From NCBI GenBank assembly GCA_025602905.1, contig JAHLKI010000001.1, positions 372,001 through 436,000 on the forward strand: a stretch of 64,000 bases of DNA. The letters run 5' to 3'. The position numbers were made by a program, and so were the translations under genes. Below, one piece after another: positions 1-64,000 of the stretch. The notes under the pieces are model-generated. The model saw only the letters and a list, made by a program, of their open reading frames with translations, made no database searches and had not been told where the DNA came from. The DNA is from Phlyctochytrium arcticum. Its lineage: Eukaryota > Chytridiomycota > Chytridiomycetes > Chytridiales > Chytridiaceae. Position 1 is the first letter of the stretch; every line of letters begins with the position of its first letter.

Positions 1-959
1 TGTTGCAAGTATTGTGAGTGTACTAAAGATTCTAGAGGAACACGGACAAGACAGATGGGTGTCGAAAAAAAAGACTTATCGAATTCACATGACTACACAA
101 CCTCGGATAACCATGCACGGTACCGTCTATGAAGACACTTGTGGTGTGGATGTGGTAGGAATTGGTTATAGGGGGGGAGAAAGTATTTATTCATGTTCTG
201 ATCATGACCACAAGGAGGTCTCTGTCATAAAGTTTGAAGCGTCAAACTCAAATGCTATGTGGATAATACAGTATTTATGAATGCTTTCAATTATCATCTG
301 GTTGTCTATGGTTCTACACTGACGCTGCGGAGCTAGCAGCGCTACATTCTTCGTTGGGATAAACAAAGAGGGCTTTGAGGTCAACACTGGCAGCCGCAGT
401 GTCGGGTCGAAGGGCCTGTTTTAATACAGAGTAGAAGTTCTCCCAGTACTTGCTCATCATAGGTAAACCAAGGCAAATCTCTACAGCTCTACACCCAACA
501 AAGCTAACGATTCGACAATCCATTGAATGTATTACGGCCCCAAACTGAGTAATGGTAAAGACTTCGCATGGATCGCCCATGCGGCCGTCATTTTTTTCGT
601 CCGTCGGGAGATGCGAGACGCCGACCATCATGAAGGAAGCCAATTTGTATGGCATGTCTTGCGATGCTTACCTTCTGATCCATCCTCGTCCATGTGTGTC
701 GGCCTACTTTGGTTGAGATCTTGGGTTCCAGATGTCAGACGAGTTGACGCGTTGAAAGTGAAGATCGCATTCCGAGTCGCATCCGGGGGCACGTTGATGG
801 CATCTCAGAACTACGTTACTCGAGTACGGAGGGTACCCAGAAAAGGACCAACAGAAATTCCAGGACGCGGCCTCCAGATGTTGGAATCGTCCAATCTGTT
901 GCAGGGACGCGCGGAACTTGCTGCGCACATGGGGCATGCCATGGTGTGCACAAGCAGCC

Positions 960-1480
960 AACCTAGAAAATGGGAGCGCTCTAACGGGAGAGCCCACCGG
1001 GTTGCGCGGCACCCAGAATAGACAAAGACATGAACGAATCCGGTCATCATCAAACGGATTGAGGGGTCTCTGTGTACGCCAGTCATGTCCGGTCATGACC
1101 GGTCATGACCCGGCTAGAGGAGAAGCCGTACTTTCGAGTCGTTTACACCCAATCAAGGAGACCAGCATCCACAATTGGCAGAAAGTCGAACGAATACAGC
1201 TATCATGACTTTGTTGAGTGGGTCTGCGTGTGCTCTCCGGGTACATGTTTTCCACAAATTCCGCACGCACCAAATTCGGGACAGAAAATGGAAACGCTCT
1301 AGGGGGAGAGCCAGATTTTCGAGTCGTTTACGCCCAATTGAGGAGATCAGCATCCACAATAGGCAGAAAGCCAAACTAATTCGGCAGTTAATACTTCGTT
1401 TGGAAGGGTCATCGTGTACCCCGGGTACATGTTTTCAATGCTTTGCAACAAATTCCGCGCGCACAAGGAGGACACTGGCT
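960..1480 (+). repeat. Diverged tandem repeat, unit about 185 bp
   Basis: A block containing tcgagtcgtttac, then cagcatccacaat and ggcagaaag occurs near 1132-1185 and again near 1317-1370, about 185 bp apart. Each block is followed by a tccgggtacatgtttt or ccgggtacatgtttt segment and a run like caaattccgc. A partial copy of the part with ggagcgctctaacggg lies near 966. The copies are clearly related but imperfect; no coding signal is kept between them. Confidence 0.6.
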
Positions 1481-1948
1481 ACTTCATGCACTGGAATTGT
1501 CAATGTTCAGGCACCAACAGCGTGCTGAAAAGTGGGACCCCGGGTCACTCACTCAACCTCGCCCGAGACCAACAACTGTCCTATTCTGTGAATATCTTTG
1601 ATAAACTCAGACTTCTCAGTAATGTGCGCTTTTTTAGGAAGGCTAACAACCAAATTAGGCAAAATACAAGACGAATCCGGTTATAGTTTGCGGGCTGGTG
1701 GGGTCGTCGTGTCGGTTTCACTATTCCGTACCATGGCATGCATGCGTATGAATGTTTTCCATGATTCCATCGAAACAGGCAACGTATCGGCGTTGGTGAA
1801 GTTGGTGGCCAAAAACCTCAATCGATGATGATTGCACGGCAATGCACGCAGCGGAAAACACAGGAAAACAGTTCAAAACAAAAACACTCAAGAAAACTTC
1901 ATCAGTGTTCCTCTGTCCTTCGGTTTGCACTGCCGCTCGCGTCCAGGC

Positions 1949-2232
1949 TCGCGTCCACCTCGAGTCGACTCCCAGTAACCGCACCCCCCGCGCATTCGGT
2001 CAAAAAGCTTCCCAAAAGAGAATAAGCTTGTTGCGCGGAGGGGTGGTCGTGTACACTAACAAGATATTGGGAGCCAGCGAGACCCAGGGTTGCCAACAGA
2101 CAGTGGATCTTGGGCCTGGACGACCCTCCCCTGATTCTCGATTCGGGCTCACAGTCGCTGCATTAGGTTGTTTACATTCTCAAAGGAGCGGGAATTGTAT
2201 GTTGGGAAGAGTAGCCCTGTCTGCCCGGTAAC
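1949..2232 (+). repeat. Dispersed repeat, copy A (possibly SINE-like)
   Basis: This stretch matches 56848-57145 on the same strand and 5329-5527 in reverse. Shared landmarks are gctcgcgtccac, attcggtca, gttgcgcgg, the core gtacactaacaagatattgg, and ggatcttgggcctgga. The part ggtggtcgtgtacac resembles a pol III A box and cccagggttgcc a weak B box, so a tRNA-derived SINE is possible but unproven. Alternatives are a MITE or a degraded LTR. Confidence 0.6.
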
Positions 2233-3374
2233 CAGGTTGTGCGCACAGACCCTTCGGGTCCGCTTGTCCCCACTTTGGGAATTTGTTCGGGGGACTTGAA
2301 ATGCTTGGTCATTCGAGCTCAATCGGGATGATTTGCTTCCAAACTTGGCGAATAGCTGGACGAATGTGGTGATTTGGTCGAGTCTCCCAGGCTTTTTACT
2401 ATTCCGTACCACGGATGATTTACGAAGTCGGTTTGGAGAAGAAGTGTGGTGTGCCTGGCCACATCCGGGGACGTGGGCAAATACCCCACAATTTCCACAA
2501 AACACAACTCTCGGGTGCCTCGGTTGCCTCTCGGTTGCAAGCAAGTTGCAACTTGCCAGGTCCATATCGAAAGCAAAGTGAATGAGAAAAAGTCCCAGAT
2601 CTCTTAACGCTGCCTGCTGCAGCAATTGCAAGGCAGAAACAAATATCTGCTTTGGGCCCTGTTCCAGAAAACACGCTTCAGATAATCAGATTCCGGGAGG
2701 ATCGCGATGGGGAAAAACGAAGGCGTCCCCCGGGTGTCCGCGTATCGGCGATTGACAAAAACCGGGGCAATGTGTGAATTAATTCCTGCACTCCCTTTTT
2801 GTAGTCATTCAACCCATTTATGGAAAACTCCAATCCGGCCATCATTTTTGAGTTCACAGTGTCTTCGATGCTTTTTACTATTCCTGACCCCGGCTCAGAC
2901 CGGCCGGCAGTCGGCAACACTCGGCCGGCGCCCAATGGCCAAGCTTGTCCCCCCGCAGCCCTAGCCACAGCTCCGATTTCCTGGCTCAGGCTTCTTTGTC
3001 ATCTCTCTCTTCTTTTCTTTCCTTTGGCGCTCTGGGGGATTTGATTTGTATTAGAGATTCATTTAACAAATCATTTGTTTGCGGAGGGTGGATAGTCATC
3101 ACTTTCGGTTGAGCACTTTTTGTCAACGGTGAATGTGTCTACCGAGTATTACCAATCCTCTTTGCGCAGTGTCAATTCGCAAGCAAAAAGATAACTCCGA
3201 TCGCCGGGCCGAGAGCACCGAGCACCGAGCAACCGAGCGCAAAAGAACAAAAGGGAGAAGCCGGGGGTCGGATTTTTGTTTGCTCCGAGAGAACGAACGT
3301 CTTGACTCACGGGAATTGGGGGAATTTCAACGCATCATATAATTTCAGGGTCTTCTTCTTGGCACTTTTTCCTT

Positions 3375-3383
3375 TATATAAAG
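3375..3383 (+). promoter_or_regulatory. TATA box of the GRAM-domain gene
   Basis: TATATAAAG lies 59 bp before the chosen ATG at 3434. The C2H2 gene has the same arrangement (box at 11311), so I take it as a true core promoter. Confidence 0.6.
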
Positions 3384-3433
3384 CCAGTGAACACTTTCTT
3401 TACGTCGGCATTGTGTTCTTGTGCACACTGAAT

Positions 3434-5031
3434 ATGACACTCCCGGCATCAGCAGCAGCAACAACAACGACCGCCGCCGACGCGACAATGAGCATTCCGA
3501 CAACGACAACAACGATAGTCAGTAGCGTGCAGGAGGACGCACCGGGCGAGGATGCAGTAGTAGTAGTAGGAGCAGCAGCAGGGGAAAAGACTCGAGAGGG
3601 ACGACAACGCTGGTGTCCGCGTCGCACTCCCACCACAACCCTTTCTCCAAAAGCTCGTCAAACGTCGTTGTCAGGCTCAGTCTCAGGCTCTCCCCCAGCA
3701 TCAACCGACGACGACGACAACAACGAAAACGATGAGAAACCCGCACAAAGAACCCTTCAACGCGTCGTCACAAAAGCGATTGCTCCTCTTGTCACGCTGC
3801 CCCGTCGTCGGCGTCGGCACCAACAACAACAACAACAGCTCCTGCCAAGGTCACAGTCCTTTGATGGATTCATTTCATCCTCAGCATCGTCCTGTTCTCT
3901 ATCGTATGAATCCCATGAACGGGTTATTTCAGGCCCATCATCGGGAACCGCTGCGGCCGCCGAGCCCACTGAGCACTCTAATCATCAAGGCCACCACCAA
4001 CAACAATCCTCCACATCAAGCTCATCCCACCATTTCCGCGAAACTATTATCCGTAAACTCTCTCTCGCCGCACTCCGGCATCACCGTAACCACTCCTCCC
4101 CGACCGACGAATCCGTCGTAGACTCTCCCCTCTCCAACAGCTCCACTAATAACACCCAATCAAGTCCTCCAGGCCTCCCACCCTCCTTTGGCGGCGACGA
4201 GACCCATAAGCGAGTCAGCGATGAATCAGACCGGTCTTTAATAGCGTCTTTGACCGCCCACGACAAAATCTATCCCGACATTGCCCACATTATCGAATTC
4301 TCGTCGAAGCGGAATAGAGAACTCCACCGTCTCTTTCCCCAACTTCCCATCTCAGAGATTCACGTCGATGGTACGTCGTCCCATCCCCCCGTCCTCCTTC
4401 TCATACCCCACCCACTAACATTTACCCTCCAGACTACACATGCGCCCTCCAAAAAGAAATCCTAATCCAAGGCCGGCTCTACCTCACCTCCCACCACCTC
4501 TGTTTTGCCGCAAACATTTTCGGCTACACGACCTCCTTAGTCATCCCCACATCCTCCATTACCGGCATTGAAAAGAAATCGGTGCTGATTATCCCGAATG
4601 CGATTCAGGTTCATACCACGCAACAATCTTACTTTTTTGCGTCGTTTGTGAAACGCGATGAGTGTTGGATCAAGTTGGGTGCGTTAGTGCATGCGCGTGA
4701 TAAATTACGCGAGAGGGAGTTGGCGGAGGAGGAGCAGGTGGAGGTTGAAGAGGATTCTAGTGTAGTACCCGTCGAGGAAGACTCTGTTATTGTCACCGAT
4801 TCATCACATCAACAACAACCACTCATCCCCACACCACTACTAACAACACCCTCCTCTTCATCACCCTACATCTTCCCCACCCTCCTCATCCTCCTCCTCT
4901 GGTCCATTCTGACAGCCTCAGCCTGCGCCCTAGTCCTCTACCGTGTCCGCTCGGTCGTCGGTGAACTGGACGCTGTCCTGGCCTTTTCGTCGTCGTCGGG
5001 GAACATGCATAAAACTGGCATATTGATTTAG
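3434..5031 (+). CDS. GRAM-domain, tail-anchored membrane protein (GRAMD/Aster-like)
   Basis: Two exons, 3434-4370 and 4433-5031, give 511 aa; the intron has a GTACGT donor and a CCAG acceptor. The first 300 residues are low-complexity Ser/Thr/Gln/Asp-rich sequence. The GRAM domain spans the splice site: NRELHRLFPQLP, then YTCALQKEILIQGRLYLT, CFAANIFGYTT, IPTSSITGIEKK and IPNAIQVHT, all landmarks of the GRAMD1/2 and yeast Lam families. A single hydrophobic segment near the C-terminus (FPTLLILLLWSILTASACAL) would anchor it in a membrane. I see no VASt/StART-like sterol-transfer domain, so it looks more like GRAMD2 than GRAMD1. Family members act at ER-plasma membrane contacts; that role here is inferred. 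Confidence 0.85.
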
Positions 5032-6121
5032 CTGAGGGATTTTTTTTCCTTTTTGTAGATATTTTGTAAATATAATGATTCTTGGGTTCATTCCTTTCGC
5101 CAGTATATACCGTCCTCATCATTATCTTGTCAACATCTTTTCGAGAAGGTTGTATTATATACCTGCTCGCATTTACCCTGCTGTTCCCTGTAGGTTCGAC
5201 TGATTGTATATGTAGGAGGTCGGCCTGCGGAAGTTTTTTTTTTGGAAGCAGGAGTGTTTTTCCAAATACCGAAATACCGCGAGGGTACTGAGTACAGAGA
5301 AGATTACGGGGGCATACACTGCCACCCTCTCACACAACCAACTTCCGCCCGTTCAAGAAGCTAAACAACCCAATGTGGCGACAGTACACCCAAATCGAGA
5401 ATCAAGAGAGGGTTGTCCAAAGTCCCTAGTGGGGGTGCGTCTCCCATTCTTTGCCCAATATCTTGTTAGTGTACACGGCCACCGCTCTGCGCAACACGCC
5501 TATTCTCTTTTGGGAAGTTGGTGACCGAATACGGATGTTTTAGAGCTGGATTCGGCGAGGGAGGGGGTCATGCGTGTATTTTTGGTTGCGAAAAAACACT
5601 CATCGCTGCGATGAGTGCCACGCATGGTACTGAAACCGACAGGCGACCCGATCAACTTCCAAATGATGGCTGCATTCATCCCATGTTTCGCCCATTTTGG
5701 ATGAAGGACATCCCGATGTGGTGTAAATGACTGAGACTTACGAGTTCTTGTAATAAATTCACAAAATAGGATAGTTTTACTTACGCGCGTCCCACTGTTC
5801 AGTATGATAGCTGCTTGATGCCTGGCATTGCCTGCATTCAAGAAATGGTCAGTATTCCCGGGAACATTAACCATGCCAGTGCGGCATGAACTATGAAACG
5901 AACTGTTCTTGCATCGTACGTGGAGATTTTTTACGCACGCGGAATAACATGTGTAGAGCTTGTTCGTCCAGCCGATTGAGTAAGGAGGGGGCATGTCTCC
6001 GTTCTCGACCAGTTGTTACATCGGACAGATTCATCAAGGATGAAAACAGTTGTGTAAAGCAAACTATTAAGAAGAAACAGAAAAAAAAGAGAATGACAAA
6101 AGAGAAACCAGCTCCCCCTCC
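5032..6121. other. Intergenic region with one dispersed repeat
   Basis: It lies between the 3' ends of the GRAM gene (+) and the catalase gene (-). It holds dispersed repeat copy B and, next to it (about 5615-5645), a reverse match to the tcggtttca/gtaccatg motif seen at 1711-1742. The open frames present have no domain. Confidence 0.5.
5329..5527 (-). repeat. Dispersed repeat, copy B
   Basis: On the minus strand this matches copy A closely through attcggtca, cttcccaaaagagaata, gttgcgc and the 20-bp core gtacactaacaagatattgg. The A-box-like part reads ggtggccgtgtacac, which is even closer to a tRNA D-arm. The part downstream of the core is more diverged. Confidence 0.6.
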
Positions 6122-8308
6122 CTAGCCAAACCGCTCAAAAAACCGTTTCTTCAACATCGCATCCCCAATCCGTGCCCCAAACGCTTCAGGATCCACCGAA
6201 TTCTCATCAGTCAGGACACCCGCCCCTTTATTGCCCGTCAAATCCGCAGGTTTAATGGCCATTTTGACAAAGTCGACCGCTTCACCTAGGGCACCAATGG
6301 GTTTACCGTGCCGGTATGAATCACGAATGAAGGCCCACGTATCTTCGAATTCCCAAAATGATTGTTGGAGGTAGGTGGCGGATTGGCCGCCTGGGACAAA
6401 TAGGGCATCGTAAAAGACGGAATCGGCCGTGGCAAAGGTTTGAGTGGCTACCACGTCAGTGGAGGGGATGGGACCCAGTCGGGAGGAAATAATGTCGACT
6501 ACTGCACCCTTTGCTTCAAGGGCAGATTTGACACCCGAGATTTGAGTGGAAGAGACATTTGCTGCAGCCAATACGCCTATTTTCTTGGATTTGATGTTTT
6601 TGAGGGGGAAATGGTCGATGCTCAGTGCAGGTGATTTGTTTGTTTTAGAGTTGTTGGAGGTGGGACGGGGCGGAACTTCCACATCAGCATTCTTGGCAAC
6701 GATAATGGCAAAATCGTGATCAACCTGATTAATCAGATCCACCCATCGTTGTCTGATTTCCTTGGTCTTGACTTTGGTGATTTCAAACACAGACGCTTCA
6801 ATCAACTGTTTGCGTTCCCATCCGGCCAGTGAATTGTAGAATAACTGGGATTGGGAAATGTAGTCGCCAAACGAAGGGGACCGGGCGCGGATTTTGGGGC
6901 CGTCGACACGTTCAGGGTACGTGGTGAATGAGCCTTCACGGACAGGTGTTGCACTCCCAGGTCGAGATCGAGAATGGGGAGAGTAAGCCGATGGACCTTT
7001 AAAGATTTGCATGCGCATGAATCCGTCCCGTTGGTTATTGTGGACTTCGGTTAGGGGACGGTTGATCGGGATGTATTGCCAATTGGGGGACTGGAAGCGG
7101 TTTAATTGCGTGTCTTGGTAACTGAAAATACGGCCTTGGAGGAGTGGGTCGTTGGTGAAATCGATGCCGGGGATAATGTGGGAGATGCAGAATGCGACTT
7201 GTTCGGTCTATGGTGTGTGTGGGAATAAGCACTTTATACTTGAAGGGGAAGCAAGTGTTTACGTGAACAGGTGGCTTACCTCGGCAAAGTAATTATCAGG
7301 GTTCCGGTTCAACGTCATTTTCCCAATATATTGGATAGGCACCAACTCTTCGGGGATCAGTTTGGTAGCATCCAATAAATCAAAATCAAACTTGAATTCA
7401 TCCTCTTCCTCCACGACCTGAATACCCAATTCCCATTCGGGGTAGTTGCCAGCCTCAATGGCCTCCCATAGATCCTGACGGTGCCAATCCGAGTTCTTGC
7501 CTGCGAGTTTCTGGGCCTCGTCCCAGACAAGAGAAGTCACACCGTTCATGGGCCGCCAGTGGAATTTGACAAACCGGCGTTTGTTGGATGCGTTCACGAA
7601 AGAGAAGGTGTGGACGCCAAAGCCTTGGATTTCACGGGTGTTTCGCGGAATACCACGGGGAGAAAGAGCCCATAGGAGGGTATGAAGGGTCTCGGGTGTA
7701 AGAGTGACAAAATCGTAAAAGTTGTCATGAGCGGTTCCCGCCTGTGGGATTTCGGTATTCTGTTCGGGTTTCCCGGCATGAATCAAATCCAAGAATTTGA
7801 TGGCATCCTGCACGAAAAAAACGGGAATGTCGTTGCCTACGATATCCCAGTTTCCGGAATCGGTATAGAATTTGGTGGCAAAACCGCGGACGTCACGGAC
7901 TGTATCGGCTGAACCACGGCTGCCGAGGACGGTCGAGAACCGGACAAACACAGGTGTCTTTTTCCCCGCGGCAGAGAAAACAGAGGCTTTGGTCAACGAT
8001 GACAGGTCCCCGTACGATTCAAAGATCCCGTGAGCAGCATGTCCTCGGGCATGTACCGCTCTCTCCGGGATCCGCTCATGATCAAATGAGCGAATCTTTT
8101 CCATAAACCCGAAATCTTCGAGTAACGTCGGCCCGCGAACTCCCGCCTTGAGACTGTTATCCGTGTCATTGAGTTTGACTCCAAAGTCGGTTGTCAGTGG
8201 TTGGGATTCATCGTCGCGGGTGTATTCTTGCAGCTGGTCGAGTTTGGGGTTGGTGCTTGATGTAGCGAGGATGAGCGGAAGGAAGGGGAGGAGGGTTACG
8301 AGTCTCAT
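6122..8308 (-). CDS. Secreted large-subunit catalase
   Basis: Two exons (8308-7280 and 7207-6122) give 704 aa, the usual size of fungal large-subunit (clade 2) catalases. It converts hydrogen peroxide to water and oxygen. The ATG at 8308 starts a signal peptide, [18 protein letters not shown], so it is probably secreted or cell-wall bound. Visible landmarks are [12 protein letters not shown] with the distal His, [29 protein letters not shown] with the active-site Asn, and RIFSYQDTQ with the haem-ligand Tyr just after the intron. The last 150 residues form the DJ-1/GATase-like domain ([15 protein letters not shown] to [13 protein letters not shown]) typical of the class. A GTAAGT donor at about 8367 and an ATAG just before the ATG suggest an intron in the 5' leader. 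Confidence 0.93.
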
Positions 8309-9275
8309 CCTATGGATGGGTCTTATTATTCTGGATCTGACAGTCAATAATGGGATTGATAACTTACGTTGCTGCTGGAGCCTGGTAGTGGTGCTAATAG
8401 CTGGCGAGATCCGTTTACGCTCGAGAGCGGGGGTGGGAGAGAAATCTCTTTTTATACCCGCGGAGACCCGGCCCCGCCAGATGATTGATTGACATGCCGT
8501 CACGCTGTGCTGCAAGCCTGGTTTTTTTTTCTCCTTGGAAGTATCGATCTCAGATTTTTTGGTTATGACAAAAGTGACGGGCACCGGGCGGAGATCCATG
8601 CCCCCGCTCGTTTTTTGTCCCTTTTTTACTTGGTTATCCACTCTCCATACGTTGTCCACTTCAAGAAAAGTATCATCAGAAAATGAATTCACCAGAATCA
8701 AAAAAGAATAGGAAATTGGACACATATAAGCCCGGGGGATCTCTCTCGCCCACAAAAAAAAAGAAATAAGGGAAAAAATAAACTGTGCGGACGTCATCAC
8801 CGGCTGGCCATGGAGCCCAAAAGTTGTAGTTATAACGGGTGATATGGATAGTTTTTCCATCGTGAAAAAAACTAAAGAATTTATAGTTGCTACAGTTTAC
8901 TGTCCAGAGATATGTGCCTGACCCATCTTACACTTACTCGAGAACTTAACCAGGCAAATTTAGTTATGGGTGCCTGGACAAAGTGCTGTACATTCGACGG
9001 ACCGGGTACGTAGTTCGTCCCCGATGCAGCAAGTGCTTTCTTGGTGTGATACGCACATTCAAATGCAGCGGCATTATTGTCCGCTCTCATGTAAATTCCG
9101 GCAGTCTCTGCTATGCATCTGCTTCATCATGAGTATCCTGAGCGCTCATGGAAGGATCTTTTGGAGGATCTTGGTGGCTACGCCACTCGCGCGTTTCTCC
9201 GACCCTCGCGGACTCTCGCACGATTTCCACCTGTGAGCAGTTATAATACGGACTCAACCAAAAATTACTAGAACA
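8309..9275. other. Intergenic region upstream of catalase
   Basis: It holds the catalase 5' leader with its probable intron (about 8310-8368) and the upstream region of the GSK3 pseudogene. I see no other gene. Confidence 0.5.
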
Positions 9276-10597
9276 ATGTCTACATTCGATGAACTAGACC
9301 CACCAAAAGTCGTCACGGTCCTGGCCACCGACAACAAAACCCGCAACCGTATCGATGTCCACTTCAAAACCTCCAAAATCCTCAACTATTGGTCATACAA
9401 CAGCCCACTCCCCCGACACCCCCATCGCCATCAAACGAGTCTCGAAACGCAACCGCTACCGCTACAAGAACCGTGAACTGGACATGTTGAGAATGATGGA
9501 TCATCCCAGCACTTTCGGGCATACTTTTATTCGGGCAAGAATGATTGGTAATTGAATCTGGTGTTGGAATATGTACCCGAAACGCTCCAGTGGGTCGACT
9601 TACAGTTTTATAAACCCATGGAGACCATTCCTATGCTTTCCATAAAGGTAAAACGTAATCCTTATCTCTTTTATACTTACCAGTGAACTTACACCCAAAA
9701 TTCCAATAGCTGTACATGTACCAACTCTTTCGGTCTCTGGCGTATCTCCACGCCCTCGGCATCGCCCACCGCGACATTAAACCACAGAATGTACTGGTAG
9801 ACCGCTCATCGGGTATGCTAAAACTCTGCGATTTCCGCAGCGCCAAATTTATGAAAAGAGATTTGCCACATGAATCGCATATTTGCTTCCGCTACTACCG
9901 TGCCCCGGAACTGATTTTTGGGAGTACGGATTATGATGTTAGCATGGGTAGGTGTCATCTCCCTCTTCTTCCTAACTACACCACCTACATTCTAATCAAA
10001 ATCCCCCCCCCCCCCCCCCCCAGATGTCTGGTCAACCGGCTGCATCATGGCCGAACTCATGCTCGGACGTCCCATCTTTTGCGGCCACAACGTCGTAGGC
10101 CAACTCGTGGAAATCTGCAAAGTCTTGGGCACACCCACCCGCTCTCAAGCCATCGCCATGAACCCCGAATTCGCCGACTACATTTTTCCCAAAATTCCCC
10201 CAGCACCCTGGCCAAAAGTCTTTAAAGATCACCCCACCACGACGGAATCACTCGATTTGATTGGACAGGTATTAGAGTTTTCGCCCGTGCTTCGGGTGAC
10301 GGCTATCCAAGCTCTTGTGCATCCGTTTTTTGATGAGTTGCGACAACCCGAAACGAAAATGGTAGATGGAAAGGATTTACCCCCTTTATTTGATTTTTCG
10401 GCTATGGGTATGTCATATTTCCCATTACCCCAAGCTCTAAAACCTCAAACAACTTATAGAACTCGCCATTGAACCGTGCCCTGGTCCCCCCGCACGCAAA
10501 ACCCGCTCTCCGTGCTCGTGGCATTGACCTGGACATTTTTGTGCCCATCTCCATGACCCAGCCATCATCATCACTGGCCGATTATAGAGAAGAATGA
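9276..10597 (+). pseudogene. GSK3-type kinase pseudogene with introns kept
   Basis: This matches the intact GSK3 gene at 53981-55836 exon for exon, with introns at the same places (before [12 protein letters not shown], before DVWSTGC, before the last exon). It is therefore a DNA-level duplicate and not a retrocopy. The glycine-rich loop is missing and the N-lobe changes frame near 9410. An in-frame stop sits just before LNLVLEYVPET (about 9550), and the last exon has a small deletion that shifts its frame. Later exons stay open, but DFG is changed to DFR and the activation-loop SRYY to [12 protein letters not shown] survives. No working kinase could come from it; a short regulatory product is possible but unsupported. 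Its third intron holds a run of 19 C. Confidence 0.88.
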
Positions 10598-11416
10598 ATT
10601 TGCATCTTCCTCTCTCACCTCTATTTTTTCGTTTTTGGAAACATACAGCTTGTTTCAAAATGTCTGGAAAAGGACAGATGTGACGTTGGTTACATTTTGG
10701 AACAAGCGGTACGTTTTTTTTGGGAGGCCTTCAAATTTTTTGAACGCTTTTCGGTTTACTTTTTTTGGGGTCGTGTGTCAAAATCGGCAATATACAAATA
10801 CATGCTCGCCAAGTTTCTCACTGGAAGTATGATATATAAGCTCGCATAGATTTTTTGTTACATCGGCGGGATGACCTTCAGACGACGAAGGCGAAGAAAT
10901 TTGCCAGATACAGATACCCATCTCCGCCTGGATGCCATTGTGAAAGTCTGTTCCTTGGTACATCTAGATATGGTGATCTCGAAAGCCGGCTTGGCACACA
11001 TGTGTCATCAGAATCCCCGACTTTTCTTTACCCACAGCCCTCCGAAGTCGTTGGACACATCCCCCCATCCTGAACTCACCCCCATAAAATAAGAGTAGGG
11101 GCTGAAGACCTGGCTGACGCGTCAAAAGCTCGCGCCAAAAACATGTATGTCACGACTCTGAGATATCCTCAACAACCCCATTCTGACCGTCGCAAGTCGC
11201 AACATGCACCCTAAATCAACCGTCAGGGGTTTCATGCCGTTTTGCGGTCAATGTGGATGTGCCGTTTTTTGAGTATGGTAGGTTTTTGGAAGGTAGGTTC
11301 AGCGGGGGAGTATATAAAGGATGGGATGGGAGTGTGCTTTCTGCCTCTTTTTTGATACACTCTCTCTGAAATAACCAACACATCACCACCACTACTACAA
11401 TCCCACTATCACAACA
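10598..11416. other. Intergenic region before the zinc-finger gene
   Basis: No coding signal beyond short shadow frames. It holds the TATA box at 11311 and a C/A-rich leader of about 90 bp. Confidence 0.5.
11311..11320 (+). promoter_or_regulatory. TATA box of the C2H2 gene
   Basis: TATATAAAGG lies 106 bp before the ATG at 11417 and is followed by a CT/CA-rich leader. Confidence 0.6.
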
Positions 11417-12601
11417 ATGATGATGAGGATGATGGCAGATCCCATGCATCCCTACGCATCTACTCCATCTACTGCACTTGGCTCTACTACGACGACGATC
11501 CCACAACGCCCCAACCTGGACATGAAGACTGCTTCAAGGCTGATTGACCGGTTACTGAATGCTTTAGAGTGGGTCACCGTTTCGGCTGGTGTTGATCTGG
11601 AGGGCTTGGCGGCCAGTGCACCCAACATCATCTCTAATCCCGGGACGTGTCAATGGGGATTGACTGATGACTTGAATAACACGACTTCAACTGCTACGGC
11701 ATTCGAGGAGTTTTGTGATCTGGATGCATTGACGAGCACGACTACAACGACTACAACCGACAGTTTCTCCACCAGTCCTTTTGCGGCTCCGACCCCAATG
11801 ACGGCCGAATGGGATGCGATGCTCATGGACTTGGCTCTACCTGATGATACCCCGCTCAACACCAACGACCTCCCGACAACGGCGTTGACATGGCCAGGCA
11901 CGACCGAGGACCTGTTTTCGGCTGACCTGATGGGCTGGGAATCGGGATTCAGTTCAGTAGCAGAGTCGGATGGGGGGAGTAGTCGGAGGGCCAGTGTAGA
12001 CAGCTGTTTTGATACCACGGCGGATTTCGGGTCTGACCTAGATCCCATCTTTAGCGACAATGGTTCATCACCATCACCCCTTAAGATGAACGTCTCCACT
12101 GCTTCCAAACCCCGTCGTGCTAGTCGTCCACGCCGCTGCTCCACCATATCCTCATCCCAACAACAACAACCTTACTCCCGCACTCTCAAATCCCCCAAAT
12201 CCCATTTCTGCAGCTACCCAAACTGCCACCGCTCCTTTACCCGGAAATTCAACTTAACCTCCCACATCCAAGCCGCCCATTCCTCCGTCCGCCCTTTTAC
12301 GTGCCCAGACTGTCCCGCCACATTTGCCCGCAAGCACGATTTGCGCCGACATGGGGCTAGTCTGCATACCTGTGGACCGCATCGGTTCAAGTGCGCAGGG
12401 GAGGGATGTGGCATGACTTTTGCCCGGTCGGATGCGCTCAAACGGCATCTGGAGGTTGAAGAGCGACGGAGAGGTGGAGGGGGGGCTCACTGTGCTGCTA
12501 CTACTACCACCACTTCTGATGCTGATGCTGTTTGTAGTGAGGGAAAGGTTGCCGAGGCTGCCGAACAGGATGATTGGGCTGCCCTTCTTGAAGCCGTTTG
12601 A
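11417..12601 (+). CDS. C2H2 zinc-finger transcription factor (Crz1-like fingers)
   Basis: A single exon of 394 aa. The N-terminal two thirds is acidic and Ser/Thr-rich, including a Thr tract, as in activation regions. It is followed by the basic stretch KPRRASRPRRCST. Three C2H2 fingers follow at about residues 260-345: one starting CSYPNCHRSFTRKFNLTSH, one starting CPDCPATFARKHDLRRH, and one starting CAGEGCGMTFARSDALKRH. The finger series with FARKHDLRRH and FARSDALKRH resembles fungal Crz1 and related factors. Calcineurin control is not shown by the sequence, since I see no clear PxIxIT site. It would act in the nucleus. The exact orthologue is uncertain. Confidence 0.85.
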   Translation: MMMRMMADPMHPYASTPSTALGSTTTTIPQRPNLDMKTASRLIDRLLNALEWVTVSAGVDLEGLAASAPNIISNPGTCQWGLTDDLNNTTSTATAFEEFCDLDALTSTTTTTTTDSFSTSPFAAPTPMTAEWDAMLMDLALPDDTPLNTNDLPTTALTWPGTTEDLFSADLMGWESGFSSVAESDGGSSRRASVDSCFDTTADFGSDLDPIFSDNGSSPSPLKMNVSTASKPRRASRPRRCSTISSSQQQQPYSRTLKSPKSHFCSYPNCHRSFTRKFNLTSHIQAAHSSVRPFTCPDCPATFARKHDLRRHGASLHTCGPHRFKCAGEGCGMTFARSDALKRHLEVEERRRGGGGAHCAATTTTTSDADAVCSEGKVAEAAEQDDWAALLEAV

Positions 12602-12945
12602 GTATCTTTCACACTTGTAGAAATTTGTCATTGGACTCTTTCATAAATCATCATACAAATACATTTCCATTTGCCCATTACTTATGAGTTCAATGCGTTT
12701 CTCCTGCTCGTATGATACAGTACTTCCAGTCTTGAACTTACGCGTCGCCGCCGTCTCGCGTCTCGCGTTCAGTCTCGCGTTCGACCAATCGGCCCAAGCC
12801 ACGGAAAGCGCAATCTCCGCAAAGTACCCTTTTGATCTTTTGTTTATCGCCATGAAAAGGACTTTGGGAATGCTTCTTTTTTGCCAATCATAACCCATTT
12901 TTTTGGTGGAGAGGAGGACGACGGCGACAAAAGGTGGAGGACACC

Positions 12946-14555
12946 ATGAGTATTACTATCCTGCCTATGCGGCTGCAGCTGCTGACGCTGCCCCGCGAGA
13001 GTATGCCGTTCATTATGCACGCAATTGTCAAGAATCTCTACTTTCGACCGTAAGTTCTCCTCAACGGCAAAGTGCCATTAGTCTCATACTCATAAAACTC
13101 ACCATTCATGTATTCAACAGAAAAGATACATTCTTCTCCTACACGGAAAACTCACTCGAAGTCTCGATCGTGGCCGACGTGACAACAGTCGCGACCGATT
13201 TCCCAGCGCCCCAACAATGTCCGGGCCTAGTGGTCTGCCCGGACCCATTCCGGGCGTTGCAGATTGATATGGGGGTCGGATTGGATAATTCAGCACAGAG
13301 AATCAATGAGATTTCGGCTCCATTGGCCAAAGCGGGTGTCAGCATTTTTTACTTATCGACCTATCAGACCGACTACGTTTTTGTAAGTTCTGAAGGAGAG
13401 GGTTGAAGGAATTAGGAATTTATTTGATACGATTTGAAAAAGGTCAAGGAACGGCGAATGCCATTGGTGATTTCGACGCTACAAGCGAGCCATTTTGATT
13501 TTCTCGATCTCGAACTTTTTTACTTTGATCATTCCCCGCCCCACACCCCTCAATCCAGCAACGAATCTTCCAGATCCGTCTCATCCGCTATCCGACCCAC
13601 CCCCCTCACCGTCAATCCCCACCTTGTTCCCAATACCACAACCCACTCCCCATCCTCTGCCACGGATCCCCACCACCCCGACCAATTGGCCCTCCCCGAC
13701 CCCCCAGCCAACAAACTCAACAATGGCCGCTTCATTGCCAAAAAGACAGTGCCGGCATATACCCTTAGCTTGGTCGGCCTCAGCCGCGAATACATTGACT
13801 CGTGGGCAGTGTATTTGATTAAAATCATGTTTTATGCGGAAACGATATCCCCACCTAGAACCAACCGGCCCGGCAGTGCTCCCAATCCCTCCTATAAACC
13901 CCATTTTCCTACTCCGCCATCAACCAAGACTGGCTCAGATTCCGCTGCTGCTGGTGCTACTGCCGACTCGCCAGTCTCGTTACCCCCAACCTCACCCACC
14001 CCAATCTCCCCATCTCACAGCAACAAACCATCCCGGTTCTTTAGCTACACGGCCACCGAGGAAGGCATCTCGGTCGTGGCCGATGACTCGGTCCTTAACC
14101 ATTTCCCCGAACATTTTTTGAATATGAGCACGACCCCGCGACCCCTCAAATGCATCCAAATTGATTTGTCAGAGTATGGATTGGATCGCTATGGGATTGT
14201 TTATTCAATGGCTGATCCGCTGTCTCGAAGTGGAATCAATCTCCTATATATGAGTACCTACATGACGGCCAATATTCTGGTAAACAAGGCCCAACCCCGT
14301 CTTGCAATTTTTGGACATGATTTATTGACTCTTCGAATGTGATAGGTCAATGTCCAGGACTTGCCTCGAGCCATCCACCTTCTCGACGAAGCCGTTCAGC
14401 GTGAAGAAGAGGCATCCACGCGTGAACGAGAACGCGAACGCCAACAACAGCTAGAAAAACAACAGGAAGAAGCTTTACGCTCTCTATCCTATACCCTTCC
14501 ACCCATTACAGACGACACCGACACTGTACAGCTTGCTGCCACACCAACAGACTGA
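12946..14555 (+). CDS. CASTOR1-like ACT-domain protein (arginine sensor family)
   Basis: Four exons (12946-13049, 13121-13382, 13443-14279, 14346-14555) join in frame to 470 aa. Human CASTOR1 binds arginine and controls the GATOR2-mTORC1 pathway. Several blocks match in order: ITILPMRLQLLTLPRESMPF at the N-terminus, FFSYTENSLEVSIVAD, PLAKAGVSIFYLSTYQTDYV, VKERRMPLV, a second half with FFSYTATEEGISVVAD, and PLSRSGINLLYMSTYMTANI. The ligand-pocket-like STYQTD motif is kept. It is longer than the human protein because of a Ser/Pro/Thr-rich linker between the halves and a Glu/Gln-rich tail. Arginine sensing here is inferred from family resemblance only. Confidence 0.85.
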
Positions 14556-14848
14556 GTCCTTTAAGCTATTAGTTGCCCCGTCCACGACAACTCATACCCC
14601 GCTATTATCTAATGTTGTCCATATATATTTTGATTGTCGTCGCTTTTCCATTACGTTTTTGTTGGTTGGCTTTTTGGTATAGTGGAGATTGTACATAACT
14701 CGTTTAACTCTTTTTTTATTTTTATTCGTTACGCTTGGTATTTGGCTTTCATGGCCCCGGTATTTTGCTGTCTCGTTCCTCGTCTTGTCCCGCGACTCCC
14801 ACGCTCGACTGGCTCTAGATCGTGTTGTGCAGATCCAACTCCGCCAAG

Positions 14849-15404
14849 ATGACAATCTCCATACCTCAACCCCTCACACCCGCCATCACCCAATTCTCAG
14901 AGCACCTCTCAACCCTCGAAACGCAAGTCCATGCTCACCTAGCCCCATCACCCGATTTTGACGAGTCGCCAACAGGCGTTGTGGCCCGTCTTGACCGGTA
15001 AACCGTTCTTCTGTACCTCAACAACCATTCCAAACTCCTAAAACGAAACTACTAGATTGGAGTCTGACTTGGCAGACCTAAAAGCTCGGGCCGATCACAT
15101 CATCACCGCTAAAGAGGTATCTCAATTTTTTGTTTGTTTATCTTCTAAAGCATTTCATACACTGAGATTTTTCACAAACAGCAAGCGGCGATTGACCTCC
15201 ATGCGTTACTGGAGGAGAATGAGCAGTTACTGTTGACTGTTTCGGCGGGTGTTGAGATTGATGTAAGTTTGTTATGGGTTTTTGGAAATTTGGGGTTAAA
15301 AGTAATGACGTCTTTTTTTGAATGAATAGTCGGATGATGATGATGAGACTGCTGGGTCTTTAGAGCGGTTTGACCGGATTGCGAGGGATGTGGTGGATTC
15401 GTGA
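14849..15404 (+). CDS. Small coiled-coil protein, 121 aa, unknown
   Basis: Four exons (14849-14997, 15056-15116, 15182-15262, 15330-15404) all join in phase with GTAAAC/GTATCT/GTAAGT donors and AG acceptors, which strongly supports a real gene. The protein is largely helical: SEHLSTLETQVHAHL, then RLDRLESDLADLKARA and EQAAIDLHALLEENEQLLL, with an acidic tail. I do not recognise it with confidence. Its length and layout recall SKA2-type kinetochore proteins, but the residue match is weak, so that remains a guess. Confidence 0.65.
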
Positions 15405-15693
15405 GGGGAGGGACGGGCAGTAATGGGATGATAGGAAGCCCGGTTAACGGTTTGGGTTGTTCCGTAGATCGAAGTGATGAACGAACCCGTCATAACCAAA
15501 AGGGACATTGATCTCCAAGCAAAACAGGGAAATGGGATAGGCAGGTCCTATTCAAGCAAATTTAGGAAAGCAAGTACATAATCTATTGGGAGGGCTGTAT
15601 ATGAACGTGTGCAAGAACATGCATCAACGAGAATGAGTTGATAAAAGATAAAACTGTAACCATAAGAAAACAAAGTAAACTAAAAAACAATAT
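15405..15693. other. Short spacer between convergent genes
   Basis: It separates the 3' ends of the coiled-coil gene (+) and the NADH dehydrogenase gene (-) and is A-rich near 15650. I see no gene. Confidence 0.5.
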
Positions 15694-17655
15694 CTACAGT
15701 TTGGATAAATCTCGTCCAAAGACTTTACTCTTTATCCAGTCTACGGCAAGCAGCGCTCGTGTCCGGGCCGAGACCTGCTTGGCCAAATACGCAGCCCTCC
15801 ACACCAAAAAGACGCCAAAGCCCTGATTCGTACTTCCCGTTCCCCAATCTATGACGGCCGAGCTGTCACCGACATACGAGAAGGAGCCCAGATGTTTATA
15901 CGAGAACGGTTTTAGGGCGTTTTCGGCCATGGGGCGGTTGGGGAGTGGGGTGAATGCCAACGCGTTGAGTTTGCGGGCAATGTATTCTCCCTGTTGGCGG
16001 GCTACCTGGGCTGTAGCCGGTAAAGAAGTTAATTTCTTGTGCACGTCGTCTAAAAGGCTGGATAATTCGTGAATGTCCAATGTATGGTTTTTGTCGAAAT
16101 CGTAGAGATCAAAGAGGGCGGCAAGTTTGGTGAGGTGGATGGCGGTTTGCGGGTGTCGGTCAATAATGGAAGATACGACAGATTGGAACTGGTTGTAGGT
16201 TAATTGCTCGCACCCGAGCTTCTTGAATTGCTCCTTGACCATTTCCAACATGTGCGGGTTTTCGACAGTAGCGCAGTCACCAATGGCGTAAACGTCGGGA
16301 TCGCCTTTCAGACGGAGACGAGAGTCGACTTCCAATGCCCGTGTATTCTCCTGGGTGGCCGCCAGCTTTTTAACCAACCGTTCAGTGATTTCGCGCATGC
16401 CGATTCCGGTAGACCAGAGACAGATCCCGAAAGGAATATCAAATGTATCCTGCTCGCCCTCTTTAACGTGCTTTTTGCGATATGTAATAGAATTAGAGTT
16501 GACACCCATCACCCGGGCGTTGGTAATGACTTCAATGTTTTGAGATTTGAATTTCTTTTCGGCGTACTCTGCAATGGCCAGAGAAAACATATTGAGAATG
16601 TGATCGCCCGACTGGATAATGGTTAGTCGGACGTCGTGATGGGTGAGTTCGGGGAAATAGGTTTGTAGATCTTGTTTGCAAAAGTCATTCAGTTCCGAAG
16701 CAAATTCCACACCTGTGGGGCCGCCCCCCGCAATAACAAAGCTCAGCAGTCGTTTACGTTCGGATTCGGACGTGGTTGGTAGCGCCGCGAGCTCAAAGTT
16801 GGTCATGATTTCCGCGCGGAGTTTGCGGGCATCTGCAATCGTTTTGAGAAATCGGGCATTTTCTTGAACGCCAGGAACACCCAATGTCGCGTTTTGCGCA
16901 CCAACGGCAACGACCAATATGTCATAGGGTATGAGAAAGTGCTTGCCGTCCGGGCCAACTATTTCGACCACCTTTTCGTTTAAGTGGACATCGTAGGATT
17001 CGCCCTGACAGTAGTGCGACCGTGATGGGATGCAGATTTTGCGGATACTTTCTATAAGACTGCGTGCTTCTACCGTGCCGGTTGTCGCCTCGGGGAGTAA
17101 AGGAGTAAACAAAAAGTAATTGGTGGGCGAGACGACGACCGTGTAGTAGCCGTTGGCCTTGAGATCCTTGATTACACTTGTAGCGCCCCACCCTGAGCCT
17201 AATACGACAAGACGAGGTTTGCCCACATCAGCAGTATCATCGCCAAAGAGCGTGACAACAGGAAGCTCCTTGCCGTTAATCACCATCGATGTAGGGTATG
17301 TCTTGTCTACCAATGGGGATGAACCGGTTCGGCTCAGTTCGGCAGGAGACTCGACAGCATCCGCCACCAAGAGGGTACTGGTTGCAGCTAGAACACAAGA
17401 GGCCCCGACTATCGATGCGGCAAAGCTGCCGAGCTGGACTTTGTCCCATCCTTTCGGATCTTGCGAACCGTTTCCTTTGCCTGTCGTCGGCGGGGATGCA
17501 AGATCTGAGCTGGGGGTGGTTGACATCAACTTGGAAAAAGTCCGGGAACTCAATGAAGGAGACGCATGGGCTGGGTATATTCTTGTCAAGGCATGATTCC
17601 GTACAAAGGAGAATGAGGTTGCCGCTCGTCGGCTCAGGATGGGAATCGTCGGCAT
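15694..17655 (-). CDS. Alternative NADH:ubiquinone oxidoreductase with EF-hand
   Basis: A single exon of 653 aa from the first ATG at 17655; the frame is open further upstream but has no ATG there. This single-chain flavoenzyme passes electrons from NADH to ubiquinone without pumping protons. The N-terminus (MPTIPILSRRAATSFSFVRN) is a typical mitochondrial presequence, followed by a hydrophobic span starting FAASIVGASCVLAATSTLL. The FAD-binding LVVLGSGWGATS, the NADH-binding FVIAGGGPTGVEFASEL and YAIGDCA are present. An EF-hand (DLYDFDKNHTLDIHELSSLL) lies about 150 residues from the end, as in calcium-regulated external enzymes (fungal NDE1, plant NDB). The membrane-binding C-terminal region is complete. 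Its 5' side faces the provirus. Confidence 0.93.
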   Translation of the reverse strand: MPTIPILSRRAATSFSFVRNHALTRIYPAHASPSLSSRTFSKLMSTTPSSDLASPPTTGKGNGSQDPKGWDKVQLGSFAASIVGASCVLAATSTLLVADAVESPAELSRTGSSPLVDKTYPTSMVINGKELPVVTLFGDDTADVGKPRLVVLGSGWGATSVIKDLKANGYYTVVVSPTNYFLFTPLLPEATTGTVEARSLIESIRKICIPSRSHYCQGESYDVHLNEKVVEIVGPDGKHFLIPYDILVVAVGAQNATLGVPGVQENARFLKTIADARKLRAEIMTNFELAALPTTSESERKRLLSFVIAGGGPTGVEFASELNDFCKQDLQTYFPELTHHDVRLTIIQSGDHILNMFSLAIAEYAEKKFKSQNIEVITNARVMGVNSNSITYRKKHVKEGEQDTFDIPFGICLWSTGIGMREITERLVKKLAATQENTRALEVDSRLRLKGDPDVYAIGDCATVENPHMLEMVKEQFKKLGCEQLTYNQFQSVVSSIIDRHPQTAIHLTKLAALFDLYDFDKNHTLDIHELSSLLDDVHKKLTSLPATAQVARQQGEYIARKLNALAFTPLPNRPMAENALKPFSYKHLGSFSYVGDSSAVIDWGTGSTNQGFGVFLVWRAAYLAKQVSARTRALLAVDWIKSKVFGRDLSKL

Positions 17656-17912
17656 CTTGTTCCGTTGCTTTGGCAATGATACGCTAAGGATCTTCAAGGG
17701 AACGGCAGCACCGGTGGTCCAAGTTTATGAGTGTTCCTTTGATGCCCAAGAACAAGATGTGTGGATGAGTATAAATGTCCTGGATCTTGCAAGATTTGGT
17801 TATGGTCGTCTGGTCGTCGTCTGGATCGTCGTCGCCGTTTTGCGGGTGACATCAATCGATTTGTCCTTTCTGAGTGAGATGAAATTATTGTGTTGAAATT
17901 TGACTCCGATTC

Positions 17913-17918
17913 TCCAGC
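17913..17918 (+). repeat. Target-site duplication, left (TCCAGC)
   Basis: TCCAGC directly precedes the element's first base and recurs directly after its last base at 39005-39010. Six bp is the length expected for Polinton/Maverick integrases. Confidence 0.93.
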
Positions 17919-17973
17919 AGTGAGTCTGGGGAAGCCTTCACTTTGAGCCCTATGGTTACTAATTAAGTTTCCG

Positions 17974-17984
17974 GGATTCGAACC
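17974..17984 (-). promoter_or_regulatory. Pol III B-box-like motif in the left inverted repeat
   Basis: The minus strand reads GGTTCGAATCC, the exact B-box consensus of tRNA genes. GTTCGAATCC recurs on the plus strand at 18308 and 18350, and a decayed copy lies at about 18205. I find no full tRNA fold around them. Function is unknown; it could be chance, a tRNA relic or a pol III factor site. Confidence 0.35.
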
Positions 17985-18149
17985 TGGTCGGCTGGATCCA
18001 GCGAGTTGTCTCGTGACAAACGGCTCATTTGTGGGGTCAGGTGGACTGCAATTCGAGGATGTTCGGGTGGATTCAGCGAGTGACCATCCCGACCCTTAGG
18101 TCGCCTTCGTGGTCATCCCGTCGCCGCGTAGCAAGTTGCAGACGAGACG

Positions 18150-18224
18150 AGTGAGTCTAGGGAAGCCCTCACTTTGAGCCCTATGGTTACTAATTAAGTT
18201 TCCGGGATTCGAAGCTGTTCGGCG
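18150..18224 (+). repeat. Internal second copy of the left element terminus
   Basis: From AGTGAGTCTAGGGAAGCC through CCCTATGGTTACTAATTAAG this repeats the outer end (17919 onward) with few changes. The right inverted repeat lacks it. It looks like slippage or a nested-end event during protein-primed replication or integration. Confidence 0.8.
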
Positions 18225-18536
18225 ATGTTCGGGTGGATTCAGCGAGTCATCATCCCGGCCGTCGTCGTCGCGTAGCAAGGTATCTTTCCTGGATACCAGG
18301 CGCCATCGTTCGAATCCAACTACTATCTTTCCTGACCAGAGGCGCCATCGTTCGAATCCAACTACTATCTTTCCTGGATTCAAAGACGAGCAGTAGCAAG
18401 TTGCATTTATGACGCGCAGCGACATTTATGGTGTAATATATAAGATACATCAATGTGTGCTTAATAGAAACTACGCTTGTCCTTCTTGCTCCTGCAACGG
18501 AGGCATTTTCAGGCAAAATTGATGGAAACCGATGGA

Positions 18537-19569
18537 TCAGTCTTCGCGTGAAGTCGCACCGTAGGGTAGCTTTTTCTTGGGAACTCGCTTGCTAGTTGGT
18601 AACATAACGGATATATCTCGTAGCCGTTCGTTCTCTCGCTCCCCAGCAGGCATTTTCTGAGTCTCTACGACAACTTGAAGTTCAGACTCTTTATAGCTGC
18701 GACGATTTTCCATCCCATCCTTACCGGTAACGAAATATCTGTTACCCTTCTTACTCGTAACTGAATATAGACCTTTGGTAAAGCGAGCCTCATAACCTTT
18801 TGTGAACTTGTTCCTGTTGAGAAGCAACCGCACTTTGGTACCTACTTCTATCCCCTTGAACTTGGGTTCTTTTTGTGCAACTGGTTCTTGTGTGCCATTG
18901 ACGATATCTACTGGTCTCCGTTGCGTTGTTCCGTGTATTGACTTGTTCAATCCTGATGCGATCTCGCTGATTACATTCATCCAGTTGTTGTGGCCAGTCG
19001 CTGTTGCATACTTGAATAGAATCGTTTTCAAAGTCCGGTTGGCTCGTTCAATGATACCTATGTTCATGATCTCCCGCGGTATTGGTACGTTGCTGAATAT
19101 GCTCTTTCTTTAACAACTTGGTCATATTTGCATTCAGAAACTCTGTCCCATTGTCGGTAGTGAGAACAGACGGTGATCGTTCTTTGAATATTTTCGCGAA
19201 CGCAGCTGCCACATCCTTCCCTTTCTTGTTTTTTAGACCAACAGCCCAAAAATAGCGCGAATAAATGTCAACAATGGTAAGAATGTATCGAAACCCATTA
19301 TTTTCGCTGACTAGCTTTGGTAGTTCGATTAGGTCGGCCTGCCATTCTGCATCAGTTCCAGATGCAACAATGTGGCGGAATAGCTTCTTTCGCTGTACGG
19401 CCTTATGGACTTGTGCGGTTTCCTGTTTCGCAACGAAAAGCGCGACTTCTTTGAGCGAAATATCTGCGTCCGGATAGAGTCGCCTTATGTGACCTAAGAC
19501 CCTTGGACCGCTTTGGTATCCTGTCGCTGGATTGTAGAAAACGCTGGAGATGATCTTTTCATTTGACAT
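18537..19569 (-). CDS. Retroviral-type (DDE) integrase, interrupted
   Basis: The first frame, 19569-19048, starts at ATG with FYNPATGYQSGPRVLGHIRR and holds the first two catalytic Asp residues, in EWQADLIELPKL and LTTDNGTEF. The second frame, 19067-18537, has the catalytic Glu in NIGIIERANRTLK and an SH3-like C-terminal region (KVRLLLNRNKFTKGYEARFT). The frames overlap, and a +1 phase change near 19060-19090 separates the second Asp from the Glu, so neither part alone is an enzyme. The fold and the order of blocks match Polinton integrases. I see no chromodomain. It would insert the element and make the 6-bp target duplication. Decay, sequence error or a translational shift are all possible. 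Confidence 0.88.
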
Positions 19570-19687
19570 AGCGCAACTTCCTTACATATATGCCAATATA
19601 AAAATTTGACCACCTGCACATCAGAAATCATTTCTCCGCTCATCTCCATTGTATCATTATATGACAACCGTAAGAGACCCAATCGAC

Positions 19688-22600
19688 CTAATAGAGTGTT
19701 TGGTACAAGAGACATATCACTATATTGGACCCAGTTGGGATACTGAGGCTTCCCATCAATGGCGCCACAATTGTCCAAGAAATGTTTGTTCCTGCTGCGA
19801 CATATCCTATCCATGTCAAAGGAGCCGCTTCCCCTCTATTTGTAGTTAGAACAGCATTCTGGGTAACGTTAAAAAGATACTGGGCTTGTGGAGATGCGCC
19901 ATTAAATAAAACTGATGCCGTTATAGAGTACACGCCAGTTAAAGGTACAGCGGAAATGTAGAATGTGCCGGCTTGAACATTGGCCCTGGTAGACCACGTT
20001 CCAACACTTAAAGGCGATTGCTGATTGTTGGCTGATATACTACCTGCTGTTTGGCAAACCGAAGAAAAGTAACGGTGTCCTATCTTCATGAGTTCGGTGC
20101 AAGCGATAGTTTTTGCTATTTGGGCGCCTCCATTTACAACCAATGCTCCTGTCATTTGGCCTGTAGTATCGCTGGTGTTATTAGCCTTCAGTGTATTACA
20201 AACCAATTCCCCAGTCATCAGGTTGGGCAAATTAGGTGCTCCGCTCGACAAACTTGTGAGGTTAGCATGCAGTGGTTGCTTGTTTGCCAATGTTGTAGTG
20301 AGACTGCTCCCTGCGAGAAAGATATCAGATCCGACATACAGAGATTTTGCAATAGCCACTCCCCCACGCACCTGCAACGCACCATTTGTTGTCGAACTTG
20401 AATCGGTTGTAGCGTAGACGAAAGTTTGTCCATTGCCACAAATTCCATTGCAACACTCGTCCCTCCATAGAACTTAAACGAATTGCCATCAGTATTCTGT
20501 GGAATGGAAAGCCACATAGTGTAATCGGCCATTCCAATAGCGTAATCTGCGATTGTAGACGTTATAGCCGGGTACAGAATAATCTTACTGCCGGGTGATC
20601 GTGTAGAAAGAGTTGATGGTGCTATCCCACTTGTACCAAAGAGTAGTAATGGACTCGCTTGAGATAACCCTGTGAGAAGACTGCTCAAAGGCTGCCGGGA
20701 GGACAGGTCTACTTTACTGGCAGGTAAGATGCCACTTACATCTGATGATGCAAGATCGACGACCGATTTGTTTGAAAGTGAACCAAGTTGACCTAATCGC
20801 GTCTCAATGGGAGATATGCGGTTGTTGAAGTCGGTACTTAAAACGTACAAAGGAGTATTCACAAGCCTTGCAAAGTCTAGATTTCCTACGGTATCAGCGC
20901 TAGATAAATCCACAGATGCCTTGAGCGACAAAGCTCCAAAAGCTGGCTTGCCCGTAACATTAGTCCAGTCAATCTGACCACTGGAAGCGATACTCGAAAG
21001 GCCTAGCGTTGTCTTGATTTGCGAAGCATTTGAACTAGTAATCAATGGTTGTAACGTGGACACATCAACTTTGCTAATCGGGAGAACTCCAGTAACATCG
21101 GTGCTCGATAAGTCAATAGTGTCTTTGTTACTCAATGCTTTCAATTGCGATAACCTTGTTTCGATTGGCGTGAACTTGTTATCAATAACAACTTGTCGAG
21201 AATTGTAAGTCGTGAGCAATGTATAACTCGACAACGGGATAGCAGCGATCAGTGTGTTGACAAAAGCCTCGGTAGCGACCTTTTGCCCCTTGGTAAGTAT
21301 ATCGTCACTGGCATAGATCTTCTTGGTTGTTGAGATACCGGTCGAATTGATGCGTAAACACTCTTGTAAAGTTCCGCTTGAACCTGTTGATGAAGACAAT
21401 ATGAGTGACGATCCATAGTTTCCATCGTCCAAAACACTTATCTGGCTTGAGACTCTTGAATTGAAAGGCGCAAACTGGATGTATTCCGTTGCATTGGAAT
21501 TCTGAACCAGCGAAAGGTTATCCAATCTTTTCTCTGTTCCAAATCCGCCCGAGTATCCATACACAGCGAACAGAATATTTGTGATAGCTGGCACATTAGT
21601 CAATCCGTTTGTGTGGCTCGTAACCAGTGTTCCATTCACATAGACTTCCAGCTTGTCGTAACTTAGGGTTAGGCGCACGGTCGCCCACGTATCTCGAGGT
21701 AAAGAGGGTCCAACTTCTTTGATGGATGAGTCTGGAGCGGTTATCCGTGTGTAGTTGAAATAACCGGAAAACCAAACATTCCATCCTTGACAGAGCAGCT
21801 GAATCCCTTCATCTTGGCGGAACGAAGAATAGAACAGATCGGCCTGAACGGTCCAGTACCTAGACAATGAGGGGACGGTGTAAGAGATCGAACCGTTTGA
21901 GTGTGTTTGATTGCTAGCTTGCAAGACAACCCACTTGTTGGCGCTGTCATATACAGCATTTCCCGACAATGTTCCAGTTGGGGTTGTGGTAAATGTTTCA
22001 TTTAGGACGGTTGTCGAGACGTTATCAACACCTGAAAACGTTAAAGAATGAGTGATGTTGCTTTGTTTCGCTGCTGATGCAGTGTCTAAAACCGTTTGTC
22101 GACTGTCGTAAACACTTTGCGAAACTTTTCCCGCAATCGAGGAAGTGATGCTGGAGAGATCTGTGGTTCGATTCAAATATAGCGACAAGTCGGGCGCCCC
22201 GGAGAGTAGTGAATAGGGTAGCTTGTTGGTAGTCGTTATCAGATCTTGCTTCAAACTAAGATTCGGAATGTTCGATAGCAGGGAATAGTCTAGACGATTT
22301 GATGTTGAGATAATGTTTTGTTTTGTGGCAATTGATGTATTGATACTACTGAGGTCAGTGTTCCGATTAAGATATACAGAAAAATCGGGGCTTCCACTGA
22401 TGACTCCATAGGGAATCGGATTAAGACTCGTTATTTTTGTTTGGTAATTATTGGCGACGTTAGCTTCAATGTCTGAGGTAACCGCTTCAAGATAGTCAAG
22501 TTTTTCCACTATAGGATCAAGACTATCAACTGTTCTTGGGACAATGATCTCGCTATCATAGCGGCGTAATATATCAAGATTGACTGCTTGCTGGCTATAC

Positions 22601-24754
22601 TCATTCTTTACCCCTAACCAGGAGCAGTCGGGTGGTGTATCAAAAAGCAATCGAGTTGCATCACATCCATTATCGGGCAAGGTTCCAATAACGACATTTG
22701 ACCCCGGTAGTAGCTTGGGTGTTCCGTCTTGGTTTGTGACGACGACCCCGTTTGAGTCTCGCTCTTCTCGGCGCTCCCGTCCAAAGATTGCCAACCACCC
22801 ACCTGCAAGAGATCCTCCTGTGACAGCACCGCTTAAGCCTCCTATAGCCCCGATCGCTGATGAAGCAGAACCTGCTGCTCCACCAAAAAGGCCCCCAAGT
22901 CCAGATAGAATACCATTGAGGCCCCCTGTTATTGAGACAACGTCGCCTGTACCGCTTCGAAGAACTTGGCCTTCACCAGTGTCATTTTGAGTTTCAGTTG
23001 GTTCATCCGCGTTTCTTTCGATCCTAAGGTTGTCGATGGTTGAAATGGTGTAAGGCCCCCCTGGCGAACCTGTTAACGATAACCCCAGTGCCGCCTATCA
23101 TCACCATTTCGTTACTGATAGTCTTACCAAGGACAGCGATGCCATTTCCCCCTACATATGGCTGCTCCGCTTCTGGCTGATACGTGCAGGAAATTGAAGA
23201 TCCGGTTATGCTGATATTTTGCCCAGCCACATACGCGCCACGAATGTCATTCCCGACACGGGTGACTCCATTTGAGCAAGTCAGGTTCTCAGATATATGA
23301 GTCTTTGTCCCGTTCATCTGTAAGCACCCGTCAACGGTCAAGTCTAACTCCACTTGATTGCTGCTATTCTCGTGAAGGCCATTGGAAAATGTCCGAGTAT
23401 CAGTCAATATAGAGCCGTCAAACTCAAGATTGCCTTGTGTTTTTAGGTCAAGATATACGTCGTTACCATTTCGGATACCAAGGTTGTTGTGTGATTGAAA
23501 CAGGAGACCGCTCGCTATGCGACCATTTCCGTCTACTCTAATTGATGAATTGTTGACGATCGCTGACGGATTCACTCCCAAATTACCATTTCGATCTAGT
23601 GCCAACGAAGCATCTGTCTGCACACTCACCAAGCGCCGACCGTTTGTCGCGGGAGATATATCAATGCCCGACCCCGCTTGATACAATTGTTGGACGTACG
23701 CTGCTGTCACATCGTGATTGCTATCAGGGCTCAAGTTACTGGCCAACTTGACTGAAGAGACATTGAGTACGCTAAGAGTATCATTGTACACAAAGGCTTC
23801 GCTTCGGTTCAGGCCCGAGATTCCAGAGTCGTAAGGGACTTGGCCAAGACCCGTGCTTCGGAAAGCTAGTTTGCCATTGGTTTGTTGAAAATTGTTTGTG
23901 TCTGTCGACAGTTTGATCAAGGACCCATCGGAGAATTCTGTTATGTCTGTATAAACGCTTAGAGCACCACTGCCCTTCAAAGTATCAGAGGCTTCTTGCT
24001 TGACCGCTGTCAGCTTTCCATCTTCGATCTCCAAGCGTTCACCAACTTGTAGGGACACAATATCATCTTCCTCGTTAAGGGGGAGCACATAGCTACGTTG
24101 TGGTGGTATCTTTGCTTTTAATTCACCTCGGTCAACAGCGAGTGTGTCGTTGTCTATCGCCAATGAGAGTTTGTGGCTATTTAGGGTCGAAAAGAACAAG
24201 GGATCATTGATTTTCAAACTAAGTCCTTTCGACAGAATGGACCCATCCCCATCTAGTAACCCTTCGTCGTCTCGAAAATGACTCGCATACTGGAGCTCTA
24301 TCTCTCTATTACTGTTGATGAACAGGGGCGATTTTGTCTTTGGGTCATTCACAGTCAGCTGCCCATTATTGGCGACAGCCATTGTGTCAATACTGAATCT
24401 CAGCCTGAGCCCATTTTCATCTCGCAACAAAGGTTCTTGAATGGGCTCGGATTTCAAGACTTCGCTGTCTACACCCAATATCCCCGCTGAATCAACAACC
24501 AAACCGTTTCCGAAGTTGAGCGACAACTCGCACGTCCCTTCTTCCGTAGCGACCTCGAGTGGAGCAGACGTAGTGATATCATTGATGTTCAGGGGACCAT
24601 TGTGGTTTGCGATCGATTGCGCAGTTACCTCCTCAAATGGTTTTAACTTGGTCCCCAAGTACGCACGTCCTAGAGGTTTGATATTTCCTAGTATATACGG
24701 ATTCGCTAATGCCGCGTTAGTCTGAAGGTCAATTCCAGAGAGTTTTTCGGTCAT
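19688..24754 (-). CDS. Giant adenovirus-fibre-like spike gene, interrupted
   Basis: This is about 1,690 codons in three frames: 24754 to about 23050, then to about 20450, then to 19688. The second frame has no ATG for about 750 codons, so it must continue the first; the break falls in a run of six G near 23057. The second break lies near 20430-20460. The N-terminal part has fibre-shaft-like repeats such as LSLAIDNDTLAVDRGELKAK and LGVDSEVL. A Gly/Ala-rich hydrophobic stretch follows (about 22800-22960), then a LamG/concanavalin-like lectin fold (about 21500-22005, with YDKLEVYVNGTLV). Tail-fibre-like repeats (LQPLITSSNASQIKTTLGL) come next, and a C1q/TNF-like head (about 19688-20080, ending NIVICLLYQTLY). 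It is probably a trimeric attachment spike; the receptor is unknown. I chose the ATG at 24754 because earlier ones overlap the upstream gene. Confidence 0.75.
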
Positions 24755-24791
24755 AACTCTTAGTTCATATATTCTACTGTATGAAGAAAAA

Positions 24792-25868
24792 TTAATTAGG
24801 CTTCCGTCTGTTTCCTCGCTTGGGTGGGAGTAGATCTCCTCGGAATGGGAGATCCGGGAAGTACTCGCCATCAACAGGAGGATACTCGCGGTTAAAATTA
24901 TTGAGGGAGTGACGCATACTTTCTAAGCGACGTTGTTCTTTCTGGCTTTGTGCAAAGTCTACGTGAGGGTAACGATCGCCAGCTACTCCCGGTGTTCGCT
25001 GCGAGTTTACATCAATCCGGAGTCCAGCAGGTTTCTTACCTTTGAACCGCGCTTGCTCAGTACCAGTCGGGAGTCTGCTGGGTGTTCGATTAATAGGCTC
25101 GGCGACAAGTAGTGGCTCTTTTCCTTTTCGTCCCTTGACCTTATCATGCTTTATTCCTACGGTATTCGGCTGTGAAACCCGTTGAGCTACTGAATGGACT
25201 TGTTCACCTAGTGAAGGCCCCCCCTTTGTGTCTGCCCTAAACTTTACAGGAATATCCTCTTCTAACTTCAATGGTCGCATTGGACGTGCTGGCTTGTCTT
25301 GGAGAAAGTGACTCGATCTCCACACAGATTTATCTGTTAAGTTGGGGTTGCGTTGGACATAGTATTTTCCCGTGTCTTTGATCGAGATATCAACCTTTCC
25401 AGCCGATCCGCTTCGCGGGTGATCCGAAGCAAGGTAAAGACCATTCAGGCCAGCTAACCCGTTACTAGGAGGGGGATCTTTTCGGAAAATCTTACCGCCT
25501 TGTTGCGGTATTGCACCAAACCTAGGCGCTGTCAGTTTTTGTCCTTGAATGTTTTCAGATTGAAGCGAGATTGCCTCGAGTTCTGCCTTTTCCGCAAAGA
25601 ATTCTCTGGTCGCCTGCTGTACCAAGCTGACTTTTGGAGGGGCTGTTATAATAGGCGGCTGTAGTATGTCAAACGAATGAGCAACTGTATCAACAGGCTT
25701 TCCAGCTGGGTAATCTAGTTTTTCCATCGTGCGCTTGTCATAGTTAAGACCATTTGGCGTCGTAATGAGTAAACGAGGTGGAATTGGAGCGGCCTTGACA
25801 ATATTTGCATTTGGCACAATTATGGCGTTCGGACCGGAGCGACCCCATTCAGTATCGATACTTTGCAT
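24792..25868 (-). CDS. Pro/Lys-rich protein of the provirus, candidate minor virion protein
   Basis: 358 aa, intact, starting at ATG 25868. It is rich in Pro, Lys, Arg and Gln, with no membrane segment and no recognised domain. Basic patches (KHDKVKGRKGKE, FKGKKPAG, PPKRGNRRKPN) suggest nucleic-acid contact or packing inside the capsid. It lies between the fibre gene and the small basic genes, in the virion-gene half of the element, and faces away from the gene at 25949 across an 80-bp shared promoter region. A virion role is inferred from position and composition only. Confidence 0.6.
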   Translation of the reverse strand: MQSIDTEWGRSGPNAIIVPNANIVKAAPIPPRLLITTPNGLNYDKRTMEKLDYPAGKPVDTVAHSFDILQPPIITAPPKVSLVQQATREFFAEKAELEAISLQSENIQGQKLTAPRFGAIPQQGGKIFRKDPPPSNGLAGLNGLYLASDHPRSGSAGKVDISIKDTGKYYVQRNPNLTDKSVWRSSHFLQDKPARPMRPLKLEEDIPVKFRADTKGGPSLGEQVHSVAQRVSQPNTVGIKHDKVKGRKGKEPLLVAEPINRTPSRLPTGTEQARFKGKKPAGLRIDVNSQRTPGVAGDRYPHVDFAQSQKEQRRLESMRHSLNNFNREYPPVDGEYFPDLPFRGDLLPPKRGNRRKPN

Positions 25869-25921
25869 ACTTGTAAACTTATGCAGAGCTTATATGTCTG
25901 TATGATGTCTCTTTTTTTTTA

Positions 25922-25933
25922 TTCTATATGTAC
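25922..25933. promoter_or_regulatory. Shared 12-mer TTCTATATGTAC between divergent virion genes
   Basis: The identical 12-mer occurs at 27919-27930 just upstream of the major capsid gene, and its core TCTATATG at 31406-31413 between the penton and ATPase genes. It may be a promoter element of virion (late) genes. Confidence 0.45.
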
Positions 25934-25948
25934 ATATGATCAACAGAA

Positions 25949-26311
25949 ATGGTTTTTGCACGTCTCCGCCAACACGGCACCAATTTCCTCAACAAAACTC
26001 GACTGGCGGGCATTCGCTTGCACGGGTTTGCTACCAATGCTCACAAATTTGCCCAGCAAAAACTGCTGCCTGGTCTCCAATTAGCCAGTAAGAGTTTGAA
26101 ATATGCGACCGATCAAGCAAGAGAAAGTGACCTATTCGATGCCAAGCAGAAAGAGAATGCTCGCAAATTGAATGAGTTTGTCCAGCAAGGAGTGTCACAA
26201 TTTGGACGAGGTGTATCTGAGGTAGGGAATAACTTGCCTCAAATTGGGAATACAGTCATTCAATCCAGCATTTGGCTGATTTTTTTTTCTAACTTAATGT
26301 TATATCCGTAA
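25949..26311 (+). CDS. 120-aa provirus protein, possible pVI-like virion factor
   Basis: It starts at ATG 25949 with a basic N-terminus (MVFARLRQHGTNFLNKTRLA), continues as amphipathic helices (LQLASKSLKYATDQ, GVSQFGRGVSEVGNNL) and ends in a hydrophobic segment (SSIWLIFFSNLMLYP). No family is recognised. Adenoviruses and adintoviruses carry a small amphipathic virion protein (pVI) near the hexon gene; the position here fits that pattern, but sequence proof is lacking. It is the first gene of a short + strand pair, 14 bp before the basic 53-aa gene. Confidence 0.6.
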   Translation: MVFARLRQHGTNFLNKTRLAGIRLHGFATNAHKFAQQKLLPGLQLASKSLKYATDQARESDLFDAKQKENARKLNEFVQQGVSQFGRGVSEVGNNLPQIGNTVIQSSIWLIFFSNLMLYP

Positions 26312-26325
26312 CCATATCCATATCT

Positions 26326-26487
26326 ATGCCCAAAAAGAACCGTCTTGTTACTCGAAGAATCCGCACCATCCAAGCGCTATCACTTTCACCAACCAGTTTT
26401 CAATTAGGGGCTGTACCAAAGGCGGGGCGGCTACTTAAGAAACAGAATCGACCTAAGACGCCACGCGCAAGAAAGCCACGTCGCTGA
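26326..26487 (+). CDS. Small very basic protein, 53 aa (pX/core-like)
   Basis: A short ATG frame starting MPKKNRLVTRRIRTIQ and ending RPKTPRARKPRR. About a third of its residues are Lys or Arg. It directly follows the 120-aa gene and precedes the convergent capsid gene. Small Arg-rich proteins of this type condense the genome in adenovirus cores (pX/mu, pVII). Function is inferred from composition and neighbours. A chance frame is possible but unlikely given its charge and its tight fit between genes. Confidence 0.55.
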   Translation: MPKKNRLVTRRIRTIQALSLSPTSFQLGAVPKAGRLLKKQNRPKTPRARKPRR

Positions 26488-26612
26488 CCAAAAAGGACCG
26501 GATCTTCGCGCGAAGACAGAGAGCACTTTTGCTTCCTGAGCAGAAATTACACGAGTCCTTTCTTTCAGTACTCGTATCATTTCACATATATCACATATAG
26601 AACCTAGCCGCC

Positions 26613-27908
26613 TTACCAGACATAGACAACACTGATCTTGTTGGTTGTCACGCAAATGAGACAGTCAATGGCCAAGGTTACAAGTTGTTGGGTCATCACC
26701 GGAACTGAGCTTCGGTGCTCTGTTGTTATGTACATTTTTCCATCGGAATTGGAACAATCCATTCCGTCACCCCAAACGTTACTCTGATCCGATGAGGCGG
26801 CAAAGTTGGTCCCAATGGAGAAAAGCCCCGAACCGGGATTAAAGACCACGTCGTTGAGTTCTGACCCATAACCCCCAGCTGCAGTTAGGTACTGCAAATA
26901 CCACGCTTCTGGATCTTTGATAGTTCCGCTTTTGTTGGATGTCAAGTTAAGCTGCCACTTTCGTTCCTTTGGAGAGATACGTTGACCAGCAATTTCCACA
27001 TCAAAGCTCGATAGATCGCAATGAGAGTTGATATATGCTCGGTCCCTGGTTTTATCTGCAATGTTGGCAGGCTTTCGCCACTGCAACCTCCACGATTGGA
27101 CTGACTTAGCACGTCTGGTATTCACTACTATCTGTTGCATATTGCCCTCTACGGCGGGAACGACTTGCTGCTCCATATCCACAGTTGCGTGCCATAATTT
27201 TCCACCAGCTGCAAGGTCGGACACAATCTGTTGAATATATTCATTATCCAACTCCAATTCCGCGTAGTTGCAGGAAATATCCTGAAGCAGAACACGGGCA
27301 GGTTTTCGTCCGCTGGTTGAAGTGCCGGTTGCGAGATTTGGTATGAAATCTTCTATTCTTCCAATATTATAGGACACATTCACACCTCCAGTGATGGCTG
27401 GAAGCAGAATATGCTGCGGTGTAGCGAACGTGCAATTGAAAGGATGATGAACAAGAACACCACTTCCATCCGTCTGTAAACGGTCCTTAGTTCCGAATCC
27501 TTCGAGCTGCTTTTTCCATTGTTTTGTGCCCAAAGTGTCACCAGAATACCACGTCGAGAGGAGAGCTGGATAGTCCTTTGTTTGCGACATTTTCGTCTCG
27601 ACACCTGACCAACTCATATTGTCGCTTTCAATCAAAGCAGCCAGTCCAAGCTCCGTGTGCTCATACGTGTTTGGGCCAATATTGGAACCGACCTCATCAA
27701 CAAGCACATATGTTGCCTTTATATATAAAGTATTACTTACAAGGGCAGCGCTTGATGACTGAATTGTAAACGTCAGTGCAGCGCTTTGATCCGACAACAT
27801 AGTGAGCCCGCTGCTTGGCTTGATCGATCTCCAACGAATGTTGTTGCCAGCACTTAACAGATTTGTCGGAGGGAACTGGAAATTGTGCTCATTCATAAGA
27901 GTCGTCAT
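26613..27908 (-). CDS. Candidate major capsid protein (double jelly-roll)
   Basis: 431 aa, intact, starting at ATG 27908. It is rich in predicted beta strands, with alternating hydrophobic stretches such as AALTFTIQSSSAALVSNTLY, GGVNVSYNIGRIEDFIP, KWQLNLTSNKSG and the C-terminal TNKISVVYVW. These are as expected for the double jelly-roll capsid proteins of Polintons, virophages and adintoviruses. It is one of the largest intact structural genes and lies among other virion genes. Length is at the short end for the family (commonly 450-650). I assign it by position, size and strand pattern; a structure prediction would settle it. It shares the TTCTATATGTAC promoter motif with the 25868/25949 gene pair. 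Confidence 0.65.
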   Translation of the reverse strand: MTTLMNEHNFQFPPTNLLSAGNNIRWRSIKPSSGLTMLSDQSAALTFTIQSSSAALVSNTLYIKATYVLVDEVGSNIGPNTYEHTELGLAALIESDNMSWSGVETKMSQTKDYPALLSTWYSGDTLGTKQWKKQLEGFGTKDRLQTDGSGVLVHHPFNCTFATPQHILLPAITGGVNVSYNIGRIEDFIPNLATGTSTSGRKPARVLLQDISCNYAELELDNEYIQQIVSDLAAGGKLWHATVDMEQQVVPAVEGNMQQIVVNTRRAKSVQSWRLQWRKPANIADKTRDRAYINSHCDLSSFDVEIAGQRISPKERKWQLNLTSNKSGTIKDPEAWYLQYLTAAGGYGSELNDVVFNPGSGLFSIGTNFAASSDQSNVWGDGMDCSNSDGKMYITTEHRSSVPVMTQQLVTLAIDCLICVTTNKISVVYVW

Positions 27909-27959
27909 ATTTGAGTTGTTCTATATGTACCATAACTGCAGAAAAAAAAACGCAGTCTC

Positions 27960-28394
27960 TCAAAATCCAACAATAGTTGGGAAACGTCTGGGCAATGGTT
28001 GATCAAATTGTTGAGGTTGAGCAGAGCTCGGCCGTTTCCTTACAACTTTCTTCGGTTGCTTTCGAGTCTTACTTTGGCGATCAAGCTTTGCATCTTGCCC
28101 TTGCCCTTGCTGTTCATAAAACGCCACTTTCCATTGTGCAAACTCTGTGTCGAGCTTCTGACGCTCAATGGCCATTCGTTCGTTAACAAGATGATCGACT
28201 TCGTGCTTGTAGTCATCTGAAATGTTTTTCAGCATACCTTCTCGCTTCTCGACCCGGGCGCGTTTCACCACTTCTTGCTTCTTTGCTCTGGCTTTTGCCA
28301 AAGCTTCGAGTTTTTTGTCGGAAACCTTCCTAGGAGCTGAAATTTCGGAAGGACTTGCTTGAGTGACTTGATTTGATTCTTCAGAGTCCGACAT
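27960..28394 (-). CDS. Basic coiled-coil protein of the provirus, 144 aa
   Basis: It starts at ATG 28394 (MSDSEESNQ); the longer frame has no better start. It has an acidic first part and then a long charged helix (KLEALAKARAKKQEVVKRAR, HLVNERMAIERQKLDTEF). The tail is Lys/Arg/Gln/Pro-rich (KTRKQPKKVVRKRP). No family is recognised. It lies directly upstream of the capsid gene on the same strand, so a scaffold or core role is possible. Confidence 0.6.
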   Translation of the reverse strand: MSDSEESNQVTQASPSEISAPRKVSDKKLEALAKARAKKQEVVKRARVEKREGMLKNISDDYKHEVDHLVNERMAIERQKLDTEFAQWKVAFYEQQGQGQDAKLDRQSKTRKQPKKVVRKRPSSAQPQQFDQPLPRRFPTIVGF

Positions 28395-29039
28395 ATTTAA
28401 CGTACTCTGAAGAAAAAAAAATTGTATCAATACAAGATACTCTCATATGTCATTTTGGACTAAGTCTTGAGAGTAAACGGTATTCTCCAGACCTACCAAC
28501 TCTGACATCAATCTGGAACCGGGCTGAATCATAAAGTTTAACAATTGAGTGCAATCTGCAGATTTCTGAACGCTCTCTGCCAATGGGCCAATGGGACTAA
28601 TCCGAAAAGCTCCGATTCAAATGTTATGTGCGCCAGCTTGCGTTTCAAAGAGTTGGCGATACACCACTATCCCAGCTTCAGTCACACGATTGCTTCCCAG
28701 TTCTTCCGGGAAGTCATCTTCTCAGACCCATCCATCCAGTCTTCGGCATCCTTTATTCCATTCCTCGTTTGAGTCATCTTTAATAAATATATTGGTTGCT
28801 GCTACCACGTATATAGTGGTTGTTGCTATTCACGGAATCACCCCTCGCGACCTAAGCGCTTGCCGCAAATTGCCGCTGGCCAAAATTAGTATCATCTCAA
28901 GCGAGGCATATCAGCGAGGCATATATAAAGTGGGCCGGTACGTCCTCTCTCTCGCTCCCCCATCCCACACACACACACTCTTTCTCTCTCTCTCTCCCAC
29001 CTCTCTCTCTTCTTCTCTCCTCCTGCCTTCGTCCTTGAT
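28395..29039. other. Spacer inside the provirus
   Basis: A frame at 28545-28772 (ending FIPFLV) has no good start or domain and may be a remnant. The right part holds a TATA box (28922-28930) and a CT-rich leader (about 28950-29035) before the F-box-like gene. Confidence 0.45.
28922..28930 (+). promoter_or_regulatory. TATA box of the F-box-like gene
   Basis: TATATAAAG lies 118 bp before the ATG at 29040 and is followed by a long CT-rich stretch. It looks more like a host promoter than the AT-rich starts of the virion genes. Confidence 0.55.
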
Positions 29040-29717
29040 ATGTCGCGGACTACAGAGTGCACTTGTTTTTGCGGCCGCCTGCCCGTTGAGACGCTTGTGG
29101 AAATCTTAGGCTTTTTGCGCCAGGCTGTAGATTTGACAACCTTGGTCGTCGCGTCTGACTGTGTGCGGATGAAGGCCATCGTGGCCAGCAACTGGGACCG
29201 CCTCACGTGCACGCTGGCGGATTCGGCGTCTAGCGGCACTCTCAACCAATGGTACCGCACTTGCCACGCCAGTGCGTTAGCTCAAGGACTACTGGAGCCG
29301 GACCAAATTAGAGCATTCATCTCCCAGCAGCTGCCGGATCTTCTTTCCTCATACCGAAAAAAACGAATTGTTGCTCTGTTTACCGCAGCGGGGCTGTCCG
29401 TGCACATGGAGGTCCCGCCTGCCGTCGTCCGGGCAGTCCCGGATCGGGAGCTCGGCCTGCTCCGGCAGCTCCAAGAACGGGACGCTCAAGTCCAACAATT
29501 GACGGAACGTATGGCGCGTTTAGAATACGAAAATTATCAACTCCGCAAGGAGCTCAATGCCATTCGGCCATTGAGGGCCCTCTTCAGCTCAATGGCCAGA
29601 TCACAGAGCCAAAGCTGTTTCGGGGATTTGCCGCCCCGCACCAGAACACGCACGGAAGGGTCTTTCCGACCCGTTGCGGTCTGGCGGCAACAAGTCCAGA
29701 CATTGGGCGTGCTTTAA
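29040..29717 (+). CDS. F-box-like/coiled-coil protein of the provirus, 225 aa
   Basis: An intact single frame. The N-terminus has an F-box-like motif (RLPVETLVEILGFLRQAVDL). A coiled coil lies near residues 140-175 (LLRQLQERDAQVQQLTERMA, LEYENYQLRKELNAI), followed by a basic Arg/Ser-rich tail. F-box proteins link targets to SCF ubiquitin ligases through Skp1, and several viruses carry them to redirect host degradation. Base composition is richer in GC than the virion genes around it and the promoter looks host-like, so capture from the host is plausible. The F-box match is partial; confidence in function is modest. Confidence 0.55.
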   Translation: MSRTTECTCFCGRLPVETLVEILGFLRQAVDLTTLVVASDCVRMKAIVASNWDRLTCTLADSASSGTLNQWYRTCHASALAQGLLEPDQIRAFISQQLPDLLSSYRKKRIVALFTAAGLSVHMEVPPAVVRAVPDRELGLLRQLQERDAQVQQLTERMARLEYENYQLRKELNAIRPLRALFSSMARSQSQSCFGDLPPRTRTRTEGSFRPVAVWRQQVQTLGVL

Positions 29718-29749
29718 TTGTTTTCTTTTTCTTTATAACTCAATCATAT

Positions 29750-30060
29750 TTATGGTCGTCCTCGATGTTTTCCTCTCATAATTGCACACAACAGATAATG
29801 GCAGGTATCCATGCTGGTGAAGGCAAAAGCTTGGTTGTATTTCCGGATACTCGCAAGGAACTCTTTAGAGTCACTTGAGTCTCCTGAAAACAACTGCTGT
29901 AAGGCTGTATGCGGAGAGACGTGCATGGTAGCAGATTGAAGCCTTCTCGGCCTTCCACCTGAATGCGCCGCAGCTGCTGCACACGACATTCATTTCCCCA
30001 ACATCAAACACCGTCGCACTGTCTCGGTACTGCTCAAGAGAGCAGATCGCAACAGCCATA
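29750..30060 (-). pseudogene. Helitron-like N-terminal zinc-domain fragment, frameshifted
   Basis: Reading the minus strand, VFDVGEMNVVCSSCGAFRWK is followed, in another frame, by HTALQQLFSGDSSDSKEF and IRKYNQAFAFTSM. This is the order seen at the start of Helitron RepHel proteins: a CxxCgAxxW zinc motif, then L..LF.G....SkeF...IR.YN.A.AFTS. No Rep or helicase motifs follow; the frame soon ends. It is probably a remnant of a Helitron that inserted in, or was captured by, the provirus. A working short product cannot be excluded, but the phase change argues against it. Confidence 0.65.
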
Positions 30061-30329
30061 GCAGCAAATCGTTTGTAGTGGTTTTGTATTGTTTTGTTAT
30101 AATATACTAGCGGTTGGCGAGCCTCGCTTTGCGACAGCAATTTTGGTTGACAATGCATGCAGTCTGGTAATTATGCAGAGTCTGAGTACCTTTGCAAAAG
30201 CGCTCTTTTGTTTATGACTTGGATTTTCGAAAAGTGTACTGTAAAACTCCAAACCGGCCAAGCCACCTGATGAGTCATACCCAACATTTTTTATTAGTTG
30301 GATAGTTAGATACAAACATAAATAAGAAT
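30061..30329. other. Spacer inside the provirus
   Basis: It lies between the Helitron-like fragment and a small + strand ORF. No domain or strong ORF is seen. Confidence 0.4.
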
Positions 30330-30644
30330 ATGGAGTATATTGTCTGCCAGTTTGCCTATCATACAGCTGTTTATGAGTTGAGCTCAGTCCGTGCTGGAAA
30401 TCATCTAGTTCAATGGCACTTGGTCAGGACTGAATGCAAGGACATCGCTGCTACCCTTTCAGGTATGAAAAGCTTAACGGAATGTGACCAACGGAGCGAT
30501 CGCCAAAAACTATCAGTAACTTGTTTGCATCACGATCACGGTTACGATACCCTCATCGCTTACCTTGCTACAAAAGGAATCAAAATTGACTCGTCGTGGC
30601 GCTCCATCACTAATACAATAACTCCTGAGAATGTACAAGACTAA
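30330..30644 (+). CDS. Small provirus ORF, 104 aa, unknown
   Basis: It runs from ATG 30330 (MEYIVCQFAYHTAVYELSSV) and ends by overlapping the penton gene's stop by 4 bp, tail to tail. That tight packing also occurs at 32125-32128 and supports a real gene. It contains several His and Cys residues (TCLHHDHGY) but no motif I know. I checked it as a possible maturation protease and did not find the expected His-Asp/Glu-Cys order. Confidence 0.45.
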   Translation: MEYIVCQFAYHTAVYELSSVRAGNHLVQWHLVRTECKDIAATLSGMKSLTECDQRSDRQKLSVTCLHHDHGYDTLIAYLATKGIKIDSSWRSITNTITPENVQD

Positions 30645-31378
30645 GGCTCAGGGTCGTCGACGTCTGTCAATATTCCCAGCGCAATTGTGAAAGGTTGCGT
30701 CAATTGAATGGGAAATAGCGTCTTACTGTCCATAAGAGATAGATCCAGAGTGGATATCATATCGCCACTCCCTTGAAGCCAACTCCCGTTGTTCTCCCAC
30801 TCAAGGACGCTGCCAGGAGCGGAGCAGTCGATATGACCAATAACTTTGACTGCAGGGTTCCCCAACCACGTTGTATTTTTAGCGGGCAAGGAACGACTAA
30901 CCAGTAGAAGACTCGTCCCTATGGAAAAATCCGCGAGATTGGGAAAGGTGACACTCGTTGCCAAACCAGGCATCGAATATCTCCCAATACCGAGCCAGGA
31001 AGCTGATGATCCGTCTGCAATACTGAGAATCCGGAACGGCTGCGCTGCGTTCACCGTTATCTGTTTTTTGTCAATATCGTATGAGACCGTATAATTTTGG
31101 TTGCCTGAGCGATTCAGCGCCGCCCCCAATTCTTCTTCTATGTTGGCGATAGAATAGTCACTTGGAGGTAAAATGGCCTTCTTGGTAGCAGAGTCGTCTT
31201 CCTTGTCAGAGAATAATATCGTGTTGTTACTTGAATTGACGCTATGAAAGGACATAGGAATACTCATCCGTAAAATTTTGAAGCGGTCAACTAATTTTCC
31301 AACAAACCATTCTGGTTCACTTAGCCTGCCGTTCAGATTCCCACAGTCAGAACTAGCATAGAGTTCGTGGTACACCAT
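30641..31378 (-). CDS. Candidate minor capsid (penton) protein
   Basis: 245 aa, intact, ATG 31378. The block FHSVNSSNNTILFSD, then LPPSDYSIANIEEELGAALN, then YTVSYDIDKKQITVNAAQPF and SASWLGIG is a pattern I know from penton/minor capsid proteins of Polintons, virophages and related viruses (a Pro-x-GxYs-type loop followed by a helix and a WLG-like turn). The rest is beta-rich, as in a single jelly-roll. It is divergent from the ATPase gene across a 57-bp promoter region. A virion vertex role is inferred. Confidence 0.65.
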   Translation of the reverse strand: MVYHELYASSDCGNLNGRLSEPEWFVGKLVDRFKILRMSIPMSFHSVNSSNNTILFSDKEDDSATKKAILPPSDYSIANIEEELGAALNRSGNQNYTVSYDIDKKQITVNAAQPFRILSIADGSSASWLGIGRYSMPGLATSVTFPNLADFSIGTSLLLVSRSLPAKNTTWLGNPAVKVIGHIDCSAPGSVLEWENNGSWLQGSGDMISTLDLSLMDSKTLFPIQLTQPFTIALGILTDVDDPEP

Positions 31379-31435
31379 CGTCGCAAGTAAAAATTTGTAT
31401 TGATATCTATATGGTTAACAAGAAAAATAAAGGAA

Positions 31436-32128
31436 ATGGTGCTCATCGAACCTTACATTGCAAAGGCTAAAAAAGTGAAGCAAGATCGAAGAGTCCCCAC
31501 CCCGCTACCTTCTGGAACCCGTAAGCAAGAATTCTGCTGGTCGTGGCTCGCAGCACGAGAGTCGGGTAAGACATCACTCATTGCCGGACTCATCCACAGT
31601 GTGTATCATAAAGTAATGGATCACATTATATGGGTAAGTCCTACTGTGTTCTTTGATGAAGCACCCAGGTCACTAGCTAAGTACGAGAATGTAAGTTTCC
31701 GAGACAACATTGACAATGAGTCGCTGCAGAACATTTTGGACATTCAAATGATGAGAGCCGAACAAGACTTTAAGAAGAATCTTTTATTAGTGCTTGACGA
31801 CTGCGGCAATATAGCCAAAAGTAAAGAACTCCGTAAGACCCTAAACAAAATCTTTACGACAGGTCGTCACTACTCATTGAACCTGCTGTGCGTTTTTCAG
31901 GACCGTCGACAGTTAGATGGGATCCAGTTTACCAATAGCACTCAATGGTGTATCTTTAACTGGGACCGTGAGACGTTTGAAATCCTCGCAAGCAAGCTTG
32001 CCACTGTGACCTTTAGAAAGAAAGCATTGACCGATTTCTTCATCGACAATACCAAAGAGAAATATAGCTATGTTTATATTGACAAGCAGCGATTTCACAA
32101 AAAATTTGAAGACGACTATGTTACTTAA
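31436..32128 (+). CDS. A32/FtsK-type genome-packaging ATPase
   Basis: 230 aa from the ATG at 31436; the frame is open upstream but has no ATG. The Walker A motif is in WLAARESGKTSLIAGL, where the usual first Gly is Ala, and Walker B is NLLLVLDDCGN. A downstream sensor-like block, TTGRHYSLNLLCVFQD, is typical of the A32-like branch of the FtsK/HerA superfamily. Such enzymes pump DNA into capsids in Polintons, virophages and large DNA viruses. It overlaps the 3' end of the next gene by 4 bp, tail to tail. Its frame is intact. Confidence 0.85.
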   Translation: MVLIEPYIAKAKKVKQDRRVPTPLPSGTRKQEFCWSWLAARESGKTSLIAGLIHSVYHKVMDHIIWVSPTVFFDEAPRSLAKYENVSFRDNIDNESLQNILDIQMMRAEQDFKKNLLLVLDDCGNIAKSKELRKTLNKIFTTGRHYSLNLLCVFQDRRQLDGIQFTNSTQWCIFNWDRETFEILASKLATVTFRKKALTDFFIDNTKEKYSYVYIDKQRFHKKFEDDYVT

Positions 32129-33432
32129 TTCAAGAAATTCTCCTCTACAAAATGTTCCATCTGTGAGTCATACTTTCGAGTTGGTAGTTCCTTCACCTCC
32201 AGTAACTGTGCCGCGCTCGAAAGCTCATCTTCAGACATTAGCTTGTAGATGTTCCCACCGGCCTTGGTGATATGTTGCTGGGATACCAAGATCCCCCAGC
32301 CCAACAGCTTGACGCACTCCCACGCCTTGGTGCATTTGTGATTGAAGTTTTTCAGTGCCTTCTTGACACACTTGTCGTCGCAGGACTTGCCTAGTCCTTG
32401 GCAGAATAAGTAAATCCTGTCCCTTCTGTTTTCCTCTCTTACTACAAGATGAGAGCGCTTTTCCAGATGACGTCCGCGAAGGATATACCGCATATGTTCT
32501 TCGAAGCCAACTCCGGGGGCTACTGTTCCTGCCTTGTCATAGCGCAGTAACAAGTCCATATCATTATTGCGGTGTTGCTGAAGATGCCGACTGAACTCCC
32601 TGGTCCAGGGGAAGTATTCGACAAGATCTTCTCCGTCGGGATACCCCATTGTATCCAGCAACAATTGATGAGGTGCGGCGCGACTTGTTTTAGGCCTCTT
32701 CCTCTTCCTCGAGGGTGCCTCTGCGCCATCAGATTCGTCACCCTCAGATACGTAACCTTCTGGGGCTGCTTCTGGGATTGCTTTTCGGGTTGCTTCTGGG
32801 GCTGCTTCTGGGATTGCTTTTCGGGTTGCTTCTGGGGTAGCTTCTCGGGTAGCTTCTGGGATTGCTTCTGGGGCTGCTTCTCGGGTTGCTTCTGGTGTTG
32901 CTTCTCGGGTTGCTTCGTACGGTGGCGGGGGACGGAACCACTCGGAGATGTCTTCGTCAAAGCGATTTCTCCCGGTCCGGACCAATGCTCTCAGCAGAGA
33001 ACGTGACAAGTAGAGGGCGTGCTCAGATTTCAGCATTGCAGTGGCAAGTTGTGTGTAGTCTGACAATTTGGTGGAGTGCATTCCCGCGGCCTGGTCTAGC
33101 AGTATGATAAAGTCGTCGTCCATTTGAACATCCTCGTCCGTCTCTACCATAGACGTCGCGCCGTCCTCATCCTGAGCTTCCTTGTCAACCCACAAGGCCT
33201 CCGGGTCGGAGTCTTGGATCGTGTCCGGAGTGTCAATTGCTGATTCTTTGGAAGCGATATCTTCAAGATTAGCGTCTGCTACAAGAACCATAGGTAAGAC
33301 CAAGCTTGAGGGAGGATTATAATTCTGAACAACCTTTGTTGAAGGGGCACTTCTTTGAAGCTCTTGTTCGATGGAAGGTTTTGGCGGTCGGCTCGATCCC
33401 GTTCTTAGTACAGGACTTGCAAAAAATCTCAT
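32125..33432 (-). CDS. Provirus protein with PPPY motif and Glu-Ala-Thr-Arg repeats
   Basis: 435 aa from the ATG at 33432. Its first part is acidic and unstructured. In the middle RPPPPYEATREATPEATREA begins a Glu/Ala/Thr/Arg/Pro repeat tract encoded by a minisatellite, followed by a basic patch, RKRKRPKTSR. The C-terminal half looks folded and Cys-containing (FCQGLGKSCDDKCV). PPxY motifs bind WW domains of Nedd4/Rsp5 ubiquitin ligases and act as late domains in several viruses; such a role here is a guess. It shares a 48-bp promoter module with the gene at 34437. Confidence 0.65.
   Translation of the reverse strand: MRFFASPVLRTGSSRPPKPSIEQELQRSAPSTKVVQNYNPPSSLVLPMVLVADANLEDIASKESAIDTPDTIQDSDPEALWVDKEAQDEDGATSMVETDEDVQMDDDFIILLDQAAGMHSTKLSDYTQLATAMLKSEHALYLSRSLLRALVRTGRNRFDEDISEWFRPPPPYEATREATPEATREAAPEAIPEATREATPEATRKAIPEAAPEATRKAIPEAAPEGYVSEGDESDGAEAPSRKRKRPKTSRAAPHQLLLDTMGYPDGEDLVEYFPWTREFSRHLQQHRNNDMDLLLRYDKAGTVAPGVGFEEHMRYILRGRHLEKRSHLVVREENRRDRIYLFCQGLGKSCDDKCVKKALKNFNHKCTKAWECVKLLGWGILVSQQHITKAGGNIYKLMSEDELSSAAQLLEVKELPTRKYDSQMEHFVEENFLN
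32750..32925. repeat. In-frame minisatellite of 12-bp steps
   Basis: Variants of gcttctggggct, gcttctcgggtt and gcttttcgggtt alternate about 14 times inside the PPPY gene, all in frame. Copy number probably varies between copies of the element. Confidence 0.85.
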
Positions 33433-33502
33433 CAATGGTCTGATCGCTGGTAGCCTCCATTGTGTGTTTGCGTGGACTAGGCCGACTGAAAACCTTGCTG
33501 AT

Positions 33503-33522
33503 TGGACTCCGCGCGGAGTCCA
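33503..33522. promoter_or_regulatory. Perfect 20-bp palindrome at a promoter
   Basis: TGGACTCCGCGCGGAGTCCA is a perfect inverted repeat. It lies 22-41 bp downstream of the minus-strand TATA box (33544-33553), around the expected start of transcription of the PPPY gene. It could be an operator-like protein site or an RNA hairpin in the 5' leader. Confidence 0.6.
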
Positions 33523-33543
33523 GCCGGGGGCAGGAGGGGACCG

Positions 33544-33591
33544 CCTTTTATAGAGTTCTTTTGTTTACTTTATTTGATAACACTATGACAA
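33544..33591 (-). promoter_or_regulatory. Shared provirus promoter module, copy 1
   Basis: On the minus strand it reads TTGTCATA, TTATCAAATAAAGTAAACAA, then CTATAAAAGG. The same order with few changes is found at 34491-34542. It lies 112 bp before the PPPY gene's ATG. Confidence 0.65.
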
Positions 33592-33617
33592 TACCAGCTT
33601 CACTGGCTTACAAAGCG

Positions 33618-34437
33618 TTACACAGTCATTTGAAGCCTGATGGCCACCTCACAAGACCCAACCTCAAACTTGGTACTGAGATCTGGCATCCAGCGTCCAG
33701 GAGGTTCCAGCAAATAGGAGGGAACGGTCCCGTCGAGCTCCGCCTCAAGTCCACATCGCTGACATTCACACAAAGGAGACGAGATGTGGTATTGCTCACA
33801 GTTGACACATTTCTCTGCAGGAAGACTAGTTGAAAGGTCTGTTTGATGGCTGGCGCACGCTTCACAACTACATAATCCACAAGTATCACAAGGATTCTTG
33901 CAACTTGCTGTCCCGTCCCAAGTGTCGTACTCCGTGAGAAACTTTCGTTCGGCATCAATAAATTGACAGGCAACATCGGAAAGCATGAAGGATATTTCTT
34001 CATCGAACCTGCGTATGAGGCAGTTCCTTAACTTAATCGTGTAACTGTACCGTTTGCGGAATGAAGAGACAAGGAGCTTGTCTTGTTCGGCCATTGTTCT
34101 CTTAACGAATTTGTAAAACTCGCTACAAGTTGCTCCTATCATCAACTTCGTTCTAATGCTGCAACGGGGAAGTATGTGCATAAGGAAAATGTCGAATGGA
34201 ATCTCAGGAAAGCGTTGATCTGCACCCTTGTCGTTTTTGAGTGGTCGAACAGGTTGTCGAAAATAAAATTGCAATCCAGGTAAGAAGTCCTTTTTTGCCT
34301 TCCAGTTCCCTTTCCTGAAGCATACATCGCGTTTTAAGATCAGCATTTTCACGTCGCAGCTTCGAATTTTCGTCGCGTAGATCACGTAGGTAGTCGCGAA
34401 GCTCGGTGCTTACGGGTTCACGGCAAGGCTCGGTCAT
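33618..34437 (-). CDS. Coiled-coil/F-box-like/Cys-rich protein, interrupted
   Basis: It starts at ATG 34437 (MTEPCREPVSTELRDYL) with a coiled coil (DENSKLRRENADLKTR). Near 34286, in a run of six A followed by GG, the phase changes and the reading continues in the next frame. That frame holds an F-box-like motif (FPEIPFDIFLMHILPRCS) and a Cys-rich, probably zinc-binding region (CDTCGLCSCEAC, CVNCEQYH, CECQRCG), and ends at 33618. One A fewer would keep a single frame. With the gene at 29040 this makes two F-box-plus-coiled-coil genes in one element. It may target host proteins to ubiquitin ligases; this is inferred. Confidence 0.6.
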
Positions 34438-34490
34438 TGCGATTGATCTGGTGAAGGCGAGGGCCCTGGGGGGAAATTTGGGTAAGACTG

Positions 34491-34542
34491 CCCTTATATA
34501 GAGATTCAATTGTTTACTTTACTTGATAAAAGTCTATGACAA
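34491..34542 (-). promoter_or_regulatory. Shared provirus promoter module, copy 2
   Basis: On the minus strand it reads TTGTCATA, TTATCAAGTAAAGTAAACAA, then CTATATAAGGG. It lies 54 bp before the ATG at 34437. It matches copy 1 (33544-33591) over nearly its whole length. Confidence 0.65.
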
Positions 34543-34648
34543 ATTGACGCATTACGGCCCTTTGATGTGATCTACAAGCGCAGCAATTTTCCAGTCCTAG
34601 GCGACCAATTTTTTTTCTCTTCGACATCTTCAGAAAACACACACAAAG

Positions 34649-37600
34649 ATGACTACTCAGAAGCCGGCCAAAACAACCACGGTGTTCGACGCTGTGTGGT
34701 CCTTTGAAACAGGAAACGGTGTGAGGACAGTAAGACAGCAGTTCAGCAAAAAGTTACGCCATCCGAACCTGTTGTCCATTCACAAATTTCTACGGAAGTA
34801 TGCAGCGCAATTTCACGCCGACAAGAATATATTGCTACACGATGTGCGCATTGATTCTCGCAACAACCAGCCGACAGACTATCCGCCACTGTCTATTCCG
34901 AGACTGTATCAGATCAGCTTCAAAATAGCATATCTCTTTGGTCCCAAAAACGCACCTGCAGATTACAAGACAGGCAAGACTGGCCTTATGGGACCGTATC
35001 GAAAACTATTTTCCTCGCGTGAACAGGCGCACGCTTACGTTAGCACGGAGACGGACGAGTGGGCCCGCAAGGTGGAATCTGGAGAACAGAACCTTTTAGC
35101 AGATTCAGTTGGTCTACTTCATGAAGTCAAAGGTCCGCAAGAAGTCAATATCACGGAAATATCACCCGAAGAGCTCACGTACGCAAGAAATGTACGTATG
35201 CGCAAGTCAAAAGAAGAAACTGTTCATTGTTCCGTAGGCGAAGCTATCACATTGCGGAATGTCTGTGTACTACAGTATCTCGTAGACTTTGGCAGTGCTT
35301 TGGCCAACAAAATCAAGAACAAGGCAGGACAAACCAGAGGCTGGAAACGAGGATACCCAAGAAATGTTCTCTCGATGGCGAAATGGTTCAAAATGGATAA
35401 CCCAAGTGAAGGCGTTTCGGCCGAAATGGTACTTTGCTTTTGCAAAGCCTTCAAGTTCAATCTCTATGCATATGACGGCTGGAACTGCAAAGTCATAGAA
35501 TATCGTGTCAAAGATGAGGTGGAAGACCCTGAGAAGAAACGAAGCAATGAGCGGAACACTGAGACACTTATGTTTTGGATCAAAGACGAACACGTATTCC
35601 CAATCCTTGATAAGGGCGTCAGGGCGTCGCTCACCCACCAAACCGATGGCAAATTGGGTGCAACGAGACAAAAGGCAGAAGGCGAAGTCATTGGGATTGA
35701 TACTGAGGAAGAAGAATTTCGACATCTGATCTGCAGCAAAGTGAAAGGAATTGTGATCATTACCGAGGACACCAATATGGAAGATTACTACAAGATTATG
35801 CTGGACGAGACTGGAGTGCACCCCTTGGTGGAAATAATCGGAGATGGAATCCGCACGATCCGAAATGAATTCGTCATTGTCAAATTCTGCGAACAAGTTG
35901 CTGAAGCGACCCAAGCCGCAAAATTAATGAATATTCCTTATACCGGTCAGAGCCTTACTTCTCTTGGTATGAAGTTCATGAAGAACGTTTTGGGTACTAT
36001 AGAAGAGAGTCAGTATACTGATCATTTACGCTCCATCGTTGGCGGCGGACATTTCCTTCGAAGTCAAGTCAACATTGCCCCACAAAGGATCTGCGAGTGT
36101 TCCGTACCTGGTTGTTTCATGATGGGGGTGAGTTGGTCAGAGGGTCATCACCCTACCGAGCGACTTTTGCTTCCAAGTGGAAAGCAGCACGAGGGAGAAC
36201 TGGACCCGTTGTTGATGACAACAGTTGATATCAACAACAATTACCCAAGTAATATGTTCCATATGCAGTCAGGATTTCCCATTTTTTCGACTGGAGACGA
36301 CATAGAGGAATGGCATATATCAGAAGAAGAAATGGGATTCACCAAGAAACTAGCGGATGACGAGCCGTCGTTCTTCTTTTGCGTGACCAGCGCCGGATCG
36401 GAGGACAACAACTGCGTCAAACCATTTTGGCACGGAAACGGATTCTATGACATTGAAGTTGTCAAAGTTGCTCGAAAGTACAAATATCCATTCAAAATCA
36501 CACACAGATTGCGAGCTAAGAATAAGGCGCTACCTAAGGACTTCTTTCAACCTTTCTTAACGAAACTACAGGAGATTTTTCCAGCGGAGGACGCAGAACT
36601 AAAGAAGCTATACAAGATCATTGCAGTATGTACCATTGGATGCTTAGGGACCAAACGCAACTTCCACGATACGGCTACCTGCACCACCTACGACCGGGAA
36701 ATGATGTCGTATCTCTACTGGTCCGCTTTGCGATTTTACCAAGAAATAAAAAGTGTGGAAACGTGCTTGTAACACACAACGAGCACGCTGGAGGCTACAC
36801 TATTCACGCAAGACTTGAAACCCAACGTACCACGGATAATCGTCCGATCAACGCAAAGATTGTTCAGTACACATATGTAAGACTCTATGATATGTGGAGA
36901 AAGGTACAAGAATGGGATTCCTTGACCGAGTTGATACAAATTCGCACCGATGCAATGACATTCCTCTTCCCCGATATTGAGACCAAGCGACAGGCTGATA
37001 GAATGCTTGCAACAGAGACAGATTGGAAGATTCAAGACTTCAAAGCACTCAAATCTCCCAGAATGCGAAATTCCAGGGACTTATTGTCGATACGGAACGC
37101 AGAGAAACAACGGATCACCGTTTACGACAACGGAGACTGCACGCCTGAGTTCATTCTCAGTCACCAAAGCGGTGCTTTCATTGACGGTAAACCTGGTGTT
37201 GGGAAAACAGCTGTCATCAAACGTCTAGTCAAGCACCTGGAGGAAAACGGTGACCCTTACGTTGTATGTGCCTTTTTGAACCGAGTAGCTGACCGACTCG
37301 ACGGGAAGACGATTCATATGAGCCTTGGTCGACGCGGGTTTGGCCAAGTCAAATATGTTATCGTTGATGAGGCTGCGATGTTGAATGCTGACTTATGGAG
37401 GTATCTGTTGGATTACAAGCGAAAAGATCCTGATACCGTTTTCTACCTCTTTGGAGATTACAGGCAGTGCAAACCGGTCGAGGAGGGCAACTACGATTAC
37501 GAGAACAGCAAAATAATCGACGAACTCCTTGGTCAGCAACCCGTGTGGATCACCATTCAGAAGAATTATCGGTACGGCCCGGAGACTGAACATATGCTGG

Positions 37601-38553
37601 ATAGGTTCTGGGAGAAACCTTCAAGTTTAACCCACGATTTTCACTTCGAAAACAACTTGACCTCACGAACGCTGGTATGCACGCATACAGATCGTAAACG
37701 GGTCAACCTTCTGCGAATGCAGAGACTTGAAGAACGACAGGTTGAGAAGAACGTAGCTGGAGAGTGGCTCTTTCGCAAACCTGGCTCGTGGTACAAGCTA
37801 CAGGACTTATATCTCACAGTTGGCCTCCCTGTGGTTTCTTTCGAAAAGCATCCTCACTATGGCATTGATAACAGGAATGCAACTTACAAGGTTCTATCTT
37901 GGAACCGAATGGGAGCCTGGAAAGGCATTCGTGTTCCGCGAGCGAAACGACCTATCAAACGTGGCAAGAGGAAGTCGCCAATGCCGGATACGGCGGTAGC
38001 ATTGGTTGGATGGGATTATGAGACAGATCAACTGGACTTCACAACCATAGTTGACATCCCGCTTCCAGAATTCCAACAATTATTTTGCCCTGCTTACGCT
38101 CTCACCGCAAACATTCTACAAGGTTGCACTATAACTGGCAGTTACACCATTCTCAACCCTAAGAAATTTGAGAAGCATCAACTCTACACCGCACTCTCCC
38201 GGTGCAAGGACAAGGATGATATCAATATTATTGATTGGCCAGAAGTAGCTGTTGACGAACAGGCCTTAGTGGCTCGACTGAAGCGAAATGTTGGCAATCT
38301 CTACGGATCCACCTGGAAGGAGTTCATTGATCAGGCAGAGCTTCCAAAAGGCTGTACGTGGGAAGGTTACGGTCTAGAATTCGAAATCGACCACAAGAAA
38401 CCCATCGAAGCGTTCCGGAAAGAAGGTGTTTGCGACCGAGCTTTGCTCGGAACCCGCAAAGCGGATGAGGAAGCCTATAATCACTACTCGAACCTGCAAG
38501 CACTCAAAATTGAGGAGAATAGAAGCAAGAAGGACAAGCGTAGTTTCTATTAA
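34649..38553 (+). CDS. Family B DNA polymerase joined to SF1 helicase and HNH-like tail, interrupted
   Basis: The first frame (34649-36772) holds the polymerase N-terminal region, motif A (TVDINNNYPSNMF, Asp 527) and a motif B-like block (KKLYKIIAVCTIGCLGTK, about residues 652-669). After a -1 phase change in a run of five A (about 36748-36752) the second frame, to 38553, holds motif C (IQIRTDAMTF). It then has a complete SF1 (Pif1/RecD-like) helicase: Walker A DGKPGVGKTAV, Walker B VIVDEAAML, LFGDYRQCKPV, and LTANILQG with YTALSRC. The C-terminus has an HNH-like signature (FEIDHKKPIEAF, then HYSNLQALKIEENRSKKDK). Motif C lies in the second frame, so the two frames must form one gene. It probably replicates the element, by protein priming if family rules hold. 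The last 30 bp lie inside the right inverted repeat. Confidence 0.82.
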
Positions 38554-39004
38554 GCACACATTGATGTATCTTATATATTACACCATAAATGCAACTTGCT
38601 ACTGCTCGTCTTTGAATCCAGGAAAGATAGTAGTTGGATTCGAACGATGGCGCCTGGTATCCAGGAAAGATACCTTGCTACGCGACGACGACGGCTCTGC
38701 GGGAGGCCACTTACTACGCAACGACGACGATGGCCGGGATGATCACACGCTGAATGCAACTTGCTACGCGACGTGGTTCGCTGCTCGTCTGCAACAACCG
38801 TTTGAATCATTTGAAGATGTCACCCAAGTGTCAGAGTGATCACTCGCTGAATCCACCCGAACATCCTCGAATTGCAGTCCACCTGACCCCACAAATGAGC
38901 CATTTGTCACGAGACAACTCGCTGGATCCAGCCGAACAGGCTCGAATCACGAAAACTTAATTAGTAACCATAGGGCTCAAAGTGAAGGCTTCCCCAGACT
39001 CACT
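38524..39004 (-). repeat. Right terminal inverted repeat
   Basis: The reverse complement of the left repeat, from the outer GACTCACT end to AAGCAAGAAGG. It lacks the extra terminus copy and one tandem unit found on the left, and has its own insert (about 38690-38830). The polymerase-helicase gene ends just inside it. Confidence 0.92.
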
Positions 39005-39010
39005 TCCAGC
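39005..39010 (+). repeat. Target-site duplication, right (TCCAGC)
   Basis: A perfect match to 17913-17918, directly after the element's last base. Confidence 0.93.
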
Positions 39011-39070
39011 TTTGGGAGCCGGGGGAACCGCGAAGATCTTCGATCTTGAGTAGGATTTTTTACCAAAGTC

Positions 39071-39823
39071 ATGAATGTAGAGAGCGCCCAGGTTCTTAAA
39101 CTGGCTCTCCAGCTATTCTCGCTTCTTGACGCTTGGGCCACCGCTCAGGACCGCTCCTGCACCTTTCTCGACTCGGCAATCAACATTCAAGCGCAACGAG
39201 ACGACACCCTCCCTTTCCTCCTTCCCCAAACATCAGACTCGTTCAGTACGCTGCCAAAGGTCTTGAATCCCCACACCACTCCGTCCATCGTATTTGCATT
39301 CCCCGATCTAGTGCCCCGTCTTGTTGCCAAACAAACAGCGGCAATCCACTCTGTCCTTCACAAATTCTACTCTGAAATTTACGCCTTCGAGAAAGTGCAG
39401 GAGAGTCTCTCTACCCTGCAATCCAAAACCCTTTCCATGGTGGAAAACCTGGATCAAAAATCAAGAGATGCGGTAGAATCAGGAGGTCCTTTGTTTAAGC
39501 CGCAGGATGTCACTTTGGTGGAACTTGCTGTTTGGTTAGATACCATTGCCCTGCAATATCGCCGTGAGTATGCAGCAAAAGTTGAAATCATCGAAACCTG
39601 TAATGGTCGACCGGGTGATTCCCGGCCCAGCACAGATGGCCCCGTCAACGGGAACATGACTCGCCAAGATTCCAAGGCGGAGCAATTCGATCAGAACTCG
39701 CCAGATTGGCGCACATTACGCGTGCGGTGGGGTCTACAGCCTTTGATTGATTTCACGTTGGAAAACCAGATTCGTGAAAGGGTAGCAGATATGCAAGCAG
39801 TCACCTCCATTTCCAGATCGTAA
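39071..39823 (+). CDS. AIRIM (C1orf109)-like protein
   Basis: A single exon of 250 aa, ATG 39071. The block AFPDLVPRLVAKQTAAIHSV, then a helix to FEKVQESL, then LVELAVWLDTIALQYRREYA matches human C1orf109/AIRIM in order and spacing. In animals that protein works with SPATA5-type AAA ATPases in 60S ribosome maturation. The N-terminal helices also align in style. A Ser/Asp-rich insert near residue 190 is extra. The identification is from memory of the family pattern; the ribosome role here is inferred. The provirus ends 61 bp before its start codon. Confidence 0.7.
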   Translation: MNVESAQVLKLALQLFSLLDAWATAQDRSCTFLDSAINIQAQRDDTLPFLLPQTSDSFSTLPKVLNPHTTPSIVFAFPDLVPRLVAKQTAAIHSVLHKFYSEIYAFEKVQESLSTLQSKTLSMVENLDQKSRDAVESGGPLFKPQDVTLVELAVWLDTIALQYRREYAAKVEIIETCNGRPGDSRPSTDGPVNGNMTRQDSKAEQFDQNSPDWRTLRVRWGLQPLIDFTLENQIRERVADMQAVTSISRS

Positions 39824-40376
39824 CACGGCTGGATTGCTGACTGTGATGATGCACGGCATATCACACTTCACAATACTGTTTGCTCGACTTTTTGGGGCAT
39901 GCACTACCTTTTCCTGATTGCCATCACTGCCCACCTTTGGGGACTTCCAGATGCATGGTGTCGCTGTCCGCATGCATTCATTCCTCAGGTGCATATCGCG
40001 CCATTGATCTCTCATGTGGTATTTGGTTACCATATATTGGAATCAGGACGCTGGCAGCTTTCGCTGATCATAAGGACATCACATCATCTCTGCACAGGAA
40101 ATTCATTGCTTCACCGTTGGAACTCAAGCGTGGTTTTGCTTTACACCGATATTGCTCGAAGAAGTTATCTAGTTATCAGTTGAGTGGACAACTGGAACAG
40201 TCCTGGCATTCTCACAATCGGCAATTGATGATCTGCTTTGTCAGATCTAATGACTGGATGATCTCACATCGAAAAGTAGGACGAACGCGATTGCACCATG
40301 AGGACGACAAGGGACATTACTTGATCATAGAAGCTTTTTTTTGAAACAAAATAAAAAATAACAAATAAAAACACAC
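39824..40376. other. Intergenic region after the AIRIM-like gene
   Basis: Open frames on the plus strand (for example 39880-40344) are Cys/His/Trp-rich with no domain and look like chance. I see no gene. Confidence 0.5.
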
Positions 40377-42549
40377 TCATTTCCGCCCTCCCTTCATACA
40401 CCTTTCCTCCAGGGAATCTAGGCCGGCCATCCTCGCCAGCAGGTCGAGAGTGGACGTGCATACGCCACCCACCCCCGACAGGGGCGACTGCGAGATGGAG
40501 ACATCCCGGCAGGAGGGAGTCGATGGCCGGCGGATGAATGGATTGGGAGAGGTGTTGGGAGGAGGGGTGGATGGTTGGAAGAGGTCAAAGAGGTGAGGGG
40601 ATGGTCTCTTGACCGGAAGCTTGGGAGTGGCGGGAGAGGGAGGTGATGGCTTGTGCTTGGGCTCGCTGGGCTTGCGACCCTGCAAGAGTGGGGTTTTCGG
40701 CGCCGCCGCCTGCTCCCGCTTTTCCACCGCCTGCAGCTTTTGCTGCGCAGCAACAAGCTGCTGTTGCTTGCGCTGCTCCTGCTGCTGCAGCTTGGCCAGA
40801 GCTGCAGCGGTGGAGGCAGCCGCGGCCGCTGCTACGGCAGCTTGGTGTACCGCCGATGACGGAGCCACCCGGCTCTTGGATGGCTTGGGAGGAGGTGTGG
40901 CACTCGTGCCGGCGGGGGCGATGGGTGGGTAAGGGGGGCCTCCCGCGGTAGCCTTTGTGGCCCGACGATGGTTCACGCGTGGACGCGGAGGAGGGCGCTT
41001 GGGGGTATTGGGATGGTTGAGAAGAGATTGTAGTTGGAGATGATCCAACAATTGGGCATGGGGATGGTGGGCGGGAAAGTGGTAGGGCATGTAGGGATGC
41101 CGTTGGCGGGGACGATGATGACTGGGGGTTGGTAGAGGTGAAGTTGGGCCAAAGTCTGCGGGTGGGGCAATGGCGGGAGTATGCGGGGGCAGCGACGCGG
41201 GAGCTGGCTGACTAGGAGTAATTGGCAGAGATTGATGGGTTGCAAGCTGGTGCTGCTTAAACTGCTGATGCTGTTCGTGTCGTTGCTGTTGCTGAAGCTG
41301 CTGGAGATGCTGCTGCTGGAGCTGCTGGATTTGGTGTTGTTGCTGTTGCTGTTGATGCCAAAAGTATTCTTGCGTGGGCACCTCACACGAAAACATTCCA
41401 TTCAACCCAAGACTGTTGCATGATGCTCCAGCTCTGTGCTCTGGTTCCACCGCTACCGGAATCGCAGTGCCTACCGATGACGATGAAGACCCACGGAGAC
41501 CGCCCTGCAGACTGGTAGGGGAAAAGTATCTCGCCTTCCAGCTATCCAACCATGCCTTGCCACAACGAAAGACGATGCCCAGCTCCTTGGCCAGCTCCAT
41601 TGCTTTCGCACGAATAATGTCATCCCGCGGAAGAGACATGCCTCCGAGGTTGTTACCGCTCCGCTCGGCCTTGCACTCTTTCTCGTTCTTGCGTTGCTGA
41701 AGATGTTCTTTCTGAAAATGTTCCGCGAGGGCGACTTCAAGAACGGGATGCTTGCCGACACGGGTTCGCGTCTTGTCTACGGTGCGGCCGGTATTCATCA
41801 ACTCGGTCCACTTGTCACGGTTACTGAGGATACGGTTGATTGTGGCTCGCTTCATCTGAAAGCTACACATGCAGCGTTAGTATAATTTCAGGTATTTGTC
41901 TGCCGTGGGGGTATGCTTACCGATCTGCCAACGTCCCATTCTTTTCTTCAGGGTTCTCCTCGGCGTGCTTGCAGATCTCATACCGTTGCTGAACTGTGAG
42001 TTGGGTTCGAACCCGTTTGGGCGGAGCAACGGCGACGGGAGGTGGTTGCTGAACAAACTCTTTGGGCTGTTGCTGAGATTGGGGAGTAGATGCGGGTTGT
42101 TGTTGTTGTTGAGGAATGACAGAGGGGATCGGCATGGGCATGGGTTGCGGTGGGTACGAAGGCGGGGGTTGGGTATACTCTTGGGGGGTAGGTTGATGTA
42201 CATAGTGGGGTTGTGGGATTGGAGGGCGAGCCATATATTGCAGATGCTGTTGTTGCTGTTGTTGCTGAAGGTGATGTTGAAGACGTAGATGCTCCTGAAC
42301 GTGACGATCTGGCATGATGTACGGTTTTTGGGGAGTCTGTCTGGGAGTCTGATGCGGTGCCTGCTGTTGCGGTGCCTGTGGAGGCCCAAAACCATTGCGC
42401 TTGAACATTTCGTACTGCGACTCAAAGTCTCGGGTCCAGTCGAGGCTCATGCTTGGGTAGGCGGGGGTGGGTATACTAGGAGGTGAGGAATCTGAAAATG
42501 GAAATCCAAAGGGGTGAGGGGGTGAGCTCAGGTATAGCGAAGCATCCAT
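40377..42549 (-). CDS. CENP-B/pogo-type DNA-binding protein, Gln-rich
   Basis: Two exons (42549-41921 and 41862-40377) give 704 aa. The splice falls inside a psq-type helix-turn-helix: LTVQQRYEICKHAEENPEEK before it and FQMKRATINRILSNRDKWTE after it. A Tc5/CENP-B-type second DNA-binding domain follows (HPVLEVALAEHFQK, IIRAKAMELAKELGIVFRCG, WLDSWKARY). Pogo transposases and CENP-B share this N-terminal pair, but no DDE nuclease domain is seen. The rest is Gln-, Pro- and Ala-rich, from CAG-type repeats on both sides of the DNA-binding part. It is probably a nuclear regulator derived from a pogo transposase. Target sites are unknown. Confidence 0.8.
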
Positions 42550-43221
42550 CTGAGCTGGGTATAACAACGGAAGCCGGGGAGCAAAGGGGAGGTCGGTTGA
42601 CGGTCTTCTTTTATGTTGTTTGCTGTACTTTCCCAGCTTAAGGATATATTCCGTGCCTCAACCTTACCATGAGCGGAGATTCGCCCACGCGCATCTACGA
42701 AGCTTATGTAATGGTTAAGACACCCATTGAATTTTTGCCCAGATCTTTTGTTTGGTCAAGAGTGTCTTACTTTTGTCGCTAAAATACGACACGTACCCCA
42801 TCTTTTGATTCTTTTGAGAAGAGTTTGGCCCATCGTGACCGATCTGCGGTGCAAGACGCAACAAAACCTTCGGCGCGGGAGTCAAAATCCCACAGAAAAC
42901 ACTTGCTGAGGGACCGAGTTGCCGAGTTGAGGATGTTACAACCATGGAGCATGACAGTAGCGCCATTTTCAGTCGCCGTCATTGTTAGCGTTTCCGCCAA
43001 TTGTTTCAGGAAGCAACGTTTCGGTGATTTGGTTAATTCTTGCGTGGATCTTAATTCATGAGGATGAGTACCAGTTGCGACCCAGTTGCGACTTGTTTGT
43101 TGCACCGGAATGTTATGGGTGATTACTTCCTTCGGCAGCTGAGGAACTAGATCTCACAGAAGTAATTGGATCTGAACCAGCATCACGGACGTAAAATGCA
43201 AATGAAACAGTTTTATTTATT
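42550..43221. other. Intergenic region between two minus-strand genes
   Basis: It holds the promoter side of the CENP-B-like gene and the 3' side of the CofD-like gene. No gene or clear repeat is seen. Confidence 0.5.
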
Positions 43222-45770
43222 TTACATTACAAGATGCTCCAGGACTTCACGAAGCTCTTCAGTGCCATAATATCCTTTCTTGCTGTCAGCCAAGTTACTG
43301 GCGCCCGCGTTAGGAGTATCAGCTGGGATACCCGTGCTAAAATCCTCAAAAGTTTCGGTAGGTGCCGCGCTTTTGACGCGTACACAGCGAATGCCGAGCG
43401 CCTCAATTTTGGGCACGTCCACGGCAATGGCCGTGTCCTCGGGAAACAGCATATGTGTAATGTAGGCGGCCGGGGGGTGTGGGGAACAAAGGTATGTAAG
43501 ACCAGACTCTGAGGTCATTTTAGTGGGTTCGGGGGTGCCGTCCATGTCACTATCAGAGTTGTCAGAGTTGTCGGATGTGGAGTATTCAGAAGGTGACTGT
43601 TGTTGAGCACCGAATGTAGCAGAGGGCAGGTCTAGAGGGCTGGTGCCGCCTATTTGCCCAGATCCAATAGGAGCAAGCAGGTGAGACGAAGATGAGGGAG
43701 GAGACAACTCATCCAGGGTTTTGTCAATGACTTGACGAATGGGTATGGGTGCAGTTCCGCCAGGTTTTTGGCTGCGAACGGGTGCTGAACGACGGGGCAA
43801 TTGAGGTGAGCTCATTTGCGTGTCCAGTCCAGTCCACCATGATAGACCAGTCGGCCTGCCTTCTTCGTCGCGCTCACACACTTGCACTGCTCCATCCGGA
43901 TCATCAATCACATGGGCTTTCCTGGTCAGTATAGATCCTTTGCGCATGACCGACGAGCCACTACTGGAATGTCCACCCGTGGCAGCAGTTTTGGCAGTTG
44001 CGGCGGCGACTGACTGCTCCTCGGCCACACAAGAGTAGTTAAGAGCATCCGTGATACTCAGAATAAAGTCCAGGGCCGTATAGCCTTTGGTTTCGCGATC
44101 CAGTGATCCATTCAAGAGTAGAACCTTGACTCGTCCGCCTGGATGAAAATTGTGGTGATGCGGATGATATGGATGATGACTCTGGTTGAGCCGGGGTGAT
44201 GATGGGAGGCTGGCAAACCCAGCACTTCCGGCACTCCCAGGGTAAAACGTTGCAGCTCGTCCCTGAGTGTACGACCGCCTTGCGGGAATTGGGTCCGCTA
44301 GCAATCGTCCAGCTCCTGGCACAATCAAACATGGCAGAATGGAGGTGTACAATGAGCCGCAGCCGTAAATGATTGTTCGTTTCCGCGCCAGCTGGGTTTG
44401 GACCAAGGGATTCAAATCTGGAAATATCTCTTGATGTTCACGATTGACATAGTAAATACGCCGTATAGGTGACGCCAGCGGGACGCAGGTATCCTTGGAG
44501 AAGACCAAATTGGCATTTGCGGGCTGGTTTTTCAGAGATTGGAATGGGACGCGCGGGACAGAAGACTCGAAGGGGTTACGTGACAAGTCGATCGGCGTTC
44601 CTGGGGTAGAAGGACCCCGACTGGCACTGCCAGCTGGAGAGGCTAGCGATCCTGTCCGCTTTCGAGAACCTGCAGGCACAACTTGGCCTGGATGTGAAAT
44701 CTCGCACTGGCCGTAAATTGTCTCACCGTTGCGTAGTGCAGCTGCAATGGTGACGACCCCGCGCGCCGTGGCCAGAACTGGAACGACATCGGTCCGTCCC
44801 GGTACACGCATGATACGAGCAAACTGGAATACGGCCGCATCCAAATTGTCGAAAAAGAGCCTAGAGCCAGTCAAGAAGAAATTTCCTATAGATCCTCCTT
44901 GATATTCAAACGGTGGGCGCCGGCAAGCAGATCGAATGATCTCGTGCTGAAAGTGCGCAAGGAATGCCCGAATGGTTTCTCGATATGGGGCTGAGATCCC
45001 CTGCCAAAGAGGATGCTTTCCTTCCAATATGTCAAACCATACTGTTTTGGCGGTTAGAGGTTGGCCATAGGGGTGGTGTGGGTGGGCGGAAGGTGGGCAT
45101 TCAGCGTTGTCGAATGGTAAGCGGTAACTCAAAAGATCGTGGACCGCTTTTGCCTGATCATTTGTATGAGTTTATCCTCCCAGATCTATGAAATAAAGTC
45201 GCTGTTTACCTCAGATGTTCCCGTTTCCGCCAGACGCACCACACGCGAACGCAAATCCCCGATTCCTGGACCACCGAGCGCCTTTATGATTTCCGACGTA
45301 GATCCACCTTAATAAGACTCTTCATTAGCCCTGTGGGCACCCATGCATGACCATAGTGCATAAAACTCACCATCATCAGAAACAGGCATGATGTACGACG
45401 TGTCATCCGTAAACCCTTGCAGCAGAGTCACAAACGAATTCATGGCCGATCCACCCGAAAATACAGCTATAGATCTGGCCGATGAGCCCGGTGAGCTGAC
45501 GCCGTCCCCCCCGCCATATAAGTGGTGTCGCGAATTGACGAGCTGAAGGTTGGGGGACGACCGAACGCGGTTGGCCAAACCGGCAATGCTCAAGGTGGGC
45601 GGCTGGCCTTGAAGCAAAGTAGGATGGGAAAGCTGGCCATTGGAGATGTGGGCGGAGTTGAGGAGGGGGTTATTGGAGTATGGGTGTTGCTGCTGTGGGT
45701 GGTCAGTTGCCAGTGTGAGCGGTACTGGCGGAATCGGCTTATAGTATGCCGATGATGGCGGTTTCAACAT
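43222..45770 (-). CDS. CofD/YvcK-family (UPF0052) protein
   Basis: Three exons (45770-45371, 45307-45210, 45153-43222) give 809 aa. The family fold is spread over all exons: AVFSGGSAMNSFVTLLQGF, then MPVSDDGGSTSEIIKALGGP across the first intron, GIGDLRSRVVRLAE, and YGCGSLYTSILPCLIVPG. These match the GGGTG..., VSDDGGSSG and GPGSLYTS motifs of bacterial YvcK/CofD. It has a Ser/Pro/Gln-rich N-terminal extension and long inserts in the C-terminal half, as in fungal members. The bacterial relatives bind sugar nucleotides or make coenzyme F420; the fungal role is unknown. Confidence 0.85.
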
Positions 45771-46209
45771 TTAGGAAGTTGCAGGTTATCGCTAGTCTGT
45801 CCACTTTTGCTTCTTCTTCGGTCGCGTTGGGTCTTTTATATGCTCCAGGTCGGACTTTGTCGGGATCCGTCCGTCCAAGTATATTTCCAACGACTTTGCA
45901 GAACTGTTCAACTGGGCGAAGCTATGACAAATTTTACACGAATTGCTCCCGAATTGCTCCCGAATTATCATATCTCTGAAGCGCCCATCGTTAATCTTTC
46001 TCAACAACATTTCACAGCAATCAATTTCACATGCAAAGAGAGAATATATATTAAGAAACCCCTGATGACTTATGTACTCTAACCATTTCCCACGCCAGAC
46101 CCAACCTACTATTAACAATGATAGGTCACAAAGTCGAATGAGACAGGGAGATATCTTGCCAGATCCGATAAATGCAAAACTGTCCTAGCAAGCCAAATCC
46201 GCCGCACAG
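45771..46209. other. Spacer between CofD-like and eIF3l genes
   Basis: It contains the promoter region of the CofD-like gene and the 3' end of eIF3l. No gene is seen. Confidence 0.5.
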
Positions 46210-48163
46210 CTACTCGTTGCGCTTCTCCATGTTCGAGACAATGTCTAAGAAAGTCACACACGATTAGAATGATGAGAAGATCTCGACTGACAGCAGTATG
46301 ACAAACCTTCAAACTTGTTAATGTGTCGGATAAACCATTCACCAACACGACGGCCTTGCTTGCTCTCAGCAATGTAAATCAAGTCCTGCTTCATGTAAAA
46401 GTCGAGATCGGTGGTAGGGGTAAACTCTCCTTCCAAAACACTGCCGTTCTCGAACCGGCGCTGACGCGTCTTGTGCTTGAAAACAAGGAGCTGGGTGCGG
46501 ACTTCGTCAACGGGCAAGTTGATGAATGCAGCAAGCTTTTCAACTCCCAATGTCGTGTAAAGCTTCAAGAAGGATCGGATGGTTGGGACTAGCAGTTGCG
46601 TGCGGACCTCGGCCATAAAGATCTTTTGTTGATGACGCGTTGGTTCTTGGGCGGCGTTGACGGCAACTTCATAGTCTGGGGGAACCGGGGAAATGAATTT
46701 GGGGCATGAAAAGATAAAGAGCTCCTCAAAGGTGGGGAGACCCTCCTCTCCGCGCTGCATTTTGGCAAATTGCTCGCCGTACTTTTCACGCATGGCAGTG
46801 TGGACATTTTCGTCGATGCGTTGTGGTGACAGGGCAACGCACATGGACAGCAACGCGTACATTTGCTCGCTCTTCTTGGAAATGGCCTCAAACTGGTAAG
46901 ATCGAGTGTGGTACTGCTTTGTTCGGGAAATGAAGAGGAGAATGTGGGCGAATGCCTTGATGGCGTCCGAGTATCTTCGCATCATCATGTAGGCAAAACC
47001 CACATAGTAGTACGTGGTGACATGGCAAGCCGTGACTCGAGCAAAAAGACCCTTCTTATTCAGCTCGACATTTTCCATGGTTTTCAAGGCCAAAACGTAG
47101 TCGCCGAGCAAGCAGTGGACGCGCAACAATCCAATGATGGAAAAGTATCCAAGAAGACGGTACAGCGGGCGAGAACCGAAGTCTCCGGCAGCCTCCAACA
47201 TATCTCCTCCGTTCTTGCTGACCAACAATTGTTCGTTGATGCGTGACTTTTGAATCAAGGAATACAAAACGTTCAAGACATTGTGCACGTTCCAGACATC
47301 CGGTCGCTCCTTCAACAACTCAATCTCAATGTCAGTCTTGTTCTTGACTTTGCTTCGGTAGATGCAAAACGACTGGAACTGGTAAATAAACTCGTCGATA
47401 ATATCCCAAAGCCACTGGTTTGGCAATTCCAAATCACTGGGTTCGGCCGAGTTGTTCAAAATGTAGTTGAAAAGATCGCAGTAGTTGCTGTACGAGGCGA
47501 TCCGGTCATCAATGGAGGGAGTCAGTTTGGAGTAAATGTGGCGGTAGTAGAGTTCCTTGTACAGAATCAGAAAGATTTGATCTGTACCCAAATCATGAGT
47601 AACTACCCCAGACCTGCCCCAGTCATTTCCGAGAGATCACGTACCATCATTTACAAGTCCAGCAATCGCCTCTGGCTCAGGCCATGGCGTCTTTTGGTAG
47701 TACTTTTCGGTATACTTGTTCCAACCGCTCTCGTAGATGGCGTGCAAATCCCACACATTACGCTCCGTGACATTGTGATGAAAGTGGAGAATAAAGTTGC
47801 GGATGTGGTCTGGGATCTGGATTTCCGGCGTAAAATGCGGCTGCTCGATTCCCTCTAATCAAGATTATTGCAACGTGAGCATTTGTTTATGCTGACTTTT
47901 TGGGGCAAGATATACCCACCAAGATCTTCCTCGGGATAATCGTCTCCGGCGTAGACGGTAGGGAGTTCGACCTCGTCCGCTCGGACTTCGTCCTATTCAA
48001 CAAAACAGAAATATGGCGTCAGATCACTTTGATTCTTCACCCAAAGGTCATCCCGCTTTTGGCCCGGAAGTCTCAATCTCCCCCGAGTGTACAAGACACA
48101 CACAAGCTCGCACCCGACCGTAAGTCTACACACCTCCTCGAATTGGTCCTGGAAGAGCGACAT
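46210..48163 (-). CDS. Translation initiation factor eIF3 subunit L
   Basis: Five exons (48163-48134, 47992-47920, 47854-47645, 47581-46307, 46244-46210) join in phase to 540 aa, close to the usual size (564 in human). Blocks match eIF3l throughout: QIFLILYKELYYRHIYSKL, LPNQWLWDIIDEFIYQFQSF, LLGDYVLALKTMENVELNKK, ACHVTTYYYVGFAYMMMRRY, the PCI-type region FLKLYTTLGVEKLAAFINLP, and WFIRHINKFE. The last intron has an unusual GTTTGT donor but restores a short charged tail. It acts in the cytoplasmic eIF3 complex at the 40S ribosome. It is head to head with eIF2-beta, whose ATG is 309 bp away, so the two may share a promoter. Confidence 0.92.
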
Positions 48164-48472
48164 ATCTGTTCACTAGTCGTTTTCCTGGCAAAATTCCGAC
48201 CAGGCCTTTTGGCAAAAACTGCCTTTTCTGCAAGACCCCGGCTCGAATCGCCCGTAGCAACCAGAATACCCTCGATCCATGACTCAATTGCTGTAGCGTG
48301 ACCGTGCCGCTTTATTTGGATCCGGATGGAGGGCACGACAGCTTCCAAATGAGAAAACCCAGGTCCTTGGGCAAAAAGTCCCAATTGCAAAAACAAAATC
48401 GTCACTAGGATTACCGCTTTGGAAAGACAGCTAGAGACAAACTACGAAGAACCTATTTACTATCTTGCAATC

Positions 48473-49731
48473 ATGTCTGCCCACGACGAAAAGCCCGAGC
48501 AGCCAGAAGCCGAGACTGTAAGTTTGGCGGCAACATGATCTAGCCAGTTCTGAAAAGTCACACACAACTCACCCCCCATCCTTCTCGCAGTTTGACTTTG
48601 GCCTGAAGAAAAAGAAGAAGAAGAAGGCAGCCCCTACTTTTGACGAAATCGAGGGTCCGGTGACAGATGCCGCCCCCGAAGCCGCTACCAACGATGATTC
48701 CACTGCCGGAGGCCTGGACGCCAGCGCCCTCGCCGATGCCGAAAACATGTTTGCGGACTTGAAGAAGAAAAAGAAGAAGAAGAAGGCGACCTTTGACGAG
48801 AGCACGATTGGGGGTGAGGAGAGTGGAGCTGCTGGTACTCCAGAGGATGCAGCGGCCGGTGAAGACAATGCTGACGATGCAGCGGCACCGGTTGATGACT
48901 TCGAGTTTGGAGCCAAAAAGAAGAAGAAGACAAAACGATCAAATCTGGCCGACTTTGAGGCACAATTGAAGGAGGGACAGAGTGTAGAGGCGGAAGAGAC
49001 GGCGGATGCTGCTGAGCGGGAACGAAAGGAGGGCGAAGATGCATGGCTAGGGTCTAACCGAGACTACACCTACTCTGAGGTATATTTCCCACATCCCTTA
49101 TTCGTTTCATCAACAGCACATTTGAACTCTACTATTTATTTTTACAGATGCTCGGCCGTGTATTCCAGATCCTGCGTCACCACAACCCCGAACTCGTCGG
49201 CGACAAGAAGCGGTATACCATTGCCCCACCACAAGTCATGCGAGAAGGAACCAAGAAATCCGTCTTTGCCAACGTTGTCGATATTTGCAAGCGGTAAGCA
49301 ATATTGCTACTTTCCCTCACCCCCACCCCACAAACACTCACATTTTTTGACTCTTAGAATGCATCGTCAACCCGACCACGTCATCCAATACCTGTTTGCC
49401 GAACTGGGAACGACAGGCTCCATCGACGGCGCCCAGCGTCTCATCATCAAGGGTCGTTTCCAACAAAAACAAATCGAAAATGTCCTCAAGCATTATTTCA
49501 GTAAGTCCCTCCTCCTCCCAATCCCAATGAACATAATCTAAACTTTTAACTATAGTGGAATACGTCACCTGCAAAACCTGTAAATCCGCCGACACTATTT
49601 TGACCAAAGAAAACCGACTCTTCTTTTTACAATGCGAGTCCTGTGGCTCGACCCGTACGGTCTCGGCCATCAAAACGGGTTTCATGGCTCAAACCCGTGA
49701 TGCGCGTAAAGCCGCTCGTGCGCAGGCTTAG
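48473..49731 (+). CDS. Translation initiation factor eIF2 subunit beta
   Basis: Five exons (48473-48517, 48591-49079, 49148-49293, 49358-49500, 49556-49731) join in phase to 332 aa. The N-terminal half has three Lys-rich blocks ([31 protein letters not shown]), which bind eIF5 and eIF2B-epsilon. The C-terminal half has the eIF2B/eIF5 fold ([56 protein letters not shown]). It also has the C4 zinc ribbon (CKTCKS...CESCGS) that ends family members. It forms the eIF2-GTP-Met-tRNAi complex in the cytoplasm. Confidence 0.95.
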
Positions 49732-50502
49732 AGAAGGAATATGTAGATACGTTTCTTTCCCTTTTCTGCATCTTTTTTTTGTAGGTTGCATATTTTCTAT
49801 ATATATTTGGTCCGGCCCCAAAAGAAACTTCCACCCATACACGTCCTGCCATCTTGGGTTCACATTCCTTCCATGCACGCACATCTTGCTCAAAATCACT
49901 GGTATCTTCACACACGACAAAACAAAAGAGTGTACAACGAAAGATTAGAGACTCGAGAGTGAATAACCATACAGCTTGTTCCAAAATGTCAGTGACTTTT
50001 GCTGTTGGTACGGTATTAGGAAACTTTGACCCGAGACAGCTTGCAAAATGCGATTGGTTATTTCATTGCCCAACCAGATCTGCCACTCCGTGTGGTGGAG
50101 GAGTCGCGAGGACTCCAAACCCTCGAAAAAAAACCCGTCGCAGGAATGGTGAAGGGCAGTTGGAAGTCCGGGTAGCCGTCGATGCGTATATGATGATTTG
50201 GTTAGGGGGCGCAACCACCACTATCTACTAGACACGGATAAACTTGATTGAGGAAAACAAGCAACTCCAAGCTGCGATCCAGAAGCTAGAGGAGGGAACA
50301 GCGCAACCAGTTGGAAGCGCATGGAGGCGGAGCTCCATCGTCTGCCTGCAGACCGATTGCGATGAGTTGATGAGGGAGCGCAATCACCATTATTTACTTG
50401 GTCTCCACATTTTTTCAACTACTGCGCAAGGGCACTCATTAGAGATTTTTCCGGACACCACTTTTCTGTTCTCTTCTTGATACCTATCTTCACCTTTTCA
50501 TC
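49732..50502. other. Region after eIF2-beta with no clear gene
   Basis: It has fragmentary frames only. The first duplicated coiled-coil segment (50233-50445) lies here. Near 49925 the motif aaaagagtgtacaacgaaa recurs at about 53855 beyond the mosaic region. Confidence 0.45.
50233..50445 (+). repeat. Duplicated coiled-coil segment, copy 1
   Basis: It matches 51620-51822 at high identity from cacggataaa through tactgcgca. Both encode a short helix, LIEENKQLQAA, and then lose frame. They are probably duplicated exon remnants of an unknown coiled-coil gene. Confidence 0.75.
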
Positions 50503-50718
50503 ATGCCCAATTTCTATGTTACCCGGAAAGTCGGTCGCTTAAAGAATCTCATCAACCCAGCCATCACACCTGCTCACGCTACCACCATCGTCGACCACCT
50601 CAAAGCAGCAGCTCGGGATATATCCGCCGCAGTATTTGATGCCTGCAATCTACTAGCAATCCAACATGAACGTCAAGCTGCCCACTTTTTGAACCAATGT
50701 CGCCAGTTTGCTGCGTAG
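50503..50718 (+). CDS. Hypothetical ORF, 71 aa, weak
   Basis: It starts at ATG after a CT-rich leader: MPNFYVTRKVGRLKNLINPA, then a helical part ending LNQCRQFAA and a stop. Further open pieces follow (about 50810-51248 and 51339-51628, including helices such as KQATNASVQVALDHVISKAQ). I could not join them in one phase without meeting stops. It may be the first exon of a decayed or unrecognised gene. No family is recognised. Confidence 0.3.
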   Translation: MPNFYVTRKVGRLKNLINPAITPAHATTIVDHLKAAARDISAAVFDACNLLAIQHERQAAHFLNQCRQFAA

Positions 50719-51619
50719 CAAATAATTCCTGGGGGTACGTGTTTGTCGGACATTTCCAAAGACTTTATGAAATCCTCACACAAATGCTTCTACATTAGGA
50801 GCTCTTGAAGGATGCCGAAGCGATCAAATCTTTTTCCGCAACGTCCTCTTGCAATCTGTTGGTCAAAATCCGCGCCAAAACAACCCCTCACTTTCCGCAA
50901 GTTACCACAACTTTCACCGACCTGCAATGACTGCTGGATACGTGCCAACTGCGGTATGGTCGATATGGCTTTTTGGGCTAAATGATTGGATTGCTAACGA
51001 CGGCTGCGTTATCTTTCAGAATTCTATCTAAAATATCTGACAAGGCTTTCCATCATTACGCTTCGTTGGATACTGCATCGGAGACCATAAAACAAGCAAC
51101 CAACGCGTCCGTGCAAGTCGCTTTAGACCATGTCATCAGTAAAGCGCAAGCGGCCGAAAAATCCAGCGTCAATGCCTCTTATGATAACGGCTGGAGTCAG
51201 ACGCGCGAGGCTGCAGAGGGCATGGTGAATTTATTGCTGGGAATATGATATGGAAAGGTAGTGTCTTTAGCCCAGCTTTCAGCATTTAAACGCAATACTT
51301 ATCAATAATCTATTTCAGATATCAAACCAAGCCAGTTATTGCAATCCAGTCTCGCCCAGAAATCAAGAGGAAAAGACAAAATTCAGTGGGACGGCAATTC
51401 AATTTTGACGGGACCATCCAAAAGAATGGAACACTTCAACCTCAGAAGTTGCTTGAAACTCTGTTACGGCCTCACCTGGAAAATGCCAATCTCTCGTTGC
51501 AGATCACTGTTGATGAAGATTTGACCAACCGGGATATTCTCCATGACGATCCCTTGGTGACGGACATCTTCCTTGACCTCACGCATAACGTCACCTCCTC
51601 ACCTCATACCAACTCACAA

Positions 51620-51822
51620 CACGGATAAAGTTGATTGAGGAAAACAAGCAACTTCAAGCTGCGAACCAGGAACAGTGCAACCAGTTGGAAGCGCATGGAG
51701 GCGGAGCTCCATCGTCGGCGACCGATTGTGATGAGATGATCAGGGGGCGCAATCACCACTCTTTACTTGCCCCCACATTTTTTCACCTACTGCGCAGGGC
51801 ACCGACCACCATTTCAGATTTT
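51620..51822 (+). repeat. Duplicated coiled-coil segment, copy 2
   Basis: The partner of 50233-50445, same strand, about 1.39 kb away. It has a small deletion after LIEENKQLQAA. Confidence 0.75.
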
Positions 51823-51958
51823 GCAAAGAAAGCGTATGTCCTAAAATGTCGACCCGGGCCCGGACCCCGCCAAACCCGGGCTCTACTAGCCTCACGGCGG
51901 GAATGCCTATAACGAACAGGAAGCAAGGAGCTTGAAGAGCCTCTGCTGAACTATCTTG

Positions 51959-52000
51959 GCAAATCGCAGCATAATTTCAACCACGGAACATCGACATACC
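51959..52000 (+). repeat. 42-bp direct repeat, left copy
   Basis: It starts gcaaatcgcagcataatttc and recurs at 53309-53352 with two single-base insertions. The pair frames the Ty1/copia fragment. Confidence 0.75.
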
Positions 52001-52829
52001 AAATTGCTCCAAGCACCCCGAAGACGCGCGTTTTCCTCACGTCCTCAGAATCAAGATGACCATGCATTCGTACTTTCAAGTGAAGGAGCCGTTGTCGTGG
52101 AGCCCGAAGGGTTTTTACAATGAGGGAGGTCGACTTGAACCCGATCCCAACTTCACGTGGGTCCAGAGTTTGGAACCGATAGTTGCGGAAGGAAGGAGCG
52201 AATGAAGAACTAAGTACGGCGAAGAGGCTGCTTCCATCCTCATCCAGTGAATTTCCTTGCCATTTACGCACGGACCTAGACCATACCTTTCAAAAGAAAA
52301 ATGACTTCCCGCGCAGACCGAGCCATCTCTCGCCACGAATCTAAACTTCAAGCTCAACTGGATGTCTTGAAAGGCCAAAACCAGGTGGGTCACCCGCCTT
52401 ATGGAAGTCACGTCTGCATCACTCATGATATCATTTCCTTTCACGGCAGGCATTGCAGAGTCAGGTTTTGGAACTGGAGACGATGAACAATGGCCTCTTC
52501 GCGGGACGAAAGGTAGGTACTCCAATAGCCATCTTCCTGGCGGCTGCACGGGTTTGCAAACGGGCGCCGTTGGGTTTTTCACCAACTTTTAAGTCGCCTG
52601 GGAGGCTGCCCTTCTCCGGGAGGCCCACCTTTCCGGCAAAATGGCTTGGGTGATTGGCTCAACGGCCGAAGGCGATTGACGGCCCCTCGTAACTTGAATG
52701 CCTTGACTTTGAGCTGGTCTCTGTGTCGGTGTCGAGTGAAGGGGAAACGAGGAAGTGATTTTTTGATTGCTACGTAAAAGGATTCGCTGCAGCCGTCGTC
52801 CGGAAGAAACTCTGCTTTTATAGATGAGG

Positions 52830-53095
52830 GTTGCTAATACCTACGCTTTTCTAGACAACAGCCGAATCGCCCTCTCCACCGCCGAGGCCGAGTACATGGC
52901 AGCCTGCCATACCACCAAAGAATGTATCTGGCTACGCAACTTGCTCCGCGACATCGGGTCCCCTCAACCTTCCGCCACTGTCATTTACTGCGACAACCAA
53001 GCCGCCATCTCCCTCGCGAAGAACCCGGTCCAAACACATCGACATCCAATTCCACTTCGTACGCGAACAACAAGCCGCCCGGGTTCCGCCTATTC
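52830..53095 (+). mobile_element. Ty1/copia retrotransposon fragment (RNase H end)
   Basis: The frame gives LSTAEAEYMAACHTTKECIW, then LRNLLRDIGSPQPSATVIYC and DNQAAISLAKNP, the C-terminal RNase H region of copia-type polyproteins. A few bases are then missing and the expected HIDIQFHFVREQQAA continues in another frame. No LTRs or other domains are found, so it is a dead remnant. Confidence 0.85.
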
Positions 53096-53980
53096 CGCCG
53101 CCCATTTCTCGCTATTCAGACGCCATCATACAAAAAAATACGGTCGTCAATGGACGTTTGGCGGGCAGTCAAAGCAACCACCACGAATCCCTCTGCCCCC
53201 AAACGCCGCCCCACCCGCTGTAAGAGACGACGGGAAGAGGACACGCCCACGCCCCTAAAGAAGATAGCCATTACCCAGCCTGTCCGTGGGCCGCAGGAAC
53301 AGGATCATGCAAATCGCAGCATAATTTCAACCACGGAACAATCGACATAACCATTGATGAGATCCTGTTCACCTGAAACACCAAAGCAGTTGGGCAACCG
53401 TAATTTGTCCGTTTACGAAATGGACGGGGACCAAGACCGTGGCGTTAAGAGTCTTGCAGCTATCATATGTGACAAAATTCCCACAATAGTCGAGAACGTT
53501 TGGCGATCAACATTGAAGTTTGGATTGAAGCGGCAGCTTTCTTGGATTGACAGCCTTTCAGTTCATCAATGGGGCCAAAAACTGTGTCTATTTCGCTCTC
53601 TCTCTCTTTGTATTTTTTTTCCCTATCTGTACAGTTTCAACATGTTTTCTCATTATAACTTTTACCTATACTATATGAACTGTTTGCGCGAAAAGCGCAC
53701 CGTGTGCTTGTATGTTCATTCATCAAATCTTCAATTGTGTCGAGAGGTTCTCCGCCCCCTTTGGTAACAACCCACATGACATTCCATACGACAAAACTGG
53801 TATTTTTCACGCAACAACAAGACACACACACACACACACAACAAAAAATAATAAAAGAGTGTACAACGAAAAGAGAGGTTTTACAAAAAAAAAGCTCGGG
53901 GCGCCCAAAAACGGAGAGGTAGAGAGAGGGAGAGGGGTATGTTCAGAGAGAGAGAGAGAGGAAGAAGAGAGATGGAACTA
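53096..53980. other. Region between the copia fragment and GSK3
   Basis: It holds the right 42-bp repeat (53309-53352), an ORF-like stretch ending IISTTEQST, and simple (CA)n and (AG)n tracts near 53822-53842 and 53944-53962. No gene is supported. Confidence 0.45.
53309..53352 (+). repeat. 42-bp direct repeat, right copy
   Basis: The partner of 51959-52000. It is too short to be an LTR; probably a by-product of a local duplication. Confidence 0.7.
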
Positions 53981-55836
53981 CTAGTCGGCCAGTGATGGCT
54001 GGGTGATGGGGATAGGGACAAAGGTGTCCAGGTCAATGCCACGAGCACGGAGAGCGGCTTCGGCGTGCGGGGGGACAAGAGCTCGGTTGAGGTCGGGTTG
54101 GATGGAGAGTTCTAAGGGGTACATGTTAGTGGGGGTGGGTAGAAAAGGGAAGGGAATGACTTACCCATAGGCGAGAAATCAAAGAGCGGGGGTAAATCCT
54201 TTCCATTAGGCATTTTAGTCTCTGGTTTCCGCAACTCATCAAAAAAGTTATGCGCCAGAGCTTCCACAGCCGTAAGTCGATTCACGGGCGTATACTCCAA
54301 CAACCGGCCAATCAAATCCAGCGATTCGGGAGTGGTAGGTTTATTCTTGAAGACTTTTGGCCAGGGGGCCGGTTTGATTTGGGGGAATTTGTATTCGGTG
54401 TAGTTGCGGTTCATGGCCTTGATTTGGTCGCGGGTGGGTGTGCCCAGGACTTTGATGATTTCGACGAGTTGGTCGACGCCGGATTCGCCGGGGAAAATGG
54501 GTTGCCCGAGCATCAGTTCGGCCATTACGCAGCCGGTTGACCAGACATCTGTTCAGCAATCTGAATTAGCATATGTGTGTGCGCATAGTATAGAGAGAGA
54601 GAGTACACATACCAATGCTAACGTTATAATCCGTACTCCCGAAAATCAGTTCCGGTGCCCGGTAATACCGCGAACAAATGTAGGAGACGTTGGGCTCGTC
54701 TTTAATCAGTAACTTGGCACTCCCGAAATCGCAGAGTTTGAGGACTCCACTGGACGGATCGAGCAGCAGGTTTTGCGGTTTAATGTCCCGGTGGCAAATC
54801 CCCAGCGCGTGAATGTACGCCAGCGATCGGAACAGTTGGTACATGTACAGCTATAACAAAGAATGTTCTGGAGTTAGTACTCTATCTGCATCGCGTGAGA
54901 ATATGTGTGTCGGTTACACAAAGTCGACTCCTCCTCCTTCCGCACGCGCGTTCCGTCCCGCAACCATTGTGACTCCTCCTTGCTCCCCACTCCTTCTCCC
55001 TTGCACTCCCGCACCTGCGAAAGAACAATCCCCATGGGCTCGTCGTCGTTCCCGCCCTTCCATTTTGCCTTCCGGAAAAATGTCTGGGGCCAAGAAATGC
55101 CTTCGCTTCGCTCGGCGTCCTCCTCGCCCTCCGGGCTCGTCAGTCTCGTCGCTCCCCCCCCCCCCCCCCCCCCCCCCGCGCCCATCCATTTTTCCTTGCG
55201 GAAAAACGAATGGGCCAAGGCCGCGCTCCGCTCACTCACCTTTATGGAAACCATCGGCATGGTCTGCTTGATTTTAGCGAAATGGCGGGAAGCTCTGTAG
55301 ATGGTTTCGGGTATATACTCCAAGGTCAGATTCAAAAACACTTCATCCTTGCGTTCGCCATTGGAATAAAAGAAGGCTCGTAGGGAACAGATGTTGCGAT
55401 GATCGACGAGACGCATGATTTGGAGTTCACGGTTCTTGAAGCGTTTGTCCTGAAGGACTTTTTTGATGGCGACGGGGTCATTGGAAGGAAGGAGTTTGGC
55501 CTGAAAGACGACACCGAACGAGCCGTTGCCAATGACTTTGTAGTTTGTGTATTGGAGGTCGATGGGTTCGCCGGTTTTGCCGTCGTTGGCGGGGACGGTA
55601 TTGACTTTTGATGAGTCTGGTTCGCCTTTGGGGATTTTTCATTGCGTTAGTTTTATGGTGGAATGCGAGTCCCCCGAAACAAATGATAACTCACTGCTCA
55701 AACGAATGCCGTTGATGACGTTTCCTGCGGATGAAGCTGTTTTTGCGGTGGAAGCGTTGTTGGAGGTGGAGGAGGGAGGAGGGTTGGTGGAATCAAGAGG
55801 CTGCACGACCGTGCGCTTCTTTGTAGTCGAGGACAT
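53981..55836 (-). CDS. Glycogen synthase kinase 3 (GSK3/shaggy family)
   Basis: Five exons (55836-55695, 55625-55240, 54850-54613, 54548-54165, 54111-53981) join in phase to 426 aa. All kinase landmarks are intact: [17 protein letters not shown], the catalytic Lys in [36 protein letters not shown], and the activation-loop Tyr in [12 protein letters not shown]. The GSK3-type C-terminal ARLTA-like block reads [18 protein letters not shown]. It is a Ser/Thr kinase of cytoplasm and nucleus that acts on primed substrates. A pseudogene copy lies at 9276. The second intron, 389 bp, is long for this genome and holds a run of 24 C (55154-55177) between two related segments. Confidence 0.95.
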
Positions 55837-57479
55837 GTCTTCTTTCTCAGTCTTTTGCTTGCTTAATCCTAGTGGTCCAGTCTGTTATAATGTTGATTGC
55901 TCTTTCCCCCCAGGCTATGTGTGGTTTGATTCCTGTTGCGTCGGGAAGTGGGATGAAAGATGGGATGTGTGTGTGTGTGTGGAGACTGCTCACTCTCTCC
56001 GCCTTTTGCCTGTGGCCGCCGACGGGAATGCAGCAGCAAAGAGTTTGACGTGGGATAGGAGGGAGCAAAACACGGAGGAACAGTGATTTCTCGGGTACGT
56101 CCAAAGAGTCAAGAAGTCAAGAGAGGGGGGCCAAAGGGGGAATAACGAGAACGCGGCGCGCGTCAGCAGCTCTCACTGGTCGAATTATGGAAATTGGCGT
56201 AGCGGAGTTGGCACGGGCAGGTGCAGCTTTTTCCAGAGGTTTTTTACGCGCCGGGTGCGGGATATAATATTCCTTGCTGATGCAATGCGAGTGGGGGTCC
56301 TTTTTTTCGATGGATTTTATTTATGCTTTTTTTTTCAGGGACGTGTGTGTGTCGGTTTCGTTAGAGGATCCAATGACTTGGGGGGGGATTGCGGGGAGGT
56401 ACTCGAGTACGACGATATATAGAGGGAGCCCTGGGCGGGCCAGGACCTTTGAATCGCAACGGCAACTGTAGCGGCAACTGCAAGTCAGTCAGTCGAAAGT
56501 CACAAGGCTGATGATGCAGTAAGCAATTTCGGGTGACTGGCTGACTGCTCTCGGCTCTCGCGGGGGAAATGGCTGGGTCCAGCTGGGCTCCAGAGGCTCT
56601 GCAGAGGCTCCAGGCCGTTTAAGTTTACTGTAATGGTATTCAAGGCTACCGAGTGCTGCTGCTGCTGCTGCTGCTGCGAGTAGAATGCGCAGAGGATCAG
56701 ATATCGATTATCGAGTGTGAAAGGCCAAACCAAAAATCCAAAGGCGAGAAACAGAGACGTCATACGAAACAGACGGACTGATAACGGTCACGCGAGAGCG
56801 GCTTCCCGACGCTTCTTTACTCAAAGTTACACGACCGCTCAGGCCCAAGCTCGCGTCCACGTCGACTCCCAGGAACCGAACCCTCCTTCCTCGCCTAATC
56901 CAGGTATTGAACACCCGCATTCGGTCAGACGCGCTCCTAAAACGGAAGAAACGTGTTGCGCGGTGGGGTGTTCGTGTGCACTAAAAAGATATTGGGGAGT
57001 GGGAAACCCAGGGTTTGACAAGTGGATCTTGGGCCTGGAGGACCACTCCTTCAACTCTCGATTTGGGCCAACAGTCACCGCATTGAGCTATGGCAGTTCT
57101 AAAAAGAGCGGAAATTGGTTGTTGGGCACAGTACCCTTGTATTTCTTGGTATCGCCAGTAACCACAAACCGCACGGCCGCGATGGCACGCAAAACGCAGA
57201 GACCGAGCTGACGCTCAATTGGGATGTGTTGAAGCTCAAAGTGGAACTTGATAGTCTCGAAAGAGGTTAGATTTCTGACAAGTGAGAGTGCGGAATTCAA
57301 CGAATTGGGATTAAGGGAGAATCTGCCGCCAAGAGTTTCGTGTCCAAGTCACTCGGCGTCGGCCATTCTCCGCTGCCATTCTCTCTGTGATCAGGATACT
57401 GTACAGGTAGTCCGGTTCTCCCTCTTCTTTCACCTCAACCGTACTCTTTGCACTCTGCTTCATCGTTCAGTTCAACAAC
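55837..57479. other. Intergenic region upstream of GSK3 and the DUF2283 gene
   Basis: It holds a (GT)n tract near 55965-55980, a (GCT)n tract at 56655-56677 and dispersed repeat copy C. Other frames have no domain. Confidence 0.5.
56848..57145 (+). repeat. Dispersed repeat, copy C
   Basis: It matches copy A (1949-2232) from gctcgcgtccac to the end. The core reads gtgcactaaaaagatattgg, with ggatcttgggcctggag downstream. It is the most diverged of the three in the core. Confidence 0.6.
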
Positions 57480-57940
57480 ATGGACATCAAGTCTCGTTAC
57501 TCCCCAGACGTCGACTACCTCAAAATCTATTTCGACAAAATCAGACCCGGCCTCATTTCCGAAAGCGACATTATCGCCGACCCTCCCAACCTCATTATTT
57601 TCGATTACGATAAACAAGGACATATCGTCGCCATCGAGTTGGGGGATATCACATCCTGGTTCTGTCCAGACCTCGTCTCTCAAACCCGGTACATTCCTTT
57701 CCACTTCCACCAACCAATCAAAAACCCTACTGAACATGTTTCTTTCGCAGATTCAAAGGAGAGTATGCATCCGACGTCGACATTCTAACAGTCAATTTCT
57801 CGTCGTCCTCAATAGAGAAAGTGGAACAGTCCGAATTGTGTACAGATTTCATGGCGAATTTGGACAAGGACGGCCTGATCATTGCTCTCGAAATCCGCCA
57901 TGCCAAATCTAAATTCAGAAAACTCTTGTCTTCCTTATAA
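57480..57940 (+). CDS. Two-domain DUF2283 protein, 132 aa
   Basis: Two exons (57480-57688 and 57751-57940) join in phase. Each half resembles the small DUF2283 fold, common in bacteria. The first half starts SRYSPDVDYLKIYFDKI and ends IFDYDKQGHIVAIELGDI. The second starts GEYASDVDILTVNFSSSS and ends NLDKDGLIIALEIRHA. In bacteria the domain is usually a single-copy protein of about 70 aa with unknown function. The duplication and the intron show it is settled in this genome. It may have come by ancient transfer. Confidence 0.75.
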
Positions 57941-58374
57941 TAGGATAATGGACATCTGGGGGCAACTATATGTACCCAAAGATGTCCACTATCCATAGTA
58001 TAGCTTTTCTAATGTTATGTGTGGGTAGACAGCTCCATCCAATTCTTGGGATCGTAGCTTGTTATTCGATTGCAAACCCTGCAAAATGCTTTTCCTTGAA
58101 TTCTTTGTTTCTCCATATCAGCCAGCTTTGCAGAGCAGCAGATGGGCAGAAAATCCAAAACTGTCACTACCGTGATGATGATGTTCTTTCAGGATACAAG
58201 ATGCGATATAGATTTGGTTTTTTTTAACGATTGTTGTCTGATATCAATCGTCCAATGATAAAAGTTGAGCGCATGAATCGTCCGTCTCAAGCAGTGTATA
58301 GGGGACCCAGAAAAGTTGAGTAAAGTTGAAGTCTCAAAAAGCAAACCACAAGTCGAAAAAAGAAAAAAAAAGAT
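57941..58374. other. Intergenic region before tRNA-Arg
   Basis: No gene or repeat is seen apart from an A-rich stretch that would serve as T-run terminator of the minus-strand tRNA (58356-58371). Confidence 0.5.
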
Positions 58375-58447
58375 CGATCTCGACGGGGATCGAACCCGCA
58401 ACCTCTGGATCCGAAGTCCAACACGCTATCCATTGCGCCACGAGACC
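58375..58447 (-). tRNA. tRNA-Arg (anticodon UCG)
   Basis: It folds as a 73-nt cloverleaf: acceptor GGTCTCG with CGAGATC, anticodon stem TTGGA/TCCAG around the loop CTTCGGA (anticodon TCG), and T-arm GCGGGTTCGATCCCCGT. No intron. A T-run terminator follows on the minus strand. It is identical to the plus-strand copy at 59449. Confidence 0.95.
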
Positions 58448-59448
58448 CTTTCGATGAATGTTCCACTTGCCAGGTGCTTCATATACTTTTTGCGTATATC
58501 ATTTACGCTGCATGGGGACCGGGCGCATTGAACGAACAAGTCAAACTCTTTGAAAAGAACATTGAGTGGGGTGGAGAACCTTGATTGTTCAAATGCAGGA
58601 TTGTACCGTTTACCGACTATGTTTGTCTTCAATGGTATTTTTCAACCCCCATTTTCTCTCTATATCACTACTGCCGACCCATACAAATGGTTCATCACCA
58701 CAATCATGAAGAGCAGTTCATAGATGCGGGTGGGAAATTTCGTATCAATATGGACAACCAAAAACTTATCTTACCCCGTCAAAATATGCATTCCCACTGG
58801 ATAATCTAAAGCCAGGTATTTGAACACCAAAACCTCCATCGAATGTCCGCAGCACGGGTTTAGGGGGTTTAGCTCATCAGATGTAGGGATGTTCCGGGTG
58901 TCATTGCTGTGAGGCCGTCAGCCTTACAACGACAGCCAAGCCATGGATATCAAGGTTTTTGGTCGGTCGACCACTTCATCCGTCAACAGTTCCCATCTAA
59001 TGTAAACCGATAGTGATTGGGTACAGCATGCAGCGCAACCGTCCAAATCGTTCATTATGGACGCTACCCACCTTCTTTTATAGTGTTTCCTGAGCCATAA
59101 AAAAAGAACGTCAAAATGAGTCTCTCTCTCTCTGGCGGTAATGTCCTTTCGGTTCGTATATCGCTCAGTAATCCATCTTGAGATGTCAGACATGAGAGGG
59201 GTCCAAAACCATTGACTAAAAACCAGCGTTGACAGATAAAATGACAAATAATTAACAGAGATAAAATAATTTCTGGCGTCCGCAAACCCATTTCCCAGAA
59301 AATACCAGCCGGTGTATACCAGTCCAGATTCAATTTCTAGAACGTAATGTGTAGCAAGCGTTGATGAATGTGGACTTTGGATGTAACTTTGACAGCAGAC
59401 GGTTCGTGCGTTTATGAAGCACCTTGCAAGTGGAATATTCATCGAAAG
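58448..59448. other. Spacer between inverted tRNA genes
   Basis: No gene is supported. The long minus-strand frame seen here runs through the second tRNA gene and is a chance frame. About 40 bp next to each tRNA 5' end are homologous (atgaagcacct, gcaagtggaa, attcatcgaaagg). Confidence 0.5.
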
Positions 59449-59521
59449 GGTCTCGTGGCGCAATGGATAGCGTGTTGGACTTCGGATCCAGAGGTTGCGG
59501 GTTCGATCCCCGTCGAGATCG
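59449..59521 (+). tRNA. tRNA-Arg (anticodon UCG), second copy
   Basis: The same 73 nt as 58375-58447 but on the plus strand. It is followed by a T-rich terminator (from about 59524). The shared 5' flank shows a fairly recent inverted duplication. Confidence 0.95.
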
Positions 59522-60476
59522 ATCTTTTCTCTTCTCTTTTTTTTTCTGTTTATTCTTTTGCTTTTTTGCTGCTGCCTATTATCTGGCTGACCGTAGGGGG
59601 TATATGAGCGAGCAACAACTAGTTTCCTGTCTAGATTTTGCTTTTGGTATCGCTGTCCTTGGTTTTTGTGCTTGTTGACGGATAATGCATTGCTCGAAGG
59701 TAATATATCGATACGAAGTGAAGTACTAGGTCGCCGCAGGTATACGGTTAATGGGTCCATTCAGTTTCGGTACTCCACTCCGTCGAAATCGCTAAAGGTA
59801 AACGTTCGGATCACCATGCAAACCCCTGTGGAAATAAAACAGCGCCGGATGAAATAGTGGCTCTCGGCGTGCGTGCGGGATCATCAGCTGTATGCACAGC
59901 GTGGGAAGATCCCAGGGCGTTTTTTTTTGGACTTTTTCATCCCATGTTAGGATGTTTTATATCGCCGCGATCATAGCCATCTTTTCCGTTTTGGGTCTCC
60001 ACATACCACTCCCGCAACCAAAAGCAAAATAAAATTCTGTAGCGCTCGAGTCTCCGTGTATGCCAGCGATACCATAACGTTCGCCGCAGCTTCGACATGC
60101 GTTTCGTCCGCCAGGGGCGTGTACGTACGATGTGGAGACCTAAGGTAAACAGAACCGGATTCCGTGGGCGGGTCTGGTATAGTAGGTTCTTTATTTTTGA
60201 ATCACTGGGAGGCTGTCTGTGAATGGTTTTATATCTCCTCGCACGTGTGACAAGCTGTATATGGGATGCATGAATGGATGGCCAAGAACCACGGCGTGGC
60301 CAAGATAGCTTGCTGCCTATCTTATGGGTGATTGGATGTGAATGCAGTCGTGGAAAATCTACTATACAGTGGGTGTTGAGATGCAATTCCGGCAATTGGA
60401 TGTGAACGGAAGAATAGAAAATCAATTATACAGCTATGAAAAAAATTTGTGTACAATGAAGGGAGACACCCCAGAG
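59522..60476. other. Intergenic region after tRNA-Arg
   Basis: Near 60331-60434 there is an imperfect 63-bp step tandem repeat (attggatgtgaa ... ctatacag or ttatacag). No gene is seen. Confidence 0.5.
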
Positions 60477-63400
60477 CTAATCACCGCCTTCTAGCGAGTC
60501 GAGATAGGCCACCTCGGCTGTCACAGCATCCTTTTCGGCCATACTGCGCACCTTCTCGATCACAGCTTCCTGCTCCTTCTCCGCCACCAGCGATGTACGC
60601 AAAAATACTTCAATCTCGGACGGTCGGCGGTTGGATAAGAGATGGGGAAAGGGAACCATGTTCATGCTGGTTAGGCGGGATGTGCCGGGCGGAGCCGCCC
60701 GTGAGGACGTGGCGGGCGGTGACTGCTGTTGCTGCGGTTGTTGTTGTTGTGGAGGAGGTACGGATGAAGTAGAGACCGTTGAATTACTATCCAGTCCTGA
60801 ATCCTTCCCGCGCGACCCTCCCCCATCTCCATCCATGATACTCGTGGGAAAGATGAGCCCAGCCACCACGAGTGCATGCTCGGCTTCCTTTTTGACAGCC
60901 GGCACCCGGTCCGTCTCCATTAACGTAAACACGGCTTCTTGAATGTCCTTGGACGATCCGAGGAGTCCTAGTTTGTAGGCCGCTTGGATGGCCTCGGCCC
61001 GGACAGAGGCGTGGGGCTCGTGGTATAGGCAGCAACGCAGTGTTTCACGTACTTGGGTATCGGTATTTTGCGTCATTCCAATGGCTAAGAAGGAAAGTGT
61101 GTCACTGAACGTGGCCCCCCAAAAAAAACATGGGCGCATATATTTTGACATACCCTTAACAGCGTATGCCCGCACACGCCAATCAAAGTCATTTAAGCGG
61201 TCAAGTAAGGCGTTGACCATCTCTCGCCGACCTGACCCTAATATACATGCCAGCTAATAGGGGTTGAACCGCCTGGTTAGATACAGGTAGGGTGATTGCG
61301 AAAAATATGTAGGAATCCACCTACCTTGCAAGTTTCCAAGCGCACATTGGCAAACTCGTCATTCAAGCAGGCCAGAAATTGATCCATGCTTTCACTCGTA
61401 ATAATCCCCAGTCTGGCCAGCGATTTGAGCGCGTCCACCCGTCGCAACGGGTCTGGCGAACTAAGCAACCTTAGAATCCATTCGAGGATGGATTTGCCTT
61501 TACCCAGCCGATTCAGCACTACTGCCGCCGTGTCCCGAACCTGAGGATGCCAGTCGTTCCACATAAGTTTGAGTAACACCTCCATGCAAGAAGCGAGCAG
61601 AGCCTGATACTGTTTTCGTTGCGCGACCATGGCTATATGTGCCGGGTCCTGCTCCAGTGCGCGTCGGGCGGCCGTTGCCCGGGTCGTGGGCCGTGAGGCC
61701 GGCTGTGATGTGGAGGGTGAAGGGTCGAGGGTTGCTGCAGATTTCCAGAGATTGCGCATACTATCAGACACAGAAACCTCATCGACCTCGCCAATGGCAG
61801 CCGACAATTTTTGTATATACGTCTCCAGTAACTCGACAGCATCGCATCGAACCTTCCAACTCGTGCTCCCCGAGTCCTCCAACAGTCCCTCCACGACCTC
61901 CTCTACCCAGCGCTCACTCAACCCCTTCAAGGTCGTAATAGCCCGCTGCCGCGCCTCATTATCCAAATCTCCTAATGCACTCCGCAACCGGGCCAACACA
62001 TCCGCATTAATCGTGCCCAAACTCGCAAAACAAGTTGCGGCCAGGTTTCGTTCAAACGCATGACCCGTTTGCAACATGTGCTGTAAAACGCGTTTAAACG
62101 CAATTCCTTCCCATCGGCCCAGCTTCTGATAGGCGTTGAGCGTGATGAGCAACCTGCACGCTTCGAATCTGAGGGCAATGTCATCCGCCTTTTCGGCAGC
62201 CGGTTGACCTGACCCTCCTTCTTCGGTATCCACTATTCCGACTTCGAGAGCCAGAGTCAGCGTCTTGATGACCGCGTCCCACCCTGGCGAATCTCGCACT
62301 GGCGCATCAATCATGTGGACAAAAGGAGTGGTCAGGAAATCCGTCACATGGGTGATGGACCACTGGGGTGGAGAGATTTCAGCACTGGAGCCTTTTGGCT
62401 TGATGGATACTGAAGCGCTAGGTGGCTCAGGGGCGTGCATATAATGGACATCCTTTGAGAGGCGTTTGACTGTGCGTGAAACCCTAGTTAGTCAAAGTGG
62501 AGAATCTTGGATTGAAAAAAAAACTTACGCATGGTAACAAGCCTGGCTAAATTGAACGCGTAAAGGTCGATTTTGACCGGTGCACTCCTCGGAACATGCG
62601 GATCCTGCCGAATCATTTGCGCAATTGATGTATGTCGCTTGGTGGGCTATTTTCATCATCAATAAAAGTGTTTGGTTACGAGCCAAAAAAAAATGATGGT
62701 GCATACCTTTCCCAGAGCTTGTAAAAACCGAGTTGCGTCCGTCGAGAGGGAGTGTAGCATGCCGCTAGCGGTAGCTGGCCTGGATGCCGTATCTTCAGCC
62801 GAACCAGTCCCACCGCCGGGCTCAATACTCTGACTATTGATCCCAGCAACGTCTTCCTCAGGCTCTACCCCAACCTCCTCATCAACTACTTCCTTCACTT
62901 CAGGTATCACCAATGCAAGATCATAATCATCTGCGTTGGATTCAGCGGATGAAGGCATTCCAGTTCGTGATCGCATTTCTGCCGCCTTGATGGCTTTTCG
63001 CATATCTCCTCCCGGGGTATAGGCACCCCGCCGCTTGCGCCGCGGGACAACTTGGCCGCCGGCTCGACCGGTGGCCAGCGGCTGGTCGATTTGGGACCCG
63101 GTACCGGTAAGCGTTACCCGGATGAGCGAGGTGATGGATGCGTCGGTCAGAGCGGTAGCCTCTGGGTCGAGCGTGTCCTTGGTTAGTTTTTTCAGAAAGC
63201 GGACGGTGGAGCGAGACAGCGTTTTGGGAGATTTAGGACGCGGGGGTGTTGCCGGGTGAGATGGTAGAGCAGGTTGTCGGGCAAGAAGAACGGCTTTCGA
63301 AAGTTGGACTGCCGGTGTACCCGGTCGGGATGGGCTTCCAGCGTCACTCGCCAAGGGAATGGTCATGGACGCAAACCGTGTTGAAGGTTTTGATCCGGTA

Positions 63401-64000
63401 GTGGGACGTGATCGGGTCGGTGACCCTCGCCCACTCCTCCGCCCCTCGTCTCCCCCATTCATCATTTGTTTCAAGTCCACTCCTTCGGCTCGCTGCCATA
63501 CCTCGAGCATAAAGGGCACGTTGCGAGTGGAGAAACTTTCGGCGGGTTTGCCAGCATACCGTCCTCCAGGTGTGTTTGGGCGTGTGCCGTCCTGCTCGCC
63601 GCCCGGGGTCATGCTCCCGTTGGCGGCAATAGCTTCGGCAGCTAGGGAGTGTGCTGAAGGTAGTACGTCGATCGGTCGTATAAAGGCGTGATCAGATGAG
63701 CCGGCATGTATGCGTTTCGGTGGAAAACTAGCCTGTAGCCACATTGATTTGTGAGGCTGGGATATCTCTGGAACAGTTGAATGTCCACCAGTGATTGTTG
63801 GCGGATGATCTTGCCCACGCCCTCCCTGCCCCACTTCCTCAAATAAACCCCCCGAGCTCAACAGATCACCCATTTCTCGTCGCAGATCTGCTTCCACCCT
63901 CAACTGCAATCGCTCTTCCCCGCCGCTCTGCCGTTGTCGCCGGTTCCGCTTCAGTCGGCCCATCGCAACCCGACACCCCTCCACCAATTTATGCGCTTCC
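60477..64000 (-). CDS. Large HEAT-repeat protein, 5' end outside the window
   Basis: Five exons are visible: beyond 64000 to 62707, 62646-62529, 62469-61325, 61253-61154 and 61084-60477. They join in phase to at least 1,087 aa. The first part is unstructured Ser/Pro/Gly-rich sequence. From about 62400 on, HEAT-type helix pairs repeat, such as SWKVRCDAVELLETYIQKL, HPQVRDTAAVVLNRLG, PLRRVDALKSLARLGIITSE, FDWRVRAYAVKG and HASVRAEAIQAAYKLG. The C-terminus has a Gln-rich linker and a helix, EIEVFLRTSLVAEKEQEAVI. HEAT repeats bind other proteins. I considered INTS4 and HEATR4 as homologues, but could not confirm either. Confidence 0.75.

Follow-up and report, generated by a model that had tools for sequence, protein, structure and literature searches.

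Whether fungi host double-stranded DNA viruses is the question raised by an element of 21,086 bp in the genome of the chytrid Phlyctochytrium arcticum; in a passage of a 2023 paper (PMC10640383), no such virus infecting fungi is said to be known. The element occupies positions 17919–39004 of the window, the 64,000-nt stretch of DNA analyzed here, and a preliminary description had taken it for a complete Polinton/Maverick-type provirus.

Ends, target site and gene content of the element

The element has AG...CT ends, and free linear copies of it would be expected to end in AGTGAGTC. The outer inverted repeat of 183 nt is 94% complementary and is joined by three further arm pairs of 71–77 nt that are 99–100% complementary. 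The duplication TCCAGC, a perfect 6 bp, abuts the element outside AGTGAGTCT...AGACTCACT on both sides. A random 6-bp match at a fixed place has a chance of 1 in 4096, and a perfect 6-bp duplication, each of different sequence, was found in all three elements with both ends read (C1, which is the window element, and its relatives C3 and C33). The ends, long inverted repeats and duplication described earlier were thus borne out. A search with the joined flanks matched nothing beyond the left and right flank of this insertion, as expected with one assembly searched. The features of the locus are as follows.

17913–17918, no strand: left target site duplication, TCCAGC (sequence reading of ends)
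17919–18101, plus strand: left arm of the terminal inverted repeat (183 nt at 94%), with additional arms reaching 18493
18537–19581, minus strand: rve-type integrase, split in two frames, 18537–19109 and 19048–19581 (rve match)
19688–24871, minus strand: fibre gene in three frames, 23024–24871, 20218–23094 and 19688–20473 (Av_adeno_fibre)
24792–25868, minus strand: 358-aa protein (open frame without Pfam match)
25949–26311, plus strand: 120-aa protein (open frame)
26613–27908, minus strand: major capsid protein (MCP), by homology (profile link, gene order, dN/dS)
27960–28394, minus strand: small charged protein (flanked by the penton and capsid genes at many loci read)
28440–30306, no strand: nested insertion of ~1.87 kb (comparison of copies)
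30641–31378, minus strand: candidate minor capsid (penton) protein (relatives in other lineages, gene order)
31436–32128, plus strand: A32-like genome-packaging ATPase (Pox_A32)
32125–33432, minus strand: 435-aa protein with a 12-nt period repeat (open frame, repeat search)
33618–34346, minus strand: 242-aa protein (open frame)
34649–38553, plus strand: PLV-type polymerase-superfamily 1 helicase fusion in two frames, 34649–36772 and 36538–38553 (helicase matches, motifs)
38822–39004, minus strand: right arm of the terminal inverted repeat; further arms from 38521
39005–39010, no strand: right target site duplication, TCCAGC (sequence reading of ends)

The term "complete" holds for the outline of the element but not for its genes, since frame breaks interrupt three of them, those for the integrase, the fibre and the polymerase-helicase. 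The nested insertion is present in C3 and absent from C52, C11 and C33, and it includes part of a dispersed repeat.

Integrase and replication protein

The proposed integrase gene was confirmed by an rve match (E = 2.5e-14) within 19051–19581 in a Pfam scan, and the C3 copy has a single 334-aa frame with words from both window frames. The polymerase-helicase likewise reads as one open frame of 1301–1307 aa in C11 and, starting at residue 102, in C3. Its helicase part matches AAA_30 (E = 1.6e-13) and Dda-like helicases (E = 4.8e-17), and its C-terminus looks HNH-like by eye, with an endonuclease VII family there at only E = 0.088. A "family B polymerase" had also been proposed, and this stands at the level of motifs but not in Pfam, where 34649–36769 has no polymerase match. 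With motifs named in part after PMC11071308, the C8 copy, which is 35–39% identical, retains motif A (DINNN), motif C (RTD) and both the Cys and the His residue of an OTU-like part. No relevant match was obtained for the polymerase half in a sequence search of the Protein Data Bank, and hhalign gave no profile link (0.2%, three sequences a side) between the polymerase-helicase and the genome's canonical pPolBs.

These results bear on whether the element could be a canonical Polinton/Maverick (adintovirus-like) with its own full pPolB. Such an element is recognized by an rve integrase, a 6-bp duplication and inverted repeats with AG...CT, all of which are found here, and by a canonical pPolB that has an exonuclease and a DTD motif, which is not, the placed motif C reading RTD. 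The window integrase is moreover 44–50% identical to integrases adjoining canonical pPolB genes (C25, C54, C7, C26, C6, C3, C10, C12). However, DNA_pol_B_2 has no match in the window frame or at the window locus in a genome-wide family search, a superfamily 1 helicase forms part of the replication gene, and no protease family was detected at E up to 1 among 18 scanned frames, although a divergent protease would escape such a scan. We therefore regard a canonical Polinton as very unlikely. The replication protein does not appear to be the canonical Polinton polymerase, and at motif level it fits the fusion of polymerase and helicase known from polinton-like viruses (PLVs) of the Tlr1 type. For these two reasons the element is best read as a Tlr1-type PLV rather than as a Polinton/Maverick proper, and the earlier label is replaced.

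Capsid, penton and packaging proteins

The profile of the window MCP is linked to that of seven MCPs from the same genome (hhalign 97.7%, E = 1.8e-12), four of which were aligned with Spizellomyces punctatus SPPG_02195 and are 44–68% identical to it. The window MCP itself is 21% identical to SPPG_02195 over 62% of its length; by profile, the putative capsid protein belongs to the family holding SPPG_02195. We infer that SPPG_02195 is the capsid gene of the published Spizellomyces PLV, a link made by host, not by accession. No capsid protein was found when two MCP profiles were compared with Protein Data Bank sequences, and AlphaFold2 models from four-row alignments, meant to show jelly-roll folds (in the MCP the double jelly roll that marks Preplasmiviricota), had mean pLDDT values of 37.9 (MCP) and 38.1 (penton), too low to speak for or against such folds.

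The penton candidate is 64% identical to P0007, which has a DUF5901 match (E = 1e-4) below the Pfam cut-off, and 28–33% identical to proteins of other lineages. A small charged protein lies between the penton and MCP genes (for example at loci L012, L016, L019, L022, L023 and L026, with L018 ambiguous), and homologues of the three keep their order across distant lineages. Both proposed capsid genes are present, and the packaging ATPase is upheld by a Pox_A32 match in 31436–32125 (E = 1.3e-7; 31.8 bits, cut-off 22.8). Of the features that mark a Tlr1-type PLV, the element has an MCP of a PLV family (by the hhalign link, tied to the published PLV via the host), a packaging ATPase (Pox_A32) and a putative minor capsid protein whose family is recognized by conserved order.

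Integrated virophages resemble the element in size and ends. A virophage depending on a giant virus is nevertheless highly improbable here: the MCP falls in the Spizellomyces-type family and a fibre gene is present. The NCLDV capsid family had no match in the genome, but the same search also gave no match in the control and so carries little weight.

Copies in the genome, damage and selection

The search for other copies was fruitful. The genome contains 48 clusters of matches with capsid or ATPase, belonging to at least three lineages, and members of the window's own family, including C3, C11, C33 and C52, stand at several sites. C1 and C3 are 98.3–99.6% identical piece by piece, have different targets and share the nested insertion. 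Introns are a less likely cause of the polymerase, integrase and first fibre splits, through which frames of C3 or C11 run. All eight scans of viral contigs for relatives of the element found none.

An alternative explanation is a self-copying transposon whose capsid genes are mere baggage and which no longer makes particles. Its copies are indeed chromosomal; the window copy, with broken integrase, fibre and polymerase-helicase frames, is damaged, and so is C3, where penton and ATPase are missing although the insertion is flanked by a 6-bp duplication of its own. Between diverged copies, however, dN/dS is 0.035–0.095 for the MCP, 0.060–0.151 for the ATPase and 0.140 and 0.155 for the polymerase; by these ratios the predicted capsid protein, ATPase and polymerase are under purifying selection in the one family tested. 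No selection was seen on the polymerase in the close pair C1–C3 (dN/dS = 0.715). The long fibre gene, needless for a transposon, also stays open in several elements, with frames of up to 1976 aa. A transposon with idle capsid genes is therefore unlikely.

Proposed exchange of the distal fibre between lineages

The fibre has an adenovirus-fibre-like first part followed by a long distal part. Its Av_adeno_fibre match (25.1 bits) exceeds the cut-off of 22.7, whereas a Laminin_G_3 match falls below its own, and the first frame had no relevant match among Protein Data Bank sequences. Compared with C17, a member of another lineage, the window element is 21% identical in MCP, 33% in penton and 38% in ATPase, and its fibre is 31% identical over residues 35–200, 61% over 201–599 and 57% in the distal part. 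Past residue 200, then, the fibre shares 55–62% identity with its counterpart from a lineage in which the capsid protein is ~20% identical. C17 and C4, of the same lineage, are 86% identical in MCP and match at 216 of 217 penton and 200 of 200 ATPase residues, against 71, 78 and 61% in the same three fibre parts, making the fibre the fastest-changing gene in this single within-lineage pair compared, which is the only such control.

Slow evolution of a constrained shaft, with no exchange, would also yield likeness across lineages. Shaft repeats can be constrained, between-lineage DNA matches reach only 66–75% for all but short pieces, and even within the window element's own family the C52 fibre shows just 58% identity over residues 146–248, no higher than between lineages. 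Against this, the fibre outpaces MCP, penton and ATPase in the C17–C4 pair, and C52, with an MCP 92% identical to that of the window element, is 32% identical over fibre residues 44–170. A constrained shaft is thus rather unlikely, if less so than the alternatives above. The likeness of fibres across lineages with distant capsids, together with the fast change within the C17–C4 pair, points to exchange: co-resident lineages appear to have swapped the distal, probably receptor-binding part. Since the between-lineage DNA matches are only 66–75%, any such exchange was not recent.

A proposed life cycle

Judged from sequence, the element is very probably an integrated, now damaged chytrid PLV that would once have been packaged and have entered cells, probably zoospores, by means of its fibre, and that belonged to lineages which appear to have exchanged distal fibre parts. 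Insertion occurs with 6-bp duplications and adjoining an rve-type integrase gene. From the gene content, the form outside the chromosome would be linear DNA bounded by inverted repeats. A protein-primed polymerase-helicase fusion would copy it, and the A32-like ATPase would load it into a capsid made of the 26613–27908 and 30641–31378 proteins. A long trimeric fibre, its N-terminus on the penton, would mediate entry into new cells, with the wall-less zoospore as the probable target, and the identities suggest that its receptor-binding end was exchanged among members of co-resident lineages.

A broader proposal, which we hold tentatively and with slightly more doubt than belief, is that the infectious DNA viruses of this fungus form three lineages or more that draw on a common stock of receptor-binding fibre modules. 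The part of the fibre that binds the capsid would stay with the virus while the remainder is traded, as in phage tail fibres. If so, fungi have genuine small DNA viruses that enter via zoospores. Dozens of viral loci in one chytrid, selection in the one family tested and apparent fibre exchange make it possible to test for fungal double-stranded DNA viruses, and to do so in a species with a sequenced genome that, we assume, is kept in culture.

Comparison with known systems

An rve-integrase element with viral gene content and a 6-bp duplication does lie in a fungal chromosome, as first described; the host is a chytrid. The view that such elements are little described in fungi needs amending: in the part of Bellas and Sommaruga 2021 relevant here (PMC7805220), PLVs are in print for the zoosporic fungi Spizellomyces punctatus and Allomyces macrogynus.

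With Polinton/Maverick elements the window element shares the rve integrase, 6-bp duplication, AG...CT ends and A32-like ATPase, but its locus has no canonical pPolB and, in the scanned frames, no protease match. Sections of PMC11071308 describe Tlr1-type PLVs with a polymerase-helicase fusion, a motif C whose first Asp is replaced and an HNH or GIY-YIG end; Tlr1 of Tetrahymena and PLVs with a pPolB-S1H fusion (Tlr1-like helicase) resemble the window element in the rve integrase and, as far as its motifs indicate, in the fusion and the motif C without its first aspartate. The window element differs in its fungal host and adenovirus-like fibre, Tlr1 being compared by description, not by sequence.

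The Spizellomyces punctatus PLV of PMC7805220 has a chytrid host too, and profile comparison relates the window MCP to the SPPG_02195 family. Chitinase is reported there in 52% of the Spizellomyces PLV group, whereas the scanned window frames gave no chitinase match and the MCP is only 21% identical to SPPG_02195. Cryptophyte PLVs, in portions of PMC12220804, carry fibres of the avian-adenovirus type with laminin domains. Like them, the window element has a large modular fibre of the same Pfam fibre family, with a weak Laminin_G_3 match; unlike them, it has a fungal host and no Peptidase_S74 match in the scanned frames. Relative to those portions of the cryptophyte work, the apparent exchange of fibres between lineages is what the present analysis adds.

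Insertion, host and copies

The preliminary description had read the element as a complete Polinton/Maverick-type provirus in a fungal genome. The provirus in a chytrid stands, but we now assign the element to the polinton-like viruses (PLVs) and find it damaged, with split reading frames. The features of the window referred to here are as follows.

17919-39004, the element (21,086 bp)
23024-24871, frame with a fibre match
26613-27908, major capsid protein (MCP) candidate
28440-30306, nested insertion
30641-31378, minor capsid (penton) candidate
34649-36772, frame of the polymerase-helicase gene

Both ends of the element are directly flanked by TCCAGC, and the outermost inverted repeat measures 183 nt at 94% identity, with additional arms farther inward, which confirms an inserted element with terminal repeats and a 6-bp duplication. 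The G+C content per kilobase is 0.43–0.54 within the element and mostly higher in the flanks. Because the neighbouring genes are of the NDH2-type NADH dehydrogenase (left) and C1orf109-like (right) kinds, the element lies between ordinary eukaryotic genes. The fungal host is borne out by the NCBI taxonomy, which places Phlyctochytrium arcticum in the Chytridiales, Chytridiomycota; two MCP relatives 95–97% identical to the window's (contigs C11 and C3) are recorded under the same species. At 40377-41870 the window also holds a 497-aa open reading frame, rich in glutamine and proline, with a sub-threshold match to a Tc5 transposase DNA-binding domain.

The assembly searched comprises 31.48 Mb in 91 contigs, the window being bases 372001-436000 of C1. 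Perfect 6-bp duplications occur in three of three elements with both ends read (C1, C3 and C33: TCCAGC, CTCAAT and CCCGTC, respectively). The C3 copy (108065-124162) is shorter than the window's element, lacking a stretch equivalent to about 29978-34950 that includes the penton and packaging ATPase genes. The remainder of the two copies is 98.3–99.6% identical with gaps counted, with 0.2–0.4% substitutions, in a piecewise comparison that left out 505 bases (C3:108301-108805). Both copies carry the nested insertion of ∼1.87 kb, which is absent in C52, C11, and C33. Most simply, one insertion-bearing element was the source of the two copies, which lie at different sites; gene conversion may also explain their likeness. 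A search with the joined flanks found no empty site in the assembly. The nested insertion holds an open reading frame (29040-29717) with an F-box-like match below the cut-off, as well as a portion of a dispersed repeat that has >10 further copies genome-wide.

Elsewhere in the genome, mirror-image pairs of viral genes with equal scores (C40:8453-30834, C18:112873-132061, C9:391258-404582, and C33:215967-243230) may be head-to-head dimers or assembly palindromes. A short stretch at C16:622993-625978 that matches the element's ends, with integrase in a 378-aa open frame, is perhaps a small integrase-only element.

State of the genes and selection

Three genes of the window's copy (integrase, fibre, and polymerase-helicase) are broken into two or three frames apiece. 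One C3 frame reads through the integrase split and another through the first fibre split. The C3 copy has its own breaks in MCP and fibre; relatives more open than the window's copy exist. The compared pieces of C1 and C3 show 10 distinct length differences (11 rows, one place being listed twice), and most are unlike homopolymer sequencing errors since just 2 of the 10 adjoin a run of at least four equal bases. One of these two, in polymerase-helicase, could be a sequencing error.

Nei-Gojobori counts between copies of the window's family gave dN/dS values for MCP of 0.035 (C1-C52, with dS of 1.41 near saturation), 0.095 (C1-C11), and 0.039 (C52-C11), for ATPase of 0.060, 0.067, 0.091, and 0.151, and for polymerase of 0.140 (C11) and 0.155 (C52). 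Between C1 and C3, the polymerase differs by eight nonsynonymous and three synonymous changes (ratio 0.715) and the MCP by a single nonsynonymous one, a pattern that fits decay after insertion. The dS between C1 and C11 is unequal among genes (MCP 0.15, polymerase 0.29, ATPase 0.94) and thus suggests recombination within the family.

Fusion of a helicase with a probable polymerase

No Pfam polymerase match was obtained for the 34649-36772 frame, and the frame that follows it carries a superfamily 1 helicase. The gene is certainly a fusion: both halves lie within a single frame in C3 (1301 aa, from residue 102 on) and in C11 (1307 aa). As described in PMC11071308, many PLVs and transpovirons have proteins with an OTU-like domain, an exonuclease-less palm, a helicase, and a terminal HNH or GIY-YIG domain, and motif C of such proteins is without its first aspartate; our motif and domain names come in part from this source. 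The window's protein contains DINNNYPS, RTD, and GKPGVGKT, plus a Cys and a His positioned as in an OTU-like protease. At 35–39% overall identity, the C8 copy (two frames, its C-terminus outside the alignment) retains DINNN and RTD as well as both the Cys and the His, and it has GKPGTGKS, nearly identical to the window's motif. An HNH-like end was recognized by eye, with a weak family match (E 0.088). These motifs make the other half of the fusion a probable polymerase. Profile comparison with the canonical protein-primed family B polymerases (pPolBs) of the same genome gave no link (0.2%) with very shallow profiles. PMC12721341 presents a further helicase-polymerase fusion.

Capsid genes and viral lineages

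Distant elements share one gene order, running from the penton candidate through a small charged protein to the MCP candidate (many of 19 loci; one, L018, is ambiguous). MCP identity between lineages is 19–22%, and profile comparison across them is significant (97.7%, E 1.8e-12, 340 columns). Spizellomyces punctatus SPPG_02195 is 68, 67, 44, and 44% identical to four other-lineage MCPs, and a search with a profile that included both lineages returned Spizellomyces and Powellomyces proteins among 11 matches. ENA records hold two relatives of the window's MCP at 62% and 57% identity, the former on an 8165-base contig, equal in length to the contig that encodes P0007, a penton 63–64% identical to the window's. 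AlphaFold2 models of the MCP and penton candidates have a mean pLDDT of 38 each, too low to weigh for or against a jelly-roll fold.

Matches of seven queries were clustered at ≤12 kb. The input comprised every row for MCP (19), ATPase (54), polymerase-helicase (8), and integrase (30), 12 of the 14 for canonical pPolB, and, for the fibre, 50 places hand-picked from 79 and 97 rows without secondary fragments. The resulting 81 clusters do not equate to intact viruses, and a single cluster may contain two elements; they include 39 with at least two gene kinds, 48 with ATPase or MCP, and 23 with fibre plus ATPase or MCP. We distinguish at least three lineages: the window's family, with MCP genes on C1, C3, C11, and C52; a Spizellomyces-type lineage; and elements carrying canonical pPolB (e.g., C7 and C3:282-294k), recognised here by that polymerase rather than by MCP. 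Canonical pPolB genes (DNA_pol_B_2), belonging to a resident virus lineage other than the window's, lie at C17:59661, C3:282466, C25:411495, C54:13338, C6:706649, C26:400414, and C7:987073; most of these seven adjoin an rve integrase.

The window's ATPase is 36–40% identical to those at Spizellomyces-type MCP loci and 25–28% to canonical-pPolB-associated ones (C7, C3:292k, C10, and C12), whereas its integrase is 44–50% identical to canonical-pPolB neighbours and 25–30% to Spizellomyces-type loci. As these affinities are opposite, the element's modules seem to have different histories.

Possible exchange of the fibre

The 23024-24871 frame exceeds the Pfam cut-off for avian adenovirus fibre (25.1 versus 22.7 bits), and the following fibre frame has a Laminin_G_3 match under its cut-off. 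Genome searches with the fibre gave 79 and 97 fragment matches, in open frames of up to 1976 aa. Compared with C17, C26, and C29 in steps of 50 residues, the fibre is 20–47% identical up to about residue 200 and then mostly 40–88%, with lower steps in C29 (three, 26–31%) and C17 (one, 36%); a second C26 frame, which aligned at chance level (score 45), was omitted. The fibre start before this step diverges like the penton and would be the penton-binding part.

Between the window and C17, identity is 82/398 (21%) for MCP, 68/209 (33%) for penton, and 75/197 (38%) for ATPase, and for fibre 48/155 (31%) over residues 35–200, 238/387 (61%) over 201–599, and 436/768 (57%) over the distal part; the same fibre parts are 38, 62, and 55% identical between the window and C4. 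C17 and C4, of the same lineage, share 356/416 (86%) of MCP, 216/217 of penton, and 200/200 of ATPase residues, and 71, 78, and 61% of the three fibre parts. Therefore, the fibre gene evolves rapidly inside a lineage yet shows unusual likeness across lineages. This is a suggestive case for exchange of a putative receptor-binding fibre module between lineages, built on identities rather than trees and on one within-lineage pair, C17-C4, as a thin control. Such an exchange would not be recent, because the longer between-lineage DNA matches are 66–75% identical.

The C52 fibre, from the window's family (MCP 92%), matches at 39/122 (32%) over residues 44–170 and 59/102 (58%) over 146–248; beyond residue 248 no match was found within the 10 kb read, where the gene is fragmented. 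Within C52, the fibre region holds an inserted frame (L079, C52:32337-33158) that, judged by eye, looks like a reverse transcriptase.

Relation to known viruses

Among the open-access titles listed, none concerned PLVs of Phlyctochytrium arcticum or fibre exchange across PLV lineages. PMC12220804 describes cryptophyte PLVs with avian-adenovirus-type and laminin fibre proteins and hints at polymerase gene exchange. According to PMC10640383, fungi had no known dsDNA virus as of 2023; PMC7805220 proposes such viruses and documents a PLV from Spizellomyces punctatus together with PLV genes from Allomyces macrogynus. Overall, the element is a PLV provirus of a chytrid, now damaged, and represents a new lineage within an already known kind of virus.
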